Source of the DNA: an uncultured Bacteroidales bacterium
GTDB lineage: Bacteria; Bacteroidota; Bacteroidia; Bacteroidales; UBA932
DNA: 64,000 nt
Direction: 5' to 3'
NCBI GenBank assembly: GCA_900316955.1
Contig: ONEX01000004.1
Coordinates: 1-64,000, forward strand
Part shown: in pieces, positions 1 through 64,000 of the stretch
How positions within the stretch are numbered: position 1 is the first letter of the stretch
Layout: each line of letters starts with the position of its first letter
Program-made: the position numbers and the translations under genes
The notes under the pieces: generated by a model
The model's database searches: none
What the model was told of the DNA's origin: nothing
Seen by the model: the letters and a program-made list of their open reading frames with translations, nothing else

Positions 1-125
1 GAGGAATAAAACGGCCACTCGCCCACAAAAATAACGTGTTACGGTCTTGATTTATATCTGCACTGGTGTAAAAACCGTGATTTTTATGTAAGTTTACATC
101 ATTATAACGAAAAACGAACTGTGAC

Positions 126-839
126 ATGCGTATTCTTTTCAAGACCATAAAGCGGACACCGCTGGTTGTCCTCCTGTTCCTTTTGACCGCCTTTTCGGCG
201 GCCGCGCAGTTTCCGGTGCGCACGGCGTTCCCGTATCCCACCGTGCAGCCGCCGGCGGAAATCCGTTTTATGGATGGCCGAGTGGACCATTATGCCATCA
301 AGCGGATTGCAAAAGACGTGATGCGGGTGGATCTCGGCGGCGACCAGTCCACCCGGATTCCCCTGACCGTTGTGGAGAGCATCCGGTTCCAGGATGGGTG
401 CACCTTGTATTTCGATGGGGGAGAACTCCAGTTCGACCGGCTCGTCCAGCCGGCCTGGCTCAAGAACGAGGCGGGGGACGCCGTCCTGGAGGGCGTCCTC
501 AAATTGACCGGTCCCCAGGCGGAATCGTTGATGGGTCCGGACTTGTACCGCCAGTTCCGGAAACAATCCGGGCTCACGCTGGCCGGGTCCATCACCATGG
601 CCACCGGCGTGCTGATGCTGGTCCCGTACATGGGGCAGACGGTCAGTTTCATCGCCGGCGGCGAGAAAGCCGCCCCTATCGGCGCGTTCAAAGCCATGCG
701 TCCGCTCGGGAAGGGCGTGACCATTGCCGGCGGCAGCGCCCTCCTGGCCGGCCTGGTCATCTACATCATCGGCAACCGGGGCGGCAACCGGGTCGTCGCC
801 ACCTATAACGACGGCCTCGGCCTGGCCTGCACGTTCTGA
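126..839 (+). CDS. Exported/membrane protein of unknown function
   Basis: A 237-aa protein starting with a clear signal peptide (MRILFKT, then a hydrophobic stretch ending in SAAAQ at about residue 28). The middle is a beta-rich region (RFMDGRVDHYAIKRI, GCTLYFDGGEL) that looks like an envelope-localised domain. The C-terminal third carries two hydrophobic glycine-rich segments, about residues 155-170 and 196-216 (TIAGGSALLAGLVIYIIG), that could be membrane helices. It converges on the GH97 gene, whose stop lies 17 bases past its own. I recognise no family. Bacteroidales often carry such exported proteins of unknown role. Start chosen because it directly precedes the signal sequence. Confidence 0.7.
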   Translation: MRILFKTIKRTPLVVLLFLLTAFSAAAQFPVRTAFPYPTVQPPAEIRFMDGRVDHYAIKRIAKDVMRVDLGGDQSTRIPLTVVESIRFQDGCTLYFDGGELQFDRLVQPAWLKNEAGDAVLEGVLKLTGPQAESLMGPDLYRQFRKQSGLTLAGSITMATGVLMLVPYMGQTVSFIAGGEKAAPIGAFKAMRPLGKGVTIAGGSALLAGLVIYIIGNRGGNRVVATYNDGLGLACTF

Positions 840-856
840 TTCGGGAACAGCCGCTT

Positions 857-2719
857 TCAGCGGATTACCAGCAGGAAACCGCCGCGAGGGCGGCAGGGAA
901 TACGGACAGGACCGTCACCCAGCGGGAGCGAAGAGACCCGGATGTCGCGGTCCGTTTCGCCGTCGCTGAATAACTGGGCCGTCTGGGCGGCGGAATCCAA
1001 CCTTTTCAAGGAGAAGGCAATCGCTGCATCTTCCTCCGTTCCGTTGATGCCGGCGACGTACCACGTCTGGCCGGAACGGCGGGCGATGACGGCGCTCTTG
1101 CCGGGATAGCCCGCCAAGAGTTTGGTATCGTCCCAAGCGGCCGGTAAGTCGGAATACACCTGTTTCGCCTCGTCGGGAAGGGCTGAATACCCTTCCGGGC
1201 GGTCCGCCATGTGCTGGAGTCCGGATTCGAAGAGGACGGGCAGGGCCAGTTCGTGGGCGTTGGTCGTGATGTGCGGGAACTGGCTGTCCGTGAATGTGCC
1301 GGGCGTGTAGTCCATCGGGCCGATGACATTCCGCGTGTAGGTGACCGTGGCATTGTGGGAAGCGGCCAGCCGGGTCATGAGCGGATAGTTGTTGTACCAT
1401 TCCGCCCCGAAGATTCCCTCCATGCTCATCATGTTGGGCCAGGTGCGCTGCCAGCCGTTCGGGATGGTGCAGCCGTGGAAGTCGACCAGGAGATGGTGCC
1501 GGGCGGCATCCTCGAGGATGTCCAGGTAATAATTGACAATCGTGTCGTTGTGGGGGGAGAAAAAGTCCACCTTGATGCCGCTGGCCCCGATTTCGTTCAG
1601 CCACCGCATCTCGCGTTCCCGGTTTTCGGCGTTGTTCAGCCTGTCCTGGGGCTGCGGGGCGGTCGGGCCCACCCAGGAGGTGCCTGAATTGTACCACAGG
1701 TTGATCTTGACCCCCTTCTGCCGCGCGTAGGCCATCACGTCGTCGATGTCACCCCCGCCCGTCATCTCGGGCCATTCCCAGTCCACCAGGCAATAGGGCC
1801 AGCCCATTCCGGCGGCCAGGTCGATATACTGCTTCACCAGCGCGAAGTCCTTCGAACCGTGGTTATAGGCCCAATAGATCCAGGAGCTGATCCCGGGCTG
1901 GATCCAGCCGGAATCGGCAATCTGGCTGGGCGTGGCCAGGTCTGTGACCAGGGTCGATTCCACGACGTCGGCCAGGGAACCGACGATGGCGAATCGCCAC
2001 GGTGACAACCCCTCGCAGAAAGCGGAAGGGCCCTCGAGCTGGACCCGGTACTGCTCCGGATCATCGGCATTGACCAGATACGACCCACTGTCGTTCCTGC
2101 GGAGGTCCGACTCCGAGATGAGCATGAAGAGATCCTTCTGCGGTTCCACCAGCGCAGGATAACTCCATTTGCCATCGGTCATTACCCGCATGTACCGGTT
2201 CCTCACGGCCTTTCCTTCCGTGTCGTGCGGGAAAGGCTGCTCGTTGCCGAAATCATACGGAGCGATCCAGCGGTCCACGCCGGCGGCCACGGAATAGGAC
2301 GTCCGGTCATCCGTCACCTTCACCCCTTCCGGGATGCGGTAGCGGACCGCGATTCCATCGTTGTAAAGCCGCACGATGGCCTCCAGCGTCTGCCCGGCCG
2401 CATTGGCGTAGGTGAAAGTTCTTTCATGGGCCTGATTCCGGCAATGGCTCCGCTTGCCGGTGACCATGGGATAGTCATCGGTCACCAGCCTGGCGGCCGT
2501 CGACCGTTTCAGGACCAGGGCCGAATCCAGGTTGCCCTGGTCCGTGACCAGGCCCAGGTGGATCCGGGTAACAAGCTGGGCGTTGTCGTAATACAAGGCC
2601 AGGGATTGCCCCTCGACCTCGGCGTTCAGCCGATGGTTGGGCGACTCTAAACCCCTTTTGCCACAACTGCACAGGCAGATGGAAGCCAGAAGCAACAGGA
2701 ACCGGACAGGATGTTTCAT
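857..2719 (-). CDS. Glycoside hydrolase family 97 lipoprotein
   Basis: A 620-aa GH97 enzyme that hydrolyses alpha-linked sugars (alpha-glucosides or alpha-galactosides) at the cell surface or in the periplasm. The chosen ATG gives a lipoprotein signal (MKHPVRFLLLLASICLCSC, lipobox Cys about residue 19); an upstream TTG in frame is less likely. N-terminal beta-sandwich, then the catalytic barrel with GWPYCLVDWEWPEMTGGGD, GIKVDFF (Asp385) and MSMEGIFGAEWY (Glu434), then a C-terminal beta domain. In GH97, retaining members use an Asp on the KxD strand as nucleophile and a downstream Glu as acid/base, so Asp385/Glu434 suggest a retaining, alpha-galactosidase-like member rather than inverting SusB. 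The assignment to the family is firm; substrate is inferred. Confidence 0.93.
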   Translation of the reverse strand: MKHPVRFLLLLASICLCSCGKRGLESPNHRLNAEVEGQSLALYYDNAQLVTRIHLGLVTDQGNLDSALVLKRSTAARLVTDDYPMVTGKRSHCRNQAHERTFTYANAAGQTLEAIVRLYNDGIAVRYRIPEGVKVTDDRTSYSVAAGVDRWIAPYDFGNEQPFPHDTEGKAVRNRYMRVMTDGKWSYPALVEPQKDLFMLISESDLRRNDSGSYLVNADDPEQYRVQLEGPSAFCEGLSPWRFAIVGSLADVVESTLVTDLATPSQIADSGWIQPGISSWIYWAYNHGSKDFALVKQYIDLAAGMGWPYCLVDWEWPEMTGGGDIDDVMAYARQKGVKINLWYNSGTSWVGPTAPQPQDRLNNAENREREMRWLNEIGASGIKVDFFSPHNDTIVNYYLDILEDAARHHLLVDFHGCTIPNGWQRTWPNMMSMEGIFGAEWYNNYPLMTRLAASHNATVTYTRNVIGPMDYTPGTFTDSQFPHITTNAHELALPVLFESGLQHMADRPEGYSALPDEAKQVYSDLPAAWDDTKLLAGYPGKSAVIARRSGQTWYVAGINGTEEDAAIAFSLKRLDSAAQTAQLFSDGETDRDIRVSSLPLGDGPVRIPCRPRGGFLLVIR

Positions 2720-2932
2720 GACGTATTCTTTTAACAAGTGTGAAAGTTACGAAAAAACCGGGAAGATTCAGAGAACGCCGGCAAATAAAGAGGGTTGTCC
2801 GGCTGACGGAAATGACGGTCATCGTTGCGTACACTCACGCGGTGTACATCGCTTCATCAATAGCGCCGGACAGATCCACCTGGAGGCGACCGTACTTGCA
2901 TGGACTTGAACAAGCATTTCGTTTTTTATATG

Positions 2933-2940
2933 TATCTTTG
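2933..2940 (+). promoter_or_regulatory. Bacteroidetes -7 box (TATCTTTG) for the 2990 gene
   Basis: TATCTTTG matches the Bacteroidetes sigma-A -7 consensus TAnnTTTG and lies 49 bases upstream of the next start. A TTG at 2906-2908 is a little too far away (24 bases) to be a convincing -33 element. Confidence 0.5.
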
Positions 2941-2989
2941 TGCAAGAAACCTGCATCACGGGGTTTCTTTATGGACAGGTTAGTTACGT

Positions 2990-4924
2990 ATGAAAATCTT
3001 TCTACAGCATATTCCCTTTGTTGTCATCCTGGCTTTGGCGGCCGTGTTTTTTCCTTCCTGCAAGGAGAAGGAGCCGGATCCCGCAGCGAACCGCTGCCAA
3101 TTGACGGTACTTGTCACGGATGAATCTTCCCGTCCGATCCAGGATGCCCGGGTGGAGATCGGCCTCCTCCGGCAAAGTACGGATGCAACGGGAAAGTGCG
3201 CCTTTCCCAACCTGATGGTCGGGACTGTCATCCTGAAGGTTTCCGCCGAGGATTATCTTCCCGTATCCCAGCCTGTCAGCCTCAGTCAGACCAGCCAGAC
3301 CGAGAAGGTGGCCCTGACCAAAGAACCGCCGTATCTGTCCGTCGAAGGCGGCGGAATCGATACGAAGGAGATGAACGCGAAAGGGACCGTTCAGATCCGT
3401 TCCAACACCGCCTGGCGGATCGAAACCTCGTCCGGCGCGCTGTCCTTTTCGCCCCGGGAAGGCAGCCGGAACGGGACCGTCGAAGTGACCTGGGATTTCC
3501 CGGAGGAACAGGAAGACGAGGACCTCGCGCAGGCTGAATTCACGATCCTCTCCGCAGCGGAGCCGGTCACGGTTCAGGTCCGCTGCCATCTCCCCATCCG
3601 GATCACCAGGAAGGAAGGGATCATCTTCAATCAGGCCGGGGCGGAAAGCATCCCGTCCATCGCCCGCCTGACTTTCTCCAGAAAGGTCGTTCCGCTCGAG
3701 GCCTGGGCGCCAGGCTATACCGAACTGGGGATACAAGCCGTCGACGACCATACGGTCGACGTGGTGATGCCCGCCAACTTCGTCGACCTGGGAGAGGACT
3801 ATGGCATCGACCGTCTCAAGGTGAAATCGGCCAGCGGCGACGGGGTCGTCTTCGACGGGAAGGCGGTCGTCCCTTTCCATGACGGCAAGGTGGCGGTCGA
3901 GGGAGTCTATAAGAGCTGGTATCTGACGAAGGATGAATCCCGGCTCTGGGTCTCGACCGAGTTCCCGTGCAGGATCTATGAACTGGACGCACGCTCCTTC
4001 TCCGTCCTGAAGTCGTTCGACCTGGACTGGGAGCCGGGAAAACTCCAGCTCAACCCGTATAACAACCGGCTGTATGTCATCGACCGTTCGCACGGCGTGC
4101 TGAAGGCCCTGGACCCCGATTCCGGCAAAACCCTGAAAACCATCACGGTGGAACGGGACGAACTCGACCACCCGGATACGCCCGTCACCGTGGCTCACAA
4201 TATCCTCTTTGCGGACAACGGACTCGGCGTCCTGGTCACCACCTGCGCGGACGGCATCTACAGATGGTTCTTCATCGACAGCCGCCGGGACGACGTGGTG
4301 GAACACTATACACCGTTCGAGGAAGAATTCGGTTCGAGCTTCTATGATTATTGCTTCAGCGACATGTATCTGGATCACAGCGGGACGAAGATCGTCAGCA
4401 TGCCCTGGATGCATGTGGACCAGCGGGTCTTCATCATCGACTGCCTCGACAAGAGCGTCACCTGGTTCGACGTGGACAATAGGCTGGGATCGCCCGACGT
4501 CTCGGATGCCGGCGGTCTCATTTTACGGCAACGGATGCACAAGGAGAAAGATCTGGTGATCCTATGCGCACCCTACTCGATGGCCGTGTATGACTATGTC
4601 CATCCGGCTTATACCCCTGCGTTCACCAATGGTCTTGATTTCCGGTTCTCGTTCGCGGATTTTTGCTACGGCGAGTCCTTCGTCGAAGACGTCTGCACCT
4701 ATGTATTTTCCGGAATAGCGCAGTCGAATGGTATTAGATGGACACTGTTCATCCTCAACCACACGACCCATACCGTGCAGTTCGCCGCGCCCATGCGTTT
4801 TGAAGACGCGCACGACTTCGGAGACGCCATCTCTTTCCTGGAAGGAGACCGGATCGTCCTTCTCTCCACCGACGGAAACGGCAAAACCTACTTCGTGACC
4901 ATCAACACCTCCCGCCTCCGATAG
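2990..4924 (+). CDS. Surface lipoprotein with carboxypeptidase-like and BACON-like domains
   Basis: A 644-aa lipoprotein (signal peptide MKIFLQHIPFVVILALAAVFFPSC with lipobox Cys). Residues about 36-110 look like a carboxypeptidase regulatory-like Ig fold (TVLVTDESSRPIQDARVEIG). Residues about 115-205 resemble a BACON domain (YLSVEGGGID, NTAWRIETSSG), which in Bacteroidetes often mediates surface or glycan contacts. The remainder has strand repeats such as NPYNNRLYVIDRSHG and VLKALDPDSGKTLKTI, typical of a beta-propeller of the YncE/SMP-30 kind. No catalytic residues recognised. It is followed by the large outer membrane protein in the same direction, and both may belong to one surface machinery; that link is inference. 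Confidence 0.75.
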   Translation: MKIFLQHIPFVVILALAAVFFPSCKEKEPDPAANRCQLTVLVTDESSRPIQDARVEIGLLRQSTDATGKCAFPNLMVGTVILKVSAEDYLPVSQPVSLSQTSQTEKVALTKEPPYLSVEGGGIDTKEMNAKGTVQIRSNTAWRIETSSGALSFSPREGSRNGTVEVTWDFPEEQEDEDLAQAEFTILSAAEPVTVQVRCHLPIRITRKEGIIFNQAGAESIPSIARLTFSRKVVPLEAWAPGYTELGIQAVDDHTVDVVMPANFVDLGEDYGIDRLKVKSASGDGVVFDGKAVVPFHDGKVAVEGVYKSWYLTKDESRLWVSTEFPCRIYELDARSFSVLKSFDLDWEPGKLQLNPYNNRLYVIDRSHGVLKALDPDSGKTLKTITVERDELDHPDTPVTVAHNILFADNGLGVLVTTCADGIYRWFFIDSRRDDVVEHYTPFEEEFGSSFYDYCFSDMYLDHSGTKIVSMPWMHVDQRVFIIDCLDKSVTWFDVDNRLGSPDVSDAGGLILRQRMHKEKDLVILCAPYSMAVYDYVHPAYTPAFTNGLDFRFSFADFCYGESFVEDVCTYVFSGIAQSNGIRWTLFILNHTTHTVQFAAPMRFEDAHDFGDAISFLEGDRIVLLSTDGNGKTYFVTINTSRLR

Positions 4925-4997
4925 TCGGCCTAAGCCCGGCCTGTGCGTTGGGAGGGAAGGATTGAATAATATGCATTTATTATTTAATCCTTTCCCA

Positions 4998-5005
4998 TAT
5001 CTTTG
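4998..5005 (+). promoter_or_regulatory. -7 box (TATCTTTG) for the outer membrane protein gene
   Basis: TATCTTTG, 22 bases upstream of the start codon at 5028, in an A+T-rich gap of about 100 bases. No well-spaced TTG -33 element is visible. Confidence 0.5.
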
Positions 5006-5027
5006 TGTAAACAATTGGTAGACAAAG

Positions 5028-7916
5028 ATGAAGAAGGCTCTGATTTCCAGCATACTTATGCTTTGCCTCGGGCTGTCGTCCCGGGCGCAGGTATTTATAT
5101 TCAATGACAATGTGCTCCAGGAGCGGATGGGCGAGATCAAGGCGACGGTCGTGGATTCGCTCACGAACGAGCCGGTCCCGTTCGCTTCCGTCTATGTGAT
5201 CCCGTCCAAGGACACGACCATCACCAATTTCACGCTTACCGACGCCAAGGGCGAGGCCAAGCTGGACGAGGTGCCCTTCGGCAGCTATGTCTTCCACGTG
5301 GAGATGATGGGGTACAAGCCCTTTGTCAAGGAGCGCTATTTCCGGGAAAAGCAGGTGGACATGGGCACCGTCCGGATGCAGGTGGACCAGCAGTTCCTGC
5401 AGGCGGCGACCATCACGGACGTGGGCAATCCCATCGTCATCAAGAAGGATACGGTGGAGTTCAACGCCTCCTCCTTCCGGGTCGGGGCCAATGCCATGCT
5501 GAAGGACCTGCTCCTGCGGATGCCGGGCATGGAGATCACCGAAGACGGGAAGGTCAAGTTCAACGGCAAGGAGATCGACCAGATCACCGTGGGCGGGCGG
5601 ACATTCTTCTTCAACGACCAGGCGACGGCGCTGAACAACCTGCCGGCGTCCGTGGTGGACAAGATCCGCGTCATCGAGCGCGAAAGCGAGCAGACGCGCG
5701 ACTCCGGCATCAAGGACGGCGGCAAGGAAAGGGTGCTGGACGTCGGCCTGAAGAAGGAATACGAGAAGGGCTGGTTCGGCAACCTGGGCGTCAAGGCCGG
5801 CACGACCTTGGGCGACAAGGCCGAGGAGAACCCGCTCCGGGACGACCGCGGCTTCCTCTGGGGCGGAAACGCGCTGGTATCGGGCTACACCGAGAAGGAC
5901 CAGGTGACCGTCATCGCCAACGCGCAGAACATCGACGATTCCGGAATGGTCTTCGCGGGAATGGACGACGAAGGGGCGATCGGCATCTTGTCCCAGGGCC
6001 TTACCACCTACGCCCAGCTGGGATTCAATGCCAACTCGTCCCGCATCAAAGAGGTGGAATCGACGGTGAGCGTCAACTACAGGAACACGGACACCGACTC
6101 CGGCAACCGGGCCGACCGGACCACCTATCTGGACAGCGGCAACCTGAAGTCTTCCACCCAGGACCGCGGGAAACAGTACGCCAGCTCCGTGAACGCCAAC
6201 ATGGAGCTCAAGAAGGAAACGGGCGATTTCCGGTTCCGTTTCCGCCCGTCCTTCAAATACGGCAGGACGGACAACACCCTGAACAACGCCTCGGAAACCT
6301 TCCGGAAAGGGCGTTTTGTGAACAGTTCGGAAAATGCGTCCCACAGCCTGTCCACGAACAAGGACGCCGCGTTGGAATCGGTGGTCGCCTTCCGGACTAT
6401 CGGGGGAAAGAAAGGCCGCAGCCTGCGTTTTGACCTGGATGGGAACTATGGCGTCAATGCCGGAGAAAGCCAGGAATCGACCCTCTTGAAGACCGTCTCC
6501 GGCGCCGATTCCCGGGCGATGCGGTATCTGTCGGACGGGCGCTCCTACGGCGCCAGCGGCGGCTTCCGGTATACGGAGCCCATCGGCGAGAAATGGATGC
6601 TTTCCGCGGTGGGACAGCTGGAATGGTCGGGCAGGACAAACCTGCGGGATGCGTTTGACGCGGGCGGCCGGAACGATTATTACAGTTCCCGGAGCCGGAA
6701 CGACTACCTCGGACAGAGTTACGACTTGACGGCCCAGTACCAGTTCGGAGAAGCCGGCTGGGTTACGCTCGGAGGAAGCCTGATGGGCTATCTCAACGAG
6801 ACTTATTCCAAGAGTTTCGGGCGGGAGAGCACGATCGGCAAGGATGAATGGCTCTGGCGGTTCGCTCCCGATGTACGCCTCAGTTACAGCAAGGAGAAAG
6901 ACGAGGTGTCTCTATATGTGACGGGGTACAGTATGCCTGCAGGCGCTTCCCGGATGCAGCCGGTCCTGAACATCACCGACCCGGCCCGCTTGAGCCTGGG
7001 GAACATCTATCTGAAGCCCTACACGCAGACTTATTTCAGCGCCGACTGGACCAGGAGCAATCCGGAGAAGTTCTCCACACTGATGGTCTACCTGTACGGC
7101 CGGGTCAATGCCTCGCCCGTCAGCCAGGCCCGCTGGTATGACGCGGACGGCATCCAGTATTCCATTCCCGTCAACGCGTCGAAACCGACCGTGAACGGGA
7201 CGTTCATGGTGGACTATACCGCTCCGGTCGGCAGCAAGAAGAACTGGTTCTTCTCCCTGAGCGCATACGCCATGCTCTCCTCGTCCACAAGTTACCAGGC
7301 CAAGAGTACCCTTCCCGGGCTGGACAAGGATTCCTTCGATTATGCCGCTTTCATGGACGGTTTCTGGGGGAACGCCACAGGGAACCGCTTCTACAGTGGC
7401 CAGAGCGGCTTCGGGGAAAGCCGGACCCATACCCTCAATCCGTACGCGTATCTGAGCCTGAAATACAACCAGGACCGCTATTCCTTGACGTTCAGGGCCA
7501 GCACGGAAGGCCATGTCGCCCGCTATTCGCTAGATCCGAGCATCAACATGAACACGCTGGACACCCGGCTGGGCATTCTGGGCACCTACACGACCAAGCA
7601 CGAGTTCGAATTCAATACGGAGCTGACCTACAATTTCTACAACGGCTACTCGGAAGGCTACGGTCAGCCGGAATGGGAGTGGAATGCGGAGATCAACAAG
7701 AGCATCGGCCCCTTCAACCTGAGCGTCAAGTGCAACGACATCCTGAACCAGACACGGAATCTCACGCATACGGTCACCGCCAACTACGAAGAGGACAAAT
7801 ACCAGCTGGTGATGGGCCGCTACCTGATTTTCGGCCTCAAGTGGAACTTCGGCAAGATGAACGCCGCCCACAGCCAGCGCGCCCAGCAGGCCGCCCGGGA
7901 CATGGTGTACGAGTAG
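5028..7916 (+). CDS. Outer membrane beta-barrel protein with carboxypeptidase-like N-terminal domain
   Basis: A 962-aa outer membrane protein. Signal peptide MKKALISSILMLCLGLSSRAQ, then a CarboxypepD-reg-like domain (TVVDSLTNEPVPFASVYVIP, about residues 40-115), then a plug-like region (DLLLRMPGMEITEDGKV, VGGRTFFFND) and a long barrel of alternating aromatic strands ending in a region typical of the outer membrane beta-barrel family (OMP_b-brl_3). TonB-dependent receptors share this plan, but no neighbouring SusD is present, so it is not a classic SusC. This family is abundant in Bacteroidetes, with substrates mostly unknown. It terminates just before the promoter of the DNA glycosylase gene. 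Confidence 0.85.
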   Translation: MKKALISSILMLCLGLSSRAQVFIFNDNVLQERMGEIKATVVDSLTNEPVPFASVYVIPSKDTTITNFTLTDAKGEAKLDEVPFGSYVFHVEMMGYKPFVKERYFREKQVDMGTVRMQVDQQFLQAATITDVGNPIVIKKDTVEFNASSFRVGANAMLKDLLLRMPGMEITEDGKVKFNGKEIDQITVGGRTFFFNDQATALNNLPASVVDKIRVIERESEQTRDSGIKDGGKERVLDVGLKKEYEKGWFGNLGVKAGTTLGDKAEENPLRDDRGFLWGGNALVSGYTEKDQVTVIANAQNIDDSGMVFAGMDDEGAIGILSQGLTTYAQLGFNANSSRIKEVESTVSVNYRNTDTDSGNRADRTTYLDSGNLKSSTQDRGKQYASSVNANMELKKETGDFRFRFRPSFKYGRTDNTLNNASETFRKGRFVNSSENASHSLSTNKDAALESVVAFRTIGGKKGRSLRFDLDGNYGVNAGESQESTLLKTVSGADSRAMRYLSDGRSYGASGGFRYTEPIGEKWMLSAVGQLEWSGRTNLRDAFDAGGRNDYYSSRSRNDYLGQSYDLTAQYQFGEAGWVTLGGSLMGYLNETYSKSFGRESTIGKDEWLWRFAPDVRLSYSKEKDEVSLYVTGYSMPAGASRMQPVLNITDPARLSLGNIYLKPYTQTYFSADWTRSNPEKFSTLMVYLYGRVNASPVSQARWYDADGIQYSIPVNASKPTVNGTFMVDYTAPVGSKKNWFFSLSAYAMLSSSTSYQAKSTLPGLDKDSFDYAAFMDGFWGNATGNRFYSGQSGFGESRTHTLNPYAYLSLKYNQDRYSLTFRASTEGHVARYSLDPSINMNTLDTRLGILGTYTTKHEFEFNTELTYNFYNGYSEGYGQPEWEWNAEINKSIGPFNLSVKCNDILNQTRNLTHTVTANYEEDKYQLVMGRYLIFGLKWNFGKMNAAHSQRAQQAARDMVYE

Positions 7917-7929
7917 CGGTTTTTTTGCG

Positions 7930-7937
7930 TATCTTTG
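7930..7937 (+). promoter_or_regulatory. -7 box (TATCTTTG) for the DNA glycosylase gene
   Basis: TATCTTTG sits 7 bases upstream of the ATG at 7944 and shows that the true start is the ATG rather than the TTG at 7935, which lies inside the -7 element. The transcript would have a very short leader. Confidence 0.5.
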
Positions 7938-7943
7938 CCAGGT

Positions 7944-8528
7944 ATGCCCAGCCTGATTCCATCCGAGCGCCATCCTTTCGACCCCTTCCTGCCGGAGGGG
8001 GCGAAGATGCTGTTCCTGGGGAGCTTCCCGCCCCAGCCGAAGCGGTGGTGCATGCCGTTCTACTACCCGAACTGGCTGAACGATTTCTGGCGTATCCTGG
8101 GACTGATCCATTTCGGGGACAAGGACCATTTCTGCCTCCTGAAAGAGAAGCGCTTCGACGAGGCGGCCGTGCGGGCGTTCTGCGCGCAGGCCGGGCTCGC
8201 GTTCTACGACACCGCCTGCGAGGTGCGCCGCCTGAGGGACAATGCGTCCGACGCCTTCCTGGAGGTGGTTACGCCTACGGACATTCCCGGGCTCCTCGCC
8301 CGCATTCCCGACTGCCATACGCTCATCGCCACCGGGCAGAAGGCGACGGAGGTCGTCGCGGAGCGGTTCGGCTGCGGGATTCCGCCGGTGGGAGGGTGCG
8401 TGGACATCGACATCGACGGACGCCGGGTCCGGTTCTGGCGGATGCCCTCCTCCTCCCGCGCCTATCCGCTGCCGCTGGACAAGAAGGCGGCGGCCTACCG
8501 CAAACTGTTTACCCCCAATCCCCAATAA
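7944..8528 (+). CDS. Uracil/hypoxanthine DNA glycosylase, Mug-like
   Basis: A 194-aa member of the uracil-DNA glycosylase superfamily (the DNA-deoxyinosine glycosylase/Mug-like branch), which removes deaminated or mismatched bases. The opening HPFDPFLPEG followed by MLFLGSFPP is the characteristic first strand and active-site loop; GYEEK-type helix residues and LIATGQKA follow, and the C-terminal part carries the substrate-loop motif PSSSRAY. Length fits the family. It is followed three bases later by the rhodanese/lactonase gene, so the two may be cotranscribed. A decayed relative of this family is present at 54980-55190 inside the mobile element. Confidence 0.85.
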   Translation: MPSLIPSERHPFDPFLPEGAKMLFLGSFPPQPKRWCMPFYYPNWLNDFWRILGLIHFGDKDHFCLLKEKRFDEAAVRAFCAQAGLAFYDTACEVRRLRDNASDAFLEVVTPTDIPGLLARIPDCHTLIATGQKATEVVAERFGCGIPPVGGCVDIDIDGRRVRFWRMPSSSRAYPLPLDKKAAAYRKLFTPNPQ

Positions 8529-8531
8529 GCC

Positions 8532-9572
8532 ATGAAAGCCATGTCCCTTTTCACCGCCCTCCTCGGCGCGATGACCTGCGCCTGCGGAGCCCCCGTCACG
8601 AACCTGGAAGTCGCCGATTTCGAGGCCAAGGCCGCCGACCCGGCCGTCTTCCTCGTCGACGTCCGCACCCCCGAAGAATATGCCGAAGGCCACCTGCGCG
8701 GGGCCGCCAACATCGACTCGAGCGCGCCGGATTTTCTGGAGCAGGTCCAGGCCGTCTGCCCGAAGGAGACCCCGGTCGCCGTCTATTGCCGGACCGGCCG
8801 CCGCAGCGCCGAGGCCGCCAAGAAGCTCGCCAAGGCCGGCTTCGCCGTCTGCAACCTCCTTGGCGGCATCGAAGGCTGGCAGGCCGCCGGCAAGCCCGTC
8901 ACGAAATACGCCGTCGAGACCTTCTTCACCGACGGCGGCCTTCCCGTCCGCATCACCCTTATCAAGCACGGCACGCTGGAGATCGTCTATCAGGGCCTGT
9001 CCATCCACATCGACCCGGTGAGCGGCCTCAGCATCCCCACCGACTACGCCACGGAGTTCCCGAAGGCCGATGTCATCCTGGTCACCCACGAGCACGGCGA
9101 CCACTTCGACCGCAAGGCCCTCGAGGCCCTCGGCGCGAACGCCGACAACCTCGTCACGAACGCCCGCGTCGCGGAAATGCTGGGCTGGGGCGCCGTGATG
9201 GCCAATGGCGACAGCCGCGAGCTCCCGGCCGGCATCCACCTGGACGCCGTCCCCGCCTACAACTACTCCGAGGGCCGCACGAACTTCCACCCGCAGGGCC
9301 GTGACAACGGCTTCATCCTCACCCTCGACGGCCTCCACATCTACGTGGCCGGCGACACGGAGGACATCCCGGAGATGGCCGGCATCAAGGACATCGACGT
9401 CGCTTTCCTCCCGGTGAACCAGCCTTACACGATGACCGTGGACCAGTGCGTCCATGCCGCCGAGATGATCCAGCCCAAGGTCCTCATCCCGTACCACTTC
9501 TCCCAGACCGACCTTTCCGGCCTCCCGGCCCGCCTCCCCGGCGTCACCGTGCTGCTGCGCAATATGCAGTAG
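8532..9572 (+). CDS. Rhodanese domain fused to a metallo-beta-lactamase-fold hydrolase
   Basis: A 346-aa fusion. Residues 1-19 may be a lipoprotein signal (LLGAMTCAC). Residues about 24-115 are a rhodanese/sulfurtransferase domain (VFLVDVRTPEEYAEGHLRGA) with the catalytic Cys86 in VYCRTGRRS. Residues about 130-346 are an MBL-fold domain of the L-ascorbate-6-phosphate-lactonase/UlaG-like type, with metal ligands in VTHEHGDHFD and GDTEDI and a late His in IPYHF. Rhodanese-MBL partnerships in sulfur chemistry usually have the MBL domain of the ETHE1 type at the N-terminus, so this order and subtype are less common. The substrate is unknown. Confidence 0.85.
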   Translation: MKAMSLFTALLGAMTCACGAPVTNLEVADFEAKAADPAVFLVDVRTPEEYAEGHLRGAANIDSSAPDFLEQVQAVCPKETPVAVYCRTGRRSAEAAKKLAKAGFAVCNLLGGIEGWQAAGKPVTKYAVETFFTDGGLPVRITLIKHGTLEIVYQGLSIHIDPVSGLSIPTDYATEFPKADVILVTHEHGDHFDRKALEALGANADNLVTNARVAEMLGWGAVMANGDSRELPAGIHLDAVPAYNYSEGRTNFHPQGRDNGFILTLDGLHIYVAGDTEDIPEMAGIKDIDVAFLPVNQPYTMTVDQCVHAAEMIQPKVLIPYHFSQTDLSGLPARLPGVTVLLRNMQ

Positions 9573-9624
9573 CGCCCGCCCGGGCACGAAATGTGCACAA
9601 AGGGACTGTTACGGAAATTATCCG

Positions 9625-9632
9625 TATATTTG
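9625..9632 (+). promoter_or_regulatory. -7 box (TATATTTG) for the M23 peptidase pair
   Basis: TATATTTG 22 bases upstream of a TTG start at 9654. It supports initiation at that TTG and a promoter for the two overlapping peptidase genes. Confidence 0.5.
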
Positions 9633-9653
9633 CAGACTGCATTGTAAGTTCCG

Positions 9654-10583
9654 TTGGCACAGAATAAAGGCAAATACATCCTCACGCACCGGCTGCTGAA
9701 GACGCTTGGCGTCCTGGCGGGCGGGGCGGTGTTGTTCGTGCTGTACATGGCGCTCAGCGTGTGGGTGTTCGGGATGGACCTGCCCAAGACGGCGGTCCTG
9801 CGGCGGCAGAATGCCGATTGGCAGAGCCGGCTGGAACAGATGGGCGCGCGGCTGGACCGCGACGAGGAGGTGATGTCCCTGCTGGAAGTGCGGGACGACC
9901 GCATCTACCGGTCGGTGTACGGCGAGGACGAGATTCCGGCGGCCGTGCGGAACGCGGGCATCGGCGGGAACAACCGCTATCCGGCGCTCGCGGCGCTGGA
10001 CCGCGGCCATATCCTGCGCCGGACGGCCCTGCGGCTGGACCGCCTGGAAAAGCGGGCCTACGTGCAGTCCAAGTCCTATGACGACATCATCGCCCTGGCG
10101 CAGGTGGCCGGCGACAAGGCCGCCCATATCCCCGCGATCCCGCCCATGAGCACCGCGCCGGGCTCTTTCCACCTGTCCAGCCCCTTCGGCTACCGCAGCG
10201 ACCCGATTACGGGCGCGAGCAAGATGCATACGGGCATGGACTTCTCCTGCGACCCGGGCAATCCCGTCTATGCGACGGGGGACGGCACGGTGATCCTGGT
10301 GGAGAGCGATTTCTACGGCTATGGCAACCACATCGAGGTGGACCACGGCTTCGGCTATGTGTCGCGGTATTCGCACTTGGCCGACATGTACGCCTACGTG
10401 GGCCAGAAGGTCCGCCGCGGCGACTGCATCGCCCTGAGCGGGCGGTCGGGCCGCGTCACGGGCCCGCACCTGCATTACGAGATCCTGTACCGGAACGACT
10501 TCGTGAACCCGTCCGCGTACATGGACCTGGACATCTTACCCGAGGACTATGAGGCCATGGTCCGCAAACCTGCCGGCCGATGA
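9654..10583 (+). CDS. M23 family metallopeptidase, membrane-anchored
   Basis: A 309-aa LytM-type endopeptidase acting on peptidoglycan cross-links or regulating amidases. An N-terminal anchor (LLKTLGVLAGGAVLFVLYMAL) follows a short basic stretch; the linker (about 45-150) is helical. The C-terminal LytM domain has the zinc ligands in SKMHTGMDFSC (HxxxD) and GPHLHYEILY (HxH). The start is a TTG: no ATG lies before the membrane segment and the -7 box is 22 bases upstream. Stop and next start overlap (ATGA). Two paralogues side by side suggest a heteromeric envelope complex, which is inference. Confidence 0.85.
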   Translation: MAQNKGKYILTHRLLKTLGVLAGGAVLFVLYMALSVWVFGMDLPKTAVLRRQNADWQSRLEQMGARLDRDEEVMSLLEVRDDRIYRSVYGEDEIPAAVRNAGIGGNNRYPALAALDRGHILRRTALRLDRLEKRAYVQSKSYDDIIALAQVAGDKAAHIPAIPPMSTAPGSFHLSSPFGYRSDPITGASKMHTGMDFSCDPGNPVYATGDGTVILVESDFYGYGNHIEVDHGFGYVSRYSHLADMYAYVGQKVRRGDCIALSGRSGRVTGPHLHYEILYRNDFVNPSAYMDLDILPEDYEAMVRKPAGR

Positions 10584-11497
10584 AGACGAAGGGACAGATG
10601 ACCGCGGCCCGCAGGCGGGTCGGAAAGGCCCTGCGCCTCCTGGCGGCGACGGTGACGTCCGCCATCGGGTTCTACGTGCTGTTCTCCCTCCTGTTCTCCA
10701 CGGAGGAAGAGAAGCGGCTCCAGCAGGAGAATGACCTGTATGCGACTTATTACCAGGAACTTCGGGAGAAGGAACGCCTGGTCACCGACGTGGTGGAAGG
10801 CCTGGAGGTGCGGGACGACGCCCTGTACCGCCGGATCTTCGAGACGGAGGCCCCTTCGGTGGACGCCGTCACCGCGGCGGACATGATCAGCGTGAGCGAC
10901 TCCCTGTCCGAGAGCTTCTACCTGTCGTATTCCGCCTCCAAGAGCGAGAGCCTCCGGATGATGGCGCAGAACGTGGAGGAGAACTTCCTGGAAATCTACC
11001 GCCTGATGGCGGCCCGGAAGGACAGCATCCCGCCGCTCACGATGCCGATCGAAGGGATGTCCTACGTCCAGACCGGCGCGTCCGTGGGCCTCAAGCACAA
11101 TCCGCTGTACAAGGTGGACATCCAGCACGGCGGGATCGACCTGATCGCCCCGCAGGGGACGCCGGTCCATGCTTCCGCCGACGGCGTCGTCCGCAGCGTG
11201 ACCCGCTCCAACAAGGGCCTCGGCAACATCGTGGAAATCGACCATAAGAACGGATACACCACGCGGTACGCCCTCCTCGGGGACATCGGCGTCCCGCAGG
11301 GACGGAGCGTCAAGCGGGGGCAGAAAATCGGCACCGTGGGCATTTCTTCGACCACTTTCGCGCCGCACCTGCACTACGAGGTGCTTCGGGGCGGGAAGGT
11401 GCTGGACCCGGTGCATTTCCTGTTCGCTTCCGTGGACCCGGACGAGTACGCGAAGATGCTGTACATGTCCGTGAGCACCCGGCAGTCGATGGATTGA
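10580..11497 (+). CDS. M23 family metallopeptidase, second paralogue
   Basis: A 305-aa paralogue of the preceding gene, overlapping it by four bases (ATGA). A membrane anchor at about residues 24-42 (VTSAIGFYVLFSLLF) is followed by a coiled-coil linker (EEEKRLQQENDLYATYYQEL) and a LytM domain. HGGIDLIAP retains the first-His/Asp pair and APHLHYEVL the HxH motif, so zinc binding is plausible. Translational coupling with the first paralogue implies matched amounts. Confidence 0.85.
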   Translation: MKTKGQMTAARRRVGKALRLLAATVTSAIGFYVLFSLLFSTEEEKRLQQENDLYATYYQELREKERLVTDVVEGLEVRDDALYRRIFETEAPSVDAVTAADMISVSDSLSESFYLSYSASKSESLRMMAQNVEENFLEIYRLMAARKDSIPPLTMPIEGMSYVQTGASVGLKHNPLYKVDIQHGGIDLIAPQGTPVHASADGVVRSVTRSNKGLGNIVEIDHKNGYTTRYALLGDIGVPQGRSVKRGQKIGTVGISSTTFAPHLHYEVLRGGKVLDPVHFLFASVDPDEYAKMLYMSVSTRQSMD

Positions 11498-11506
11498 TTT
11501 TTTTAT

Positions 11507-11514
11507 TATATTTG
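11507..11514 (+). promoter_or_regulatory. -7 box (TATATTTG) for the MerR-type regulator
   Basis: TATATTTG 23 bases upstream of the ATG at 11537, in a short A+T-rich gap after the second M23 gene. No well-spaced -33 TTG is evident. Confidence 0.5.
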
Positions 11515-11536
11515 TAGGAATAAGATTCCCAACACC

Positions 11537-11854
11537 ATGGCCAAGCTGTTATACACGATGGGCGAAGTGGCCGAACGGCTCGGGGAGAGCACGTCGGCTG
11601 TCCGCTACTGGAGCAACTATTTCGAGAGATTCATCAAGCCGTCCCGCAATGCGAAGGGGAACCGCCTTTTCCATCCGGAGGACGTGGAAACCCTCGAACA
11701 GGTCCAGTTCCTCGTGAAGAAGCAGGGGATGACCCTGGACGGCGCCATGGCCCGCCTCACGGAGGACCGCCGCAGCGTGGAGAAGCGCGTGAAGGCGCTG
11801 AATTCCCTGAAGGAAATCCGGGCCCGCCTGGTGGAAGTGAGGAAGAGCCTATGA
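11537..11854 (+). CDS. MerR family transcriptional regulator
   Basis: A 105-aa MerR-like DNA-binding protein: winged helix (LLYTMGEVAERLGESTSAVRYW) and a following helix (NRLFHPEDVETLEQVQFLV). It lacks the long effector-binding C-terminus, as is normal for the small MerR proteins of Bacteroidetes that sit beside M23 peptidases. It overlaps the Nif3 gene by four bases, so the two are one transcription unit. Confidence 0.85.
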   Translation: MAKLLYTMGEVAERLGESTSAVRYWSNYFERFIKPSRNAKGNRLFHPEDVETLEQVQFLVKKQGMTLDGAMARLTEDRRSVEKRVKALNSLKEIRARLVEVRKSL

Positions 11855-12624
11855 AGGTAAAGGACATCGTAGAAGCCCTCGAGCAGTTCGCGCCGCTGTC
11901 CATCCAGGAAGGATGGGACAACAGCGGCCTGTGCATCGGCGCGCCCGCGGATGAGGTCCATGGCGTCCTCCTCGGCTTCGACTGCACGCCGGAGCTCATC
12001 GACGAGGCCGTCGAGAAGGGCTGTGACATGGTCGTCACCCATCATCCGCTGATTTTCCATGGCTTGAAGCGCATCCAGGGCGGGGATCCCGTCACCGACG
12101 CGGTGATCAAGGCCGTCCGCGCGGGCGTCGCGGTTTACGCCGCACACACCACCGCGGACAAGGTGATCGCCGGGGTGAGCGGGGCGATGGCCCGCCGCCT
12201 GGGTCTTTCGGATATCGCCCTCATGGAGGACGAAGGCGGCTACGGCCTCGGCGCCGTGGGCACGCTCCCGCATCCGATGACGGGGGAGGAGGCCATCGCC
12301 TATGTCAAGGAAAAGTTCGGCCTGAAGGTCGTCCGCGCCTCGAAACCCGTCGCCCGGGTGGAGAAGGTGGCGATGTGCGGCGGGGCCGGCGGATCGGAGA
12401 TCGGCGCGGCCCGCGCCACGGGCGCCCAGCTGTACATCTCGGGCGACATCTCCTACCACAATTTCTTCACGCCGGAAGGCTTCATGGTGCTGGATATCGG
12501 CCACTTCGAGAGCGAAGTGGACATCGTGGAGATATTATGTAAGGTTATCCGCGAAAAATTTCCTACCTTTGCAGTTCGCATCAGCGACAACCTCGGACGG
12601 AGCAATCCGGTCCGATACTATTGA
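11851..12624 (+). CDS. Nif3-like dinuclear metal-centre hexameric protein
   Basis: A 257-aa Nif3/YbgI family protein. Metal-binding and signature segments are WDNSGLCIG, VVTHHPLIF, YAAHTTADKV and the C-terminal LDIGHFESE. Family members bind two metal ions; some are annotated as GTP cyclohydrolase I type 2, but the biochemical role is unsettled. It is coupled to the upstream merR gene (4-base overlap). Length is that of the short form without the PII-like insertion. Confidence 0.9.
   Translation: MKVKDIVEALEQFAPLSIQEGWDNSGLCIGAPADEVHGVLLGFDCTPELIDEAVEKGCDMVVTHHPLIFHGLKRIQGGDPVTDAVIKAVRAGVAVYAAHTTADKVIAGVSGAMARRLGLSDIALMEDEGGYGLGAVGTLPHPMTGEEAIAYVKEKFGLKVVRASKPVARVEKVAMCGGAGGSEIGAARATGAQLYISGDISYHNFFTPEGFMVLDIGHFESEVDIVEILCKVIREKFPTFAVRISDNLGRSNPVRYY
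12564..12571 (+). promoter_or_regulatory. Possible internal -7 box (TACCTTTG)
   Basis: TACCTTTG lies within the last codons of the Nif3 gene, 84 bases before the zinc-ribbon gene. It could give that gene its own promoter, but being inside a coding region it may be chance. Confidence 0.35.
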
Positions 12625-12654
12625 TTACGATAAATCGATTTATACAAGACCCTT

Positions 12655-13470
12655 ATGGCAACCAAGAAAACCGTCAAGAAGGTGGATGCTCCGATCGACC
12701 AGCACGAGACTTTCGTCTCCCTGCAGAAGACTTTCGCCGACTCCGAGATGAGCGTCTCCGAGAAGCTCAAGACCCTGTATGAACTCCAGGCGGCCGACTC
12801 CGAGATGGACAAGATCATCCAGCTCCGCGGCGAACTCCCCGCCGAAGTCGAGCAGCTCGAGAACGAGATCGCCGACCTCAAGGCCCGCTCCGCCCAGCTT
12901 TCCGCCGTCATCGAGCAGCTGAACCGGAACATCGCCGACGCGAAGCTCTCCATCGCCGAGCACGAAAGCACCGTGGAGAAGTACCAGCGCCAGCTCGAGA
13001 CCATCACCAACAGCCGCGAGTACGACTCCCTGAACAAGGAGATCGAGAACCAGGACCTCCTGCGCCAGATCGACGAGAAGAACATCACCGACACCCGTTA
13101 CGAGATTGCCGCCCGCAAGGCCGACCTCGAGGACCTCAAGGACCACATCACCATCCGCACCGAGGACCTGAAGGCCAAGAAGGACGAGCTCGCCGTGATC
13201 GTCGAGTCCACCGCGAAGGAAGAGGCTGTCCTGCAGGAGCGCCGCGACGCCTGCGCCGAGAAGATCGACGCCCGCACGATGAGCGCCTACGAGCGTATCC
13301 GCCAGAGCGTGCACAACCACCTCGCCGTGGTCTCCGTGTACAACGGCAACGCCTGCGGCGGCTGCTTCAACACCATCACCCCGCAGCGCCTGGTGGAGAT
13401 CGCCTCCAACAAGAAGCTCATCATCTGCGAGCACTGCGGCCGCATCATCATCAACCCGGATTTCGAATAG
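12655..13470 (+). CDS. Zinc-ribbon coiled-coil protein (CT398-like)
   Basis: A 271-aa protein with a long coiled coil (about residues 30-215; for example VEQLENEIADLKARSAQLSA) and a C-terminal C4 zinc ribbon: GNACGGCF and IICEHCGRII. This is the plan of the CT398/DUF164 family, whose members have been linked to RNA or export functions but without an agreed role. It lies between Nif3 and DnaB in a housekeeping neighbourhood. Confidence 0.85.
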   Translation: MATKKTVKKVDAPIDQHETFVSLQKTFADSEMSVSEKLKTLYELQAADSEMDKIIQLRGELPAEVEQLENEIADLKARSAQLSAVIEQLNRNIADAKLSIAEHESTVEKYQRQLETITNSREYDSLNKEIENQDLLRQIDEKNITDTRYEIAARKADLEDLKDHITIRTEDLKAKKDELAVIVESTAKEEAVLQERRDACAEKIDARTMSAYERIRQSVHNHLAVVSVYNGNACGGCFNTITPQRLVEIASNKKLIICEHCGRIIINPDFE

Positions 13471-13482
13471 TCCCTCTGCCCC

Positions 13483-14964
13483 ATGCCTGAGTATTCCCGG
13501 AAAAAGAAAGATCAGGCAGTCAATCTGGAGACCCTGATGGGGAACAAGCCCCCGCAGGCCCTGGATGTAGAAGCGGCTGTCCTGGGAGCGATGCTCGTGG
13601 AACCGTCGACCATCGACGAGTCCATGGAGGAGCTCACTGCGTCCTGCTTCTACGATCCCAAGCACCGGATGATCTTCGAGGCGATGTCCGCGCTCGTGAA
13701 CGAGCACGTGGCCATCGACCTCATCTCCGTGTCCGAGAAGCTCCGCACCCTGGGGAACCTGGAGGCGGTGGGCGGTCCCGTCGTGCTGGCGGACCTCTCG
13801 CAGAACATCGGCGCGGCGGCCCACATCGAGTACTACCTCAAGATCCTCAAGCAGAAGACCATCCAGCGCGACCTGATCACGGCCTCCTACGAGATCCTCA
13901 AGGAGTCGTTCGACGAGACGGTCATCGTGGACAACCTCATCGACGACGCGCAGACGAAAGTCTTCCAGGCCATCCAGACCAACGACAAGCACGACGTCAA
14001 GGACATCGGCTCCATCATCAACTCGGTGATGGACAACCTGCAGGAACTGCAGAACATCACGGGTCCTTCCGGCGTCCCCAGCGGCTATCCTTCCATCGAC
14101 CGGGTCACCCAGGGCTGGCAGAAGTCGGACCTCATCATCCTGGCGGCCCGTCCGTCCGTGGGTAAGACGGCCTTCGCCCTGAACATCGCCCGCAACGCGG
14201 CGGTGGACCACAACATGCCGGTGGCCGTGTTCTCCCTGGAGATGTCGGCCGACCAGCTGGGCAAGCGTCTGATCACCACCGAATCCGGCCTCTCCGGCGA
14301 GAAGATCCGGGGCGGCGTGAAGCTGGAGCCCTTCGAGTGGGAGCAGCTCGAGTACACCCTCAAGCGCCTGGCGAAGGCGCCGCTGTACATCGACGACACC
14401 CCGGGCATCCCGATCATGGAATTCCGCGCCAAGGCGAAACGCCTCGCCAAGCAGAAGAACGTGCGCCTGATCGTGGTGGACTACCTCCAGCTGATGCAGG
14501 GCCCGGTGGAGCTCCGCGGTCTCCGCGAGCAGGAAGTCGCCGCCATCTCCCGTACCCTCAAGGCCACGGCCAAGGAACTGAACATCCCGATCATCGCCCT
14601 GTCGCAGCTGTCCCGCGACGTCGTGAAGCGCACCGGCGGCCTCGGCAAGCCGCAGCTGAGCGACCTCCGCGAGTCCGGCTCCATCGAACAGGACGCCGAC
14701 ATGGTCATTTTCATCCACCGTCCGGAGTTCACCGGCATGTCCGAGGACCCGGCCGACAAGGAAAAGGCATGGATTGTGATAGCAAAGCACAGAAACGGCG
14801 AAGTATGCGACATCGAGATGAAATACAAGTCCGGGCAGGTCAAGTTCGTGGAACCCGACCAGTCGCTGGACATCCAGGCGCAGCGCCCCTATGTGAGCGC
14901 GGCCAGCGAACCCGTGAAGACGGACGACGGCTACAGCTTCGAAGACGCCAACCAACCCTTCTGA
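13483..14964 (+). CDS. dnaB: Replicative DNA helicase DnaB
   Basis: A 493-aa hexameric helicase that unwinds the replication fork. The N-terminal domain begins at about residue 20 (PPQALDVEAAVLGAMLVEP). The RecA-like motor has a Walker A (ARPSVGKTAFAL), Walker B (IVVDYLQLM), the DnaB motif QEVAAISRTLKATAKEL and the arginine-finger region SLRESGSIEQDADMV-like. Full length, no intein. Its stop overlaps the start of the following gene by one base. Confidence 0.96.
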   Translation: MPEYSRKKKDQAVNLETLMGNKPPQALDVEAAVLGAMLVEPSTIDESMEELTASCFYDPKHRMIFEAMSALVNEHVAIDLISVSEKLRTLGNLEAVGGPVVLADLSQNIGAAAHIEYYLKILKQKTIQRDLITASYEILKESFDETVIVDNLIDDAQTKVFQAIQTNDKHDVKDIGSIINSVMDNLQELQNITGPSGVPSGYPSIDRVTQGWQKSDLIILAARPSVGKTAFALNIARNAAVDHNMPVAVFSLEMSADQLGKRLITTESGLSGEKIRGGVKLEPFEWEQLEYTLKRLAKAPLYIDDTPGIPIMEFRAKAKRLAKQKNVRLIVVDYLQLMQGPVELRGLREQEVAAISRTLKATAKELNIPIIALSQLSRDVVKRTGGLGKPQLSDLRESGSIEQDADMVIFIHRPEFTGMSEDPADKEKAWIVIAKHRNGEVCDIEMKYKSGQVKFVEPDQSLDIQAQRPYVSAASEPVKTDDGYSFEDANQPF

Positions 14965-15818
14965 TGATGAAAAACCTCCGCATATTCCTCCTCTCCGCCC
15001 TCCTGCTGGGGGCCGGGACCGCCGCATTCGCGCAGAATGCCCGGTGCCTCCCCGCCCGCACCGACGGAGTGGACCCGTACAAGGCCGGTGAGAAGATCGT
15101 CTTCAACGTCTCCTACAACTGGCATGCGGTCCAGACCGACGTGGCGAAGGCCAACCTCACGGCCGACCAGACGACCCTGAACGGGGAGAAGGTCTGGCAC
15201 ACGGCCCTGACGATGAAGACGGCCCCGTTCTTCGACGTGTTCTTCAAGATCCGGGAGAGCTTCGAATCCTGGTTCGGCCTGAAGGGCGTCGAGCCCCGCC
15301 GTTTCCTCCGCGAGACGCGGGAAGGGGACTACCACTGCATCAACGACTACCGGTACGACCACCCGGCGAAGACGATCCATGCCCACCTGGAGTACTGGGA
15401 CAAGGAAAAGGTCGACATGGACATTTCCTTCGGGGACTGCACCTACGACGTCACCTCCCTGTTCTACTACGCCCGCCGGATGGATTTCGAGAACCTCAAG
15501 CCCGGGACGGTGTACAGGATTTCCTTCGCCATCGACCGGGAAGTGCAGACGGTGAACCTGACCTACCGCGGCCAGGAGAACAAGTATATCAAGGGCGTCG
15601 GCACCATCGCCACCCGGAAATTCGGGCTCTCGCTCAAGAAGGGCGAGGTGTTCGAGGGGAACGAGGATGCGATCCTGTGGTTCTCGGACGATGACAACCG
15701 CCTCCCTGTCGCGTTCATGGCGCCCCTCAAGGTAGGCGCGATGAACGGCCGGCTCGCCTCCTACGAGGGGCTGGCCCATGACTTTACCGCCCTCATTTCC
15801 ACCAAACGCGTCAAATGA
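14964..15818 (+). CDS. DUF3108 domain exported protein
   Basis: A 284-aa periplasmic protein with signal peptide MMKNLRIFLLSALLLGAGTA(AFAQ). The following beta-rich body (YKAGEKIVFNVSYNWHAVQ, FFDVFFKIRESFESWF) fits DUF3108, a lipocalin-like family common next to housekeeping genes in Bacteroidetes. Its start ATG overlaps the dnaB stop, and its own stop overlaps the RseC start (ATGA). Function not known. Confidence 0.8.
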   Translation: MMKNLRIFLLSALLLGAGTAAFAQNARCLPARTDGVDPYKAGEKIVFNVSYNWHAVQTDVAKANLTADQTTLNGEKVWHTALTMKTAPFFDVFFKIRESFESWFGLKGVEPRRFLRETREGDYHCINDYRYDHPAKTIHAHLEYWDKEKVDMDISFGDCTYDVTSLFYYARRMDFENLKPGTVYRISFAIDREVQTVNLTYRGQENKYIKGVGTIATRKFGLSLKKGEVFEGNEDAILWFSDDDNRLPVAFMAPLKVGAMNGRLASYEGLAHDFTALISTKRVK

Positions 15819-16228
15819 AAGAACAAGTGATGCATACCGGTCAGGTCGTGGCGATGACCCCGCAGACGACGACGGTTCGGATCGTCTCGCATTCAGCCTG
15901 CTCGGAGTGTCACGCCGCCGGCCTCTGCGGTCTTTCCGAATACACCGAAAAAGCCATTGAAGTGCCCACCAGCCCCTCCGCCACCTACGGCGTCGGGGAC
16001 GAGGTGAACGTGGTGCTGAAGGCGTCCATGGGCTTCAAGGCCGTCTGGCTCGCCTATTTCCTCCCGCTGGTCGTCCTGCTGGCCGTCGCGCTCGGGCTCA
16101 TCGCCCTGGGCGTGGGCGAAGTCGCGGCCGGCCTCGCGGGCGTCGGCGCCGTGGCGCTCTACTACGGGGTCCTGTGGCTCCTGCGGGACCGGCTCCGGAA
16201 CGAATACATTTTTACGATCCAACCATAA
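15815..16228 (+). CDS. RseC/SoxR-reducing-system family protein
   Basis: A 137-aa RseC_MucC-family membrane protein. The N-terminal part has the cysteine pattern CSECHAAGLCGLSEYTEK, followed by a small beta domain and two membrane helices (VWLAYFLPLVVLLAVALGLI; VAAGLAGVGAVALYYGVLWL). Such proteins occur just upstream of rnf operons in many bacteria and are thought to help assembly or redox-sensing by the complex. It lies 18 bases ahead of rnfB. Confidence 0.88.
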   Translation: MKEQVMHTGQVVAMTPQTTTVRIVSHSACSECHAAGLCGLSEYTEKAIEVPTSPSATYGVGDEVNVVLKASMGFKAVWLAYFLPLVVLLAVALGLIALGVGEVAAGLAGVGAVALYYGVLWLLRDRLRNEYIFTIQP

Positions 16229-16246
16229 ACTTTTAACCAAACTTAT

Positions 16247-17206
16247 ATGACCAACACTGTCATCTGGACCATAGCGATCATCACGGTGCTCGGCCTGTTG
16301 CTTGCGCTCGTCCTCTACCTGGTGGCGAAGAAGTTCAAGGTGGAGGAGGATCCCCGCATCGACGAGGTGGAGAAAGTGATGCCCGGCGCGAACTGCGGCG
16401 GCTGCGGCTTCGCCGGCTGCCGCGCGTTCTCCGAGGCGGCGGTCAACTCCCCGGACCTGGAAGGCATCTTCTGCCCGGTGGGCGGCAACGACGTCATGGC
16501 AAAGGTCGCGTCCATCCTCGGATTCGAGGTGAAGGCCAAGGCGCCCCAGGTGGCCGTCGTCCGTTGCAACGGGACCTGCGAGGCCCGTCCGCGCGTGAAC
16601 GAGTACGACGGATTCGCTACCTGCGCCGTGAAGGCCGCCCTCTACACGGGCGACACCGCCTGCGCCTACGGCTGCCTGGGTTGCGGCGACTGCGTCGCGG
16701 CCTGCCAGTTCGGCGCGCTCTCCATGGATCCCGCCACCGGTCTCCCCGTCGTGGACGAGGAAAAGTGCACCGCCTGCGGCGCCTGCGTGAAGGCTTGCCC
16801 GAAGCGGATCATCGAACTGCGCCCGAAGGGCCCGCGCGGCATGCGCGAGGTCGTTTCCTGCATGAACAAGGACAAGGGGCCCGTCGCGAAGAAGGCCTGC
16901 GCCAATGCCTGCATCGGCTGCGGCCTCTGCGAGAAGACCTGCACCCACGCGGCCATCACCGTGGAGGTGAACCTTGCCTACATTGACCCGGACAAGTGCA
17001 AGCTTTGCCGGGAATGCGAGGCAGTCTGCCCGACCGGCGCCATCCACGGGGTGAATTTCCCGAAGCCCCTGGACAAGGACGCCGTGAAGGCCCGGATCGC
17101 CGAAAGGAAGAAGAAAGCGGCGGAAGCCGCAAAGGCCGCCGCGGAAGCCAAGGCCGCGGAAGCCGCATTGATCGCAGAAGCTGCGAAGGAGGACGCCCAT
17201 GAGTAA
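16247..17206 (+). CDS. rnfB: Electron transport complex subunit RnfB
   Basis: A 319-aa subunit that accepts electrons from ferredoxin in the Rnf complex. An N-terminal helix (about residues 4-25) anchors it; the [4Fe-4S] motif CGGCGFAGC follows at about 50-58; then come four ferredoxin-type segments: CLGCGDCVAACQFG, CTACGACVKACP, CIGCGLCEKTCTH and CKLCRECEAVCPTG. The tail is Ala/Lys/Glu-rich. This is the long RnfB form of Bacteroidetes. Overlaps rnfC by 8 bases. Confidence 0.95.
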   Translation: MTNTVIWTIAIITVLGLLLALVLYLVAKKFKVEEDPRIDEVEKVMPGANCGGCGFAGCRAFSEAAVNSPDLEGIFCPVGGNDVMAKVASILGFEVKAKAPQVAVVRCNGTCEARPRVNEYDGFATCAVKAALYTGDTACAYGCLGCGDCVAACQFGALSMDPATGLPVVDEEKCTACGACVKACPKRIIELRPKGPRGMREVVSCMNKDKGPVAKKACANACIGCGLCEKTCTHAAITVEVNLAYIDPDKCKLCRECEAVCPTGAIHGVNFPKPLDKDAVKARIAERKKKAAEAAKAAAEAKAAEAALIAEAAKEDAHE

Positions 17207-18572
17207 GCAATCATTCGCCATCGGCGGAGTCCATCCGCACGACAACAAGCTCGCCCGCGACTGCCAGACCCAGGTCCTGCCGCCGGCACCCACGATGTAC
17301 GTTTCCGTCGCCCAGCACCTCGGGGCGCCCGCCCTGCCCGTCGTGGCGGTGGGCGACAAGGTGAAGGTGGGCCAGGTCCTCGCCGGCCCGGGCGGTTTCG
17401 TATCGGCCTATGTCCATTCCCCCGTGTCCGGCACGGTCAAGTCCATCGGTCCCCGTCCGGACCTCGCCGGCCGTCCCGTCACCCACATCGAGATCGCCGT
17501 GGAAGGCGACGAGTGGATGGAGGGCATCGACACGTCGGACCGCCTGATCACCGACATTCCCGTCGACAACACGGCCATCATCGAGCAGATCCACAAGGCC
17601 GGCGTCGTCGGCCTCGGCGGCGCGACGTTCCCGACGCACATCAAGCTCTCGCCGCCTCCGGGCTCCAAGTGCGAGCGCATCATCATCAACGGCTGCGAAT
17701 GCGAGCCGTACCTCACCTCCGACTACCGCGTCCTCCTGGAGAAGGGCGAGCAGGTCGCCGTGGGCGCCGCCATCATCGCCAAGGTGATGGGGAACGTCCC
17801 CTGCACCATCGCCATCGAGGAGAACAAGCCCGAGGCCATCGCCCACATGCGCGAGGTCGTCGCGAAGCTGGGTTACAAGACCATCGAGGTCATGGAACTC
17901 AAGATGCGGTACCCGCAGGGCAGTGAAAAGCAGCTCATCGACGCCGTGATGCACCGCCAGGTGCGTTCCGGCGGCCTGCCGATCTCCGTCGGCGCGGTCG
18001 TCCAGAACGTGGGCACCGCCCTCGCCGTGTACGAGGCCGTGCAGAAGAACAAGCCGCTCATCGACAACACCATCACCGTCACGGGCAAGTGCTTCCCGAA
18101 GCAGGTGAACCTGCAGGTGCGCATCGGCACGCCGTTCAGCTACATCATCGACTCCCTCGGCGGCATGCCGAAGGAGGCGGCGAAGGTCATCAGCGGCGGC
18201 CCGATGATGGGCAAGGCCGTCGCGAACCTCGACGCCACGACGCTCAAGGGCACGAGCGCCCTCCTCTTCCTGACGGAACAGGAGACCCGCCGCGCCCCCG
18301 AGACCGCCTGCATCCGCTGCGGCAAGTGCGCCGACGCGTGCCCGATGGGCCTCGAGCCGTTCCTGCTGCAGAAACTCTCCCGCATCGCCGACACCGAAGC
18401 CCTGGAGGCCAATGCCGCCCAGGACTGCATCGAGTGCGGCTGCTGCCTGTATTCCTGCCCCGCCCACATCCCGCTGCTGGACATCATCCGCACCGGCAAG
18501 GGACGTGCCCTGGGCGCCATCAAGGCCCGCGCCGCGGCCGCCAAGGCCGCTGCGGAAGCCGCGAATAAGTAG
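17199..18572 (+). CDS. rnfC: Electron transport complex subunit RnfC
   Basis: A 457-aa peripheral subunit thought to bind NADH and FMN. The N-terminal barrel-sandwich region opens with GGVHPHDNKL; the flavin/NADH-binding Rossmann part has GLGGATFPTHIKL and IINGCECEPYL; two [4Fe-4S] motifs follow, CIRCGKCADACPMGL and CIECGCCLYSCPAHIP. Starts inside rnfB (8-base overlap). An Ala/Lys-rich tail closes it. Confidence 0.95.
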   Translation: MSKQSFAIGGVHPHDNKLARDCQTQVLPPAPTMYVSVAQHLGAPALPVVAVGDKVKVGQVLAGPGGFVSAYVHSPVSGTVKSIGPRPDLAGRPVTHIEIAVEGDEWMEGIDTSDRLITDIPVDNTAIIEQIHKAGVVGLGGATFPTHIKLSPPPGSKCERIIINGCECEPYLTSDYRVLLEKGEQVAVGAAIIAKVMGNVPCTIAIEENKPEAIAHMREVVAKLGYKTIEVMELKMRYPQGSEKQLIDAVMHRQVRSGGLPISVGAVVQNVGTALAVYEAVQKNKPLIDNTITVTGKCFPKQVNLQVRIGTPFSYIIDSLGGMPKEAAKVISGGPMMGKAVANLDATTLKGTSALLFLTEQETRRAPETACIRCGKCADACPMGLEPFLLQKLSRIADTEALEANAAQDCIECGCCLYSCPAHIPLLDIIRTGKGRALGAIKARAAAAKAAAEAANK

Positions 18573-18601
18573 ATTATTCGGCAAGCTCAAAATGACAAAG
18601 T

Positions 18602-19582
18602 ATGAGTAAGTTGATCGTATCCCCTTCACCCCACATCCATTCCAAGGACTCCACCCGGTCCCTGATGCTGGATGTCGTGATCGCGCTCCTGCCTGCCGTG
18701 CTCTGCTCCTTCGTCTTCTACGGCTGGAGGGAGATTCTCGTGATGGCCGTGAGCGTGTGTTCCTGCCTCCTGCTGGAGTGGGCCATCACGCGTTTCCTGC
18801 TGAAGAAACCTTCCACCCTGTGCGACCTTTCCGCGGTCGTGACGGGTATCCTCCTGGGCCTGAACCTGCCGTACACCACCCCCTGGTGGGTCGTGTTCAT
18901 CGGCGCGGTCGTCGCCATCGGCGTCGCCAAGATGACTTTCGGCGGCCTGGGCCAGAACATCTGGAACCCCGCCCTCGTGGGCCGCGTGTTCCTCCTCGTC
19001 TCCTTCCCGACGTACATGACCACCTGGTCGCAGCCCAAGAGCCTGTTCGGCCTGGACGCCGTGACCGGTCCGACCCCGCTCGGCGCCATCAACGAAGGCC
19101 TGATGCAGGGCGCGTCCGTGCAGGACATCATGGCGCAGAACGGGTACAACTACGGGCAGATGCTGTTCGCGAACCTCGGCGGCTCCGCCGGTGAAGTTTG
19201 CGCCATCGCCCTCCTCCTCGGTTTCGTGTACCTGTGCGTCCGCCGGGTCATCAAGCCGTGGATCACCCTGTCGATCTTCGCCACGGTGGCCCTCACGGCC
19301 CTCATCTTCTGGGGCATCAACCCCGCCCGCTTCACCGGTCCCGTCTTCAACCTCCTCACCGGCGGTCTCATCCTCGGCGCCTGCTTCATGGCCACCGACT
19401 ACGTGACCTCCCCGATGAGCCTCTGGGGCGGCGTCATTTTCGGTGTGGGCATCGGTTTCCTCACGATGATGATCCGTTACTTCGGTTCCTATCCGGAAGG
19501 CGTCTCCTTCGCCATCCTGATCATGAACTCTTTCGTTCCGCTCCTCAACCGGGCGTTCCACCAGAAAAAATTCGGGAGGTAG
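18602..19582 (+). CDS. rnfD: Electron transport complex subunit RnfD
   Basis: A 326-aa integral membrane subunit (about 9-10 hydrophobic helices). The FMN-attachment region reads GLDAVTGPTPLG; the Thr in the GPT/GAT position is where FMN is covalently bound in RnfD/NqrB. Spaced 29 bases after rnfC and 4 bases before rnfG. Confidence 0.94.
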   Translation: MSKLIVSPSPHIHSKDSTRSLMLDVVIALLPAVLCSFVFYGWREILVMAVSVCSCLLLEWAITRFLLKKPSTLCDLSAVVTGILLGLNLPYTTPWWVVFIGAVVAIGVAKMTFGGLGQNIWNPALVGRVFLLVSFPTYMTTWSQPKSLFGLDAVTGPTPLGAINEGLMQGASVQDIMAQNGYNYGQMLFANLGGSAGEVCAIALLLGFVYLCVRRVIKPWITLSIFATVALTALIFWGINPARFTGPVFNLLTGGLILGACFMATDYVTSPMSLWGGVIFGVGIGFLTMMIRYFGSYPEGVSFAILIMNSFVPLLNRAFHQKKFGR

Positions 19583-19586
19583 CAAG

Positions 19587-20144
19587 ATGGCAGCCGTATC
19601 CAATCTCAAGAACATGACGATGGTCCTCGGACTGACCTGTCTCCTGTGCTCCGCCGTCCTCGGCGGCGCCTACGCCCTCACGAAGAAGCCCATCGACGCC
19701 GCGGCCGTCGCCAAGACGAACAAGGCCGTGGGCGCGGTGCTTCCCGCCTTCGACGAGACCTCCTACGAGTCCGTCGAGGTCGATGGAAAGACCTACAACT
19801 ACTACAAGGCCGTCAAGGGCGGTGAAACCGTCGGCTACGCCGTCGAGTCCACCGTCGTCGGCTTCGGCGGCCCGCTGTCCCTGATGGTGGGCGTCACTCC
19901 GGACGGCGTGGTGTACAACACCTCCGTCCTTTCGCACGCGGAAACCCCGGGCCTCGGCGCCAAGTGCAACACCGACGCCAAGTTCATGGCCCAGTGGGAA
20001 GGCTTCGACCCTTCCGCCAAGATTCTCTCCGTCAAGAAGGACGGCGGCGACGTGGACGCCATCACGGCTTCCACCATCACCTCCCGCGCCTACACGGAAG
20101 CCGTCAAGAACGCCGTGAACGCGGTTAAAGCATTGGAGGACTAG
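19587..20144 (+). CDS. rnfG: Electron transport complex subunit RnfG
   Basis: A 185-aa single-helix periplasmic flavoprotein. After the N-terminal membrane helix (MTMVLGLTCLLCSAVLGGAY) comes an FMN-binding domain; SHAETPGLGAKC and AITASTITSRAYTEAV provide the substrate-side loop and the Thr of the S/TxxT motif that carries covalently bound FMN. Position between rnfD and rnfE is canonical. Confidence 0.94.
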   Translation: MAAVSNLKNMTMVLGLTCLLCSAVLGGAYALTKKPIDAAAVAKTNKAVGAVLPAFDETSYESVEVDGKTYNYYKAVKGGETVGYAVESTVVGFGGPLSLMVGVTPDGVVYNTSVLSHAETPGLGAKCNTDAKFMAQWEGFDPSAKILSVKKDGGDVDAITASTITSRAYTEAVKNAVNAVKALED

Positions 20145-20147
20145 ACG

Positions 20148-20738
20148 ATGGCTAAAAACTGGAAACTCATTACCGACGGTCTGGTCAAGAACAACCCGAC
20201 CTTCGTCCTGCTGCTGGGCATGTGCCCGACGCTGGCCACCACGACTTCGGCCATCAACGGCCTTTCCATGGGCCTGGCGACCCTGTTCGTCCTGGTCCTG
20301 TCGAACGTGGTCATCTCCCTGATCGCGCCGGTCGTGCCGGACAAGGTGCACATCCCGGTGTACATCGTCGTGATCGCGACCTTCGTCACGCTGCTCCAGC
20401 TGCTGATGCAGGCCTACACCCCGGCGGTCTACGAGACCCTGGGCCTGTTCATCCCGCTCATCGTGGTGAACTGCATCGTCCTCGGCCGCGCGGAAGCCTT
20501 CGCCTCCAAGAACGGCGTCGGCGCCAGCGCGCTGGACGGCATCGGCGTGGGCATCGGCTTCACCCTGGCGCTCACCATCCTCGGCCTCGTCCGCGAGGTC
20601 CTGGGCTCCGGCTCCGCCTTCGGGTTCAACTTCATCGGCGGCCGTGACGGCATGCTGGCCTTCGTGATGGCTCCGGGCGCCTTCCTGTGCCTGGGATACC
20701 TGATGGTCCTGTTCAACAAATTCCTGAAAAAAGACTAG
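20148..20738 (+). CDS. rnfE: Electron transport complex subunit RnfE
   Basis: A 196-aa membrane subunit of six helices. The opening (NWKLITDGLVKNNPTFVLLLGMCPTLATT) and the central VVNCIVLGRAEAFA are signatures of RnfE/NqrD. Forms a pair with RnfA at the core of the complex; starts 3 bases after rnfG. Confidence 0.94.
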   Translation: MAKNWKLITDGLVKNNPTFVLLLGMCPTLATTTSAINGLSMGLATLFVLVLSNVVISLIAPVVPDKVHIPVYIVVIATFVTLLQLLMQAYTPAVYETLGLFIPLIVVNCIVLGRAEAFASKNGVGASALDGIGVGIGFTLALTILGLVREVLGSGSAFGFNFIGGRDGMLAFVMAPGAFLCLGYLMVLFNKFLKKD

Positions 20739-20741
20739 GCC

Positions 20742-21344
20742 ATGGAGTACTTCCTGATCATCATCTCGGCGATTTTCGTCAACAACATCGTCCTGGCGCA
20801 GTTCCTCGGAATCTGCCCCTACCTGGGTGTCTCCAACAAGCTTTCGACGGCCACGGGCATGTCGATGGCCGTGTGCTTCGTCATCACCCTCGCCACCCTG
20901 GTGACTTACCTCATCAACAAGTACCTCCTCCTGCCCTTCGAGCTCGAGTTCCTGCAGACGATCGCCTTCATCCTGGTGATCGCCGCCCTCGTGCAGATGG
21001 TGGAGATCGTCCTGAAGAAGGTGAGTCCGTCCCTCTACCAGGCCCTCGGTATCTTCCTCCCGCTGATCACCACGAACTGCGCCGTCCTCGGCGTCGCGAT
21101 CACGGTGGTCACGAAGGAGTTCACCTTCGGCCTTCCCTCCCACCTGCTGAACCTCGGCGAAGCGCTGGTCTATGCCTTCGCGACCTCCCTGGGCTACGGC
21201 CTGGCGATGGTTATCTTCGCGGGCATCCGCGAGCACCTCGCCCTGTGCGACGTGCCCAAGGCGTTCAAGGGCGTTCCCATCGCCCTGGTGAGCGTGGGCA
21301 TCCTCGCGCTGGCCTTCATGGGCTTCAGCGGCATGGTCAAGTAA
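20742..21344 (+). CDS. rnfA: Electron transport complex subunit RnfA
   Basis: A 200-aa membrane subunit of six helices, homologous to RnfE. Motifs [21 protein letters not shown] and [12 protein letters not shown] carry the cysteines proposed to coordinate the intramembrane iron-sulfur centre shared with RnfE. Last gene of the rnfBCDGEA operon, which couples reduced ferredoxin:NAD+ oxidoreduction to ion pumping. Confidence 0.94.
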
Positions 21345-21368
21345 ACCATTTTATTAGTGTTAGTTACA

Positions 21369-21878
21369 ATGAAGAAGACTCTTTTGATCGTGATCGCCCT
21401 CCTCGGCCTCTCCCTGGCCGCGGTGGCGCAGCCGAAGGCCATCGGTGTCCGCGGCGGCCTGTTCGGTCCCCATTTCAACGGCGAAATCAGCTACGAGCAT
21501 TGGGCGACCCTGTTCGACAATGACTACGATTTCGTCGAAATGGACCTCGGCGTGTTCGGCGGCAACGGCTTCAAGGCCACGGCGCTGTACAACTTCACCT
21601 TCGCCCAGCCGGAATTCACCGACCGCGGCGAGTGGGGCTTCTATGCCGGCCCCGGCGTAGCCCTCGGCTACGGCACCGGCAACAAGCTCAAGGAAGATGG
21701 CACCACGGAGCCGAAGGCTCGCCCGTTCGTGGGCCTCGCCGCCCAGCTGGGCCTGGAGTACACCTTCTGGTTCCCGCTGCAGCTGTCCGTCGATTTCCGT
21801 CCCAGCTTCATGATCCCCGCCTTCATGAACCGGGGCAACTGGTACGGTTTCGCGGTTTCCGCCCGCTACGCGTTCTAA
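21369..21878 (+). CDS. Outer membrane beta-barrel-like protein
   Basis: A 169-aa exported protein with signal peptide (MKKTLLIVIALLGLSLAAVAQ) and amphipathic strands such as WGFYAGPGVALGYGTG and LGLEYTFWFPLQLSVDFRPS, ending in aromatic residue-rich NWYGFAVSARYAF, the usual C-terminal end of a small outer membrane barrel. ATG at 21369 chosen over a TTG four codons upstream. It follows rnfA by 24 bases and may share its transcript. It converges on the DUF4831 gene (stops overlap by four bases). Confidence 0.75.
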   Translation: MKKTLLIVIALLGLSLAAVAQPKAIGVRGGLFGPHFNGEISYEHWATLFDNDYDFVEMDLGVFGGNGFKATALYNFTFAQPEFTDRGEWGFYAGPGVALGYGTGNKLKEDGTTEPKARPFVGLAAQLGLEYTFWFPLQLSVDFRPSFMIPAFMNRGNWYGFAVSARYAF

Positions 21879-22837
21879 CGCCCGGACAGCGACATCAGCA
21901 GCTGATACTGCTGGTTGAGCGCTTTCGAGAACGAATCATTGAGGATGGCATCCGTCAGGGTGCCATCCTCCGTTTGTATCCGGAGGGACTGGATGCTGCC
22001 GTACGCGAGGGTGCGGAGCTGGGAGAGGGTGGGGTAGAGGTAGATGAAATTGACCTCGTCCCGGGTCTGGGGAAGGGTGAGCTCGGCGCCGTCGGCGAGG
22101 ACGAAGGTGACCGGGGCGTCCGGTTCGATGCGGTACTGCTTCTCGGAGCCCAGCTGGAAGGCCAGGTCGATGTCCTCCTTCCCGGAATTCTTGTAGTAGA
22201 GGTGGTTCAGGATGAGGTTGTACTTGAGGTTCTTTCCGTCGGCGACGATGGGCGTCGCGGCCGTCATGACGCTGCCGGTGAGGTCCACGCGGCCGGCGGC
22301 TTCGGCGGTCAGGTCGATGGTGCTGGCCGCGGCCTTGCGGATGGCCTCGCAGTGGCGCCTCAAGAGGGCGGCGAAGGTGTCGTCCTTGAAATGGATCTGC
22401 AGGTAGTCGTCCGGATTCCAGCCGGTAATGAGTTCGAGGTCGGTGACGCCGCGGGTGAGCTTGTCCAGGTCGGGCTCTTCCAGCGCATAACGGAGCCGGT
22501 TCAGGTACAGGCCGTCCTCCTGGCGGGTTTTCGTCGCGCTTTCCTGGCCGATCTGGTCGGCCCGGACGACGGCGCCGCCGGGGAGGGTGGCGGTCATCTT
22601 CACGCCTTTCGGGGCCGTGAAGGGCGTCTTCTGGAGGAGGTCGATGTACAGCTGGTACAGCGTGGACCCGTCGGAGAAGCCGACGCGTTCCACGCGCACG
22701 GTGAAGTCCTGGCAGGGCTCCGCCTCGGTGGAAATATGGGTTATCCCTCCGGACCGGAAATTGGTCCGGATCTCCTGCGCGGAGAGGGGCAGGGCGGCCG
22801 CGAAGACCGCCAGGGAAAGAAGGGTCTTTTTCATCAT
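21875..22837 (-). CDS. DUF4831 family exported protein
   Basis: About 320 aa with signal peptide MMKKTLLSLAVFAAALPLSA(Q). Motifs such as YQLYIDLLQKTPFTAPKGV and KYNLILNHLYYKNSGKED fit the Bacteroidetes DUF4831 family, uncharacterised periplasmic proteins. Start taken at the Met pair just before the signal peptide because the -7 box (TATATTTG, minus strand, 22852-22845) lies right upstream; longer frames into the neighbour are not credible. Role not known. Confidence 0.75.
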   Translation of the reverse strand: MMKKTLLSLAVFAAALPLSAQEIRTNFRSGGITHISTEAEPCQDFTVRVERVGFSDGSTLYQLYIDLLQKTPFTAPKGVKMTATLPGGAVVRADQIGQESATKTRQEDGLYLNRLRYALEEPDLDKLTRGVTDLELITGWNPDDYLQIHFKDDTFAALLRRHCEAIRKAAASTIDLTAEAAGRVDLTGSVMTAATPIVADGKNLKYNLILNHLYYKNSGKEDIDLAFQLGSEKQYRIEPDAPVTFVLADGAELTLPQTRDEVNFIYLYPTLSQLRTLAYGSIQSLRIQTEDGTLTDAILNDSFSKALNQQYQLLMSLSGR

Positions 22838-22844
22838 CACGGTG

Positions 22845-22892
22845 CAAATATACACAATCAGTGCCGGGAAACGGAATTTTTTCGTATCTTTA
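22845..22892. promoter_or_regulatory. Divergent promoter region
   Basis: Two back-to-back -7 elements: TATATTTG on the minus strand (22852-22845) for the DUF4831 gene, and TATCTTTA on the plus strand (22885-22892) for the PPC-domain gene. The -33 elements are not clear on either side. Confidence 0.45.
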
Positions 22893-22913
22893 TCGGGATT
22901 AATGACATGGACT

Positions 22914-23336
22914 ATGTACCAATACCGCATTTCCGGAGACAAATATGTCCTCAGTCTGGACAACCACGTAGAGATTTCCGCGGCGCTCGCCGCCTTCTGC
23001 CGGGAACTGGACATCCGCTGCGGCGCCGTCTATGGCATCGGCGCCATCTGCGAGGCGACTTTCCGCTTCCTGGATCCGGCCACGAAGCAGTACGTGGACA
23101 AGACCTTCTCCGAGCAGATGGAGATCACCAACCTGACCGGCAACATATCCCGGAAGGATGGAAACGTGTACCTGCACCTGCACATCACCGCCAGCCGGCG
23201 GGACTACACCTGCATCGGCGGTCACCTGCTCACCGCGCGGGTGAACGGGGCCTGCGAGCTCGTCGTGGAGCGTTTCGCCTGTGAGGCAGGCCGCCGCTTC
23301 GACGAGGAGACGGGCCTCAACCTGTATGATTTCTAA
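22914..23336 (+). CDS. PPC/DUF296 domain protein
   Basis: A 140-aa plant-and-prokaryote-conserved (PPC, DUF296) domain protein: YVLSLDNHVEISAALAAFC opens the fold and GAVYGIGAICEATFRF plus GGHLLTARVNGACELVV complete the typical strand-loop pattern. An ATG four codons upstream (22902) is an alternative start. PPC proteins form trimers and many bind DNA in AT-hook-containing forms, but this one has no AT hook. It lies 15 bases before the Dcu transporter, so a shared transcript is likely. Confidence 0.82.
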   Translation: MYQYRISGDKYVLSLDNHVEISAALAAFCRELDIRCGAVYGIGAICEATFRFLDPATKQYVDKTFSEQMEITNLTGNISRKDGNVYLHLHITASRRDYTCIGGHLLTARVNGACELVVERFACEAGRRFDEETGLNLYDF

Positions 23337-23351
23337 ACCTAATACTACGAT

Positions 23352-24728
23352 ATGAGCTTTGTCATGATTGTCGAGCTGCTGATCGTCCTCGCAGCGCTCT
23401 ACGTGGGTTCCCGCTACGGTTCCCTGGCCCTCGGCGCCATCTCCGGCATCGGCCTGGCCATCCTCGTGTTCGGCTTCGGGCTCAAGCCCGGAACCCCTCC
23501 GACGGACGTCATCTACATCATCATCGCGGCCGTCACCTGCGCTGGCACCCTCCAGGCGTCGGGCGGTATGGACTGGATGATCCAGATCGCGGAACGGATG
23601 CTCCGCAAGCATCCGGACCACATCACCTTCCTGGGCCCGCTCGTGACCTTCTTCCTGACCGTCCTCGTGGGCACGGGCCATGTGGTCTATACGATCATGC
23701 CCATCATCTGCGACATCGCCCTGAAGAAGAACATCCGGCCCGAGCGCCCCTGCGGCGTGGCTTCCGTCGCCTCGCAGGTGGGTATCACCTGCTCGCCGAT
23801 CGCCGCCGCCGTCGTCGCCTTCGTCACCATCTCCAATGCGAACGGCTACATGGTCTCGATCCCGCAGGTCCTGATGGTCACCATCCCGGCCTGCCTCTGC
23901 GGCCTCATGTGCGCCGCCCTCGCTTCCTTCAAGCGCGGCAAGGACCTCGACGTGGACCCTGAATTCCAGAAGCGCAAGGCCGATCCCGAGCAGTACGCCT
24001 ACATGTACGGCAGTTCCGCCACCACCCTGGACAAGGTCATCACCAAGGAGGCCAAGGCGTCCGTGTTCGTGTTCCTGGGCTCCCTCCTCGTGATCGTGGG
24101 CTTCGCGTTCTGCCAGATGCTCCACACGGCCGACGGCAAGACCATCGCCGAGGCGATCGCCATCCCGAAGATGAACATCTGCATCCAGATCATCATGCTC
24201 GTGGCCGCCGCCTGCAACATCATGTTCTGCAAGGCCTCCCCGAAGAAGGCCGTCGCCGGCGCCGTCTGGCAGTCCGGCATGGTCGCGGTGGTCGCCATCT
24301 ACGGCATCGCCTGGATGGCCGACACCTACTTCGGCAACTACATGGACGAGATGAAGGCCATGCTCACCGGCCTCGTTACGAACTACCCGTGGTCCATCGC
24401 CCTCGTCTTCTTCCTCGTCTCCGTGCTCATCAACAGCCAGGGCGCCGTGGTCGTCGCCTTCCTCCCGCTGGCCTATCAGCTGGGCATCGCCGGTCCCGTC
24501 CTCCTGGGCGTCCTCCCGAGCGTGTACGGCTACTTCTTCATCCCGAACTACCCGTCCGATATCGCCACGGTGAACTTCGACCGGTCCGGAACGACCGTCA
24601 TCGGCAAATACCTCCTGAACCACAGCTTCATGATGCCGGGCATGATCAGCGTAGTCGTCTCCACCATCGTCGGCTACCTGATCACCACCGTCCTCTTCCC
24701 CGGCTACTTTGGCAGCTTCGTCCAGTAG
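23352..24728 (+). CDS. Anaerobic C4-dicarboxylate transporter (Dcu family)
   Basis: A 458-aa membrane protein of about 12 helices in the DcuA/DcuB family, which exchanges fumarate, malate or aspartate for succinate under anaerobic conditions. Signature parts: GVASVASQVGITCSPIAAAV, NVKKEA-like loops and IPNYPSDIATVNFDRSGTT near the C-terminus. Fits succinate-forming fumarate respiration alongside the Rnf complex. DcuA and DcuB cannot be told apart here. Confidence 0.9.
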   Translation: MSFVMIVELLIVLAALYVGSRYGSLALGAISGIGLAILVFGFGLKPGTPPTDVIYIIIAAVTCAGTLQASGGMDWMIQIAERMLRKHPDHITFLGPLVTFFLTVLVGTGHVVYTIMPIICDIALKKNIRPERPCGVASVASQVGITCSPIAAAVVAFVTISNANGYMVSIPQVLMVTIPACLCGLMCAALASFKRGKDLDVDPEFQKRKADPEQYAYMYGSSATTLDKVITKEAKASVFVFLGSLLVIVGFAFCQMLHTADGKTIAEAIAIPKMNICIQIIMLVAAACNIMFCKASPKKAVAGAVWQSGMVAVVAIYGIAWMADTYFGNYMDEMKAMLTGLVTNYPWSIALVFFLVSVLINSQGAVVVAFLPLAYQLGIAGPVLLGVLPSVYGYFFIPNYPSDIATVNFDRSGTTVIGKYLLNHSFMMPGMISVVVSTIVGYLITTVLFPGYFGSFVQ

Positions 24729-24747
24729 GATATTCGGAAAAATTGCT

Positions 24748-24755
24748 TACCTTTG
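24748..24755 (+). promoter_or_regulatory. -7 box (TACCTTTG) for tRNA-Arg
   Basis: TACCTTTG, 21 bases upstream of the mature tRNA 5' end, giving a short leader. Close match to TAnnTTTG. Confidence 0.55.
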
Positions 24756-24776
24756 CACTCCCTTACCAGGGAGCCT

Positions 24777-24853
24777 GGTTCCGTAGCTCAGCTGGATAGA
24801 GCAACAGCCTTCTAAGCTGTGGGTCTTGGGTTCGAATCCCAACGGAATCACCA
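24777..24853 (+). tRNA. tRNA-Arg (anticodon TCT)
   Basis: A 77-nt tRNA with encoded CCA. Acceptor arms GGTTCCG / CGGAATC pair over seven positions (one G-T wobble), the D arm has AGCTCAGCTGGATAGAGC, the anticodon loop is CTTCTAA with TCT at 24811-24813, and the T arm has GGGTTCGAATCCC. It decodes AGA. It is the likely attachment site of the element that begins immediately downstream. Confidence 0.96.
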
Positions 24854-24898
24854 CTCGCTAATTCGCTGATTATAAGCGCATTAGCGAGTTTTTCTTTT
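24853..24898 (+). terminator. Strong intrinsic terminator after tRNA-Arg
   Basis: ACTCGCTAAT (24853-24862) pairs perfectly with ATTAGCGAGT (24880-24889); inside it CGCT/AGCG pair again. The stem is followed by TTTTTCTTTT. It begins on the last base of the tRNA. Confidence 0.8.
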
Positions 24899-24941
24899 CC
24901 TTTTCGCCTCGGAAAAGTTGTAAACTTTCATTAAATGATAG

Positions 24942-24971
24942 TTGCAAATCAAGTAAAATTTAATAATTTTG
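24942..24971 (+). promoter_or_regulatory. Integrase promoter (TTG-N19-TAATTTTG)
   Basis: TTG at 24942-24944, 19 bases, then TAATTTTG at 24964-24971: a near-ideal Bacteroidetes promoter for the integrase gene. It lies inside the element. Confidence 0.65.
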
Positions 24972-25045
24972 CATACTGCTTATTCGCGAATGCGTGAGCA
25001 ATACGTGAGCAGACAACCAAAAGAAGAGAGAAAGGAGAGCACCAC

Positions 25046-26296
25046 ATGTTGACGACAAGATTCTTTTTGGACACGAGGAGACCGGATAAGGAAGGATTTT
25101 TTACTCTGTACCTGGTCCTCTCGAAAAACAGGACGACTGCCATGACTTCCCTGGGCCTGAAGCTGTCAAAGGACCAGTGGAAAAACGGAGAAGTGGTCGA
25201 GCATCCGAAGAAGAAGTTCTGGAACGGGCTCCTTTCAGCCAAAAAAGGGGACTATGACAGGGCGATCGTCGAACTTACCTATAACGGCGCCTTTGCCATG
25301 AAGTCTGCAAAAGAGTGTCTGCAGATTCTCAGGGAGCGAGTCGACCCGGAATACGCTGCGAAGTGCCAAGAGGAGAGAGAAAGAAAGAAGATCCAGGAGA
25401 ACAGTTTCGCCAGGTTTTTCCTCTCCTTCCTGGGGGAGAAGGACAACGCCGGAACAAAAGGGTTGTATCACGACACCTATCGAAAGATTGAGTCCTTCTG
25501 TGATGCTGAGGGATATGACTTCATGTCGCTCTCATTTGACGATATCACGAAGCCCTGGTTGGAATCATTCGAGAGATTCTGCCTGAAAACGCAGAGACAG
25601 AATACGGCGAGCCGGCATCTCCGCGATATTCGAGCGGTTTTCAATGCGGCCATCGATGCAGAGAAGACGACGCGCTACCCTTTCCGGAAGTTGAAGATCA
25701 AGGTCGTCGAGTCCAGGGACAAGTCGTTCACCGCCTCGGAGCTCCGCCAACTTTTCAATTTCGGATGCTATCCAGGGGGGGAGCAGGAAGCTGTGGACAT
25801 GTTCAAGCTGATGTTCTGTCTGATTGGAATCAATTCGGTCGACCTGGCCTTCCTTGAGAAGCCAAGAGGTAACCGCATAGAATACGAGCGCCGGAAGACG
25901 CATAAGCCGTATTCCATCAAGATAGAACCGGAAGCGAGCCGTATAATTCGCAAATACAAGGGAAAGGAACGGCTCCTCGATATCTTGGAAAGGGTCCCCA
26001 ATTATCAGACTTATTTCAACCGTATAGGGAAATCGCTCCGCAAGGTTGGCAAGAAGAGGGTAGATGGAAAGAAGAGCATCGGGAAGGCGATCTTGCCGGA
26101 TGTATGCACCGGATCAGCGAGGACTTCCTGGGCCACGATTGCCCAGGAAGAATTGGGTATCGACCGGGAAGTGATTGCGGCCGCTCTGGGGCATTGTACG
26201 GTTGATGTTACAACGACATACCTCCGCACGAAATGGAGGAAAAAAGTCGATGAGGCAAATCGCAAAGTTCTGGATTGGGTCTTCTACGGGAAGTAG
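25046..26296 (+). CDS. Tyrosine recombinase (integrase) of the element
   Basis: A 416-aa site-specific recombinase that integrates and excises the element. N-terminal arm-binding domain (TRFFLDTRRPDKEGFFTLYL), SAM-like core-binding domain (about 115-215), catalytic domain with Arg359 (ARTSWATIA), His383 (LGHCTVD) and Tyr392 (TTYLRTKW). The first catalytic Arg position reads GINSVDLAFL, with Asn in place of Arg. I recall this in many Bacteroidetes integrases of this type, but it was not checked. It lies 192 bases after a tRNA-Arg gene in the same direction, the usual geometry for tRNA-targeting elements. Confidence 0.93.
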   Translation: MLTTRFFLDTRRPDKEGFFTLYLVLSKNRTTAMTSLGLKLSKDQWKNGEVVEHPKKKFWNGLLSAKKGDYDRAIVELTYNGAFAMKSAKECLQILRERVDPEYAAKCQEERERKKIQENSFARFFLSFLGEKDNAGTKGLYHDTYRKIESFCDAEGYDFMSLSFDDITKPWLESFERFCLKTQRQNTASRHLRDIRAVFNAAIDAEKTTRYPFRKLKIKVVESRDKSFTASELRQLFNFGCYPGGEQEAVDMFKLMFCLIGINSVDLAFLEKPRGNRIEYERRKTHKPYSIKIEPEASRIIRKYKGKERLLDILERVPNYQTYFNRIGKSLRKVGKKRVDGKKSIGKAILPDVCTGSARTSWATIAQEELGIDREVIAAALGHCTVDVTTTYLRTKWRKKVDEANRKVLDWVFYGK

Positions 26297-26301
26297 AAAA
26301 G

Positions 26302-26676
26302 TCACTCCCCAAACAAGGCCTTGAGCCGATCATTGTAGACTGGATTCACGTAGCCGGCCACGGCATCCCTGACGATATCAGAGACGCTCCGTTTCTCGGC
26401 CAATGCCACGATCTTCAGCTGTTGGATGACTGCGTCTGGGAAAAGGACGGTCAGACGGACATCACACTTTTCCATAGGGGCAGCAACCTTCCTTGAGACG
26501 GACTTCCTTCTGGATTTCTTCGACTGATTCTTCGCGGAAGGTTCTTCCTCCGGGGTGGGCGACGGAGAGATCAGTTCTCCTTCCCCGGGCTGGAGAGCAT
26601 CGTTCCCGCCATTGAGAACCTGATCATACTGGGTCCAGGAATCGCCCAGCTCTTCATTGTCTGTCTGCTTTGCCAT
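26302..26676 (-). CDS. Ribbon-helix-helix DNA-binding protein
   Basis: A 124-aa protein with a disordered, Pro/Ser/Lys-rich N-terminal half and a C-terminal RHH domain (about 75-115: CDVRLTVLFPDAVIQQLKIV, EKRSVSDIVRDAVAGYV). This resembles small partition or mobilization regulators of Bacteroidetes elements. It converges on the integrase (6 bases apart) and has its own promoter and palindromes upstream, so autoregulation is likely (inference). Confidence 0.75.
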   Translation of the reverse strand: MAKQTDNEELGDSWTQYDQVLNGGNDALQPGEGELISPSPTPEEEPSAKNQSKKSRRKSVSRKVAAPMEKCDVRLTVLFPDAVIQQLKIVALAEKRSVSDIVRDAVAGYVNPVYNDRLKALFGE

Positions 26677-26692
26677 ATCCTTCTATTTTTTG

Positions 26693-26802
26693 CAAAAGTA
26701 AGAAATCGCCTTTAATTCACAAAATTATAATATTGTCAAATACACATTTGATAATATTCACACATTATAACATTGCCACATTATCACATTATAATGTTAT
26801 AA
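26693..26802 (-). promoter_or_regulatory. RHH-gene promoter with two large palindromes
   Basis: On the minus strand, TTG (26722-26720), 19 bases, TACTTTTG (26700-26693) form a good promoter. Directly upstream are two inverted repeats: 26729-26741 with 26746-26758 (13 bp, one G-T pair, 4-nt loop) and 26765-26774 with 26793-26802 (10 bp perfect, TTATAACATT). Likely operators for the RHH protein. Confidence 0.6.
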
Positions 26803-26841
26803 AGAGTGAATATGTGCTTTTGACAATCCTGTAAATCTGAT

Positions 26842-26854
26842 AAATCACACACTT
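26842..26854 (+). repeat. 13-bp direct repeat, copy 1
   Basis: AAATCACACACTT, repeated exactly at 27194-27206. The two copies bracket the hairpin array. Confidence 0.6.
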
Positions 26855-26995
26855 TATAATGAAATACTGGCCACAAAACCAAGTGAATAACGCTGATAAT
26901 TTCTGACTACGGAAAGTAATTATTCGTTTTTTTCAACGCCGTTTTGGATAATTTGCGCCATGAAGACGGATGTCAAATGGCCAAATTTAACCAGG

Positions 26996-27171
26996 GCAAG
27001 GTGTGTATGTGTACCACACATACTTCCGGACGCTTCGCTGCGTGTATGTGTCGCACACATTGACACGCCCGGCACCTTGCTTTTCCGGGGGATTATCGAC
27101 GCAAAAATCCCCGGAAAAGATACGCTCGGATCATTCGTCCGAGCGAGTTTCGCACCTCCGCAGTCGGTGCG
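26996..27171. repeat. Array of strong hairpins (candidate oriT, replication origin or structured RNA)
   Basis: A non-coding stretch with nested and consecutive inverted repeats: GCAAGGTG (26996-27003) with CACCTTGC (27073-27080) encloses GTATGTGT/ACACATAC (27005-27023, 3-nt loop) and ATGTGT/ACACAT (27046-27060, extended by GTGT/ACAC). Next is a 14-bp stem with a single bulge (27080-27094 with 27106-27119), then CGCTCGGA/TCCGAGCG (27123-27145) and CGCACC/GGTGCG (27151-27171). No ORF with a recognisable protein covers it. A role as transfer origin, replication/primase site or folded RNA is possible; I cannot tell which. Confidence 0.65.
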
Positions 27172-27193
27172 TCCTGGCAGGGGCCTAGCTGAA

Positions 27194-27206
27194 AAATCAC
27201 ACACTT
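27194..27206 (+). repeat. 13-bp direct repeat, copy 2
   Basis: AAATCACACACTT, identical to the copy at 26842-26854, on the other side of the hairpin array. Confidence 0.6.
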
Positions 27207-27291
27207 ATTTGCAAAAACTGATTGCTCAAAGTATAGTGGTTTGGCACAAGCCGGGTGTATCGTTGCCTCCGCAAAGAACACCCAGTTTCGT

Positions 27292-27771
27292 ATGACTACC
27301 ATTGAAGACATCATCCGTATCGCCGTCAACGCCCATGACGGGATGAAGGACATGGTGGGGAATCCCGCCGTGGCGCACGTGCTGGCCGTGGGCCTGATGG
27401 GCAAGACAGTGGCCGAACAGAAGGCCGGCTTCCTGCACGATGTGGTGGAAGACTCCGACATCTCCATCGCCGACCTCCGCGCAGAGGGCGTGGAAGAGGA
27501 CGTGCTGACCGCAGTGGACCTGCTCACCCATCGCCCCGGTATGACCTATGAGGACTATGTGAGAAACATCGCACACTCCGGCAACCAGACAGCCATCCAG
27601 GTAAAGTTGAACGACCTTCACCACAATCTCCATCGTGCCGAGCTTGCCCTAGCGACGCTGGACACGAGCACCCTTGAACGGAAGGCCCTCCTCGACGAGA
27701 TTCTGGCCATCGCTGCCATGCACGACAGGGCGGAGCGGTATATCCAGGGGGCGATTACACCGAGGCCATGA
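27292..27771 (+). CDS. HD-domain hydrolase (SpoT/MESH1-like)
   Basis: A 160-aa protein with an HD phosphohydrolase fold: an N-terminal helix with VNAHDGM, then AGFLHDVVEDSDISIADL (His49-Asp50), and KLNDLHHNL toward the C-terminus. It resembles the stand-alone HD proteins related to the (p)ppGpp hydrolase part of RelA/SpoT, but the substrate is unknown. ATG 27292 is preferred over a TTG 51 bases upstream. Higher G+C than the following gene. Confidence 0.75.
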   Translation: MTTIEDIIRIAVNAHDGMKDMVGNPAVAHVLAVGLMGKTVAEQKAGFLHDVVEDSDISIADLRAEGVEEDVLTAVDLLTHRPGMTYEDYVRNIAHSGNQTAIQVKLNDLHHNLHRAELALATLDTSTLERKALLDEILAIAAMHDRAERYIQGAITPRP

Positions 27772-27932
27772 TGAACGACGAAGAAAAGGCGAGGGCGTTC
27801 GTGGATGCCCAGCAATGGGTATTCGCCAAGACGATGGCGGATATCCCTAATTTCTTTCTTTTTGTTTCTATGTGTATTCTGCGGGTAGGACAACACTCTA
27901 CTTCATTCTTGCATTTGAAGTTTGTGTTTTGA
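27768..27932 (+). pseudogene. Truncated ORF, N-terminal remnant
   Basis: Overlaps the HD gene by four bases (ATGATG). The first 28 codons (MMNDEEKARAFVDAQQWVFA, then KTMADIP) look like the start of a larger conserved protein, but the reading frame then runs into A+T-rich, unrelated sequence and stops at 27932. The breakpoint near 27850 probably marks the arrival of the nuclease gene module. Recognised only as a conserved opening, not as a named family. Confidence 0.5.
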
Positions 27933-27942
27933 CGGCTTGGGC

Positions 27943-28995
27943 TCAACCAATTTGGTGTGAAATGGATTCCAAGGTATCAAACTGATTGTTGTACATTGCA
28001 CCAAAGTCAATATTTGGGTACATCTTTCTATAATGACTGAAAATAGTGCTCAGTTCCTCTTCAAGTTCAGTGTATATTTTTGCGGATTCTTCCTCAATGT
28101 ATTGAGTGTTCTTGTAGAACAGGTAGTAAAAATGCACCTTCTTTTCTGTTGACGGGCAATAATCGCAAATGCCCATCAGATGACAAAGGAACTGTTTGAA
28201 ATCAAAATGGTGCGTTTTTAATTCTAGTTCACGCCCAAAATCCTGTGACGTTAATAACGCCCCATCAATGCCTATATAGTCAACAACCTTTCCGCCTTCT
28301 TTTCTTATGGTTTTGGTGTATTTGGTAGAGTCCTGACGTAAATGGAGAAGGCGCTGTAATTCTCTAGCCTCCATGTAATTCCATTTGATTTTTACCTTTT
28401 CGTGGTCGTCAAAAATCTCGTGGCATTTTACTTCAATGAAATACACATCTTCATCCGTCTCTACAACAATATCCATCTGCGGAGAGGAAATCTCTTGCCC
28501 GCCATTTGAATAAACATGTAAATCCTTCTCCAAGGAGACATCACACTTTTTCTTCTGTCCGTTGATGGAAATCTCTTTAACAAGAGAGATGGTGCCTCCC
28601 ATATTCTCGGAAAAACTAGCCGTTGCAAATCTACTTGAGGATGCTACTGAATAGAACTTCCCGTTTTTAAACTCATTCCCCATTCCTTTGTCATAACAAG
28701 AATAAATCTCCTCTGAGAGGCTGTTTTTGATGTCAAGAGATAAAGACAAATACCTGTCGTAAAAGCGCTTGTATTTGCTTATCCAGAGGCCGAAGTTATC
28801 TGATTTGGATCCATCCAAAAACGACCCGGGCAAATAAGGAGAGCCGTCAATAAAACTCTGTTTTATGTAGTAGTCAAATCTCTCCTTAGGATTGGCGATT
28901 TCTTGCTCCAAACATTCATAATCGGATAAGTTTTGAACAAGTCTGTTCCACTTCTTCCCTTTTTCAATTGTGGTTATTCTATATATTTCGGTCAT
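27943..28995 (-). CDS. Putative PD-(D/E)XK nuclease (restriction-type)
   Basis: A 350-aa protein of low G+C. Central nuclease signature: PQMDIVVETDEDVYFIEVKC with Asp175 and Glu188-x-Lys190, the classic D...ExK pattern of restriction-like endonucleases. It is reminiscent of the family annotated as PGN_0703-type putative restriction endonuclease, but I am not sure. No methylase is adjacent. It lies 7 bases downstream of the DUF1653 gene in the same direction, so they may be cotranscribed. A solitary nuclease suggests a defence role or a modified-DNA cleaver (inference). Confidence 0.6.
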   Translation of the reverse strand: MTEIYRITTIEKGKKWNRLVQNLSDYECLEQEIANPKERFDYYIKQSFIDGSPYLPGSFLDGSKSDNFGLWISKYKRFYDRYLSLSLDIKNSLSEEIYSCYDKGMGNEFKNGKFYSVASSSRFATASFSENMGGTISLVKEISINGQKKKCDVSLEKDLHVYSNGGQEISSPQMDIVVETDEDVYFIEVKCHEIFDDHEKVKIKWNYMEARELQRLLHLRQDSTKYTKTIRKEGGKVVDYIGIDGALLTSQDFGRELELKTHHFDFKQFLCHLMGICDYCPSTEKKVHFYYLFYKNTQYIEEESAKIYTELEEELSTIFSHYRKMYPNIDFGAMYNNQFDTLESISHQIG

Positions 28996-29002
28996 GGCAT
29001 AT

Positions 29003-29590
29003 CTATATTTCTATTTCCTTAAATCGTTCCACCTCATTACCATCCTCGTCTTTAGCTTTGCTGAAGAAGATATCGTAAGGACGCACCCAAATCTGATTTG
29101 CACCGTATAGGGCCTGGTAGACGACTACGTCCTTCAGCGTCTCGGAATCTTTGCCAAAGCCGATGAGTTTGTACTTGCCCCCACGGAAATGCTGGAAATA
29201 ACGTTCCTTCGTCAGATACCGCTCGCTCAGCATTTTCCTCCAGATCTTCTCCTGCTCGTAGGGGAATTCGCCACCGGCAGCGATGACATCGGCCACGACT
29301 CTCTTCACGATGGGCTTGGTGAGTGTGGCGTTCTTGGTGCGAGCGTAGTTTTCCAGACGGTTCACAGCTTTCTCCATGGCAATGATGAAGGCGTTGATGG
29401 TGGAAGACGCCGTTTTCTTGTGGTTGTATGCGGCTGGTGTCACACGACATTCCTGGTCATCCCAGGACTCGGGAGGAATGCTGAAGCCCATCGTGGTCTG
29501 ATATCGGTCCCCATTAAAGGACCAGACAACCCTGATAGGAGCTTCTCCATGCTTGTTTTGACGCTTATCAAGATAGAGTTTCAGGGGCAT
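29003..29590 (-). CDS. Integrase arm-domain protein fused to DUF1653
   Basis: A 195-aa fusion. Residues 1-45 (LKLYLDKRQNKHGEAPIRVV, RYQTTMGFSIPPESWD) are the arm DNA-binding domain found at the N-terminus of Bacteroidetes tyrosine integrases. A helical middle (45-125) follows. Residues about 130-180 (YFQHFRGGKYKLIGFGKDSE, VVYQALYGANQIWVRPYDIF) are a DUF1653 domain. There is no recombinase catalytic domain, so the integrase part has been reused or the gene is a chimeric leftover; the DUF1653 end is intact. Its promoter lies at 29636-29606. Confidence 0.72.
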   Translation of the reverse strand: MPLKLYLDKRQNKHGEAPIRVVWSFNGDRYQTTMGFSIPPESWDDQECRVTPAAYNHKKTASSTINAFIIAMEKAVNRLENYARTKNATLTKPIVKRVVADVIAAGGEFPYEQEKIWRKMLSERYLTKERYFQHFRGGKYKLIGFGKDSETLKDVVVYQALYGANQIWVRPYDIFFSKAKDEDGNEVERFKEIEI

Positions 29591-29605
29591 AAGAAGTGGT
29601 TTCTA

Positions 29606-29636
29606 CAAAGGTAAAAGTTCGCTGGCGTTTTTGCAA
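29606..29636 (-). promoter_or_regulatory. Promoter of the DUF1653 gene (minus strand)
   Basis: TTG (29636-29634), 20 bases, TACCTTTG (29613-29606) on the minus strand, 16 bases before the ATG at 29590. Confidence 0.6.
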
Positions 29637-29870
29637 GCGCCTTAGAGTGCCCAATAATGCAGATTTTGAAAAAAAATATTCTGAAAAGTGCCATTATTGA
29701 CCAAAAATCGCTGCTTCCTACATTACGACTTCGTATTGATAAATTGTGACTTTTCCTGACGAGGAGGTTGCCATCGAGTCTTTGACAAGTCTGATATCCT
29801 TTGAAAAACCGCAGCCTCCGGTACCATGGCCGCCCTATATTACGAACCCTGATAAAACAAAGTTTCACCC

Positions 29871-30821
29871 ATGAATAATAGACTCCTCCAAACACTCAAT
29901 CGCGCCCTCGAGCGCACCAAAACCACCCACTATGCTCCGGTTACCATCGAGGCCCTCCAGGCCCGCCTCAGCGAGGAACTGGACTGGCTGGACGCCTGCC
30001 CCGGCCGAGAGTGCCTGATCATCCTCCTGCAGGAGCTGGCCGCAGCCATGCGCAGCGCCCGCATCGTGGTGAGCCCCGGCTACAGCTTCCTTCCTGACTC
30101 CTACCTGCTCTTCCTGACCGGCGTGACCAAGGTCAATCCTGCCGAATGGGACTTGCCCTTCAGCCGCTTCACCAAGTCCGTCCATAACGGCGCAGAGATT
30201 CCCTTCGAGGCCGGAACCGGCTGCCTTGAAGTGGCCCGCAAAGTCCTCTCCAACCGTGAAAACGAAATGGTTGTCGAAATCGAAGCGGGCCTCTTTGAAA
30301 TCACCTTCCTGGATGGGATGGAGCTCCAGAACGTCAAGCTCCGCATCACCACCTATGCCGGCCTGGACCAGTTCGGCCGCACGCTCAAAGACGGCTGGCA
30401 TCCGCTGGACGAAGCAACCCTCCGGCTCTTTAGCCGAGGCGCTACGGATGGGACCATCTACTTCGAGTCCGACAAGATGCGGGAATGGCTCTTCGACTTC
30501 GACCCTGAATCGATGTCCGACCTGGTCCTCCTGAACGCCCTTTACTATCCCGGCAGGATTCATCTTTTCAAAGATGCCCTTGCCAGAAAGCAGAATCCCG
30601 CCCCCATCGATATTTTCCAAGACGGCAAAGCCGCAGGAATCCTACGAGAGAGCTACGGCGTCCCCGTATACCAGGAACAGTCTATTCTGATGGCCGGGCT
30701 CTATGGCGGGAAAGAGATTCCACTCAATTTCGAACTCGCCCCCAAGGGCCACCTCATCGGCCGCACCATGATGGCGGTCGAGGCCCTTTGGCCCCTGAGA
30801 AACTCATTCAAACTGAAATGA
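29871..30821 (+). CDS. DnaE-like fragment without catalytic residues
   Basis: A 316-aa protein with segments of bacterial DNA polymerase III alpha: SPGYSFLPDSYLLFLTGVTK and NPAEWDLPFSRFTKS match the palm region around the primer site, and LNALYYPGRIHLFKDALARK and ESYGVPVYQEQSILMAGLYG match the region usually reading LNALYRPGP...GVIVYQEQ. The PDFDxD motif carrying two catalytic aspartates is absent, so it should not polymerise. It is one uninterrupted frame with normal codon use, so it may be a maintained, repurposed protein. Followed in opposite direction by the 30844 gene. Confidence 0.7.
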   Translation: MNNRLLQTLNRALERTKTTHYAPVTIEALQARLSEELDWLDACPGRECLIILLQELAAAMRSARIVVSPGYSFLPDSYLLFLTGVTKVNPAEWDLPFSRFTKSVHNGAEIPFEAGTGCLEVARKVLSNRENEMVVEIEAGLFEITFLDGMELQNVKLRITTYAGLDQFGRTLKDGWHPLDEATLRLFSRGATDGTIYFESDKMREWLFDFDPESMSDLVLLNALYYPGRIHLFKDALARKQNPAPIDIFQDGKAAGILRESYGVPVYQEQSILMAGLYGGKEIPLNFELAPKGHLIGRTMMAVEALWPLRNSFKLK

Positions 30822-30843
30822 TGTTAAATGAGCAGAAGTAAAG

Positions 30844-32046
30844 TTATACCTTCCGGATGAGCCGGTACTTCTCGATCCCTTTTCCGGGAGGAAGAACAAT
30901 CATATTCTCGTCTATAGTTAGTTTGCAGCCGATTTCTGCAATGATTCTCTGGCACAACAGAATGAAATCGGTTTCAGAAATTGAATCCAACCATGCCGGC
31001 CGGTCTTCTTCGCTAATCTCGATGGGGCCTTCGTCCTCCGGATTGCTACCATCAGTGTCCTCATCGTCAGCTTCCTTAAATATTGGCTGGTAAATCACAT
31101 CATCCGGTTGTACATGACCGTTGTAGTAGTCTGCAAGGGGGATTTTCATCTCCTTTTCGCGGTCGGATCCGAGTAAGTCAATTAAACGGTCATATAGGTC
31201 CCCAATCCCCGTCAGAGCCTCTTTTTCGTAGCAGACGTCCATTGAATATGGAGCGAAACACCAGCTGGGGAATCCGTCCTTGCGTTCTCTGGTGCCTAAA
31301 TAATGTGCCTCCGTAGTAGCCCACTTCAGCCAAGTAATAAATGCCTGTGAGAAAGATGTTCCCTCCTGTGCGTTTATGGCTTCCCAGGAAAGGTTCCTGT
31401 ATGTCCGTCTATTTACCGTTCGTGCCTGATGTCTCAGTTGGTTGCATATCCTGTAGAGAGAGCCGATCAGTTTTTCGTACAACGCAGAGTCAATGCGTGC
31501 ACCGGAAAGGTCCGCTTCTTGATTTGGACTATCGTAGATAAATGTGGAAGACCTGATGTAGTCCCTTATTTGTTTCGGTTTGGCTTTCAAGTATCGGTCT
31601 ACAATTAGTGCGACAGGAATCCTCTGGAGAGACTCGATAGCGGACTTGATAACAGGAACATCTTCAGGAAGGATCTTGTTGCGCTTGAATATCTCCATCG
31701 TTCTCTCAAGCCGATGTTCAAAAAAGCTTATTCTCCACAACATCGGTGTGACCAACTGATACATTCGGAGGTAGAAATCCTTGATAACAGTATCGCTGGC
31801 AGAGTTACATGCCTTGATAATCGCACTGAAAACCGTGGCCGAGAACATGGCTCCAACGGATATGTCTTCATCAATTAAGTCAAAGACATAATCCACGAAA
31901 GCAACACAATGTTCTGATTCCTTCCTTGCTTCAGCAATGATTTGGGGTTTAAGGGATTCAACTTCAGCTGAGATTATATTCAAGTCAGTGAATGGAAACA
32001 CTTTGCCTTCTAATCCAAACGGGTCTTGTGCGGAAAAGTCAATCAT
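30844..32046 (-). CDS. Protein of unknown function beside the defence operon
   Basis: A 400-aa, mostly helical protein; no signal peptide or clear catalytic motif. Notable parts are an acidic linker at about 320-345 (EADDEDTDGSNPEDEGPIEI) and a small C-terminal domain (WLDSISETDFILLCQRIIAE) that ends in IVLPPGKGIEKYRLIRKV. It has a 170-base leader from a minus-strand -7 box (TATATTTG, 32229-32222) and points away from the methylation-linked defence operon. Could be an accessory or regulator; not recognised. Confidence 0.6.
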   Translation of the reverse strand: MIDFSAQDPFGLEGKVFPFTDLNIISAEVESLKPQIIAEARKESEHCVAFVDYVFDLIDEDISVGAMFSATVFSAIIKACNSASDTVIKDFYLRMYQLVTPMLWRISFFEHRLERTMEIFKRNKILPEDVPVIKSAIESLQRIPVALIVDRYLKAKPKQIRDYIRSSTFIYDSPNQEADLSGARIDSALYEKLIGSLYRICNQLRHQARTVNRRTYRNLSWEAINAQEGTSFSQAFITWLKWATTEAHYLGTRERKDGFPSWCFAPYSMDVCYEKEALTGIGDLYDRLIDLLGSDREKEMKIPLADYYNGHVQPDDVIYQPIFKEADDEDTDGSNPEDEGPIEISEEDRPAWLDSISETDFILLCQRIIAEIGCKLTIDENMIVLPPGKGIEKYRLIRKV

Positions 32047-32419
32047 AGAAAACGTCGTTATAGGAATCTCTTTCTGTTACCTCCGGGCTTTATGCGAGTC
32101 TTTCATCACGATGGAATGCAATGGTCTGTCGCAGGGAGCGCGTGCTCGCCCAGTAGTCGCAAATTAACTCTTCTAGCTGGTTCTGGGCCAGCCTGTTCTC
32201 CCAGCAATAAGCAACTAAAAACAAATATACAATCTTTTACTGTATTATCAGTACTTCTTTCTGGACGATTGGAGGTACTGGACGGTAATGCGAGGCGAGT
32301 AAGGGAGTGGTGATAATTGATGATTTTTGACAAAAAATAGTCATATTATGCTATTTCTTTGAAACAATTTGCTATATTTACGCGTATTATCAGCAAACAC
32401 TAAAAATAGCCTGTCTCAT
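32047..32419. other. Intergenic region between the 400-aa gene and the defence operon
   Basis: About 370 bases. It contains a minus-strand -7 box (32229-32222, TATATTTG) for the 400-aa gene, whose 170-base leader carries two imperfect repeats of about 30 bases (around 32135-32168 and 32184-32215, sharing the core C-TGNTCNCCCAG). On the plus strand, TATATTTA at 32373-32380 may be the -7 box of the operon, 39 bases before the HTH gene. No gene seen. Confidence 0.4.
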
Positions 32420-32635
32420 ATGGACGAGAATCCGAACCTCAACCGTATCAAGGTCGCTCTTGTTGAGCGCCAGAAAACCAGCAAATGGCTGGCTGAGCAA
32501 ATGGAAAAATCCGATACTACAGTATCTCGTTGGGTATCCAATAGAATCCAACCGTCAGTCGAACAATTATTCGAGATTGCCCGTATTCTAAACATGGATG
32601 TCAAGGATCTTCTCAATTCGAATAGCCTTAAATAG
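32420..32635 (+). CDS. XRE-type helix-turn-helix regulator of the defence operon (MAD1-like)
   Basis: A 71-aa HTH protein: RIKVALVERQKTSKWLAEQM, EKSDTTVSRWVSNRIQPSVE, IARILNMDVKDLL, the full Cro/CI-type fold and nothing else. ATG 32420 chosen; an upstream start in frame would add a non-homologous extension. It precedes the methylase by 8 bases and is probably an autoregulator preventing restriction before methylation is in place, like controller proteins of restriction-modification systems (inference). Confidence 0.82.
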   Translation: MDENPNLNRIKVALVERQKTSKWLAEQMEKSDTTVSRWVSNRIQPSVEQLFEIARILNMDVKDLLNSNSLK

Positions 32636-32643
32636 TCCCGATC

Positions 32644-34659
32644 ATGAACAACGAACCCATTAAGGACGATATCGTCCTCAATGATGACGAGTTGGTCTGT
32701 ATTCTGACCGAGACTCGTAAAAAAGCCACGCCCAAAGAGTTGGTACTCCAGTCTGTTATCCAGCAGATGAATGACGAGTACGGTTTTGAGCTTAGCGATA
32801 TGCAGCGAGATTTCTCCCTGCCTCTGGAGGATGAAGAAGGGAAGACGCGCCGTGTGGCTGTCGATCTGGCCATCTTTGAGTCCGGAATGGCGCACGACAA
32901 AGACCATCTGGCCCGTCTGTGCTTTGTTTTCGACAGCAAAGTCGCCGCAGAAGATAAGAAAAAAGGAGTTGATGCCATTCTGAATCCGGTTCTGTCCTAT
33001 AGTGACTGTGAGTTTGCTCTCTGGACTAATGGTGATGAGCTTTATTTCTACCAAAGAGTAGAAGACGAAGTGGGCAACATCGATATACAGGAACTCTCGG
33101 ATTTCCCGGGCGCCGACGAAAGCATTGAAGATCTTGAGCGACAAGGCGAACGTGCCAAACCCCGTAAACCTGCCAACGATTCCCTTGTTCGCACCTTCCG
33201 TCGCTGCCACGACTACATCTACGGCAATGAAGGCAAGAAGAAGACCGCATTCTGGGAGCTTCTGAATATGATATTCTGCAAGATTTATGACGAAAAACGC
33301 CGTTATCTGGATGCAGAACGCAACATTAGCTATAGACGCAAGTTCTGGGTGGGTGTCAAGGAAAGGAACACCCCGGAAGGAGAGCACGCCGTGACCGTCC
33401 GTATCAAAAACCTGTTTGAGGAGTTGAAGACCGACAGCCTATTCAAGGAAGTTTTCGATGGCAATGAGCAGATCTCACTTTCCGATCGCGGACTGGCTTA
33501 TGTCGCATCGGAACTCTCCAAGTATTCCTTCCTGGATGCTACTGTGGATGTGAAGGGCACCGCATACGAAACCATTGTTTCCAATACCCTCAAGCAGGAA
33601 GCAGGACAGTTCTTTACGCCAAGAAACATCATCAAGTGTATGGTGGAAATGATGAATCCCACCGTCAACACCCGCGTACTTGACCCGGCCTGCGGATCCG
33701 GCGGCTTCCTAGTAATGGTCCTGGACCACGTTCGCCGGCAAATTGCCAAGAACATCTATCCTGATGCCTCTGATGCTATTCTGGAGGTCAAGAGTAACAG
33801 TGACTTAGTGGTGGAGAAGATTCGAAAATATGCCGAGAAGATGATCTTCGGCTTTGATTTCGACTCTGATCTCCGTAAAGCTGCGCGTATGAATATGGTG
33901 ATGGCTGGTGATGGCCATGCCAATATCTTCAACATTAATTCGTTGGAGTATCCTGACGGTTCACTTCCTGATGTCCCCAGAATTGGCGAAGCTGTCAAGC
34001 GCAGTCTGGAACAGAATGGAGACACCGATTACGACCATCAGTTTGCTAAGGACAATGCTTTTGGCAAATTTGACATGGTCTTCACTAATCCTCCATTTGG
34101 CTCCAAAGTGGCCGTTGCTCCGGCTATCGCCGAGAAATACAGCATCGGAGGAGGTTCTTCCGCTCCGGAAATCCTCTTCATCGAGCAGTGCTACAACTTC
34201 CTGAAGCCTGGTGGAAAGATGGCTATCGTCCTTCCGGATGGCATCCTGGGCAATCCCAATACTGAAAGTGTGCGTAAATGGATTCTTCAGCGTTTCATCC
34301 TACTTGCATCCGTTGACCTGCCCGTGGAAACCTTCCTCCCGCAGGTGGGTGTGCAGGCCTCCCTGCTTTTCCTGCAGAAGAAGACAAAGATGGAAATGCT
34401 CAAGTCCATTGGGGACGAAGATTATGAGGTGTTTATGGCCATCGCCGAAGCTGTGGGCAAGGACCGACGTGGTGCTCCAGTATATGTGCGTGACGATGAC
34501 GGCGCCGAGATTCTTTACAACGAGACTCAGGAAAGGGCAACGTTCACTCCTTCCGGTGAGCTGATTAGCAAGTCCAGGAAAGTAAGAAAGAAGCATCTTG
34601 ACGATGATCTACCGAAGATTTCTGAAGCTTACAAGAAATATATCAACAAGGAGCAATGA
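32644..34659 (+). CDS. N6-adenine DNA methyltransferase with HsdR-N-like extra domain (MAD2-like)
   Basis: A 671-aa HsdM-type methylase. Motif I DPACGSGGFL (347-356) binds AdoMet and motif IV NPPF (482-485) is catalytic; FTPRNIIKCMVEMM precedes motif I as in HsdM. The first ~130 residues look like a type I restriction N-terminal domain (VAVDLAIFESG, ARLCFVFDSKV, LWTNGDELYFYQR), perhaps a degenerate nuclease-like fold because the usual ExK reads DSK. Overlaps the specificity gene by four bases (ATGA), like hsdM-hsdS. It presumably marks host DNA; no HsdR follows. Confidence 0.9.
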   Translation: MNNEPIKDDIVLNDDELVCILTETRKKATPKELVLQSVIQQMNDEYGFELSDMQRDFSLPLEDEEGKTRRVAVDLAIFESGMAHDKDHLARLCFVFDSKVAAEDKKKGVDAILNPVLSYSDCEFALWTNGDELYFYQRVEDEVGNIDIQELSDFPGADESIEDLERQGERAKPRKPANDSLVRTFRRCHDYIYGNEGKKKTAFWELLNMIFCKIYDEKRRYLDAERNISYRRKFWVGVKERNTPEGEHAVTVRIKNLFEELKTDSLFKEVFDGNEQISLSDRGLAYVASELSKYSFLDATVDVKGTAYETIVSNTLKQEAGQFFTPRNIIKCMVEMMNPTVNTRVLDPACGSGGFLVMVLDHVRRQIAKNIYPDASDAILEVKSNSDLVVEKIRKYAEKMIFGFDFDSDLRKAARMNMVMAGDGHANIFNINSLEYPDGSLPDVPRIGEAVKRSLEQNGDTDYDHQFAKDNAFGKFDMVFTNPPFGSKVAVAPAIAEKYSIGGGSSAPEILFIEQCYNFLKPGGKMAIVLPDGILGNPNTESVRKWILQRFILLASVDLPVETFLPQVGVQASLLFLQKKTKMEMLKSIGDEDYEVFMAIAEAVGKDRRGAPVYVRDDDGAEILYNETQERATFTPSGELISKSRKVRKKHLDDDLPKISEAYKKYINKEQ

Positions 34660-36065
34660 AAACGGCAAGAGTCCCGATATATTCCATTTATAAGGAGAAT
34701 CGTTTTGACGCTTCATATCACTTGAGTGATGGTGTGTTAAGTCGTCAAATCGTTCACCGTACCCCTTACCCTGTAACTACAATCGGTGCTGCATCAAGTA
34801 GAATATTTCATGCAGGTCGCTGGAAAAGGGCATACGTCTCCAATACGAATACTGGAGTAGCTCTGGTAGGTAGCTCAGATATGCTAAAAGCCGACTTAAA
34901 TACCCTGAAGCTTATCTCCCGGAGATTCACACCAGACTACTCTGATAAAATACTTGAAAAAGGGTGGATTTTGGTATCATGTTCTGGAACAATTGGTAAT
35001 AGTGTATTTACAACTCAAGAACATGCAGGAAAGCTAGCTTCTCAACATGTCATGAGAATAGTGCCCAATGATCAATTGGTGGCTGGATATGTATACGCCT
35101 TCCTTTCAACTCATTATGGCTATAATCTTCTTACACAAGGCACCTTTGGGGCAGTTATTCAACATATTGAACCCGCAAATGTCTCCTCTATTCCGATTCC
35201 GGTTATGCCAGACGACTTCCAGTTAAGGATAGATGGCAGTATTCAGAAAGCATCGACATTAAGAGAAGAAGCCGCTGAACTTATTTCGAGTGCTGAAAGA
35301 AAGCTTAAGGATGCTACGGGGCTTGAAGATTTGACGGTTGACGATTACGATTATTTCGGGCCAAGAAACGACACACGACAAGTATCCATTAATTCAGTGA
35401 ATATCAAAGAAGTTGGAACGGTATCTTTCAATGCTTTTTGCCATTCTCGTCGCATCAATCAACTCCGGAGCAAAATCCCGAATTCTGTGCGTATTAAAGA
35501 CGTTCTAGTCGGCGGTGACACATTCTCAACAGGTTCCTTCCCTCGCGTAGAAGTTAAGGAGGGTAATGGCGTAATGCTCATCAACCAATCTGACATCTTT
35601 GATACTATCGTCAAAGGGAAATGGATTTCCAAAAGAAAGGTTAATCTCTCCAATAACCTGGTTTCCTATGGCGAAGTCCTTGTCGCTGGCGTTGGTACGC
35701 TTGGCGAGAATGAGACTTTTTGCCGAGCTCTCTTTGCTAATGAAGATCTTGTGGGTCAGCTTATTTCTGGTGAGTTTATCAGAATGAAGTGCAATGAAAA
35801 GATGCCCTCCGGCTTTTTATTCACATGGTTGAATTCGGATTATGGGTTCCGCCTGATCCGTTCAACCCATAGTGGGACCAAGCTTTGTCGGCCCATCCCT
35901 ACACTGTTCCTTCAGATTCCAGTTCCGGTACTTTCCAAGGAAAAGATGGATGAGATAGATCTAATGGTCCGGACGGCCTTCACCAAGCGGCACCAGGCAA
36001 ACAACCTGGAGAAGGAGGCTATTCAGATGGTTGAGAATGAAATAGATAAGTGGAATAATAACTAA
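34656..36065 (+). CDS. HsdS-like DNA specificity subunit (MAD5-like)
   Basis: A 469-aa protein with two target-recognition domains. The first ends in GWILVSCSGTIGNSVFTTQE and LTQGTFGAVIQHIEPANVSS; the second has VSYGEVLVAGVGTLGENETF and GTKLCRPIPTLFLQIPVPV. Each is followed by helices that form the conserved coiled-coil regions. It should direct the methylase to a bipartite site. A+T-richer and more variable in composition than its neighbours, as expected for exchangeable specificity genes. Confidence 0.88.
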   Translation: MKTARVPIYSIYKENRFDASYHLSDGVLSRQIVHRTPYPVTTIGAASSRIFHAGRWKRAYVSNTNTGVALVGSSDMLKADLNTLKLISRRFTPDYSDKILEKGWILVSCSGTIGNSVFTTQEHAGKLASQHVMRIVPNDQLVAGYVYAFLSTHYGYNLLTQGTFGAVIQHIEPANVSSIPIPVMPDDFQLRIDGSIQKASTLREEAAELISSAERKLKDATGLEDLTVDDYDYFGPRNDTRQVSINSVNIKEVGTVSFNAFCHSRRINQLRSKIPNSVRIKDVLVGGDTFSTGSFPRVEVKEGNGVMLINQSDIFDTIVKGKWISKRKVNLSNNLVSYGEVLVAGVGTLGENETFCRALFANEDLVGQLISGEFIRMKCNEKMPSGFLFTWLNSDYGFRLIRSTHSGTKLCRPIPTLFLQIPVPVLSKEKMDEIDLMVRTAFTKRHQANNLEKEAIQMVENEIDKWNNN

Positions 36066-36073
36066 CGCTCTAT

Positions 36074-39000
36074 ATGGCAAAACTCTGTCCACACAAATAC
36101 TACGAGGGACCGGCCAATGCCGGCGAGGAACGTTTGTTCAGATTCCTCGAAGTGAACTTGCCAAACGATTACTTCATTGTTCCCAATGGAGAGTACCCCA
36201 GTATCAACGTACATGGTGGCGTTGAATATTGGGAATACGACTGTATTGTTGTGGCGCCACATGCTATTTATCATCTGGAAAACAAGGACTGGAAAGGCCG
36301 GATTGAAGGCGATGACAATTCCTGGTTTGTTAACGACCACGAGTTCAAGAATCCCATCAAGACTGCGCGTTTCAAGTCCAAGGTTCTGGTGGCTTATCTC
36401 AAAAAGAAAAACCCGCTATTTGGTAAGGCTTGGGTGGCCACGGCCATCACGCTCAGTAGCATCGGCCAGACCAAGTCCGGTCTTGACCCGGAATCTGGTA
36501 GTTTCCACGATACCTTCACACTGGGAGATGAGCTCATAGACTACTTGACAGACCCCTATCGTCTGGGAAAGGCGGCGAACGCAGTCTCCGACATCCAGTA
36601 TGATGTCCTGGACTATTTGGTAGGCACCAGCGAAGGTCAGTCTAAGAAGAAGACTCATATCCTCGATTTGGAGATTGACCGTATCCTGGACACGACGGAT
36701 GACTATATCGAATACCTTTGTCATCCCAAGCTGTTCAAAGATAAGTATTACCGTGTTCGCGACTATGTTTTGGACAAGGCTGGCCTCTCTCCGATAGAGC
36801 AGGAACAGCATTCGGCTCGTGTACAGAATGGACAGATCTCTCAAGAGCTGTTGCCGTCTTCCCCGACTATCATCAAGACCATTTGCCAGGAGAGCGAGGA
36901 TGGTAACCACTACTACGAGAAGAGCGAATACATGGAAGACCATACTCTTCTCGCAGAAATGCGTCGCAAGACCTTCACAGAATTCGATAAGGTGAAGATT
37001 CTGTTGGATGTGGCGCAGGCCCTGTCTCTTGCACATGAAAAAGGTGTAATCCACCGTGACCTTAACCCCAGTAATATCTTCCTCATCGACGGAGGAAAGA
37101 CAGCAGCCGTGGCCAACTTCAACTTGTCATACAACCAGATGCATATTGATCTGAATATGACAGTTGGAACGGATGCTTTCACACCCACCCCTTACCTTCC
37201 GATGGAGGTGATGGATGGTGATGTGGCTCCGGCGACGGATGCGTACTCTTTTGGCGTTATCGCCTATGAGTTGATGACCGGAGAAAAGTTCCCCTTCAAG
37301 GATTGTGTTGACTTCGTCAATCACGGTGGTCTTCTCACAGAGGATTTTATGCCCTCGTGCATCAATCCGAACATCCCTCAATGGGTAGATGAGTTGTGCC
37401 AGAGAACCATCGTTGATAACATGGCCATTCGTTGGGGAGACATTGATGAGATTCGCCAGTTCATTATTCAGAGCACTTTCGCAAGCGCCCAGCCTGAGCC
37501 TGTTCAACCTTCCACTCAACTGAAGGACCTTAAGTCCGGTGACCGCATCGACAACAACTTGACGCTCTATGAGTTTGTCGGGGAAGGTGGTTTCTCCCGT
37601 GTTTTCAAGGCGACACACTCCCTGCAACCCGGCAAAATCTACGCGGTCAAGATCTTTTCAGAAGACCTTTCTCCCAAAGCCGCCATCGATGAATTCAATG
37701 TCCTGCAGTCGCTCCATCATTCGAATATAGTCCAGTTTGAGTTCAACGGGACCACGGACGGTGGCCTCTTTTATACTTTGATGGACTATGTAGATGGCGA
37801 GAATATCCGCAAGTATGCATACGGCGACCTTCGCCTTCCGCTGCCCAAGATTTATCTTCTTGCCCAGCAGATGCTTTCCGCGCTTGTATATCTCCAGGAT
37901 CAAGAAAAACCCATATATCATCGTGACATCAAGCCGGAAAACATAATGATTGACAAATCCGGCAAGTTCATACTGATTGACTTCAATATCGCTGCAGACG
38001 TCGAAAATGTCGGCAAAGACAAATTGGGCACCTATCCTTACCTGGCGCCGGACCTCACGAATGGCAATAAAGTATCTTGGGATGCCAGTGCCGACACCTT
38101 CTCTCTTGGTGTAACGCTGTATGAAATGCTCACTCACGTCTATCCTTGGAGTGGTAGTAAGCGCGTGCCCGTTCTGGATAAGGAACCCACGGACATCAGG
38201 ACCCAGAATAAGCAGATTTCCGATGCCTTCGCTGACTTTGTTATGAAGGCGATAGGAACCCGTCGTGACAATCGTTTCCGCAATGCTAAGGAGATGCAGG
38301 ATGCCTTATTCGCTATCGGTCCTGACAATATCTTTGCTGAGGAAAGCCTTGTCCTGACTCATCCAGATGTGGATTTCTCCATCGTTGATTACCTCAATAG
38401 TCTCTATAGCCAGAGCGAGCGAGGCAATGCCGGTACCAGAGCTGGTCTTAAGGACAATTATCTTGATCGTGAGACCTATGTGGAAACAAAGCTGGACACC
38501 AAGTTGCTGGACGCAATCACGGCTGGGAAATTCCGTCTCCTGATTATTACCGGAAACGCCGGTGATGGCAAGACCGCATTCATACGCCGGATCGAGCAGG
38601 CGGCCGAGAACGTTGAATACTTCGGAGATACCCGCAATGGCGCTAAGTTCAAACTGGGCGGCATTCAGTATCAGAGCAACTATGACGGATCCCAGGATGA
38701 ATCCAACCTCAAGAATGAAGATGTACTAACCAAGTTCTTTGAGCCATTTGAGTATCTTCACGAGTTCAATGGAGTACAGGAAGGTCGTATTATCGCTATC
38801 AACGAAGGCCGCCTTATGGACTTCCTGCTCAACAATACCGACAAGCACGGATATCTTGCCCAGGTGATTGATGAGTACTTCTACAAGGGCGGCACTACGG
38901 AGCTTCCTGAAGGAGTAATGGTTATCAATCTCAACCTGCGTTCCGTTACCGCTCGTGAGAATAATCAGGACTCTTTGCTGCGTAAACAGATTCGTCTCTT

Positions 39001-40207
39001 GACCGCAAAGAAACTCTGGACCAGATGTGAAGGATGCCCCATTGCAGAGCGCTGCTTCATCAAGTATAACGTGGACACCTTGTCAGATACTGCAGCAGGT
39101 GCTGAAGTCGTCAATCGCCTGGAATGGTTGGTCCGTACCATCATCTATAAGCGTGAGATTCACATCTCGATGCGTGATCTTCGCTCCCTTATTTCATGGT
39201 TGCTCACTCGAGACTTCAACTGCACGGATGTGCCTCATCTGCTTCAGCGCTTCGACAGTTTAAAGGCCGCGTGGGAAGAGGATAAGGAGAGCCCCGAGAA
39301 GAAGTTGAAATACTACCGCTATCGGCAGTTCATGTGGGATCTCTACTATTTCAATATCACGTCTCCGGCGTATGATGCCGATTTGCGTTCAGAAGACCGC
39401 GTTGTTAAGCTTCTCCGACAGACAGATATTGCCCAGGTGGCTATCCCTGATAAAGATCTGGATCTATATTACGGTGAAAAACACGATGTGGATTACATTG
39501 AGTTTGCCGAGAGGAAACGGACCTTGCTCCAGGATTTCAACGAAGCAAGCGAGATTATGCCCAGTTATGAGCAGACTCCTGACGAATTGATGCTGCTAAA
39601 GCGCCGTCACCAAACGATGATTCGGCATCAGTACTTTGAGGGAAAGGCTGCGATTTATAAAGATCGGCCGGAATACTTCAAGCGCTTGCCGTATAAGTCC
39701 CTGTACCAATTCAATAAAGAGCTGAACGAGGAGGATCCTTCGGCCGTGGTCGCAAGCCTGGCTTACACTATCTCCTGTAGCGAGGGTTGCTGGGATCGTG
39801 AGCTGTCAAAGGACTACTTGATTCTTTCCTCAAGCCGCGTGAAAGATCCCAACAGTCGGAGCTACAGGCGTTTCCCCATTTCCGATTTCGAGCTGGCTGT
39901 GGATACCAACGAGAAGCTAGTCGAATACATTGAGCATGAGAATGACTGCCTGATCTTTAGGCACAAAATCAAGAAGGATGTTCGCTTGAATGTGTCCTTG
40001 GACTTGCGGGAAATGCTCTACTATATTGAACAAGGCTTCAACCCTTCTATCAATGACTTGAAAGGACGTTTCATTGAACTGCAGGTCTTCAAGAACTTGC
40101 TGGAAGCAGAGACGTATTCGGAGATCATCGTAACCAACGATGACAACCGTTACTACCGTATATCCTTGGACAAGGACTCTATGACGCTCGCAGTTGCACC
40201 CCTTTAA
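36074..40207 (+). CDS. NERD + double protein kinase + P-loop ATPase (MAD6-like)
   Basis: A 1377-aa multidomain protein. (1) Residues ~20-120: NERD nuclease-like domain with Asp56 and Glu69-x-Lys71. (2) Residues ~270-470: kinase-like domain with HRD (327-329, HRDLNPSN) but NFN instead of DFG and no glycine loop, so probably a pseudokinase. (3) Residues ~490-770: full kinase, GEGGFSRVF (503-511), AVKIF, HRDIKPEN (from 616), DFN in place of DFG. (4) From ~800: P-loop ATPase, GNAGDGKT (827-834), like DptF, plus a Cys motif (CEGCPIAERC). It recalls PglW of BREX-2 and the MADS kinase. Likely senses infection and activates the restriction proteins. Confidence 0.85.
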   Translation: MAKLCPHKYYEGPANAGEERLFRFLEVNLPNDYFIVPNGEYPSINVHGGVEYWEYDCIVVAPHAIYHLENKDWKGRIEGDDNSWFVNDHEFKNPIKTARFKSKVLVAYLKKKNPLFGKAWVATAITLSSIGQTKSGLDPESGSFHDTFTLGDELIDYLTDPYRLGKAANAVSDIQYDVLDYLVGTSEGQSKKKTHILDLEIDRILDTTDDYIEYLCHPKLFKDKYYRVRDYVLDKAGLSPIEQEQHSARVQNGQISQELLPSSPTIIKTICQESEDGNHYYEKSEYMEDHTLLAEMRRKTFTEFDKVKILLDVAQALSLAHEKGVIHRDLNPSNIFLIDGGKTAAVANFNLSYNQMHIDLNMTVGTDAFTPTPYLPMEVMDGDVAPATDAYSFGVIAYELMTGEKFPFKDCVDFVNHGGLLTEDFMPSCINPNIPQWVDELCQRTIVDNMAIRWGDIDEIRQFIIQSTFASAQPEPVQPSTQLKDLKSGDRIDNNLTLYEFVGEGGFSRVFKATHSLQPGKIYAVKIFSEDLSPKAAIDEFNVLQSLHHSNIVQFEFNGTTDGGLFYTLMDYVDGENIRKYAYGDLRLPLPKIYLLAQQMLSALVYLQDQEKPIYHRDIKPENIMIDKSGKFILIDFNIAADVENVGKDKLGTYPYLAPDLTNGNKVSWDASADTFSLGVTLYEMLTHVYPWSGSKRVPVLDKEPTDIRTQNKQISDAFADFVMKAIGTRRDNRFRNAKEMQDALFAIGPDNIFAEESLVLTHPDVDFSIVDYLNSLYSQSERGNAGTRAGLKDNYLDRETYVETKLDTKLLDAITAGKFRLLIITGNAGDGKTAFIRRIEQAAENVEYFGDTRNGAKFKLGGIQYQSNYDGSQDESNLKNEDVLTKFFEPFEYLHEFNGVQEGRIIAINEGRLMDFLLNNTDKHGYLAQVIDEYFYKGGTTELPEGVMVINLNLRSVTARENNQDSLLRKQIRLLTAKKLWTRCEGCPIAERCFIKYNVDTLSDTAAGAEVVNRLEWLVRTIIYKREIHISMRDLRSLISWLLTRDFNCTDVPHLLQRFDSLKAAWEEDKESPEKKLKYYRYRQFMWDLYYFNITSPAYDADLRSEDRVVKLLRQTDIAQVAIPDKDLDLYYGEKHDVDYIEFAERKRTLLQDFNEASEIMPSYEQTPDELMLLKRRHQTMIRHQYFEGKAAIYKDRPEYFKRLPYKSLYQFNKELNEEDPSAVVASLAYTISCSEGCWDRELSKDYLILSSSRVKDPNSRSYRRFPISDFELAVDTNEKLVEYIEHENDCLIFRHKIKKDVRLNVSLDLREMLYYIEQGFNPSINDLKGRFIELQVFKNLLEAETYSEIIVTNDDNRYYRISLDKDSMTLAVAPL

Positions 40208-40218
40208 TTGGCCCGAAA

Positions 40219-41790
40219 ATGTTACTTCCTAAGTTAGATAAACAAGAATCAGTCTTCCGCAACGAGGCTATCTTTGCTGCAGACGTGAAATCCATCACTC
40301 TGGACAATGTCTTGGTGACATTCTTCATGTTGATGCGTAACAATGGCTCCCGTATTGGCCTGAAAACACGGAACAAGTTCCACAAGATAGATTCTCTGCA
40401 GGAGTACTTCAATGTCCTGGAGAAGAAGGGACAGATTACCGGTGCATCCGATAATCCGGAAGCAATCGAGAGTTGGCTGCGCAGCAGTCTTATCAACCTT
40501 GTGTTTAGGGGAAAGGCTGACAAGGAGAACGTCGCATCTCTGCGCCCTCTTCATTTGGAGAGCTACCGTATTAGAAACCTCAAACATGCGAAGGATTACA
40601 ATGCTGCTGATCAGTTATATATTATGATTAGACAACGCCCGGAGGTCATGGAGGCATTGAAGTCCTACCTCACAATCGGGTGGGACAACAATACTAAAGC
40701 AGTCACGGGAGATCCCCAAGTAGATGTTGATACAGCAGGCGTCCTCCAACTGATGAGCCTGGTAGAGATTGACCCGAAAGTCACGACCGTTTCCCTAAAT
40801 AACATCAAACCAATCCTCGAGAAACAGGCTGAGCTTTACTGCGATGACGTCAAGCGACTTCTCTTCTATCAGGATGCCATACCGCGTAGCGTGTTCATCG
40901 ACTATCTGCGAATCCTTTCGGGCTTCCATCTATCGCTTTACTTTCAGAAGTTGATTCGCCTCCTTCCTCGTATGGTTGAAGCGGGGACAAAGAGTGTGGA
41001 AGATGATTGGAATATCGTTGTCGATCTGACTGATTCCTTGGAGGGTGATGTTGCCGATATCGCTTGTGCAGACATGGAGCGCCAGATGAACGGTCTGATG
41101 GAATACATTGTATCCTCGATGCGTATCAATGCCGTAGGCAAGTACCTTAACGAGACCTATGATGTTGAAAAAATCCTGCAAACGTTAAAGGCTCGTCCCG
41201 GTGAGTTTGATTCATATTTCCGTTTCAAACTCAACGCCATCTATGATCGCTATGATGATGACGCTGAAAATGAAGAAGAGGCGAAACAGGCCAAGGAAGA
41301 GCTCAAGCAGTATCTTGATTATGAAATAGACTTCTTCGATAAGTATATCCAGTGCATTGCAAAGGTGAGAGCCAGGTATCAGTACAAATATTCCTTTGAC
41401 TTCCTGGATAAGTCCTCGATGAAGAATCAGGATTCAGCGCTGGTTGCAGATGGCCGTAGCCGCAAGCATCCCCGCCGTGCAGTGATTGGTTCCAAACTGC
41501 TGGAAGTCCTTGTCCAGATGGTCGCTCTTACACCAAAGGAGGGGCTATATGAAACCTACTCTCTTTCCATCACTGAACTCATGAAGAGAATCCGTGAAAG
41601 ATACGGTCTCATCATAGACGGCACACAAGAGGAACGGTTTAAGGACTCCGATATTACCACCCATCTTGCTTTCCGCACCAATGTGGAGGCCCTCAAGAAT
41701 AAGTTACGTCAGATTGGTTTTTACAATGATTTGAGCGACGCCTCCATCATGCAAAAGATTCGTCCTCGTTACAACGTGAATAACAAGTAA
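40219..41790 (+). CDS. DptG-like protein (MAD7-like)
   Basis: A 523-aa, mainly helical protein with no enzymatic motif that I recognise. Its place between a DptF-like ATPase and a DptH-like HerA ATPase is that of DptG in phosphorothioation-linked restriction (DptFGH) and of MAD7 in MADS. A Glu/Asp-rich stretch at about 345-365 (DRYDDDAENEEEAKQAKEEL) separates two helical halves; the C-terminal KLLEVLVQMVALTPKEGLYE to RIRERYGLIIDG looks like a winged-helix. Starts 11 bases after the kinase gene and ends 2 bases before the next. Assignment rests on position and overall shape. Confidence 0.6.
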   Translation: MLLPKLDKQESVFRNEAIFAADVKSITLDNVLVTFFMLMRNNGSRIGLKTRNKFHKIDSLQEYFNVLEKKGQITGASDNPEAIESWLRSSLINLVFRGKADKENVASLRPLHLESYRIRNLKHAKDYNAADQLYIMIRQRPEVMEALKSYLTIGWDNNTKAVTGDPQVDVDTAGVLQLMSLVEIDPKVTTVSLNNIKPILEKQAELYCDDVKRLLFYQDAIPRSVFIDYLRILSGFHLSLYFQKLIRLLPRMVEAGTKSVEDDWNIVVDLTDSLEGDVADIACADMERQMNGLMEYIVSSMRINAVGKYLNETYDVEKILQTLKARPGEFDSYFRFKLNAIYDRYDDDAENEEEAKQAKEELKQYLDYEIDFFDKYIQCIAKVRARYQYKYSFDFLDKSSMKNQDSALVADGRSRKHPRRAVIGSKLLEVLVQMVALTPKEGLYETYSLSITELMKRIRERYGLIIDGTQEERFKDSDITTHLAFRTNVEALKNKLRQIGFYNDLSDASIMQKIRPRYNVNNK

Positions 41791-41792
41791 TT

Positions 41793-44700
41793 ATGAATAC
41801 AACACAGTTATACTATACCCGGATTCTTGACACCTTCATTGAGGAGTACGAGGACCAGTTAACCCAGGTGAAAGAAGGCCATTGTATGAAAGTGGTCGGC
41901 CTTCCGCTGGATGTGTTGGAGAGTTTGTATGATAGGTTAAAAGCCCTCAATCTAAGCCTACAAATATTCATCCTCTCGGAGAACAACGAAGGTGACAGAT
42001 ACATCAGCGCTACCAAGTTGATTGAGCTACGTAACGATCTGACGCTCTCCATCCTTGTGTTGATTCCTGTCAACGTTTCTACGGCTGCAGAGGATTCCTA
42101 TGGCAATGCCACATTTAAGGAGTTGTCAATTGCTCATTTGAACCAGCGCCTTCTTAATAAATTGATGTTCGAAGTACAGAGCAATGACATCATCCGCGAG
42201 ATCTTGGGGTTCACCAAAGAAGGCTTCTCGCAGCAAAAGATTCTGGACTATCTTCTCTATGTGATTGAGAATGGCCAGAGTAAAGAGGCCATTGGGAAAG
42301 GCCTGTTCATTCTCGGCTTACTTCCGGATGCAGATATTGCTAAGGACAGCACCTTAGTCCGTCGCCGTCTCTCTATCAATAATGAGAGCGTCACGCAGAT
42401 GGTGGATTACTCCAAGCAGATTAACGATAGAATTGATGCCTTACCGCTCCTCCCAAACACGCTCCAGCGTGAACTGGCCATGTTCCTCCAGATGGAGAAA
42501 AAGGCAAATAGCCGTACAGAACTTTGTGAGGCCGTCGCCAACCACTATACCGATATCGATTTCTCCAAGTGGAATGATTGTATTAAAGGTATAGACGTGA
42601 CCAGCCTCGGAAACCTGACCGTGTCTGCCGTTGAGCTTTACAGTAAGAGTTTTGGCAATGATCTGGAAGGCGATTTGACTTTGCCTATCCAGTCCAACAA
42701 GCCCGCCAAGATTAAGATTCGTGTTTTCTTCTCGCCCAAACCGAAAGCTTTCCCCGACTTGAAAAAAGTCCGGATCGCCATCTATAATGTGGACGGAATG
42801 TACTGTGAGTATGATCGCTTGAAAACGGCAAATGTTACTGACAATGCCCGTGACTATAGGGACATCACAGTGACTATCAAACCTAATGATTTCAACAGTG
42901 GCCGCTATTTCTTCCGTGTCTTTGCTGAAGACGAGAATGGCACAGTACTCAATCAGAAGGATGGGTTCAAGGATGATGCCTGGTTGGATAAATGGAACGA
43001 GGTCAAAGAGCAGATGTCCAAGGAGGAGTTTATCGAAAGAAATCGCGCTTTCCTGACCTCCGATAGTGAGACTTTCTTCCTTCAGACCGTGGACGCCTCC
43101 GACTTTGACGAAGATCTACTCCAAGATAGTCGTAGAGAGAAAATTAGCAATGTATTGCAGGCATATTTCCACTACAGGATTGAACTGAACCGAAAGGGTG
43201 AGGAACTCCTTGTCCCCGAGCGCCAGAAGATCAGCGATAAAGATGACAAGTCAAAGACTGAGGATAAAAGCTGGCAGGAGGGCTTGTATACAGATACCTT
43301 CCGTATCAAGTATTCTTCCTCGCAAAACTTCCAAATCATCCTTTCCAAGAAGTTGCTGGGAATTGAGCGTGAAATCCTCAAGAAGAGTATTACACTTGGC
43401 ACGGTTGAGGCGAAACTGACCTCTAACCATACGGAGAAGCTCCAGTCTTTGGTGTTCACTCCTCTCGATGGAATCGAGGTGCCGGAGTCACTAGTCAAGG
43501 CCCGCAATACGTTATTCTCCGCCATCCAAGAGTCTGCAATTGGTAATAGCGGTATTTTGGAGACCTTCGATGTGCATAGCCATATAGACATCCTCAAGGA
43601 CTATTTAGAGGAGTTTCATGCTTGGTTAAAGGCCGTCGTCGATGAGGATTTGTCCATGGAGACGATTCTGAAACTCCAGTCCGTGGATATGGTGAATATC
43701 GTGGTCATTCTGCCGGATGGCCAGGTCTCTGGCATGAAGCTTATCTCCCCGCTGCATCCGTTGCGTCTGGCGTGGATGGTGGATATCTACGAACAATATG
43801 AGGATTGGGAGAACAAGACAATCGAACACCCTCAGTACCGCGATGCTTGGTATAAGAAACTGGATCAATTATTCTACGGAAATCTGGTCCCGAATATAGC
43901 ACCACTCATTCTTCGCGACATCGAACAAAAGCAGTATCTGCAGTATGTCGGAGAGGTGGTCTTTGGCTGGGGCTTGTACGTAAGCTCTGCGGAGCAGCAA
44001 GAAGAAGCGTTCTCTTCGGGTTTCCGTCAGCTTCGCTCCTATCTTGCTCACCTGCTCAATGTTCCTGTACAAAGTCGAATTGATACCGATGTCAACGCAG
44101 AGATGGTTCAGCGGTATATGTTCAACTACATCACACAGCATCCATATACAGATAAACTGGTCATCAACCTTTTCAATGCCGGTGATGCAGCCGTTTTCGC
44201 CGCCAATCTCGTCGCACTGGAGAAGCGTTGTCGTCCCTTCGACATTCATTATGAAATCAGACTGTTCTGCGCGGATAAGCGGTTCATCCAAGGAGAGGCC
44301 TTCCGCGATCTCATTGATCCTGATACCCAGGTATCCGAGGAAGCGGAGATGTTCTCTCAGGCAACCAGCAACCGCCTGTTCCCGAAATTGAGATTTTCTG
44401 TCAATACGGTCGAGGAATTCATCAGCAATGCCCAGAACTATTCTGCCCACTTGAGTTTCCTTATCAATCCCTTCCCGACGGAGACCAAACTGCATAAACC
44501 TTCCACGGGGCAGCAGTCATTCTTTCTCAACGGAGTGGTATGCCGTCCAATCGTACAGGTAACTAAGACGGAAAAGGGATGCCAGTGGCAACGCTTTTAC
44601 TCTGACATCCGTCTGCCACACCCGTCTTCTGAGTTCGCCAACGATATGATTGGCTTATTCTCAGAATATCAGTCGTTGGTTGCTATGTCGATGTCAAACG

Positions 44701-47315
44701 ATCGTGATACCTCTGTGCCCGCTCTGATGCTGGATATTCAAGATACCAATTCCGTGATGCTCTCTCGTATACACGATGTCTCTGACTGGGTGATCACCTT
44801 TGATAAGAACATGGGACCAGAGTTCTACGACATCCCCTGTGGAGATGGAGAAGTGCCCTATTTGCTGGATTATATCCCCAGCACGGAACTTACCGGAATC
44901 TCATCCTTCCTTACCTGCAGGCCAACGTCGGAAATAGAGAGTATTCTCACGCCGCATTTTAAGGAATTCGGAATCGACATTGCCAATAAGAGACGATTCT
45001 ATGATTTCCTGGCTGACATTCGTTCCGTCAGCAGCTCCATGATTATGCAGCTCAACAGTTCAAGGAATAAGGTGTTCGAAGTGCTGGGAACGACGTTGAT
45101 GAAACGGTTGCTAAAGGGTAAGGATCTTCTTCAGGATTCATTCATCATTCCTATCGACCTTCATCAGGATCTTTTCAATAATCAGAAGTTCTCTCCGATG
45201 GCCACCAAGGAAAGAGCTGATGATTTATTGGTTGACATCCATCCGCAAACCGGCGAAATTGTATTCACTATTGTTGAGATAAAGTGCCGCCAACAGCTCT
45301 CTTCTGAGCAGCGCGCAGATCTGCAAGAAAAGATGCTTGAGCAGATCAATAACACGGAAGCGGCTCTTTCCAGTTTGTTTGATCCCACGAAAGATAATCT
45401 CAATCTTGACCACGAGCTGAAGGTGATTGAACTCCAATCCCTGCTCTTATTCTATCTGCGCCGTGCTTCTCGATATGAATACCTGTGCGAAGAGACGGCA
45501 AAGGAGAACGAGAAGTTTATCCTAGGTCTTACGAAGGACAACTACACGATTCGCTGCAAGAAACTGGGACTTATTTTCGAGTTTCAGAATGACATCCTGC
45601 AAAATAAGGAAGTCTTCTTCGAGGGAGACGAATCTTTCACTTGCTATACTCTCGGAAAGCCAATGATCGACCGTATTTTGGCCGAAAACGCTATTCTTAA
45701 TACGGCAGGCTTGTACGGTAGTGATGAAAGCCAAGCGAACGAGGAACTTACTGAATTCTTTGAAGTTTCAGATAGGACGCAGCGGGAGATGAGTTTCCGA
45801 AGCTTTATAGAACCTGCAGATGAGCCCGAACTCGTCAAAGATGTGCCTGTGGTGATTCCAGAGGATAAGCCGGTTGAGTCCAAGCAAGAAAAGGACCCTG
45901 AAGTAGAGGATAAGCCCAAAGAGCAGCCGGAAGAGACCCCTGTTGAGAAGAAAGAAGAGGAGAAACCCTCTACGTATGTCATTCCCGAATCGGAACCTCA
46001 GGAATTGCACGATTCCGCTGGGCATAATAAGTATGGAACCGGAAATGGCATGGAACACCTCGATTCTATGGCGGCCAACCTTGCTAAGAAGGAAGAGTCT
46101 AAGGGCCCGTCCTTTGACATAATGGTAGGCAAAACAACATCCTTCAGCGAACAGTATGGTATCCTTGGCCGGACAATAAATGGCAATCGTAAGATCGCTC
46201 TGGATCTAAGCGAGACGAATACAATCAGCCTGTTCGGTGTTCAGGGGGGAGGTAAAAGCTATACGATTGGAACGGTCAGTGAAATGACGCTGAAACAGTT
46301 CCCGGAAATCAACCTGTTGCCTGGGCCGATGGCAAGCGTCATCTTCCACTACAGTGAGAGCCTTGATTATGCACCAGAGTTCACCTCCATGGTATATCCG
46401 AATGATGATGCCGGGCAATTGGCCAAGCTGAAAGAACAGTATGGCGCCGCTCCTGGATCAATTAGCGATGTCATCATGCTCGCTCCTGAAGATAAGGTGG
46501 AGGAGCGCCAGGAAGAATATCCGTCCATTCAGGTCCTTCCGATCAAGTTTCACTCAAAAGATCTGAATGTCCAGGATTGGATGTTCCTTCTCAAAGCGGT
46601 TGGGAACGACTCTACGTACATCACTCAGCTGAAAGCCATCATGAGGGCGAACCGAAAGAACCTTAACATCGAGGACTTAAAGGATAGTGTGGAATCATCT
46701 CCTCTGCTTTCCACATCTCAAAAGTCGCTGGCTATGCAGCGCCTAAGCTTTGCTGAAGAGTATATTGATGATACCATGAGGCTTGGTGAAATCTTGCGTC
46801 CTGGCCGTTTGATTATTGTGGACCTTCGTGACGAATTCATTGAAAAAGACGACGCCCTTGGCCTTTTCGTTATTATGCTAAACATCTTCTCCGGTGTCAA
46901 ACAATATGAAGGTAAAGGCTTCAACAAGTTTATTGTTTTTGATGAAGCCCACAAGTATATGAACAACAAGGATTTGACCTCTACTATTGTGACTGCCATT
47001 CGTGAGATGCGACACAAGGGCGTATCTATGATGATTGCCAGCCAGGATCCTATGAGCCTTCCGACAGACATAATAGAGCTTTCCTCCGTGATGCTCCTAC
47101 ACCGGTTCAACAGTCCTCAGTGGGTTAAGCACGTACAGCACTCTATCACACAACTGCAGAACCTTACTGCGTCCGATATGGCCAGTCTGGGTACTGGAGA
47201 AGCATATCTCTGGGCGACGAAGGCCACTGACAAGGGCGTTACCAACCGGCCGGTCAAAATCAGCACTCGTCCTCGAGTAACAAAGCATGGTGGAGATACG
47301 ATAAAAGCTATCTAA
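41793..47315 (+). CDS. DptH/HerA-like ATPase with embedded PD-(D/E)XK motif (MAD8-like)
   Basis: An 1840-aa protein. Residues ~1-1100 are a large region without known motifs. At 1140-1170, LLVDIHPQTGEIVFTIVEIK gives Asp1148 ... Glu1162-x-Lys1164, a PD-(D/E)XK nuclease signature. A Pro/Glu/Lys linker (~1365-1410) separates it from a HerA/FtsK-type motor: Walker A GVQGGGKS (1482-1489), Walker B FIVFDEAHKYM, and sensor region MMIASQDPMSLP. Similar architecture is found in DptH of phosphorothioation systems. It probably translocates on and cuts invading DNA. Its stop codon and the next ATG overlap by one base. Confidence 0.85.
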   Translation: MNTTQLYYTRILDTFIEEYEDQLTQVKEGHCMKVVGLPLDVLESLYDRLKALNLSLQIFILSENNEGDRYISATKLIELRNDLTLSILVLIPVNVSTAAEDSYGNATFKELSIAHLNQRLLNKLMFEVQSNDIIREILGFTKEGFSQQKILDYLLYVIENGQSKEAIGKGLFILGLLPDADIAKDSTLVRRRLSINNESVTQMVDYSKQINDRIDALPLLPNTLQRELAMFLQMEKKANSRTELCEAVANHYTDIDFSKWNDCIKGIDVTSLGNLTVSAVELYSKSFGNDLEGDLTLPIQSNKPAKIKIRVFFSPKPKAFPDLKKVRIAIYNVDGMYCEYDRLKTANVTDNARDYRDITVTIKPNDFNSGRYFFRVFAEDENGTVLNQKDGFKDDAWLDKWNEVKEQMSKEEFIERNRAFLTSDSETFFLQTVDASDFDEDLLQDSRREKISNVLQAYFHYRIELNRKGEELLVPERQKISDKDDKSKTEDKSWQEGLYTDTFRIKYSSSQNFQIILSKKLLGIEREILKKSITLGTVEAKLTSNHTEKLQSLVFTPLDGIEVPESLVKARNTLFSAIQESAIGNSGILETFDVHSHIDILKDYLEEFHAWLKAVVDEDLSMETILKLQSVDMVNIVVILPDGQVSGMKLISPLHPLRLAWMVDIYEQYEDWENKTIEHPQYRDAWYKKLDQLFYGNLVPNIAPLILRDIEQKQYLQYVGEVVFGWGLYVSSAEQQEEAFSSGFRQLRSYLAHLLNVPVQSRIDTDVNAEMVQRYMFNYITQHPYTDKLVINLFNAGDAAVFAANLVALEKRCRPFDIHYEIRLFCADKRFIQGEAFRDLIDPDTQVSEEAEMFSQATSNRLFPKLRFSVNTVEEFISNAQNYSAHLSFLINPFPTETKLHKPSTGQQSFFLNGVVCRPIVQVTKTEKGCQWQRFYSDIRLPHPSSEFANDMIGLFSEYQSLVAMSMSNDRDTSVPALMLDIQDTNSVMLSRIHDVSDWVITFDKNMGPEFYDIPCGDGEVPYLLDYIPSTELTGISSFLTCRPTSEIESILTPHFKEFGIDIANKRRFYDFLADIRSVSSSMIMQLNSSRNKVFEVLGTTLMKRLLKGKDLLQDSFIIPIDLHQDLFNNQKFSPMATKERADDLLVDIHPQTGEIVFTIVEIKCRQQLSSEQRADLQEKMLEQINNTEAALSSLFDPTKDNLNLDHELKVIELQSLLLFYLRRASRYEYLCEETAKENEKFILGLTKDNYTIRCKKLGLIFEFQNDILQNKEVFFEGDESFTCYTLGKPMIDRILAENAILNTAGLYGSDESQANEELTEFFEVSDRTQREMSFRSFIEPADEPELVKDVPVVIPEDKPVESKQEKDPEVEDKPKEQPEETPVEKKEEEKPSTYVIPESEPQELHDSAGHNKYGTGNGMEHLDSMAANLAKKEESKGPSFDIMVGKTTSFSEQYGILGRTINGNRKIALDLSETNTISLFGVQGGGKSYTIGTVSEMTLKQFPEINLLPGPMASVIFHYSESLDYAPEFTSMVYPNDDAGQLAKLKEQYGAAPGSISDVIMLAPEDKVEERQEEYPSIQVLPIKFHSKDLNVQDWMFLLKAVGNDSTYITQLKAIMRANRKNLNIEDLKDSVESSPLLSTSQKSLAMQRLSFAEEYIDDTMRLGEILRPGRLIIVDLRDEFIEKDDALGLFVIMLNIFSGVKQYEGKGFNKFIVFDEAHKYMNNKDLTSTIVTAIREMRHKGVSMMIASQDPMSLPTDIIELSSVMLLHRFNSPQWVKHVQHSITQLQNLTASDMASLGTGEAYLWATKATDKGVTNRPVKISTRPRVTKHGGDTIKAI

Positions 47316-47983
47316 TGAAACTGATAACGTATTCAAATATTGGCGCTAGAGCGAAGAACGAAGACCGTTTTGCACATCACGTACTGCCCAATGGTGATCT
47401 ACTCTTCATTGTTGCAGACGGAATGGGCGGATATGATGCTGGAGAAGAGGCGGCAGAATGCGCTGTTAGGGCCATCTCGGCATCGCTGACAGAGAGTCCT
47501 TGCAATATTCGGCTTGCAGTGGAGCGAGCAAACTCAGCGATTGCAGAGAGGAGAATCGGTCTGGGAGTTTCAGAAATGGGATGCACCATTGCGGCTGTCA
47601 CCCTCCATCAAGATACTGCCACCATTTTTTGGGCAGGTGATACCAGGGTGTACATTATCAGGAATGATCGCATCGTCTTTGAGACAGAGGACCATTCACT
47701 CATCAATGAGATGCGTAGGATTAAGCGCTTGACCCCAGCCCAGATCAGGAAGTATGAACACATCGTCCGACGGTCCTTGATGGGGAACATAATAGATGAT
47801 GTGGAGATTCTCGATCAGCCGGTACTTCCGGGAGATGAGATTTTGATATGCAGCGATGGATTCCACAAAGAGATTCCGATTCCTATCCTGCTAGAGAAGC
47901 TTCGCTCAGATAATCCCTTCCATATAGACAATGAGAAGTTTTCAGACAACCACACTTTGATTTACATCAAATTAGACTCATAA
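47315..47983 (+). CDS. PP2C-family protein phosphatase of the defence operon
   Basis: A 222-aa PP2C (PPM) phosphatase. Metal-binding motifs are visible: ARAKNEDRFA, FIVADGMGGYDAGE, FWAGDTRVYI and DNHTLI near the end. It overlaps the ATPase gene by one base and would reverse the action of the kinase encoded three genes upstream. Kinase/phosphatase pairs are unusual in restriction-type operons; a role as brake on the defence response is a reasonable inference. Confidence 0.9.
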   Translation: MKLITYSNIGARAKNEDRFAHHVLPNGDLLFIVADGMGGYDAGEEAAECAVRAISASLTESPCNIRLAVERANSAIAERRIGLGVSEMGCTIAAVTLHQDTATIFWAGDTRVYIIRNDRIVFETEDHSLINEMRRIKRLTPAQIRKYEHIVRRSLMGNIIDDVEILDQPVLPGDEILICSDGFHKEIPIPILLEKLRSDNPFHIDNEKFSDNHTLIYIKLDS

Positions 47984-47985
47984 CT

Positions 47986-48204
47986 ATGGCATCATTCAAA
48001 TACAAAATATTGGAATTCACTCCTGGGGAAAAGATGGAGAAGGTTTTCAATGAATTAGGCAAGGACGGATGGGAACTCGTCTCGGTCACACCTATTGGCC
48101 TTTCAATTAAAGGTGATTTTGACTCATCGTTTGGCGGCGTTGGAGGAGGAGAAACAAGTGGTCAGTTTGAAAAGATTGCGGCATACTTCAAGAAAACTAA
48201 TTAA
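47986..48204 (+). CDS. DUF4177 small protein
   Basis: A 72-aa protein: FKYKILEFTPG, EKVFNELGKDGWELVSVTPI, then a glycine-rich linker (FGGVGGGETSG) and a short end. The first part is the DUF4177 fold (a small alpha/beta domain with the WELVSV signature). Two bases after the phosphatase, so part of the operon. Function not known; could be an inhibitor or adaptor. Confidence 0.7.
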   Translation: MASFKYKILEFTPGEKMEKVFNELGKDGWELVSVTPIGLSIKGDFDSSFGGVGGGETSGQFEKIAAYFKKTN

Positions 48205-48206
48205 CA

Positions 48207-48512
48207 ATGGGGAATAATCAGTATACGGACCTCTGGGAATACTATCGCCCTGTGATTACGAAACTTGTTAAGGAAGGAGGCGGGCATTTTCAGCTGAACA
48301 AAGAGCTGTTTGTACAGAGAGGGAATAGGAACAATTATTCCTTCTCAATGACTGTTATTGACGGAGCTATTCCTGAACTCGGCGGTAGCGCTGTTGCACG
48401 TGACCTTAAGAGTGTTCTGGATAGAAGCGCATCTTTCATGAAGTACGCCGCAGGGAAGACCCTTGGAATTCGTCTGACGGCATCATTCTCCCTTGAAGTA
48501 AGTGTGGCTTAA
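48207..48512 (+). CDS. Small protein of unknown function at the end of the defence operon
   Basis: A 101-aa protein (MGNNQYTDLWEYYRPVITKL...) with a C-terminal stretch of alternating hydrophobics (LGIRLTASFSLEVSVA). No family recognised and no nuclease or toxin motif. Starts 2 bases after the DUF4177 gene, so it is translated from the same mRNA. It is the last gene before a 27-base gap and a composition change. Confidence 0.6.
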   Translation: MGNNQYTDLWEYYRPVITKLVKEGGGHFQLNKELFVQRGNRNNYSFSMTVIDGAIPELGGSAVARDLKSVLDRSASFMKYAAGKTLGIRLTASFSLEVSVA

Positions 48513-48539
48513 CACCTGTCCATGTGAAACGAACTCAAT

Positions 48540-49544
48540 ATGAAAAAAGCCAATAAAAAAATCGTAGAGGGATTTATCACCAAACTCTCTTGCTGTGAAA
48601 TATTTGTTTTCGGGAGCAACCTAGAAGGGCAGCACCTCGGAGGAGCAGCCCGAATCGCTTACGAGCGTTTTGGCGCGGTATGGGGGCAGGGAGTAGGCCC
48701 ACAGGGTCAGTGCTATGCTATTCCGACGATGCACGGCCCTCTGTCGGCGATAAAGCCATATGTCGATGATTTTTTGCAGTATGCAAAAGATCATCCGTTG
48801 AACCGTTTCCTGCTTACGCGGGTAGGCTGTGGCATTGCCGGTTTTCGGGATAATGATATGGCGAAGCTTTTTGCCGAGGCAATCAACATCCCCAACATCG
48901 CCGTTCCGATTGAATGGCTCCCAGCCATGGTGGCATATTGCCCTCCGAATAAGGATAAGATTGCCGTCCCAAAGGTCATAGATGAACAAATCCTGAAGTC
49001 TCTTTGCGATGATAATAAGTATGTAATCGGCGCCGGAATTGTCAGCCCCGTCCCGAAGGTCAAGGTTAGATACACTCTAGGTGACGGTATATTCTCCTAT
49101 GTCAATTTTGGAGACTATTTCTTCTACGGCTCTGAATTCTACGTATTTGGCAATAATGATGCTTGGAAAGAGTATCACAGCCATGGTGTTGTTATGGACT
49201 ACTTCCACGATGAGTGCTATGATCGTGGATATGCTCGCAAGGCCATCTTCGCCGGTGTTCGAACGGGTTTGAAAGATAGTAAAGATGCGGACATCTATAC
49301 TGGCGATATCTGCCATATCAAACGCGGGGAGACCGATCACCATTTTCCGTTGAGTACCATAGGCGTTGAAGCAGGAGCGGATTCAGGAAAATATGCTTTT
49401 GTGCTTGACAATCAATGCTTACTACCCGCGGAATGCGATTCTATTGCCATTGAAGGGAATGTCTTTCACGATGTAAGTCTGAACGCATTTCCCGAGACAG
49501 TGAGCTCTCGTTGTTTTGCTTTTCTCTTCTCCGGGGAAAGATGA
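48540..49544 (+). CDS. Macro-domain-like protein (A1S_2505 family type)
   Basis: A 334-aa protein. The N-terminal half (IFVFGSNLEGQHLGGAARIA, QGVGPQGQCYAIPTM, LTRVGCGIAGFRDNDMA) is the phage-linked family related to macro domains, known in annotations as A1S_2505-type non-structural protein. The C-terminal part has DSKDADIYTGDICHIKRGET, a YopX/SH3-like strand pattern found in phage proteins. This may bind ADP-ribose-type or nucleotide ligands, which is inference. It follows the operon by 27 bases in the same direction. Confidence 0.72.
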   Translation: MKKANKKIVEGFITKLSCCEIFVFGSNLEGQHLGGAARIAYERFGAVWGQGVGPQGQCYAIPTMHGPLSAIKPYVDDFLQYAKDHPLNRFLLTRVGCGIAGFRDNDMAKLFAEAINIPNIAVPIEWLPAMVAYCPPNKDKIAVPKVIDEQILKSLCDDNKYVIGAGIVSPVPKVKVRYTLGDGIFSYVNFGDYFFYGSEFYVFGNNDAWKEYHSHGVVMDYFHDECYDRGYARKAIFAGVRTGLKDSKDADIYTGDICHIKRGETDHHFPLSTIGVEAGADSGKYAFVLDNQCLLPAECDSIAIEGNVFHDVSLNAFPETVSSRCFAFLFSGER

Positions 49545-49589
49545 TAAAGTTTGTTTATATGAATGGTAAATAACCTAAGAGAAAAAAGC

Positions 49590-50282
49590 ATGAATGAGAT
49601 TAGATTCATCAAGGACTTATCTTGGAACGGACAGATTATGGCCAGGGGGCGAGAGAATGGTCGTAATCCCCTGTTTATACGACAGGGTGATCTGGATGGT
49701 GCATGTGCTGTGTACTCTTTGATGATGATGTTGATGATTCATAGAAAAATAAATCGTCGCGAGTTGGAGGACCGAAAAGCCGCAAAGAATAACACCGATG
49801 GGGGATACAACTCGTATATGCGTTTGCAGGATCAGTTTTTGGGAGGCTTGAAGGGTCTGTATAAAGATGGGTATTATTTCCGTCAACTCGCCGAGGAATT
49901 ACATAGTTGTTTTAAAGACAAGGCGACGGCGGCAGTAATTGATGATGTCTTCGGGAAAAGAGCCGATTCAAAAGAAAAACAGGGAATTGCCCAAGCGATT
50001 ATGAAAACCCTCCAGAATGGTTATCCTGTGGAAATAGGTTTTTCTCGTAGGCGGGGATGCGGTCATGCTGTTGTTGCTGTTGGCTATACGACCACACGAA
50101 CAAGTCTCCGGCTGTTTTGTCTTGATCCGGGTTTTGATATCTCAAAGATAGGCTTTTGGAACTCGATTATTGACATCCATTGTTTTGAGCCTAGCAGTGC
50201 CATTTATTCTGATTTGTACTACACACCAGACGGCAACTGTTCCAGAGTGACAGTCGATGAGATACTGACTATCAATGATTAA
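49590..50282 (+). CDS. Papain-like cysteine protease domain protein
   Basis: A 230-aa protein with a C39/papain-like triad: Cys39 in QGDLDGACAVYSLMM, a His in RGCGHAVVAVGY and an acidic residue in LDPGFD. The Cys-bearing segment opens a helix as in bacteriocin-processing and related peptidases. ATG 49590 is chosen over 49563 because the extra residues are not conserved-looking. It may act on a toxin or a modified protein near the macro-like gene; no partner is evident. Confidence 0.65.
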   Translation: MNEIRFIKDLSWNGQIMARGRENGRNPLFIRQGDLDGACAVYSLMMMLMIHRKINRRELEDRKAAKNNTDGGYNSYMRLQDQFLGGLKGLYKDGYYFRQLAEELHSCFKDKATAAVIDDVFGKRADSKEKQGIAQAIMKTLQNGYPVEIGFSRRRGCGHAVVAVGYTTTRTSLRLFCLDPGFDISKIGFWNSIIDIHCFEPSSAIYSDLYYTPDGNCSRVTVDEILTIND

Positions 50283-50303
50283 GGTTTGATGAAACTCGCT
50301 TAA

Positions 50304-50522
50304 GCCATAGTCCACATCATCTCCGGCTCCGGTCACGGTATGAAGGCCGACCAGATTACCCGAGTAATCAATGAGCGTGGCATTTATACACGCTGGAACA
50401 AGGGGCCTTTGACCGAGATGCAGATGGGCAGTAATATCGTCGCATCCGGAAACCTTCGCCAAGTCAGATGGAAGGATAAGGTTTATTTTTTAATGAAACC
50501 ATATGATTGTATTTGGCTATAA
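50304..50522 (+). pseudogene. HARE-HTH-like domain fragment
   Basis: A frame opens at the TAA at 50301-50303 without a start codon at the homologous position; it reads HIISGSGHGMKADQITRVIN, then GIYTRWNKGPL and QVRWKDKVYFLM, resembling the winged HARE-HTH domain found in restriction and chromatin-linked proteins. An ATG at 50340 could begin a 60-aa product. Most likely a decayed 3' fragment. The rest of 50523-50638 is A+T-rich, with the Sel1 promoter at its end. Confidence 0.4.
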
Positions 50523-50586
50523 TTCAACTTCTTATGATTTATAAATAACTTTTTATAAACCTTTAACACTTTTTAACAAAAGATTT

Positions 50587-50617
50587 TTGCCTCCCTGATT
50601 TTGACCTCATACCTTTG
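50587..50617 (+). promoter_or_regulatory. Promoter of the Sel1-repeat gene
   Basis: TTTTG (TTG at 50587-50589), 20 bases, TACCTTTG (50610-50617): one of the best Bacteroidetes promoter matches in the window. The -7 box covers the TTG at 50615, ruling that codon out as start; the ATG is at 50639. Confidence 0.7.
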
Positions 50618-50638
50618 CGAAAACAAACCGTAAAGCGT

Positions 50639-51448
50639 ATGATCATAAGTGATGTAAATCGAATCTTGGGGATCGATCCCGGTCTAGGGGACCGGCACTT
50701 CCCAAGTGATGGCAGGACATTCCACATGATGAATGATCCGGCCATGCACAAGAGGTCTGAATCCGAGACCGAACCGGAACGATGGTACTATGATGGGTTG
50801 GGGTACCTTGCAAAAGGAAACTATGAGGTCGGCCGCTATTTATTGGAAGAGGCCTACAAGATGGGAAGCGTCGGTGCTGGTAACGATTATGCCTATGGCC
50901 TGACCCATGGATGGTTCGGAAAGAGAGATTACGACACGGCGGTCAAGATTTTCCGGAGACTTGCGCGCCAGGGGGACCGGGATGCCATGAACAACTACGC
51001 CTTTGCGTACTTGAATGGCTTGGGTGTGAAGAAAAACATTCATCTCGCGAAGTTTTGGCTGATGAAGGCCATTGAGAAAGGGAATATGGACTCTGCCGTC
51101 AGCTACGCGCAGTTGGTGTTTGGTGGGGTGTTTCCGCGAGAGAATTGGAATCTGTCCGTATGGCTATGTTTCTGGGCGGCGGACAATGGAAATGCCGGGG
51201 CGATGAATGAACTGGGACTGTTCTATGAAGAGGCCGCCGGGATGCTGAAGAACTACGACAAGGCCTTCGAGTGGTTCAAGAAGTCGGCCGAACACGGAGG
51301 AGGTGCGTGCGCCGAGTTCAATGTGTCGAGGTGCTACCGATACGGTCTTGGCGTAGAAATAGACGAACAGACCGCCGATGCCTGGCAGGCCTTGGCAATA
51401 GAGCACGGCTTTGATTTTGAAGCATATTGCAACCGATATGATTTGTGA
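50639..51448 (+). CDS. Sel1-repeat protein
   Basis: A 269-aa protein of Sel1-like helical repeats: YDTAVKIFRRLARQGDRDAM, NYAFAYLNGLGVKKNIHLAK, AMNELGLFYEEAAGMLKNYD, KAFEWFKKSAEHGGG, CRYRYGLGV-type ends. Sel1 arrays bind proteins or peptides. No signal peptide. Its last 11 bases overlap the agmatine deiminase-like gene, so the two are coupled. Confidence 0.82.
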   Translation: MIISDVNRILGIDPGLGDRHFPSDGRTFHMMNDPAMHKRSESETEPERWYYDGLGYLAKGNYEVGRYLLEEAYKMGSVGAGNDYAYGLTHGWFGKRDYDTAVKIFRRLARQGDRDAMNNYAFAYLNGLGVKKNIHLAKFWLMKAIEKGNMDSAVSYAQLVFGGVFPRENWNLSVWLCFWAADNGNAGAMNELGLFYEEAAGMLKNYDKAFEWFKKSAEHGGGACAEFNVSRCYRYGLGVEIDEQTADAWQALAIEHGFDFEAYCNRYDL

Positions 51449-52289
51449 CAATCAAACCAATAAAGTGTTTCTGTCCAAGGGACTGATGCACTATGGAAGA
51501 GTTCTCGAAAGACTCCTGTCGAACCTGAGTGGCTGGAGTGTCGAGACACAGTTCCTCCCGATGGCGGATTCCAAGAAGCACGTCTGGGCGAGGGATTACA
51601 TGCCCATCCAACTGGAGAAAGACAAGTTCCTTCTCTACCGATACACGCCGGATTACCTCAAGGGTTTTGAGGACTTTATTCCAGCCTATCCTGCCATCTG
51701 CAAAGACCTGGGGCTGGATTGCGTCACCACCGATATCGTCATGGACGGCGGCAACGTGGTCAAGTGCGGGAACAAGGTCATCATGACCGACAAGATCCTC
51801 AAAGAGAATCCCTTCAAGTTCTATCGCGACATACTGTCGGAGTTGGAGAACTATTTCCAGGCCCAGATAGTCTTGATTCCATGGGATAAGTACGAGCGGT
51901 ATGGCCATGCAGACGGGATGGTCCGCTGGATGGGCGGGAACACGGTTCTCCTGAACAATTATGTCGATTTCGACTCCGGCTTCAGGAAAGAGCTTCTCAA
52001 AGCCCTCTCCGGTCATTTCTCGGTCGAGGAACTCTCATACGGTAGCAACCGCCATGCTAAAGTCTCCTGGGCATACATCAACTTTCTCCAGACCAACAGG
52101 TGCATCTTTGTCCCCGGCCTGGGCATTGAGGAGGATGTGATGGCTCTGGAGCAAATCAAGAAGCACTATCCGGATTATAATGCCTTCCTCGTTGACGACT
52201 GCCTGCCCCTCGTCCGCGATGGCGGCGCCCTGAATTGCGTCACATGGAATATCCTTGCCGATGTCCAGCTGAATCCATCAGAAGCGTAG
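51438..52289 (+). CDS. Agmatine deiminase/peptidyl-arginine deiminase family enzyme
   Basis: A 283-aa PAD_porph-type enzyme of the guanidino-modifying superfamily. Key motifs are all present: WARDYMPIQ, MDGGNVVKCG, YGHADGMVRWMGGN and RDGGALNCVTWN with the nucleophile Cys267. It would hydrolyse agmatine or another guanidine compound. Starts inside the Sel1 gene (ATG at 51438, 11-base overlap; the TTG at 51411 is less likely). Shorter than typical agmatine deiminases (about 340-370 aa), which leaves the substrate open. Confidence 0.82.
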   Translation: MICDNQTNKVFLSKGLMHYGRVLERLLSNLSGWSVETQFLPMADSKKHVWARDYMPIQLEKDKFLLYRYTPDYLKGFEDFIPAYPAICKDLGLDCVTTDIVMDGGNVVKCGNKVIMTDKILKENPFKFYRDILSELENYFQAQIVLIPWDKYERYGHADGMVRWMGGNTVLLNNYVDFDSGFRKELLKALSGHFSVEELSYGSNRHAKVSWAYINFLQTNRCIFVPGLGIEEDVMALEQIKKHYPDYNAFLVDDCLPLVRDGGALNCVTWNILADVQLNPSEA

Positions 52290-52294
52290 CTATT

Positions 52295-53032
52295 ATGAAA
52301 GGTTTCGAGAATCTAACAGCACATCTCCAGTCGTTCGAGGTGAATCGGAAGGCGACCGTTTTTCCGTCCACAGATGAAAGAGAGGCGTATGCTAATGCAA
52401 TAGCAGACTGTTTTCTGCCTTGCGCCAGGGCTATCCTCTCTGGTCATTTTGTTGTATTTGATGTGGATGGGAAGGCTGTCCGTGAGATATTTCCAACGGC
52501 CATTGAACTATACTACCACGAAGAGAAAGAAGGTGGTTTCAAGGACCCGATCATGTACCATACCAATGACAGGAAGAAGACGGACGGCACGAGCTACTTT
52601 GCGACTAGAGAGATCGATAAGGTCCCCTATTTCCCAATAGGCAGCATGAATCCCCACACTTCCGGTATCGATATCACCTTTGAGAATCCGGATGAGCAGT
52701 ACCGGGCTTCCTTCCTCATCCGGGAATATGGCATCAGCTTCAATGGCGGCCCCTTGATCCCAATAAAGAACTCGACCGACATTTACGATGACATGCTGAT
52801 TTATGGTATTCCATTCGGAGATGCTGACTGGATTGAGTGGGTCGACGGCAAGAGCCCTGATACGCTCAATCTCGTCCGTGGATGGAGAAGAAACGTGGCT
52901 CAATACGAGGAGAAAGCACCTGGTGTATGGGTTAAGAAAGAAGCTCCGAGAGGGAAGAACAGTTTCACCATCGGTAAATTCACTTATGCCAAGTGTCCCT
53001 TTGATTGGCAGTTTAGGGTCAAATTATGGTAG
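52295..53032 (+). CDS. Conserved protein of unknown function
   Basis: A 245-aa cytoplasmic protein starting 5 bases after the deiminase gene. Recognisable features are YHTNDRKKTDGTSYFATREI, GSMNPHTSGIDITFENPDEQ, FLIREYG and several aromatic residues (DWIEWVDGKSPD). The regular pattern looks like a beta-barrel nucleotide- or base-binding fold, but I cannot assign a family. Possibly cotranscribed with the Sel1 and deiminase genes. Confidence 0.6.
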   Translation: MKGFENLTAHLQSFEVNRKATVFPSTDEREAYANAIADCFLPCARAILSGHFVVFDVDGKAVREIFPTAIELYYHEEKEGGFKDPIMYHTNDRKKTDGTSYFATREIDKVPYFPIGSMNPHTSGIDITFENPDEQYRASFLIREYGISFNGGPLIPIKNSTDIYDDMLIYGIPFGDADWIEWVDGKSPDTLNLVRGWRRNVAQYEEKAPGVWVKKEAPRGKNSFTIGKFTYAKCPFDWQFRVKLW

Positions 53033-53089
53033 GCAAGTATCCCGTTATAACGGCTATCCGCAATATGAGGTTGGATTTTGTGGATTCAC

Positions 53090-53120
53090 TTGCTAATGAC
53101 CTATTATTCTCTTATCTTTG
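53090..53120 (+). promoter_or_regulatory. Promoter of the Phd/YoeB pair
   Basis: TTG (53090-53092), 20 bases, TATCTTTG (53113-53120); the start ATG (53148) is 27 bases downstream. The ATG at 53118 overlaps the -7 box and is rejected as start. Confidence 0.7.
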
Positions 53121-53147
53121 CATGTACATAATTACGTACAGAAAAAA

Positions 53148-53399
53148 ATGAAAACAACCAGCGTATCAGATTTCAGGACCAACATGAAACGGTATTTGGA
53201 CGCCGTCATATTTGACTCGGACTGCGTCGTCATCAACCGTGGCAACACCGGAGCCGTGCTCATCTCCCTGGAAGAATACAACTCCATCAAAGGGACGGAA
53301 GCCATCCTTGCATCCGAGAGGATGGCGAGTTCCATCCGTACCGGCCTGGAGGATATCGCCCGCAGCGAGGTCGAAGAAATAGACATCGACGCCCTATGA
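53148..53399 (+). CDS. Phd/YefM-type antitoxin
   Basis: An 83-aa antitoxin: MKTTSVSDFRTNMKRYLDAV, DCVVINRGNTGAVLISLEEY and NSIKGTEAILASERM are the Phd/YefM N-terminal DNA-binding fold followed by the toxin-binding tail. It overlaps the next gene by four bases (ATGA). It should neutralise the YoeB-like domain and repress the operon. Confidence 0.88.
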   Translation: MKTTSVSDFRTNMKRYLDAVIFDSDCVVINRGNTGAVLISLEEYNSIKGTEAILASERMASSIRTGLEDIARSEVEEIDIDAL

Positions 53400-54130
53400 A
53401 ACTGCTTTGGACAAAGAGCGCGAAAGAGTCTTACGGGCTTCTCAAGACGGACGCCCCCGACGTGGCGGAAAAGGTCAAGTCAATCCTGAAAGACACGGCA
53501 ACGCATCCCGAAACGGGATTCGGTTCCCCCACAAAACTCGAAAGGGACTATTCCGGCCTCTGGCAACGGACATACGCCCCCGGTCAGGTCATCATTTATT
53601 CCTTCGATGAAGACGCCGTTACAATCGTCTCCATCGGGGCAAGGGAAACCGCCCTCCAGCATGTCCACCTGGAATCCTATTCCAAGCAGGATGAGCAGTC
53701 CGTCATGGGACAGATGGCCGCCAACAGAGGAAAAGACGGAGAACCCAAGGTAGGCATCTTCTGGTACAACCGAGCGACGAACCAACTGTTCGGAGTCATA
53801 TCCCACCGGGTGAGTGACTACACCAAAGCCAACGCCTCGGATGGGAGAATCACCTGCTCCGAAATGCACGAGGATGTCTGGAAAAAGGAGTTCTACAAGC
53901 AACGATACCAACACGGTGGCCAAGGCCCGTTCATCGGTGCCTACCAGGACAAGCCACGCGGCCGTGTGTTCTACCATATGGATGACGGGACCTATGAAGT
54001 GGCCGTAGGAAAATGGATAGAGGAATACCCCCAGGCTTATGAGCTGATTCTGAAAGAATTCAACCTGCCGCCAGAGAAAACGAAAGCCATGTACGCCGTC
54101 CATTGGGACATAGGTCACTCATGGCGTTAA
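53396..54130 (+). CDS. YoeB-like toxin fused to a C-terminal Bacteroidetes domain
   Basis: A 244-aa fusion. Residues 1-85 are YoeB/RelE-like (LLWTKSAKESYGLLKTDAPD, RDYSGLWQRTYAPG). In YoeB the active site includes the Arg before LVY and a terminal His-Tyr; here the corresponding stretches are GQVIIYSF and VTIVSIGARETAL, so these residues are missing. Residues ~95-244 (KVGIFWYNRATNQLFGVISH, PRGRVFYHMDDGTYEVAVGK, HWDIGHSW) form a domain I know from stand-alone Bacteroidetes proteins of unknown function. The toxin part may be inactive or altered; the antitoxin gene is intact. Confidence 0.75.
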   Translation: MKLLWTKSAKESYGLLKTDAPDVAEKVKSILKDTATHPETGFGSPTKLERDYSGLWQRTYAPGQVIIYSFDEDAVTIVSIGARETALQHVHLESYSKQDEQSVMGQMAANRGKDGEPKVGIFWYNRATNQLFGVISHRVSDYTKANASDGRITCSEMHEDVWKKEFYKQRYQHGGQGPFIGAYQDKPRGRVFYHMDDGTYEVAVGKWIEEYPQAYELILKEFNLPPEKTKAMYAVHWDIGHSWR

Positions 54131-54168
54131 CCCTATTTCCAACCACATATTGCGGATAGCCCATAAAT

Positions 54169-54870
54169 ATGAAAAAGGTCTTACAATACACCCTCCTGCT
54201 GATCCTCGCCATTGTTTCGTTTTCCGCCTGCAAATCAAAGGAGCAGAAAGCTGCTGCATTAATCAAGGATTACATGTTCAAGAATCTCTTTGATTATGAG
54301 AGTTACGAACCCATAGAGACATCTATAGATAGCGCTTATAACCAGCCTATGATGAATAGTCAGATTCTTGCTCTTGCTTTAGATTCGGTAGAAAAAGAGA
54401 AAGAAGCAGAAGAGCATCATGAAGAATATGAAGACGCTTCTCGTACTATGGATATTTGGAGCGGCGGTTGGTCTTCATCCAGCACAAGGGAATATAATAA
54501 AGCGCGTAAGAAAGCAATAGAAGAGCTCATTGCCTCGGTTGAAGGCACTCGGGCATCTGTCAGAAACTTGAAGCAGATCAAATCAATGGTCGATACGCTT
54601 TCATCCGGATTTATCGGATGGTCTGCCATTCATAGTTTCAGGTGCAATACGCGGGGTGGTAGTAAAACAATCGGGAACTATCTCTTCGTTTTCGATAAGA
54701 GTTTCAAAACCATCATCAATGTATTTGATGCCGATGACGAAGATCTGGTTGCAGCTATAGATAAAATCGGAACAGCCCAGGCTATGACCGATGATCAGTT
54801 TACGGAGTTGGAAGAGCAGTATACTGACTCGATTACCAAGCTACAAGACGGATTAGCCAAAATCAAATAG
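54169..54870 (+). CDS. Lipoprotein of unknown function
   Basis: A 233-aa protein with lipobox (MKKVLQYTLLLILAIVSFSAC) followed by a helical region rich in Glu/Lys/Ser, with EKEKEAEEHHEEYEDA and a small tail VFDADDEDLVAAIDKIGTAQ. Resembles exported cargo proteins of the same element; no catalytic motifs. Followed by a pseudogene region. Confidence 0.7.
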   Translation: MKKVLQYTLLLILAIVSFSACKSKEQKAAALIKDYMFKNLFDYESYEPIETSIDSAYNQPMMNSQILALALDSVEKEKEAEEHHEEYEDASRTMDIWSGGWSSSSTREYNKARKKAIEELIASVEGTRASVRNLKQIKSMVDTLSSGFIGWSAIHSFRCNTRGGSKTIGNYLFVFDKSFKTIINVFDADDEDLVAAIDKIGTAQAMTDDQFTELEEQYTDSITKLQDGLAKIK

Positions 54871-54979
54871 TGGTCTGAGCTTGGGAACAGCAACTCTTCG
54901 GGTCAGGACAATAATAGGGAAAAGAGTTTGATGCTAAAAGATGGAGATTGGGCTTAATCAGATACACAGAACCTAAAGT

Positions 54980-55190
54980 TTCCCACCACTGCTGTTCGAT
55001 GAACCAAGAATCCTCATCCTCGGCACGCTGCCTGGTGGAGAATCCTTAACGCATCAGCAGTATTACTATTCCAATCTCGACCGCATTTGGAAGGTCTTGT
55101 GCCGCAACCGGTGAGCCGCTGCCGATTGGCTATTATCAGAAGAAAGCCCTTCCGGCGAAATGCCACATTCTCGAATCCTTTAACATCTTT
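54980..55190 (+). pseudogene. Decayed DNA glycosylase (Mug-like) fragment
   Basis: Frame 1 reads PPLLFDEPRILILGTLPGGE, then YYYSNLDRIWKVL, matching the opening of the DNA glycosylase at 7944; then after a frameshift near 55095 the sequence TGEPLPIGYYQKKALPAKC continues the same family. The 3' part is lost. It has no start codon in frame. The region 54871-54979 before it holds no recognisable gene. Confidence 0.7.
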
Positions 55191-55280
55191 TACCAAATTC
55201 CGTTTGGCCGTCTCAAAAGGACAGAGAATCACTACCGAAAACCTGCTTGATCAAAGGTGCGAAAGCATTGTTTTTATCGT

Positions 55281-55311
55281 TTGATTCTTTATCAGAGAAT
55301 CGTTATTTTTG
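55281..55311 (+). promoter_or_regulatory. Promoter for a possible small RNA
   Basis: TTTG (TTG at 55281-55283), 20 bases, TATTTTTG (55304-55311), pointing to a terminator 60 bases downstream with no coding gene in between. Confidence 0.55.
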
Positions 55312-55317
55312 CCATAC

Positions 55318-55398
55318 AGGAACGCGTGCAGGACATTCCTGCCCGTGCTTTGGGAAAAACCGGACACTGGCGGTCAGCCTTCTGGCTGGCCGCCTTTT
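55318..55398 (+). ncRNA. Candidate small RNA of about 80 nt
   Basis: Bounded by a well-spaced promoter and the perfect terminator hairpin at 55369-55398. Inside is a second hairpin, GCAGG-ACATT-CCTGC. The next genes downstream are on the opposite strand, so it is not a leader. No RNA family recognised. Confidence 0.4.
55369..55398 (+). terminator. Intrinsic terminator
   Basis: GGCGGTCAGCC (55369-55379) pairs over 11 positions (one G-T) with GGCTGGCCGCC (55384-55394), loop TTCT, then TTTT. One of the strongest hairpins in the window. Confidence 0.75.
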
Positions 55399-55416
55399 AT
55401 GTCCAAGCTCATGTGA

Positions 55417-55872
55417 TTATTTCGGCGCGATTCTTTCGAGGTCATATGCCATCCGGCATGCCTCGTAATGGACGAATCTCTGAAGGATGTTCTCGTCCTG
55501 AAGTTTTGCCATTTCGGCATTCAATTCCGGGTCATTCCTGTAGTTCCGACGGAAGGAGGAGCCGTCGGTTGCGATGGCGAGTAGGGCGGCAACGGCGACA
55601 AGGGCATACAGCCTGCGGCTCCAACCGAATCTATGGATGAGGAACCGTATGATGAAGTAAGGGACGAGGATCTTGACCGCCAAGATAGCGATCCTGACTA
55701 GTACATAGATGACTATGCCGGCTATGGTCAAGGCGCTGCCTATTTCCTGTGATTTCCATACGTCCCATTCTCCAATCGTGGCGGGTATGACCAAGAGGGC
55801 CATCACAGCCACGATAATCAGACAGACCTCAAGGATTTCCTTCGGAGATAGAATATACCAGACTCTCCTCAT
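55417..55872 (-). CDS. Small membrane protein of unknown function
   Basis: A 151-aa protein with three or four hydrophobic segments (ILEVCLIIVAVMALLVIPA, GSALTIAGIVIYVLVRIAIL, LYALVAVAALLAIAT) and a charged C-terminal tail. No family recognised. It is downstream of the 55907 lipoprotein gene in the same direction (34 bases between). Confidence 0.6.
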   Translation of the reverse strand: MRRVWYILSPKEILEVCLIIVAVMALLVIPATIGEWDVWKSQEIGSALTIAGIVIYVLVRIAILAVKILVPYFIIRFLIHRFGWSRRLYALVAVAALLAIATDGSSFRRNYRNDPELNAEMAKLQDENILQRFVHYEACRMAYDLERIAPK

Positions 55873-55906
55873 ACCCCTTATCAGATTCTTGACTGAATTG
55901 GTATCC

Positions 55907-56344
55907 TTACTTCTTCCTCGCCGTTACCTTTCCGACTTTTTCATACGAGAAAGGATAGCCGTTCTTCAGGGCCGTCCCAGAGCGTCTATATGTGAGATTC
56001 AGATCCTTGCCCGTGAACATCGCTGCTCCGAAATAGTACGACGTATCGAAAATGTCATCCTTCGACTTATAGTCGACAAAGTTCAACATCCCGGCGTTGA
56101 CTATCCCGGTCGCGTTGAAGGCACCTTCCACCTTGACTCCGTTCGAGCCCGTCTTGGTGATGGTGAAACTCCCGGTCCCGGTCCCCTCGGTGTTGTCGAG
56201 GCCCCATTTCTCCGTGTAGGTTTCCGTGTAGGTGTAGCTTCCGACAAATTCGTCGGCCGGATCAGAATTGTTTTGGGAAGGATTGTCCTTTCCACAGGCG
56301 ATGGACATGGCGGCAATCAGAGAAATCCAGATGTACTTTTTCAT
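55907..56344 (-). CDS. Small lipoprotein
   Basis: A 145-aa protein with lipobox (MKKYIWISLIAAMSIACGKD) and a beta-rich C-terminal part (GSYTYTETYTEKWGLDNTEG, GSFTITKTGSNGVKVEGAFN) resembling small lipocalin-like lipoproteins of Bacteroidetes. The start is the ATG at 56344; the longer frame to 56512 runs into a repeat module. Confidence 0.7.
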   Translation of the reverse strand: MKKYIWISLIAAMSIACGKDNPSQNNSDPADEFVGSYTYTETYTEKWGLDNTEGTGTGSFTITKTGSNGVKVEGAFNATGIVNAGMLNFVDYKSKDDIFDTSYYFGAAMFTGKDLNLTYRRSGTALKNGYPFSYEKVGKVTARKK

Positions 56345-56380
56345 AAAACCAAAGGTCACCCGCCCCGCGGTGGAATAATG

Positions 56381-56873
56381 CACAAAACAAAAGTGTGGAG
56401 CCGTTTCGCACCATCGGTTCGAGGTTCTGGAGGACCTTGAGAAATGGAACGACTGTACTCCACACTCGACCGATATGAAGTACAGCCTGGAGAGGGCAGA
56501 CAACAATACCAAAGCCGAGCGCAGTGTCTTTGTCGTTGCCCTCTCTTAATTTTCCAGATTCCGAACCAGGCAACGCGAAAACACTTTCGCTGATATGTAT
56601 GGCTGGTGAAACAGCCTTGACAAAGATAGAATTTTTTTTGATTATTCTTGTTATCTTTGCAATGCCGCTATGCGGTGACATATTGCTTGCCTAGTCCAGG
56701 GCACAAAATCTGGTAAATTTTACGTTGGACATGGCGGCGTCATTCTTTGTGTCGGCAAGAGCCTTGCGTTAAGTAAGGCTCTTCCTGATAACGAGTGTGG
56801 AGCTGTTCGTGGACGTTTCGGTTTACCAGAGCCGGTGCCCCCAGGAGCAAGAACTCCACACTTTTGTTTTGTG
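56381..56873. repeat. Inverted pair of related modules
   Basis: The 20-bp arm at 56381-56400 (CACAAAACAAAAGTGTGGAG) is the exact reverse complement of 56854-56873. A second, inner pair, CTCCACACTCG (56458-56468) and CGAGTGTGGAG (56792-56802), is also exact. Each module has the same ends (CAAAAGTGTGGAG ... CTCCACACTCG) around a different middle of about 50-57 bases. Between them (56469-56791) there is only a -7-like TATCTTTG at 56653-56660 and no recognised gene. Confidence 0.6.
56653..56660 (+). promoter_or_regulatory. Isolated -7 box (TATCTTTG)
   Basis: A perfect -7 match in the gap between the inverted modules, 260 bases before the gene at 56920. It may drive that gene through a long leader that contains the right-hand module. 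Confidence 0.4.
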
Positions 56874-56919
56874 ACACATTGAAATGACAAAGACCAATTG
56901 ACCCGCAGATAGCCCAACC

Positions 56920-57840
56920 ATGTCGACCACCTATTTCGCAAACGGCAGCAGATTCAATCCGCCGAAAAGAGCCGCACTCCCGATACTCTACGAGATAACC
57001 GGAAAACTGATAGACGCCCGTCCCAAGCCAAGAAACAATGATGATTACTGGCTTATAATCCAGTTGATGACTGATGATGATCTTGTCAGCGTGTATTTCG
57101 CACAAAAAGCCGTTCTGGCTACGGATGTAGACCTCTTGAACTCTTTCTACGGGAGAGTTGTCACTCTCCGCAGCAAAAGTGGGAATCCCGAGATAAGCAC
57201 GATCAGTGTCAAGTCGGAAGAATCCCTCCGGTCCAGGCTGCTGGACGGAGTCATCGCCAACCAATACAAGATGGAAGACCTCCCCGCCCTCATCGCGTTT
57301 TCCAGGGGAGATGACAGCATGTTCGAGAAGTGGCAGCTGTTCAAGCAACAGATCGACCAAGAAGGGGTTGCCAAGGCCAAGGAAGAGCTCGGCGAGAAAA
57401 ACACAAAACTACAAGGCGCCATAGATCGGGAATGGGGAAAATGGTATGAACTGAATGCCATCCATCAGGAGGTCTTCGAGAAGCAGCAGGAACTGCTCAG
57501 GGAGCTGGAAGACGCATTGGTCCTGATGCAGGGGGAAGACCACCCCCAGGGAACCGGCCGTTCCGGATTGAACGGCGTAGGCACGGAGAACCTCGTCAGC
57601 ATCGACACCGGCTACAACAACCTGCTGGATGCTATCGAGAAGTTCCGGCCGCAGAAAGGGATCTTCGTCATCTGCGGCGATGAGATCCACAAGATCCACC
57701 ACGCCTACCTCGAGGACAAAGGCCGCGTCTTCCTCCTCGGCTCCACCCAGGAGTTCAATCGAAGGGGTCGTGAAGCATCACGAGAGATTGTCGACAGAAT
57801 CCTCCATCTGCTCTACCCGGAATACCACCCGGAGAAGTGA
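56920..57840 (+). CDS. Coiled-coil protein of unknown function
   Basis: A 306-aa protein. The N-terminal ~100 residues look like a small beta-domain (LPILYEITGKLIDARPKPRN, LVSVYFAQKAVLATDV), then about 125-200 is a long helix (DQEGVAKAKEELGEKNTKLQ, EVFEKQQELLRELEDALVLM), then an alpha/beta C-terminal part (GIFVICGDEIHKIHHAYLED, RVFLLGSTQEFNRRGREASR). I recognise no family. It ends at a terminator. Confidence 0.6.
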   Translation: MSTTYFANGSRFNPPKRAALPILYEITGKLIDARPKPRNNDDYWLIIQLMTDDDLVSVYFAQKAVLATDVDLLNSFYGRVVTLRSKSGNPEISTISVKSEESLRSRLLDGVIANQYKMEDLPALIAFSRGDDSMFEKWQLFKQQIDQEGVAKAKEELGEKNTKLQGAIDREWGKWYELNAIHQEVFEKQQELLRELEDALVLMQGEDHPQGTGRSGLNGVGTENLVSIDTGYNNLLDAIEKFRPQKGIFVICGDEIHKIHHAYLEDKGRVFLLGSTQEFNRRGREASREIVDRILHLLYPEYHPEK

Positions 57841-57851
57841 CTAGGGACACG

Positions 57852-57879
57852 GCGGGAATCCTACGGGGTTCCCGCTTTT
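57852..57879 (+). terminator. Intrinsic terminator after the 56920 gene
   Basis: GCGGGAA (57852-57858) pairs with TTCCCGC (57869-57875), followed by TTTT. Confidence 0.65.
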
Positions 57880-57991
57880 GTTGTCCTTCAAGAAAGCCCG
57901 CGTTTTGTTGTACTTTTAATTTGTAAAAGTTAATGGGAAACACCATATTTGTGTAGTAGCTAGAATCAAAGAATATATAAATTATTTAATC

Positions 57992-58504
57992 ATGGCTCGC
58001 TTTAACAATCCTGAATTTTATAGAAAATTCGAAGACGCCGTATTTAAAAAAGAGGGAGTGGTTGTTCTTTCTGTCACGTATTTGTCAGATGATGATGTCT
58101 TTAGTTTTGTGTGCGATATTCCTGAAGACCATGATTTCAATATACCTTTCTTTTGGAACTTAATTAAGCTGGAAGGAGGAAAGCTTGTTTTCCATGCTGA
58201 TCGAAGGCAAAGCTTAAAAAAATATGGCTTAGAAGAGAATAAACCATTTGTAGAAAGAGCCTTAACAGTTATTGAGCACCTTCATGGTCCGCAGATATCA
58301 ATCTTTCAGCATGACCTTCAATATAATTCTGAGAATCGACCGATTCTAAAAGTTTGGGCCGATGTCAGGGAAGGACAATCATTTTGTAATTTTCCTCGAG
58401 TTGAAATTGATTTCATACATTGGGGGCACTTCCAATTCGAAGTGTCAGAAGATGACTTGGAGCGGCTCGAAAACCGAGACCCCTACGACTTTGATGATTT
58501 ATAA
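57992..58504 (+). CDS. Protein of unknown function, low G+C
   Basis: A 170-aa acidic protein (KFEDAVFKKEGVVVLSVTYL, DVFSFVCDIPEDHDF, EIDFIHWGHFQFEVSEDDLE). No signal peptide, no recognised motif. Markedly A+T-rich, unlike the flanking mobilization genes, so probably acquired separately. Confidence 0.5.
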   Translation: MARFNNPEFYRKFEDAVFKKEGVVVLSVTYLSDDDVFSFVCDIPEDHDFNIPFFWNLIKLEGGKLVFHADRRQSLKKYGLEENKPFVERALTVIEHLHGPQISIFQHDLQYNSENRPILKVWADVREGQSFCNFPRVEIDFIHWGHFQFEVSEDDLERLENRDPYDFDDL

Positions 58505-58586
58505 GGTTTACGATAATACCTCATATAAAGAATAGAATCACCTTTTGAAAAATAATTAAGAACGCATATCTTATTTCCTGCCGAGT

Positions 58587-59012
58587 ATGAACATTAATCG
58601 CTTTGCGACCGTACTAATAGGAGTCTTTATTTCGCTGTGTGCTTTTGGGCAACCTTCAGGCAAATACGCAGCCATTGTAGATGTGAAAACATATGTTGAT
58701 GAACACTTTAACGTTTACTATAGTCTTTGCATACGCAATAAAACCAACAAAGATATAACATCAGTAAAGTATGAAATCGGGTTTAGAGACCCGTATAAGC
58801 CCTTTAATATTGTGGAAGCAGAGTTTCGGGAAGTGACAACCCAAGTGCTAATACCGAGAGGCGAAAAAAAGTTTACAGAGTACGAGATGGTGATACCCAA
58901 ACATGGCCAATATGTTATGTATATTGCGTCAATTAATGCGATTCGCTTTTCTGATGGCACAATGATTCAAGCTAGGTTTGACGGGGATTTTGGTCATTAT
59001 TGGCCAGATTAA
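58587..59012 (+). CDS. Exported protein of unknown function
   Basis: A 141-aa protein with signal peptide (MNINRFATVLIGVFISLCAF ending in GQPSG). The body is an Ig-like/FxLYD-type beta-sandwich (YSLCIRNKTNKDITSVKYEI, EVTTQVLIPRGEKKFTEYEM), typical of secreted domains that recognise ligands. Low G+C, follows the 57992 gene in the same direction. Confidence 0.6.
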   Translation: MNINRFATVLIGVFISLCAFGQPSGKYAAIVDVKTYVDEHFNVYYSLCIRNKTNKDITSVKYEIGFRDPYKPFNIVEAEFREVTTQVLIPRGEKKFTEYEMVIPKHGQYVMYIASINAIRFSDGTMIQARFDGDFGHYWPD

Positions 59013-59023
59013 TTTGAGGGGTA

Positions 59024-59420
59024 ACAAAACCGTCATTTACGCCCGTGTCTCCAGAACTGGAGACAGGCAGAGCACAGCGCGCTAGGTGGCGGATCTGAAG
59101 AGGTACGCCGAGGCCTCCGGTATGGAGGTCGTCGCGGTCTACGAGGAGAAGGCCTCCGGAGCGAAGAGGGAACGCGAGCAGTTGGCCGCGTGCAGGGCGT
59201 TCCTACTGGGAGGCAGGGCGCAGCACCTCCTGGTAACCGAGCTGTCCCGGCTGGGCCGCAGCCTCAAGCAGGTCCTCGAGGCCGTGGACGAACACCGGTC
59301 GGCGTCAACATCTATTTCCACGCCCTGGGGCTGAGCACCATCGCCGAGGGGAAGCCGTATGCGACTGTGAAGGCGGTGGTGTCGATGTTCGGCGTTCCCG
59401 ACGATAGTGAGCCGATCCTC
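59024..59420 (+). pseudogene. Broken serine resolvase
   Basis: Frame 1 reads NKTVIYARVSRTGDRQSTAR then an in-frame stop (TAG where CAG would be expected), then VADLKRYAEASGMEVVAVYE, LLVTELSRLGRSLKQVLEAV; after EHR a one-base shift moves to the frame GVNIYFHALGLSTIAEGKPY. No start codon. It is the catalytic domain of a serine recombinase (Ser in ARVSR), inactivated twice. Confidence 0.75.
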
Positions 59421-59497
59421 GGTTTTGGAGCAAGGGGCAGCCGTGGAGTGGGGAGCGAGAGTGCGGCCTCTCTTCGAAGACCGTCACAAAGGTCAGG

Positions 59498-59518
59498 AAC
59501 GCCCTGAAATAGGGCGTT
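59498..59518. repeat. 8-bp perfect hairpin
   Basis: AACGCCCT (59498-59505), loop GAAAT, AGGGCGTT (59511-59518). The T-run is short, so termination is possible but not clear. Part of the 625-base gene-poor stretch 59013-59637. Confidence 0.45.
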
Positions 59519-59527
59519 TCTGCATCG

Positions 59528-59583
59528 TGAGAATCGCTCAAGGGCGTGGAATTGTACAGCCATCGCCAAATACGCGATTCTCA
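59528..59583. repeat. 10-bp perfect inverted repeat near resolvase remnant
   Basis: TGAGAATCGC (59528-59537) and GCGATTCTCA (59574-59583), separated by 36 bases. Possible remnant recombination or res-type site, because it lies just past the broken resolvase. Confidence 0.4.
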
Positions 59584-59637
59584 GCGACTTGAGTAGTCCG
59601 TAATAGCCCCACCGAAGTCCGCTTTGTGGTGTTGTGA

Positions 59638-61632
59638 TCAGACTTCAGGATTGGAATGCACGGGGCAGGACTGTGTACACTGGCTGCAGATGGACTGCAT
59701 TCTACTGATCTCCTTGTTGGAATGCGCTGCGCGATACAACAGGCACTCTGAAGCATTGCTCGGAAGCATCGTTTCCGTCAGGTGGATGACAGGCTTTTTC
59801 TTGCTCCCTATGCTGCTTGTAAGACCCGCATCGCGTAGTTCTTGCAATGCATTCTCCACCGAGCGCTTGGAGATGGTAACACCATCTGCCTCCGTTATTG
59901 CATCTGCTGTGGCGGCGACATTCCCGCCGACGGCTCGGTCGCGGAGGAGATGGTACACCTCCTGAGCATCCAGGGACAGGAGGGAGAGCTGCTGGCGGAT
60001 TCCGGCATCGTCCACTGTCTTCAACTTCTCATTGGCAGCAGTCATCCTCGCTGATTTTGCTGCTTTTCTAGCCTCGATGTCACCCTCCGAAGGAGAAGTA
60101 GGACTCGTTTTTTCGGAGAGGACTTTGACCCAAAGAGAGTATCCGGCAAGCTCGTTCTCCAGCAGGAGACGGAATCCGTAGTCGTAGATCATCTTCTCGA
60201 TGTCCCGGATTCCCGCATGCTTTTTTGCGGGTAAGGGGCTGCGTCCGGTCGCTGTCATGGTTTCTTGCGGGGACGAACTTTGTCCCGCTGGTTTTTTTAC
60301 GGGATAAACACTCGGTTCTGAAACCGATCTTTCCTTGACCGGCGAAAGAGCCTTTCCGATGACACCGTAGTCCGGCAGAGAGGTCATGAAGTCCTTCACG
60401 ACAGGGAAGCAGATGAGATGCTCGGGAATCGGGGTTCTTGTTAGGTGGATTCCCTGAAGGGATTTGCAGCGTGACAACGCCACGTACAGCTGCCCGTGCG
60501 CGAAGCACCCACTAGGGTCGATGTTCACCTCCTCGAGGGTCATTCCTTGACTCTTGTGTATTGATATTGCCCAACCAAGTTTGAAAGGGAACTGGATGTA
60601 CCTGCCGACCTCCTTCTGAAACGGTTTCATCTTCGTCTTTCCATCGGCCCCCATCTCCTCGATGATTTCAGTCTCGGTAATGACTTGTGTCACAGGTCCA
60701 CAAGTGATATTATTTCCTCCGATAGAAATGATGACCTCGTCATCACGGCATTCCACCACATCGGCCTCCGACCCGTTAATCCAGCGCCCGTCCGAATCAT
60801 TGACGGTTAGCAGGACCCTGGCCCCGGGAGCGATCTCGAGATTCTTGGGAGCAAACATGTCATCCTCACTGACCTTCCCTATCACCTGACCGGTATAAAC
60901 GCGGTGGTCCTTGAGCTTTTCAAGCATGTGGGCATTGATACTGTCCGCTTGTCTGTTCAGGGCGCAGAGGGTAACTGCCTTGCCGCACGGATTCGATACA
61001 GGGAGCATGCTCAGGACACTCGTATCTCCTTCCCGGAGGCGGTCCAGGATTTCCGCGAAACCGACATCGTCCTTTTGGCGCAATTTCTCGGTCAGCTTGA
61101 TGCTGGTGAAGCCCTCCAGGAGACCGCCTTGGAAAGCGAAGATGTTGTCGCCATAGTACTTGCGGTATAGTTCATCTTCCTTATCTGTGAGTACCGGCGG
61201 CAACTGAAAAAAGTCGCCCACGACGATGACCTGCTTGTGCCGCTTGCTTTTCTCTTCTGCGGCTGCGATCGACCGCCGGACTCCGGCAAATAGATCGTAA
61301 CGGACCATCGAAATCTCGTCAATGACAATCAAGTCCGCCAGTTCCAGCAATGATCGACCATCCCTGCCTGTTTTTCCCTTATAGACATCTTCTGGGCCAG
61401 TGATACCTATCGGAGCGCGGAAGGCACTGTGGATGGTCATACCTCCCACATTCTTTGCAGCCTTTCCCGTCGGGGCTACCACTAGAACGTTCAGGCCTTT
61501 CTTGATTGCGTCCTGAATCATCTCTTTCACCGTAAAAGACTTCCCGGTTCCGGCGTCGCCAGAGACGAACAGATTCCGGCCTTTGAGGTAGGCGTCGAAC
61601 GCGCATTGTTGTGATCGTGTCAGTTGGTTCAT
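59638..61632 (-). CDS. Pif1/RecD-like superfamily 1 helicase with C-terminal extension
   Basis: A 664-aa helicase. Walker A GDAGTGKS (25-32), VVAPTGKAAKNVGG, DEISMVRYDL (Walker B), VVGDFFQLPPV, then WAISIHKSQGMTLE and LYVALSRCKSLQGI at the end of the motor (about residue 395). The second half (~440-664) holds a linker and a winged-helix (DAQEVYHLLRDRAVGGNVAA), ending in Cys-rich MQSICSQCTQSCPVH. Pif1-like helicases are common in Bacteroidetes mobilizable elements. It follows the resolvase in the same direction by 40 bases. Confidence 0.88.
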   Translation of the reverse strand: MNQLTRSQQCAFDAYLKGRNLFVSGDAGTGKSFTVKEMIQDAIKKGLNVLVVAPTGKAAKNVGGMTIHSAFRAPIGITGPEDVYKGKTGRDGRSLLELADLIVIDEISMVRYDLFAGVRRSIAAAEEKSKRHKQVIVVGDFFQLPPVLTDKEDELYRKYYGDNIFAFQGGLLEGFTSIKLTEKLRQKDDVGFAEILDRLREGDTSVLSMLPVSNPCGKAVTLCALNRQADSINAHMLEKLKDHRVYTGQVIGKVSEDDMFAPKNLEIAPGARVLLTVNDSDGRWINGSEADVVECRDDEVIISIGGNNITCGPVTQVITETEIIEEMGADGKTKMKPFQKEVGRYIQFPFKLGWAISIHKSQGMTLEEVNIDPSGCFAHGQLYVALSRCKSLQGIHLTRTPIPEHLICFPVVKDFMTSLPDYGVIGKALSPVKERSVSEPSVYPVKKPAGQSSSPQETMTATGRSPLPAKKHAGIRDIEKMIYDYGFRLLLENELAGYSLWVKVLSEKTSPTSPSEGDIEARKAAKSARMTAANEKLKTVDDAGIRQQLSLLSLDAQEVYHLLRDRAVGGNVAATADAITEADGVTISKRSVENALQELRDAGLTSSIGSKKKPVIHLTETMLPSNASECLLYRAAHSNKEISRMQSICSQCTQSCPVHSNPEV

Positions 61633-61672
61633 GGTTCAGTGGTTATTCCGCAAATTCTTCTGCGGTTTATTA

Positions 61673-62239
61673 TTAGTCACTTGAGCTTTTCCGGTCCCTG
61701 AGGTAGCGGTACAACGCACTCTTGCTCACCCCGGTCGTGCGGGTAATCTCTGCTACCGAGCAGTTCCTGGATTCATACATTCGGATAGCGAGGTCCACTT
61801 TCTTGGAGTCTAGGAACGGATGCCCACCGTGCCGCCCTCGCGCCCTCGCCGCGGCCATGCCCTCGAGGGTGCGCTGCCGGATCAGTTCCCGTTCGAATTC
61901 GCTGATGCCTGAGAAGAATGTGAAGAGCAGCCGCCCTTGCGGAGTCGTGGTGTCCAGCCAGGGCTCCTTCAGGGACTTGATCTCGGCCCCGGCCTCGTGG
62001 ATCTGTCCGACGATGCTGAACAGGTCCCGGACGGAGCGGCTGAGCCGTGACAGCTCCGCGACGACCACGACGTCGCCCTCCCGCAGGGCGTCGAGCAGGC
62101 GCCCGAGCTCCGGACGGTCGCTCCGCGCGCCGCTCACCTTCTCCTCGTAGATCCTCTCACACCCATCCTGCCGCAGCTGGTCGCGCTGCCGGTCCAGGCT
62201 CTGATCCTGGGTTGAGACTCTGGCATATCCTATTTTCAT
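61673..62239 (-). CDS. Serine recombinase (resolvase/invertase family)
   Basis: A 188-aa small serine recombinase: KIGYARVSTQDQSLDRQRDQ with Ser9, VVAELSRLSRSVRDLFSIVG, FSGISEFERELIRQRTLEGM and a C-terminal HTH (SVAEITRTTGVSKSALYRYL). Intact, unlike the remnant at 59024. Probably resolves element multimers or inverts a segment. It lies downstream of a region of TTTGCGGGACA repeats. Confidence 0.92.
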   Translation of the reverse strand: MKIGYARVSTQDQSLDRQRDQLRQDGCERIYEEKVSGARSDRPELGRLLDALREGDVVVVAELSRLSRSVRDLFSIVGQIHEAGAEIKSLKEPWLDTTTPQGRLLFTFFSGISEFERELIRQRTLEGMAAARARGRHGGHPFLDSKKVDLAIRMYESRNCSVAEITRTTGVSKSALYRYLRDRKSSSD

Positions 62240-62262
62240 TGATTATAGTATTTTATGGGTTA

Positions 62263-62353
62263 TTTGCGGGACATTGAATAAAACACCGGTTGCGGGACAT
62301 TTTTCGTTTTGCGATATGTGGTTTTCTAGTTTAGGCTGATGTTGTCCCGCAAA
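62263..62353. repeat. TTTGCGGGACA repeats between relaxase and resolvase
   Basis: TTTGCGGGACATT at 62263-62275, TTGCGGGACATT at 62290-62301 (same direction), and TGTCCCGCAAA (reverse complement) at 62343-62353. They occupy the 140-base gap between the relaxase end and the resolvase start: a candidate operator, res site or oriT part. Confidence 0.55.
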
Positions 62354-62379
62354 CGGTCGTTTGATGGACACTGATTAAG

Positions 62380-63876
62380 TTATAGTGAGGGACCATAGTT
62401 CTGCTTCTTTTCTGCCCTCTTCTTTTCGCGCTCTTCTTCCTCGCCCAGGCGGAGGCTTTCGTCGTAGATGCTTTCGCCCTTCGCTTTCGTTGTTGAAGTC
62501 GCAGGGGACTGGTGGGGCCCAGAGGCGGCGACATGGGGTACGCGAATAGGCAGATTCGGTTTAGCGCTGCTAGGCGGAGCTACATCCCGTCTGACGGAAA
62601 GCCTGGCCCTCCGGGACGGCATTCGTGAGTGCTTCTCCACAGTTGCCTGATGACTGTCACGGGTGAGCGTCCAGCCTTTCTTTTCCACGACTTTCTTCAG
62701 CCACTTGAAGTCCGTTCCTGTCTCGCTTCCCTTCCACGCGCAGCGGGTGGCCCGGTCCAGGTAGGTCACTCCGAAAGGCTCGCCGGTCCGTGTCCAGGAA
62801 AGGACGACGTAGGTGCCTTTCTTCGCCATGATGGAGCGGAACTCCTCGTAGGACTGTGCCTTTGCCGCAGCGGCGGCGGCGAGCGTCTCAAGGCGTTTCC
62901 TTTGCTCCTTCCTGGCGGACATGTTCGCCTCCTCGCACCGTTCCCGGATCCTCCGGAGCATCTCAACGCCGAGCTCCGTCTCCTTCAGTATCGGGGTGAC
63001 GGGCTTGCCGTCCGGGGAGGTGCCGCTGGCTACGATCCGCTCTCCGTCACCGGCCCTCTCGATTTCCAGCAGGACGTTGTACCGCCGGAGCATGAGCCCC
63101 TGGATCTGCTCGAATGTCGAGAAATGCCACGTGATTGCATCCTCGAACGCGTCGATGATCTGCCGGGTGAGGGGCGTCGCGGAGTCCCTCTTAAAAGGAG
63201 GGACGACCTTCTTCTCCTTGTCGGCGCCGGCGGCGGGTTTCTTCTCGGATGGTTTCTTCTTCGGCTCTTCCGGCTCGGGGAAGACGACTTCCGTCTCGGT
63301 ATCCGGCTGGGCGCCCTTCCGCCTCTGCGCCTTCCTTTCCTCCTCTTTCTCCTCCTCGTTGAGCACGACCGTGAAGCCGTACTTGGGGGCCAGGCGCTTG
63401 AGATTCTGGCGAAGGACGAGCCGCTCGAAGGAATCGTTGATCTTCTTTCCGTCCTGGCCGCAGCGCGTGGACACGACGTGGTAGTGTATCCTCTCGATGT
63501 CCGTATGCTTGTATATTCGGTACGGCTGGTCCTTGTAGCCGAGACACTCCATCACGTCGTCGACGAATTGGACGACGTCCTTTTCAGACAGTTCCCGATC
63601 GGTCTCGGACGGGTTGACAGACATGTGGAAGGCCTGGTTCTTGACCTTGCCGCGCTTAGCCGTCTTCAGATTGAGAATCATCAGGCGCTCGAACTCTTCC
63701 AGGAGCGTCCCTCCTTCCGGGACGTTCCGTGTCGCGAGGACGTGGCCGTCCTCGATGCCCATGAGCTCCTCCTCGGTCTCGTGGTCGCGGACGCCGGCTT
63801 CGCCGTCCATCTTCTTCTCGTTGTACGCGACGGCGGTCATGACGTTCGGGTTTGCAGGCTGGATCTTGGCTATCAT
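62380..63876 (-). CDS. Relaxase/mobilization nuclease
   Basis: A 498-aa relaxase that nicks the transfer origin and leads the strand out during conjugation. The metal-binding triad is visible: YRIYKHTDIERIHYHVVSTR (HxxxRxHxH), preceded by FHMSVNPSETD; the catalytic Tyr likely lies in the first 25 residues (AVAYNEKK). A charged linker (EEEKEEERKAQRRKG) and a helical C-terminal part follow. It starts one base after the stop of the next upstream gene (63878 end). Encodes transfer function but I see no type IV secretion genes, so the element is likely mobilizable rather than self-transmissible. Confidence 0.88.
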   Translation of the reverse strand: MIAKIQPANPNVMTAVAYNEKKMDGEAGVRDHETEEELMGIEDGHVLATRNVPEGGTLLEEFERLMILNLKTAKRGKVKNQAFHMSVNPSETDRELSEKDVVQFVDDVMECLGYKDQPYRIYKHTDIERIHYHVVSTRCGQDGKKINDSFERLVLRQNLKRLAPKYGFTVVLNEEEKEEERKAQRRKGAQPDTETEVVFPEPEEPKKKPSEKKPAAGADKEKKVVPPFKRDSATPLTRQIIDAFEDAITWHFSTFEQIQGLMLRRYNVLLEIERAGDGERIVASGTSPDGKPVTPILKETELGVEMLRRIRERCEEANMSARKEQRKRLETLAAAAAAKAQSYEEFRSIMAKKGTYVVLSWTRTGEPFGVTYLDRATRCAWKGSETGTDFKWLKKVVEKKGWTLTRDSHQATVEKHSRMPSRRARLSVRRDVAPPSSAKPNLPIRVPHVAASGPHQSPATSTTKAKGESIYDESLRLGEEEEREKKRAEKKQNYGPSL

Positions 63877-63877
63877 A

Positions 63878-64000
63878 CTATTCGAATGTGTCGGGTCGGC
63901 CGATGGCCGTGTTTTCCATGTGTATCTGCGCTGCCAGGGCGTCGAGCTCCTCCTTGGTCGCGTTGTCCGGGTCGATGCTCATGTCGTCGGACTCGGTGAC
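63878..64000 (-). CDS. End of a mobilization gene (cut by the window)
   Basis: The last 40 codons of a gene running off the right edge; it ends KEELDALAAQIHMENTAIGR then PDTFE-stop, one base before the relaxase ATG. By position it should be the small DNA-binding mobilization protein that precedes relaxase genes in Bacteroidetes elements. Confidence 0.6.
   Translation of the reverse strand, partial: VTESDDMSIDPDNATKEELDALAAQIHMENTAIGRPDTFE

What the first reader, a model, noticed from the sequence alone, without database searches (positions are those of the whole stretch)
32420..48512. A MADS-like, methylation-linked defence operon lacking HsdR, with added PP2C phosphatase and two small proteins
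One uninterrupted same-strand operon, mostly with overlaps or gaps under 12 bases: HTH, HsdM-type methylase, HsdS, NERD-kinase-kinase-ATPase, DptG-like, DptH/HerA-like, PP2C, DUF4177, 101-aa protein. From memory of the published methylation-associated defence system (MADS; nuclease, ATPase, kinase and methyltransferase parts in eight genes), I would map these to MAD1, MAD2, MAD5, MAD6, MAD7, MAD8. An AAA ATPase pair (MAD3/MAD4), which I recall between methylase and S subunit, is absent: here methylase and S genes overlap by four bases. The phosphatase and two small proteins are not part of the set I remember. It could be a distinct subtype carried by a mobilizable element.
Basis: partly seen in the sequence, partly recalled or inferred. 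Interest (0 to 1): 0.9.

Follow-up and report, generated by a model that had tools for sequence, protein, structure and literature searches.

The report
MADS phage-defence operon with built-in phosphatase
This is a version, seen in Bacteroides-type bacteria, of a known DNA-methylation-based phage-defence system that lacks two of the usual genes and instead carries a protein phosphatase next to its protein kinase, which suggests that the defence is held in check by its own phosphorylation switch.

Summary
The operon is real and is a MADS relative. Five proteins pass NCBI's curated cut-offs for MAD2, MAD5, MAD6, MAD7 and MAD8. MAD3 and MAD4 have no match in the genome, and the MAD1 slot holds another HTH family. 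The PP2C is not a stray gene: it sits directly behind MAD8 in nine of nine loci of one Bacteroidota clade (window, L007, L008, L009, L018, L019, L036, L038, L041); in the eight with the MAD2-MAD5 junction in view no MAD3/MAD4 lies there. The tree needs one gain. Four other kinase-bearing MADS loci (L010, L011, L043, L044) and two kinase-less relatives (L012, L039) lack it. In the window's genome MAD6 holds the only two Pkinase matches and this is the only PP2C match. The two small proteins occur in no other locus held and are probably passengers. Most likely the PP2C reverses phosphorylation by MAD6 and keeps a DndFGH-like effector off until unmethylated DNA is met. The operon rides on a 43.5-kb integrative element in a tRNA-Arg gene. 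New variant of a known kind; function untested.

The parts
32420..32635 (+). Cro/C1-type HTH protein in the MAD1 slot (71 aa from ATG)
   Evidence: Pfam HTH_3 30.4 bits, HTH_26 29.1 bits; relatives 52-90% identical found only before MAD2 of L007, L008, L009 among the loci held; no NF047737 (MAD1) match
32644..34659 (+). MAD2: HsdM-type adenine methylase with an HsdR_N-like N-terminal domain
   Evidence: NF047738 760.7 bits, cut-off 720; PADLOC best match is MTase_II (936.5 bits), mad2 second (230.7); NPPF and SAM motifs kept; PF13588, its nuclease-type residues not constant across loci
34656..36065 (+). MAD5: specificity (S) subunit; N-terminal half exchanged relative to L007
   Evidence: NF047740 510.1 bits, cut-off 400; PADLOC best match Specificity_II (469.5 bits), mad5 second (120.1); identity to L007 per 30 residues 17-40% over residues 1-240 and 70-100% over 241-469
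36074..40207 (+). MAD6: NERD nuclease domain (36116-36412), pseudokinase (about 36827-37300), active-type kinase (about 37568-38287), P-loop GNAGDGKT (38552-38575), C-terminal part
   Evidence: NF047741 589.2 bits, cut-off 460; NERD 55.8 bits and two Pkinase stretches; motifs
40219..41790 (+). MAD7 (523 aa), probable DndG-like DNA-binding subunit (fold not tested)
   Evidence: NF047733 555.7 bits, cut-off 410; PADLOC mad7 152 bits
41793..47315 (+). MAD8 (1840 aa): DndH-like, nuclease motif D...EIK at about 45219-45299 and HerA-like ATPase (Walker A about 46230-46265, KFIVFDEAHKY 46926-46958)
   Evidence: NF047742 188.6 bits, cut-off 175, over residues 29-219; PADLOC mad8 110.8 bits; motifs kept in all 15 aligned loci
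47315..47983 (+). PP2C-type Ser/Thr phosphatase, the conserved added component of this clade
   Evidence: PF13672 59.5 bits, Stp1-type model 115 bits, under its cut-off of 230, PADLOC PDC-M21C 39.9 bits; metal-site motifs kept in 9 of 9; directly behind MAD8 in 9 of 9 loci; only PF13672 match in the genome
32318..32419 (+). upstream region conserved with L007, likely holds the operon promoter and marks the left end of the conserved module
   Evidence: alignment to L007, identity rises at about 32316; no sigma-70-type promoter on this strand
47986..48204 (+). 72-aa DUF4177-like protein: passenger, probably not part of the system
   Evidence: DUF4177 26.8 bits, cut-off 25; no tblastn match at E 0.1 in any other locus held
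48207..48512 (+). 101-aa protein of unknown family: passenger, probably not part of the system
   Evidence: no Pfam, NCBIfam or PADLOC match at E 0.01; no match in any other locus held or, at E 0.01, in 72,556 plasmid records
24806..24852 (+). attL: 47-bp 3' part of tRNA-Arg(tct) (24777-24853), repeated exactly at contig position 68280-68326, beyond the window
25046..26296 (+). tyrosine integrase of the carrier element
   Evidence: Phage_int_SAM_5 54.6 bits, Arm-DNA-bind_5 26.9 bits
62380..63876 (-). MobA/VirD2-type relaxase of the carrier element (resolvase at 61673-62239)
   Evidence: Relaxase 67.3 bits, Resolvase 160.3 bits

Best explanation
It is a Bacteroidota variant of MADS in which a core of HTH, MAD2, MAD5, MAD6, MAD7 and MAD8 stands without MAD3/MAD4 and has gained a dedicated PP2C phosphatase. 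MAD2-MAD5 methylates host DNA at a motif set by the S subunit. MAD6-MAD7-MAD8 is a DndFGH-like surveillance and effector complex (nuclease motif plus HerA-type motor in MAD8, NERD nuclease and kinase in MAD6) that acts on unmethylated incoming DNA. The phosphatase removes phosphates placed by the MAD6 kinase on itself, on partner subunits or on host targets, so that the resting system stays off and the response is graded and reversible. Shown here: gene content, conservation, single gain, catalytic motifs, co-divergence, and that kinase and phosphatase are the only ones of their Pfam families found in the window's genome. Inferred: that methylation, cleavage and phosphorylation occur, that MAD6 or its targets are the substrate, and that the operon stops phages.
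For: Five MADS equivalog cut-offs passed. PP2C directly behind MAD8 in 9 of 9 loci of the clade; with the start codons chosen the junction is -4 to +2 bases in 8 and -29 in one, L038. One change of state on the MAD7+MAD8 tree of 15 loci; 9-row clade SH-aLRT 100. The PP2Cs group together against 9 other PP2Cs of the window's genus, support 84. PP2C distances track MAD6, MAD7, MAD8 (Mantel r 0.90, 0.88, 0.92). Only PF13672 match in 4 of 5 PP2C-bearing whole genomes searched (G000, G688, G874, G947; G690 has a second, weak one). G000's only Pkinase matches are the two in MAD6. Kinase-less relatives L012 and L039 have no PP2C, and their genomes have neither PP2C nor Pkinase matches. PP2C metal-site motifs and the second kinase's K, HRD and DFN are intact. 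Precedent: KKP kinase-kinase-phosphatase antiphage module (PMC11341870, abstract and passages seen).
Against: Kinase-bearing MADS loci exist without a PP2C in the record held: L010, L011, L043, L044, so a linked phosphatase is not needed in every host; host phosphatases may serve there, which was not tested. PP2C presence is confounded with phylogeny: one gain in one clade is a single evolutionary event, so the link to the kinase and to the absence of MAD3/MAD4 cannot be separated statistically; the Mantel test does not correct for shared descent. Several genomes of the clade hold other kinases (G688, G874, G947) that the PP2C might serve. PADLOC's best matches for the methylase and S subunit are generic type II models, not mad2 and mad5. 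No expression, methylation or plaque data.
Confidence: 0.66

Rival explanations
1. Guard or toxin-antitoxin model (a sharper form of the best explanation, not exclusive with it): the phosphatase is an antitoxin and the bait. It holds a toxic MAD6 kinase (and NERD nuclease) silent; phage proteins that inhibit or displace it release the kinase and the cell stops growing, adding an abortive arm to the restriction arm, as reported for KKP, where T4 Gp59 inhibits the phosphatase PfpC.
For: KKP precedent (PMC11341870, abstract and passages). PP2C evolves faster than its partners: between window and L007 dN 0.107 and dN/dS 0.148, against dN 0.019-0.031 and dN/dS 0.018-0.025 for MAD2, MAD6, MAD7, MAD8 (dS is 0.7 for PP2C and 1.0-1.4 for these four, so the ratios are rough); mean identity over nine loci 36% against 51-53% for MAD6, MAD7, MAD8.
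Against: Faster change also follows from weaker constraint; dN/dS is far below 1. In the window-L007 pair residues 121-150 are unchanged and change is spread over the rest. No toxicity data. KKP's kinases are two separate proteins, here one.
Confidence: 0.2
2. The PP2C is a passenger or general regulator that happens to sit at the end of the operon and does not act on MADS proteins.
For: It is the last gene of the conserved part; the genes after it mostly differ from locus to locus; it changed faster than MAD2, MAD6, MAD7 and MAD8.
Against: 9 of 9 loci of the clade keep it in the same place with intact motifs, and in four of five genomes it is the only PF13672 match.
Confidence: 0.07
3. The PP2C took over the regulatory task of MAD3/MAD4 (AAA ATPase plus small protein), i.e. 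the two modules are alternative brakes or triggers on the same MAD6-8 effector (not exclusive with the best explanation).
For: The two were not seen together: MAD3 and MAD4 pass their cut-offs only in the Piscinibacter record of L011, which has no PP2C match (1 of 15 genomes or records); PP2C was matched in 8 of 14 genomes or records, none of them with MAD3/MAD4.
Against: L010, L043 and L044 have neither (L043 has a second methylase in the slot), so MAD3/MAD4 can be missing without PP2C; only one MAD3/MAD4 locus was in the sample.
Confidence: 0.15

Closest known systems
MADS, methylation-associated defense system (Maestri et al. 2024, Cell Host Microbe; content recalled, seen only as a citation in other papers; the text is not held)
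   Same: MAD2, MAD5, MAD6, MAD7, MAD8 over NCBIfam equivalog cut-offs, in the same order as in the eight-gene Piscinibacter locus L011
   Different: no MAD3, no MAD4, another HTH family in the MAD1 slot, added PP2C; L011 passes NCBI's cut-offs for MAD1-MAD4 and MAD6 (its MAD5, MAD7, MAD8 were not scanned there) and has no PP2C
DndFGH / DptFGH restriction module (PMC10853773: abstract, sections 19, 21, 22 and passages read)
   Same: published DndF variants have NERD, inactive and active kinase copies before a P-loop core with Asn in the Walker B position; DndH has a nuclease and a HerA/FtsK domain. MAD6 and MAD8 show the same order of motifs
   Different: no Dnd/Dpt model in the match lists shown (for MAD6 PADLOC showed 25 of 42 families); no phosphorothioation gene among the nine; a methylase and S subunit instead. 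The paper holds the word 'phosphatase' 0 times and 'PP2C' 0 times
KKP kinase-kinase-phosphatase module (PMC11341870, abstract and passages read)
   Same: two kinase units and a PP2C in one operon, on mobile elements, defence against lytic phages
   Different: KKP is three separate genes with no methylase or nuclease; here pseudokinase and kinase are fused to NERD and a P-loop core
BREX type 2 PglW (PMC12839542, passages read)
   Same: NERD, pseudokinase and kinase order; the PglW model matches MAD6 residues 54-744
   Different: 206.2 bits against a cut-off of 990; PglX models reach at most 26.4 bits for MAD2; no PglZ or PglY match among the nine proteins

Membership tests
MADS (eight-gene system) | MAD2 methylase, MAD5 S subunit, MAD6 kinase, MAD7, MAD8 equivalogs | tested here: met
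   760.7/720, 510.1/400, 589.2/460, 555.7/410, 188.6/175 bits against cut-off; PADLOC ranks mad6, mad7, mad8 first but mad2 and mad5 second
MADS (eight-gene system) | MAD3 AAA ATPase | tested here: not met
   no match in G000; over cut-off in 1 of 15 genomes or records, L011's
MADS (eight-gene system) | MAD4 | tested here: not met
   no match in G000; over cut-off in 1 of 15, L011's
MADS (eight-gene system) | MAD1 excisionase-type HTH | tested here: not met
   window HTH matches HTH_3/HTH_26 and not NF047737 at E 0.01; L011's MAD1 does, 95.3/80 bits
MADS (eight-gene system) | core gene order 2-5-6-7-8 on one strand | tested here: met
   same order in L011 with MAD3 and MAD4 inserted
MADS (eight-gene system) | DNA methylation-dependent defence against phage | not testable with these tools
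   needs methylome and plaque assays
BREX type 2 | PglW equivalog | tested here: not met
   206.2 bits, cut-off 990
Type I restriction-modification | HsdR subunit in the operon | tested here: not met
   no HsdR among the nine; only an HsdR_N-like domain in MAD2
DndFGH | DndG-type triple winged-helix fold of MAD7 | not tested
DndFGH | P-loop with Walker B Asn after NERD-kinase-kinase (DndF) and nuclease plus HerA motifs (DndH) | tested here: inconclusive
   motifs GNAGDGKT, AINEG, D...EIK, Walker A/B present in order, but no Dnd model in the match lists shown
KKP | separate PP2C and two kinase genes (PfkA, PfkB, PfpC) | tested here: not met
   both kinase units lie in one 1377-aa protein with NERD

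The most novel reading that the evidence does not exclude
This MADS clade is a two-armed system: a methylation-guided DndFGH-like restriction arm and a kinase-phosphatase arm in which the fast-evolving PP2C is at once the safety catch and the phage sensor, so that phage interference with the phosphatase or with methylation self-recognition both release MAD6. This would merge the logic of restriction-modification and of KKP in one operon and name a further MADS component.
Probability: 0.2. Interest if true: 0.78.

Novelty: new variant of a known kind. Interest (0 to 1): 0.56.

Why it matters
How MADS restricts phage is given as unknown in a 2026 review (PMC12904381, passages seen). A clade-wide phosphatase, in a genome where this operon holds the only PF00069 kinase and PF13672 phosphatase matches, makes the role of the kinase directly testable: delete the phosphatase and watch for kinase toxicity or loss of control. 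It also shows that MAD3/MAD4 are absent in several lineages, so the shared effector is MAD6-MAD7-MAD8, and it gives a natural exchange of half an S subunit between two operons that are otherwise 95-97% identical in MAD2, MAD6, MAD7 and MAD8, useful for mapping the methylation motif.

Tried and rejected
Rejected: the 72-aa and 101-aa proteins as parts of the system (no tblastn match at E 0.1 in any other locus held; the 101-aa protein has none at E 0.01 in 72,556 plasmid records; in L007 the PP2C is followed by genes that look by eye like chromosomal ones). Rejected: BREX type 2 (PglW under cut-off). Rejected: an active HsdR-type nuclease in MAD2; the domain is there but the acidic and lysine positions vary between loci. 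Rejected as a strict rule: 'PP2C replaces MAD3/MAD4', because L010, L043 and L044 have neither.

Led nowhere: E. coli genomes with the Piscinibacter MAD7 DNA (no match), phages with the window MAD7 (no match), PDB by sequence for MAD7 (none), structure prediction of MAD7 (not available). Genome contigs with the window MAD7 gave one relative, L007. The Maestri 2024 paper is not held, so whether it already shows this variant is unknown to me. Searches that turned up no statement of a PP2C in MADS: (capped listings) and passages; no supplements could be read.

Left out of the counts: L037 (MAD6-MAD8 pieces 41-52% identical to L011's, but the contig is cut on both sides), L040 and L013-L015 (distant kin, MAD7 19-22% identical; no PP2C match by blastp in the stretches held), and L006, L042, L045 (partial weak MAD7 matches, not examined). 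L018 is cut inside MAD5, so MAD3/MAD4 could not be judged there from the locus; its genome G690 has neither over cut-off. L007's genome was not searched for further PP2Cs or kinases. L048, which holds the DNA before L041's MAD2, was fetched after and looked at only as an ORF list; no HTH was apparent.
Full report
Observation. Pfam finds HTH_3, N6_Mtase, Methylase_S, NERD plus two Pkinase stretches, PP2C_2 and a borderline DUF4177; the 523-aa and 101-aa proteins have no Pfam match at E 0.01 and the 1840-aa protein only a weak HerA_C match.

Family. NCBIfam equivalog models give MAD2 760.7 bits (cut-off 720), MAD5 510.1 (400), MAD6 589.2 (460), MAD7 555.7 (410) and MAD8 188.6 (175); the MAD6 and MAD8 models cover only the first 610 residues and residues 29-219. 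PADLOC ranks mad6, mad7 and mad8 first for their proteins, but for the methylase and the S subunit its best matches are generic type II models (936.5 and 469.5 bits), with mad2 (230.7) and mad5 (120.1) second. MAD3 and MAD4 have no match in the window's genome; among 15 genomes or records searched each passes its cut-off in one, the Piscinibacter plasmid. That plasmid locus (L011) reads HTH, methylase, AAA ATPase, small protein, S subunit, kinase, MAD7, MAD8 and its MAD1, MAD2, MAD3, MAD4 and MAD6 pass NCBI's cut-offs. The window's HTH is of another family.

Search for relatives. MAD7 is rare. At E 0.001 the model matched in 6 of 395 genomes of the phylum, 3 of 393 of the order, 7 of 395 of the class, 2 of 245 of the class of G337 and 3 of 36 of the order of G947; these samples overlap and count the window's genome or the centre. 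Over the curated cut-off the numbers are 1, 3, 4, 0 and 1. One relative came from genome contigs (L007), four plasmid records from 72,556, none from phages, and three IMG/VR contigs.

Gene content. Nine loci (window, L007, L008, L009, L018, L019, L036, L038, L041) carry a PP2C directly after MAD8: with the start codons chosen the junctions are -1, -1, -1, -4, +2, +1, -4, -29 and -4 bases in that order (proteins found). In the eight loci where the MAD2-MAD5 junction is in view the two genes adjoin: -4 to +3 bases in the seven with one MAD2 ORF, and in L008, whose MAD2 is split, the second piece overlaps MAD5 by 4 bases. L041 has a Schlafen/AlbA-type gene between MAD5 and MAD6. Four other kinase-bearing MADS loci have no PP2C match anywhere in the record held: L010 Hymenobacter, L011 Piscinibacter, and IMG/VR L043 and L044; L043 has a second methylase in the MAD3/MAD4 slot. 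Two relatives, L012 and L039, have the order short MAD6 (592-593 aa, no NERD or kinase part) - MAD7 - MAD2 - MAD5 - MAD8, and their genomes have neither PP2C nor Pkinase matches.

Phylogeny. On a tree of MAD7+MAD8 from 15 loci the nine PP2C loci form one clade (SH-aLRT 100) and the trait needs one change; L044 has a long branch and nine rows an unlike letter make-up. The nine PP2Cs separate from nine other PP2Cs of the window's genus with support 84, below the 95 mark and with long branches. Pairwise distances of PP2C track those of MAD6, MAD7 and MAD8 (r 0.90, 0.88, 0.92); this does not correct for shared ancestry. Because there was one gain, 9 of 9 measures retention, not repeated association.

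Genome context of the pair. PF13672 has one match in each of G000, G688, G874 and G947, the operon's own; G690 has a second, weak one. PF00069 has two matches in G000, both in MAD6; in G690 both are in MAD6 as well; G688, G874 and G947 have further kinases. So in the window's organism MAD6 and this PP2C are the only matches of these two Pfam families, as far as a 98.46%-complete genome shows. In the window's genus 19 of 61 genomes, the window's included, have some match to this PP2C; of nine such loci looked at, four show a kinase signature in a neighbouring frame, so kinase-phosphatase pairing is not peculiar to MADS.

Motifs. Across the aligned loci: the NERD domain keeps D and [ED]-x-K in all 13 loci that have it; the first kinase unit of the nine PP2C loci keeps HRD (HRN in L008) but has NF[GN] in place of DFG and, in the window, matches the Pkinase profile only from position 48, so it reads as a pseudokinase; the second keeps the lysine, H[RCQ]D and DFN in 13 of 13. 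MAD6 has GNAGDGKT and a Walker-B-like strand ending in Asn-Glu. MAD8 keeps D...E[IV]K and HerA-type Walker A and B motifs in 15 of 15; L012 and L039 have a different HerA-type sequence, in line with the published idea of HerA/FtsK exchange in DndH (PMC10853773, sections 19, 21 and 22 read). MAD2 keeps NPPF in the 13 aligned first copies (L043's second copy has NPWF); its N-terminal HsdR_N-like domain (over Pfam's cut-off in 5 of 8 scanned) lacks constant nuclease residues. PP2C keeps its D, DG, GD, [ST]DG and DN positions in 9 of 9.

Rates. Between the window and L007, dN/dS is 0.018-0.025 for MAD2, MAD6, MAD7 and MAD8, 0.148 for PP2C and 0.204 for MAD5; dS is 0.7 for PP2C and 1.0-1.8 for the rest, near saturation, so the ratios are rough, but dN itself is 0.107 for PP2C against 0.019-0.031 for the first four. 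In MAD5 the change lies in residues 1-240 (17-40% identity per 30 residues) while 241-469 are 70-100% identical: half of the S subunit was exchanged, the mark of a specificity switch. Upstream identity with L007 begins about 100 bases before the HTH start.

Carrier. A tRNA-Arg(tct) at 24777-24853 is followed by an integrase; the tRNA's 47-bp 3' part is repeated exactly at contig position 68280-68326, giving an element of about 43.5 kb with resolvase and relaxase. G+C falls from 61-66% left of the element (16-25 kb) to 46-50% over 25-61 kb; the last 3 kb of the window, still inside, have 58%.

Regulatory slot. Before MAD2 lie a Cro/C1 HTH (window, L007, L008, L009), DUF6577 (L010, L036), DUF6577 plus AbiEii (L038) or AbiEi plus AbiEii (L019). 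The module seems to take on different toxin-antitoxin-type regulators.

Mechanism. The most likely reading is a methylation-guided, DndFGH-like effector whose kinase is opposed by its own phosphatase. KKP shows that a kinase-phosphatase balance can be an antiphage switch (PMC11341870; abstract and passages). Which protein is phosphorylated, and whether the phosphatase is only a brake or also a sensor, is open. The rival readings overlap with the main one, so their odds are not meant to add up to one.

Novelty. No paper in the listings, as far as titles, abstract starts and word counts show, and no passage read, links PP2C to MADS or DndFGH; the primary MADS paper is not held, so prior description cannot be excluded. 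I file it as a new variant of MADS, not as the eight-gene system itself, since MAD1, MAD3 and MAD4 were tested and not met.

Noticed in passing
window 24777-64000 and on to contig position 68326 (G000:C26): A 43.5-kb integrative mobilizable element in tRNA-Arg(tct) with a 47-bp att repeat, integrase, resolvase, PIF1-like helicase, relaxase and, by eye only, a ParA-like gene.
   Followed up: partly
window 29871-30821 (+): A 316-aa protein with pieces of the DNA polymerase III alpha subunit (finger 64.3 bits; NTPase domain 23.5 bits, just under its cut-off), inside the element upstream of the operon; a shortened DnaE-like protein on a mobile element is odd.
   Followed up: no
L010, L019, L036, L038 before MAD2: AbiEi, DUF6577 and AbiEii genes fill the MAD1 slot in four loci.
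   Followed up: partly
L012 (G337), L039 (G969): Kinase-less relatives with order short MAD6-MAD7-MAD2-MAD5-MAD8 and a different HerA-type sequence: a third architecture.
   Followed up: partly
L041 and L048 (IMG/VR G1317): A PP2C-type MADS operon downstream of a terminase-like gene (phrog_2, 35.2 bits) on an IMG/VR contig, so the system may also ride on a prophage.
   Followed up: partly
L043 2442-4463: A second, divergent methylase (37% identical to L011's MAD2, NPWF instead of NPPF) between MAD2 and MAD5.
   Followed up: no
L015 138-1865 and 12862-14151: A distant relative of MAD6-MAD8 flanked by genes that look, by eye only, like a macrodomain/DarT-type pair and a DNA methylase.
   Followed up: no
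L008 22334-22885 and L041 17732-18283: A 183-aa protein without Pfam match, alike by eye in the two loci, follows shortly after the PP2C in both: a possible recurrent accessory.
   Followed up: no
window 53396-54130 (+): A YoeB-like toxin domain (37.5 bits, cut-off 27) at the start of a 244-aa ORF in the element.
   Followed up: no
L008 6438-8449: The MAD2 gene of the Phocaeicola plasmid locus is split into two ORFs, either a broken gene or a sequencing error.
   Followed up: no
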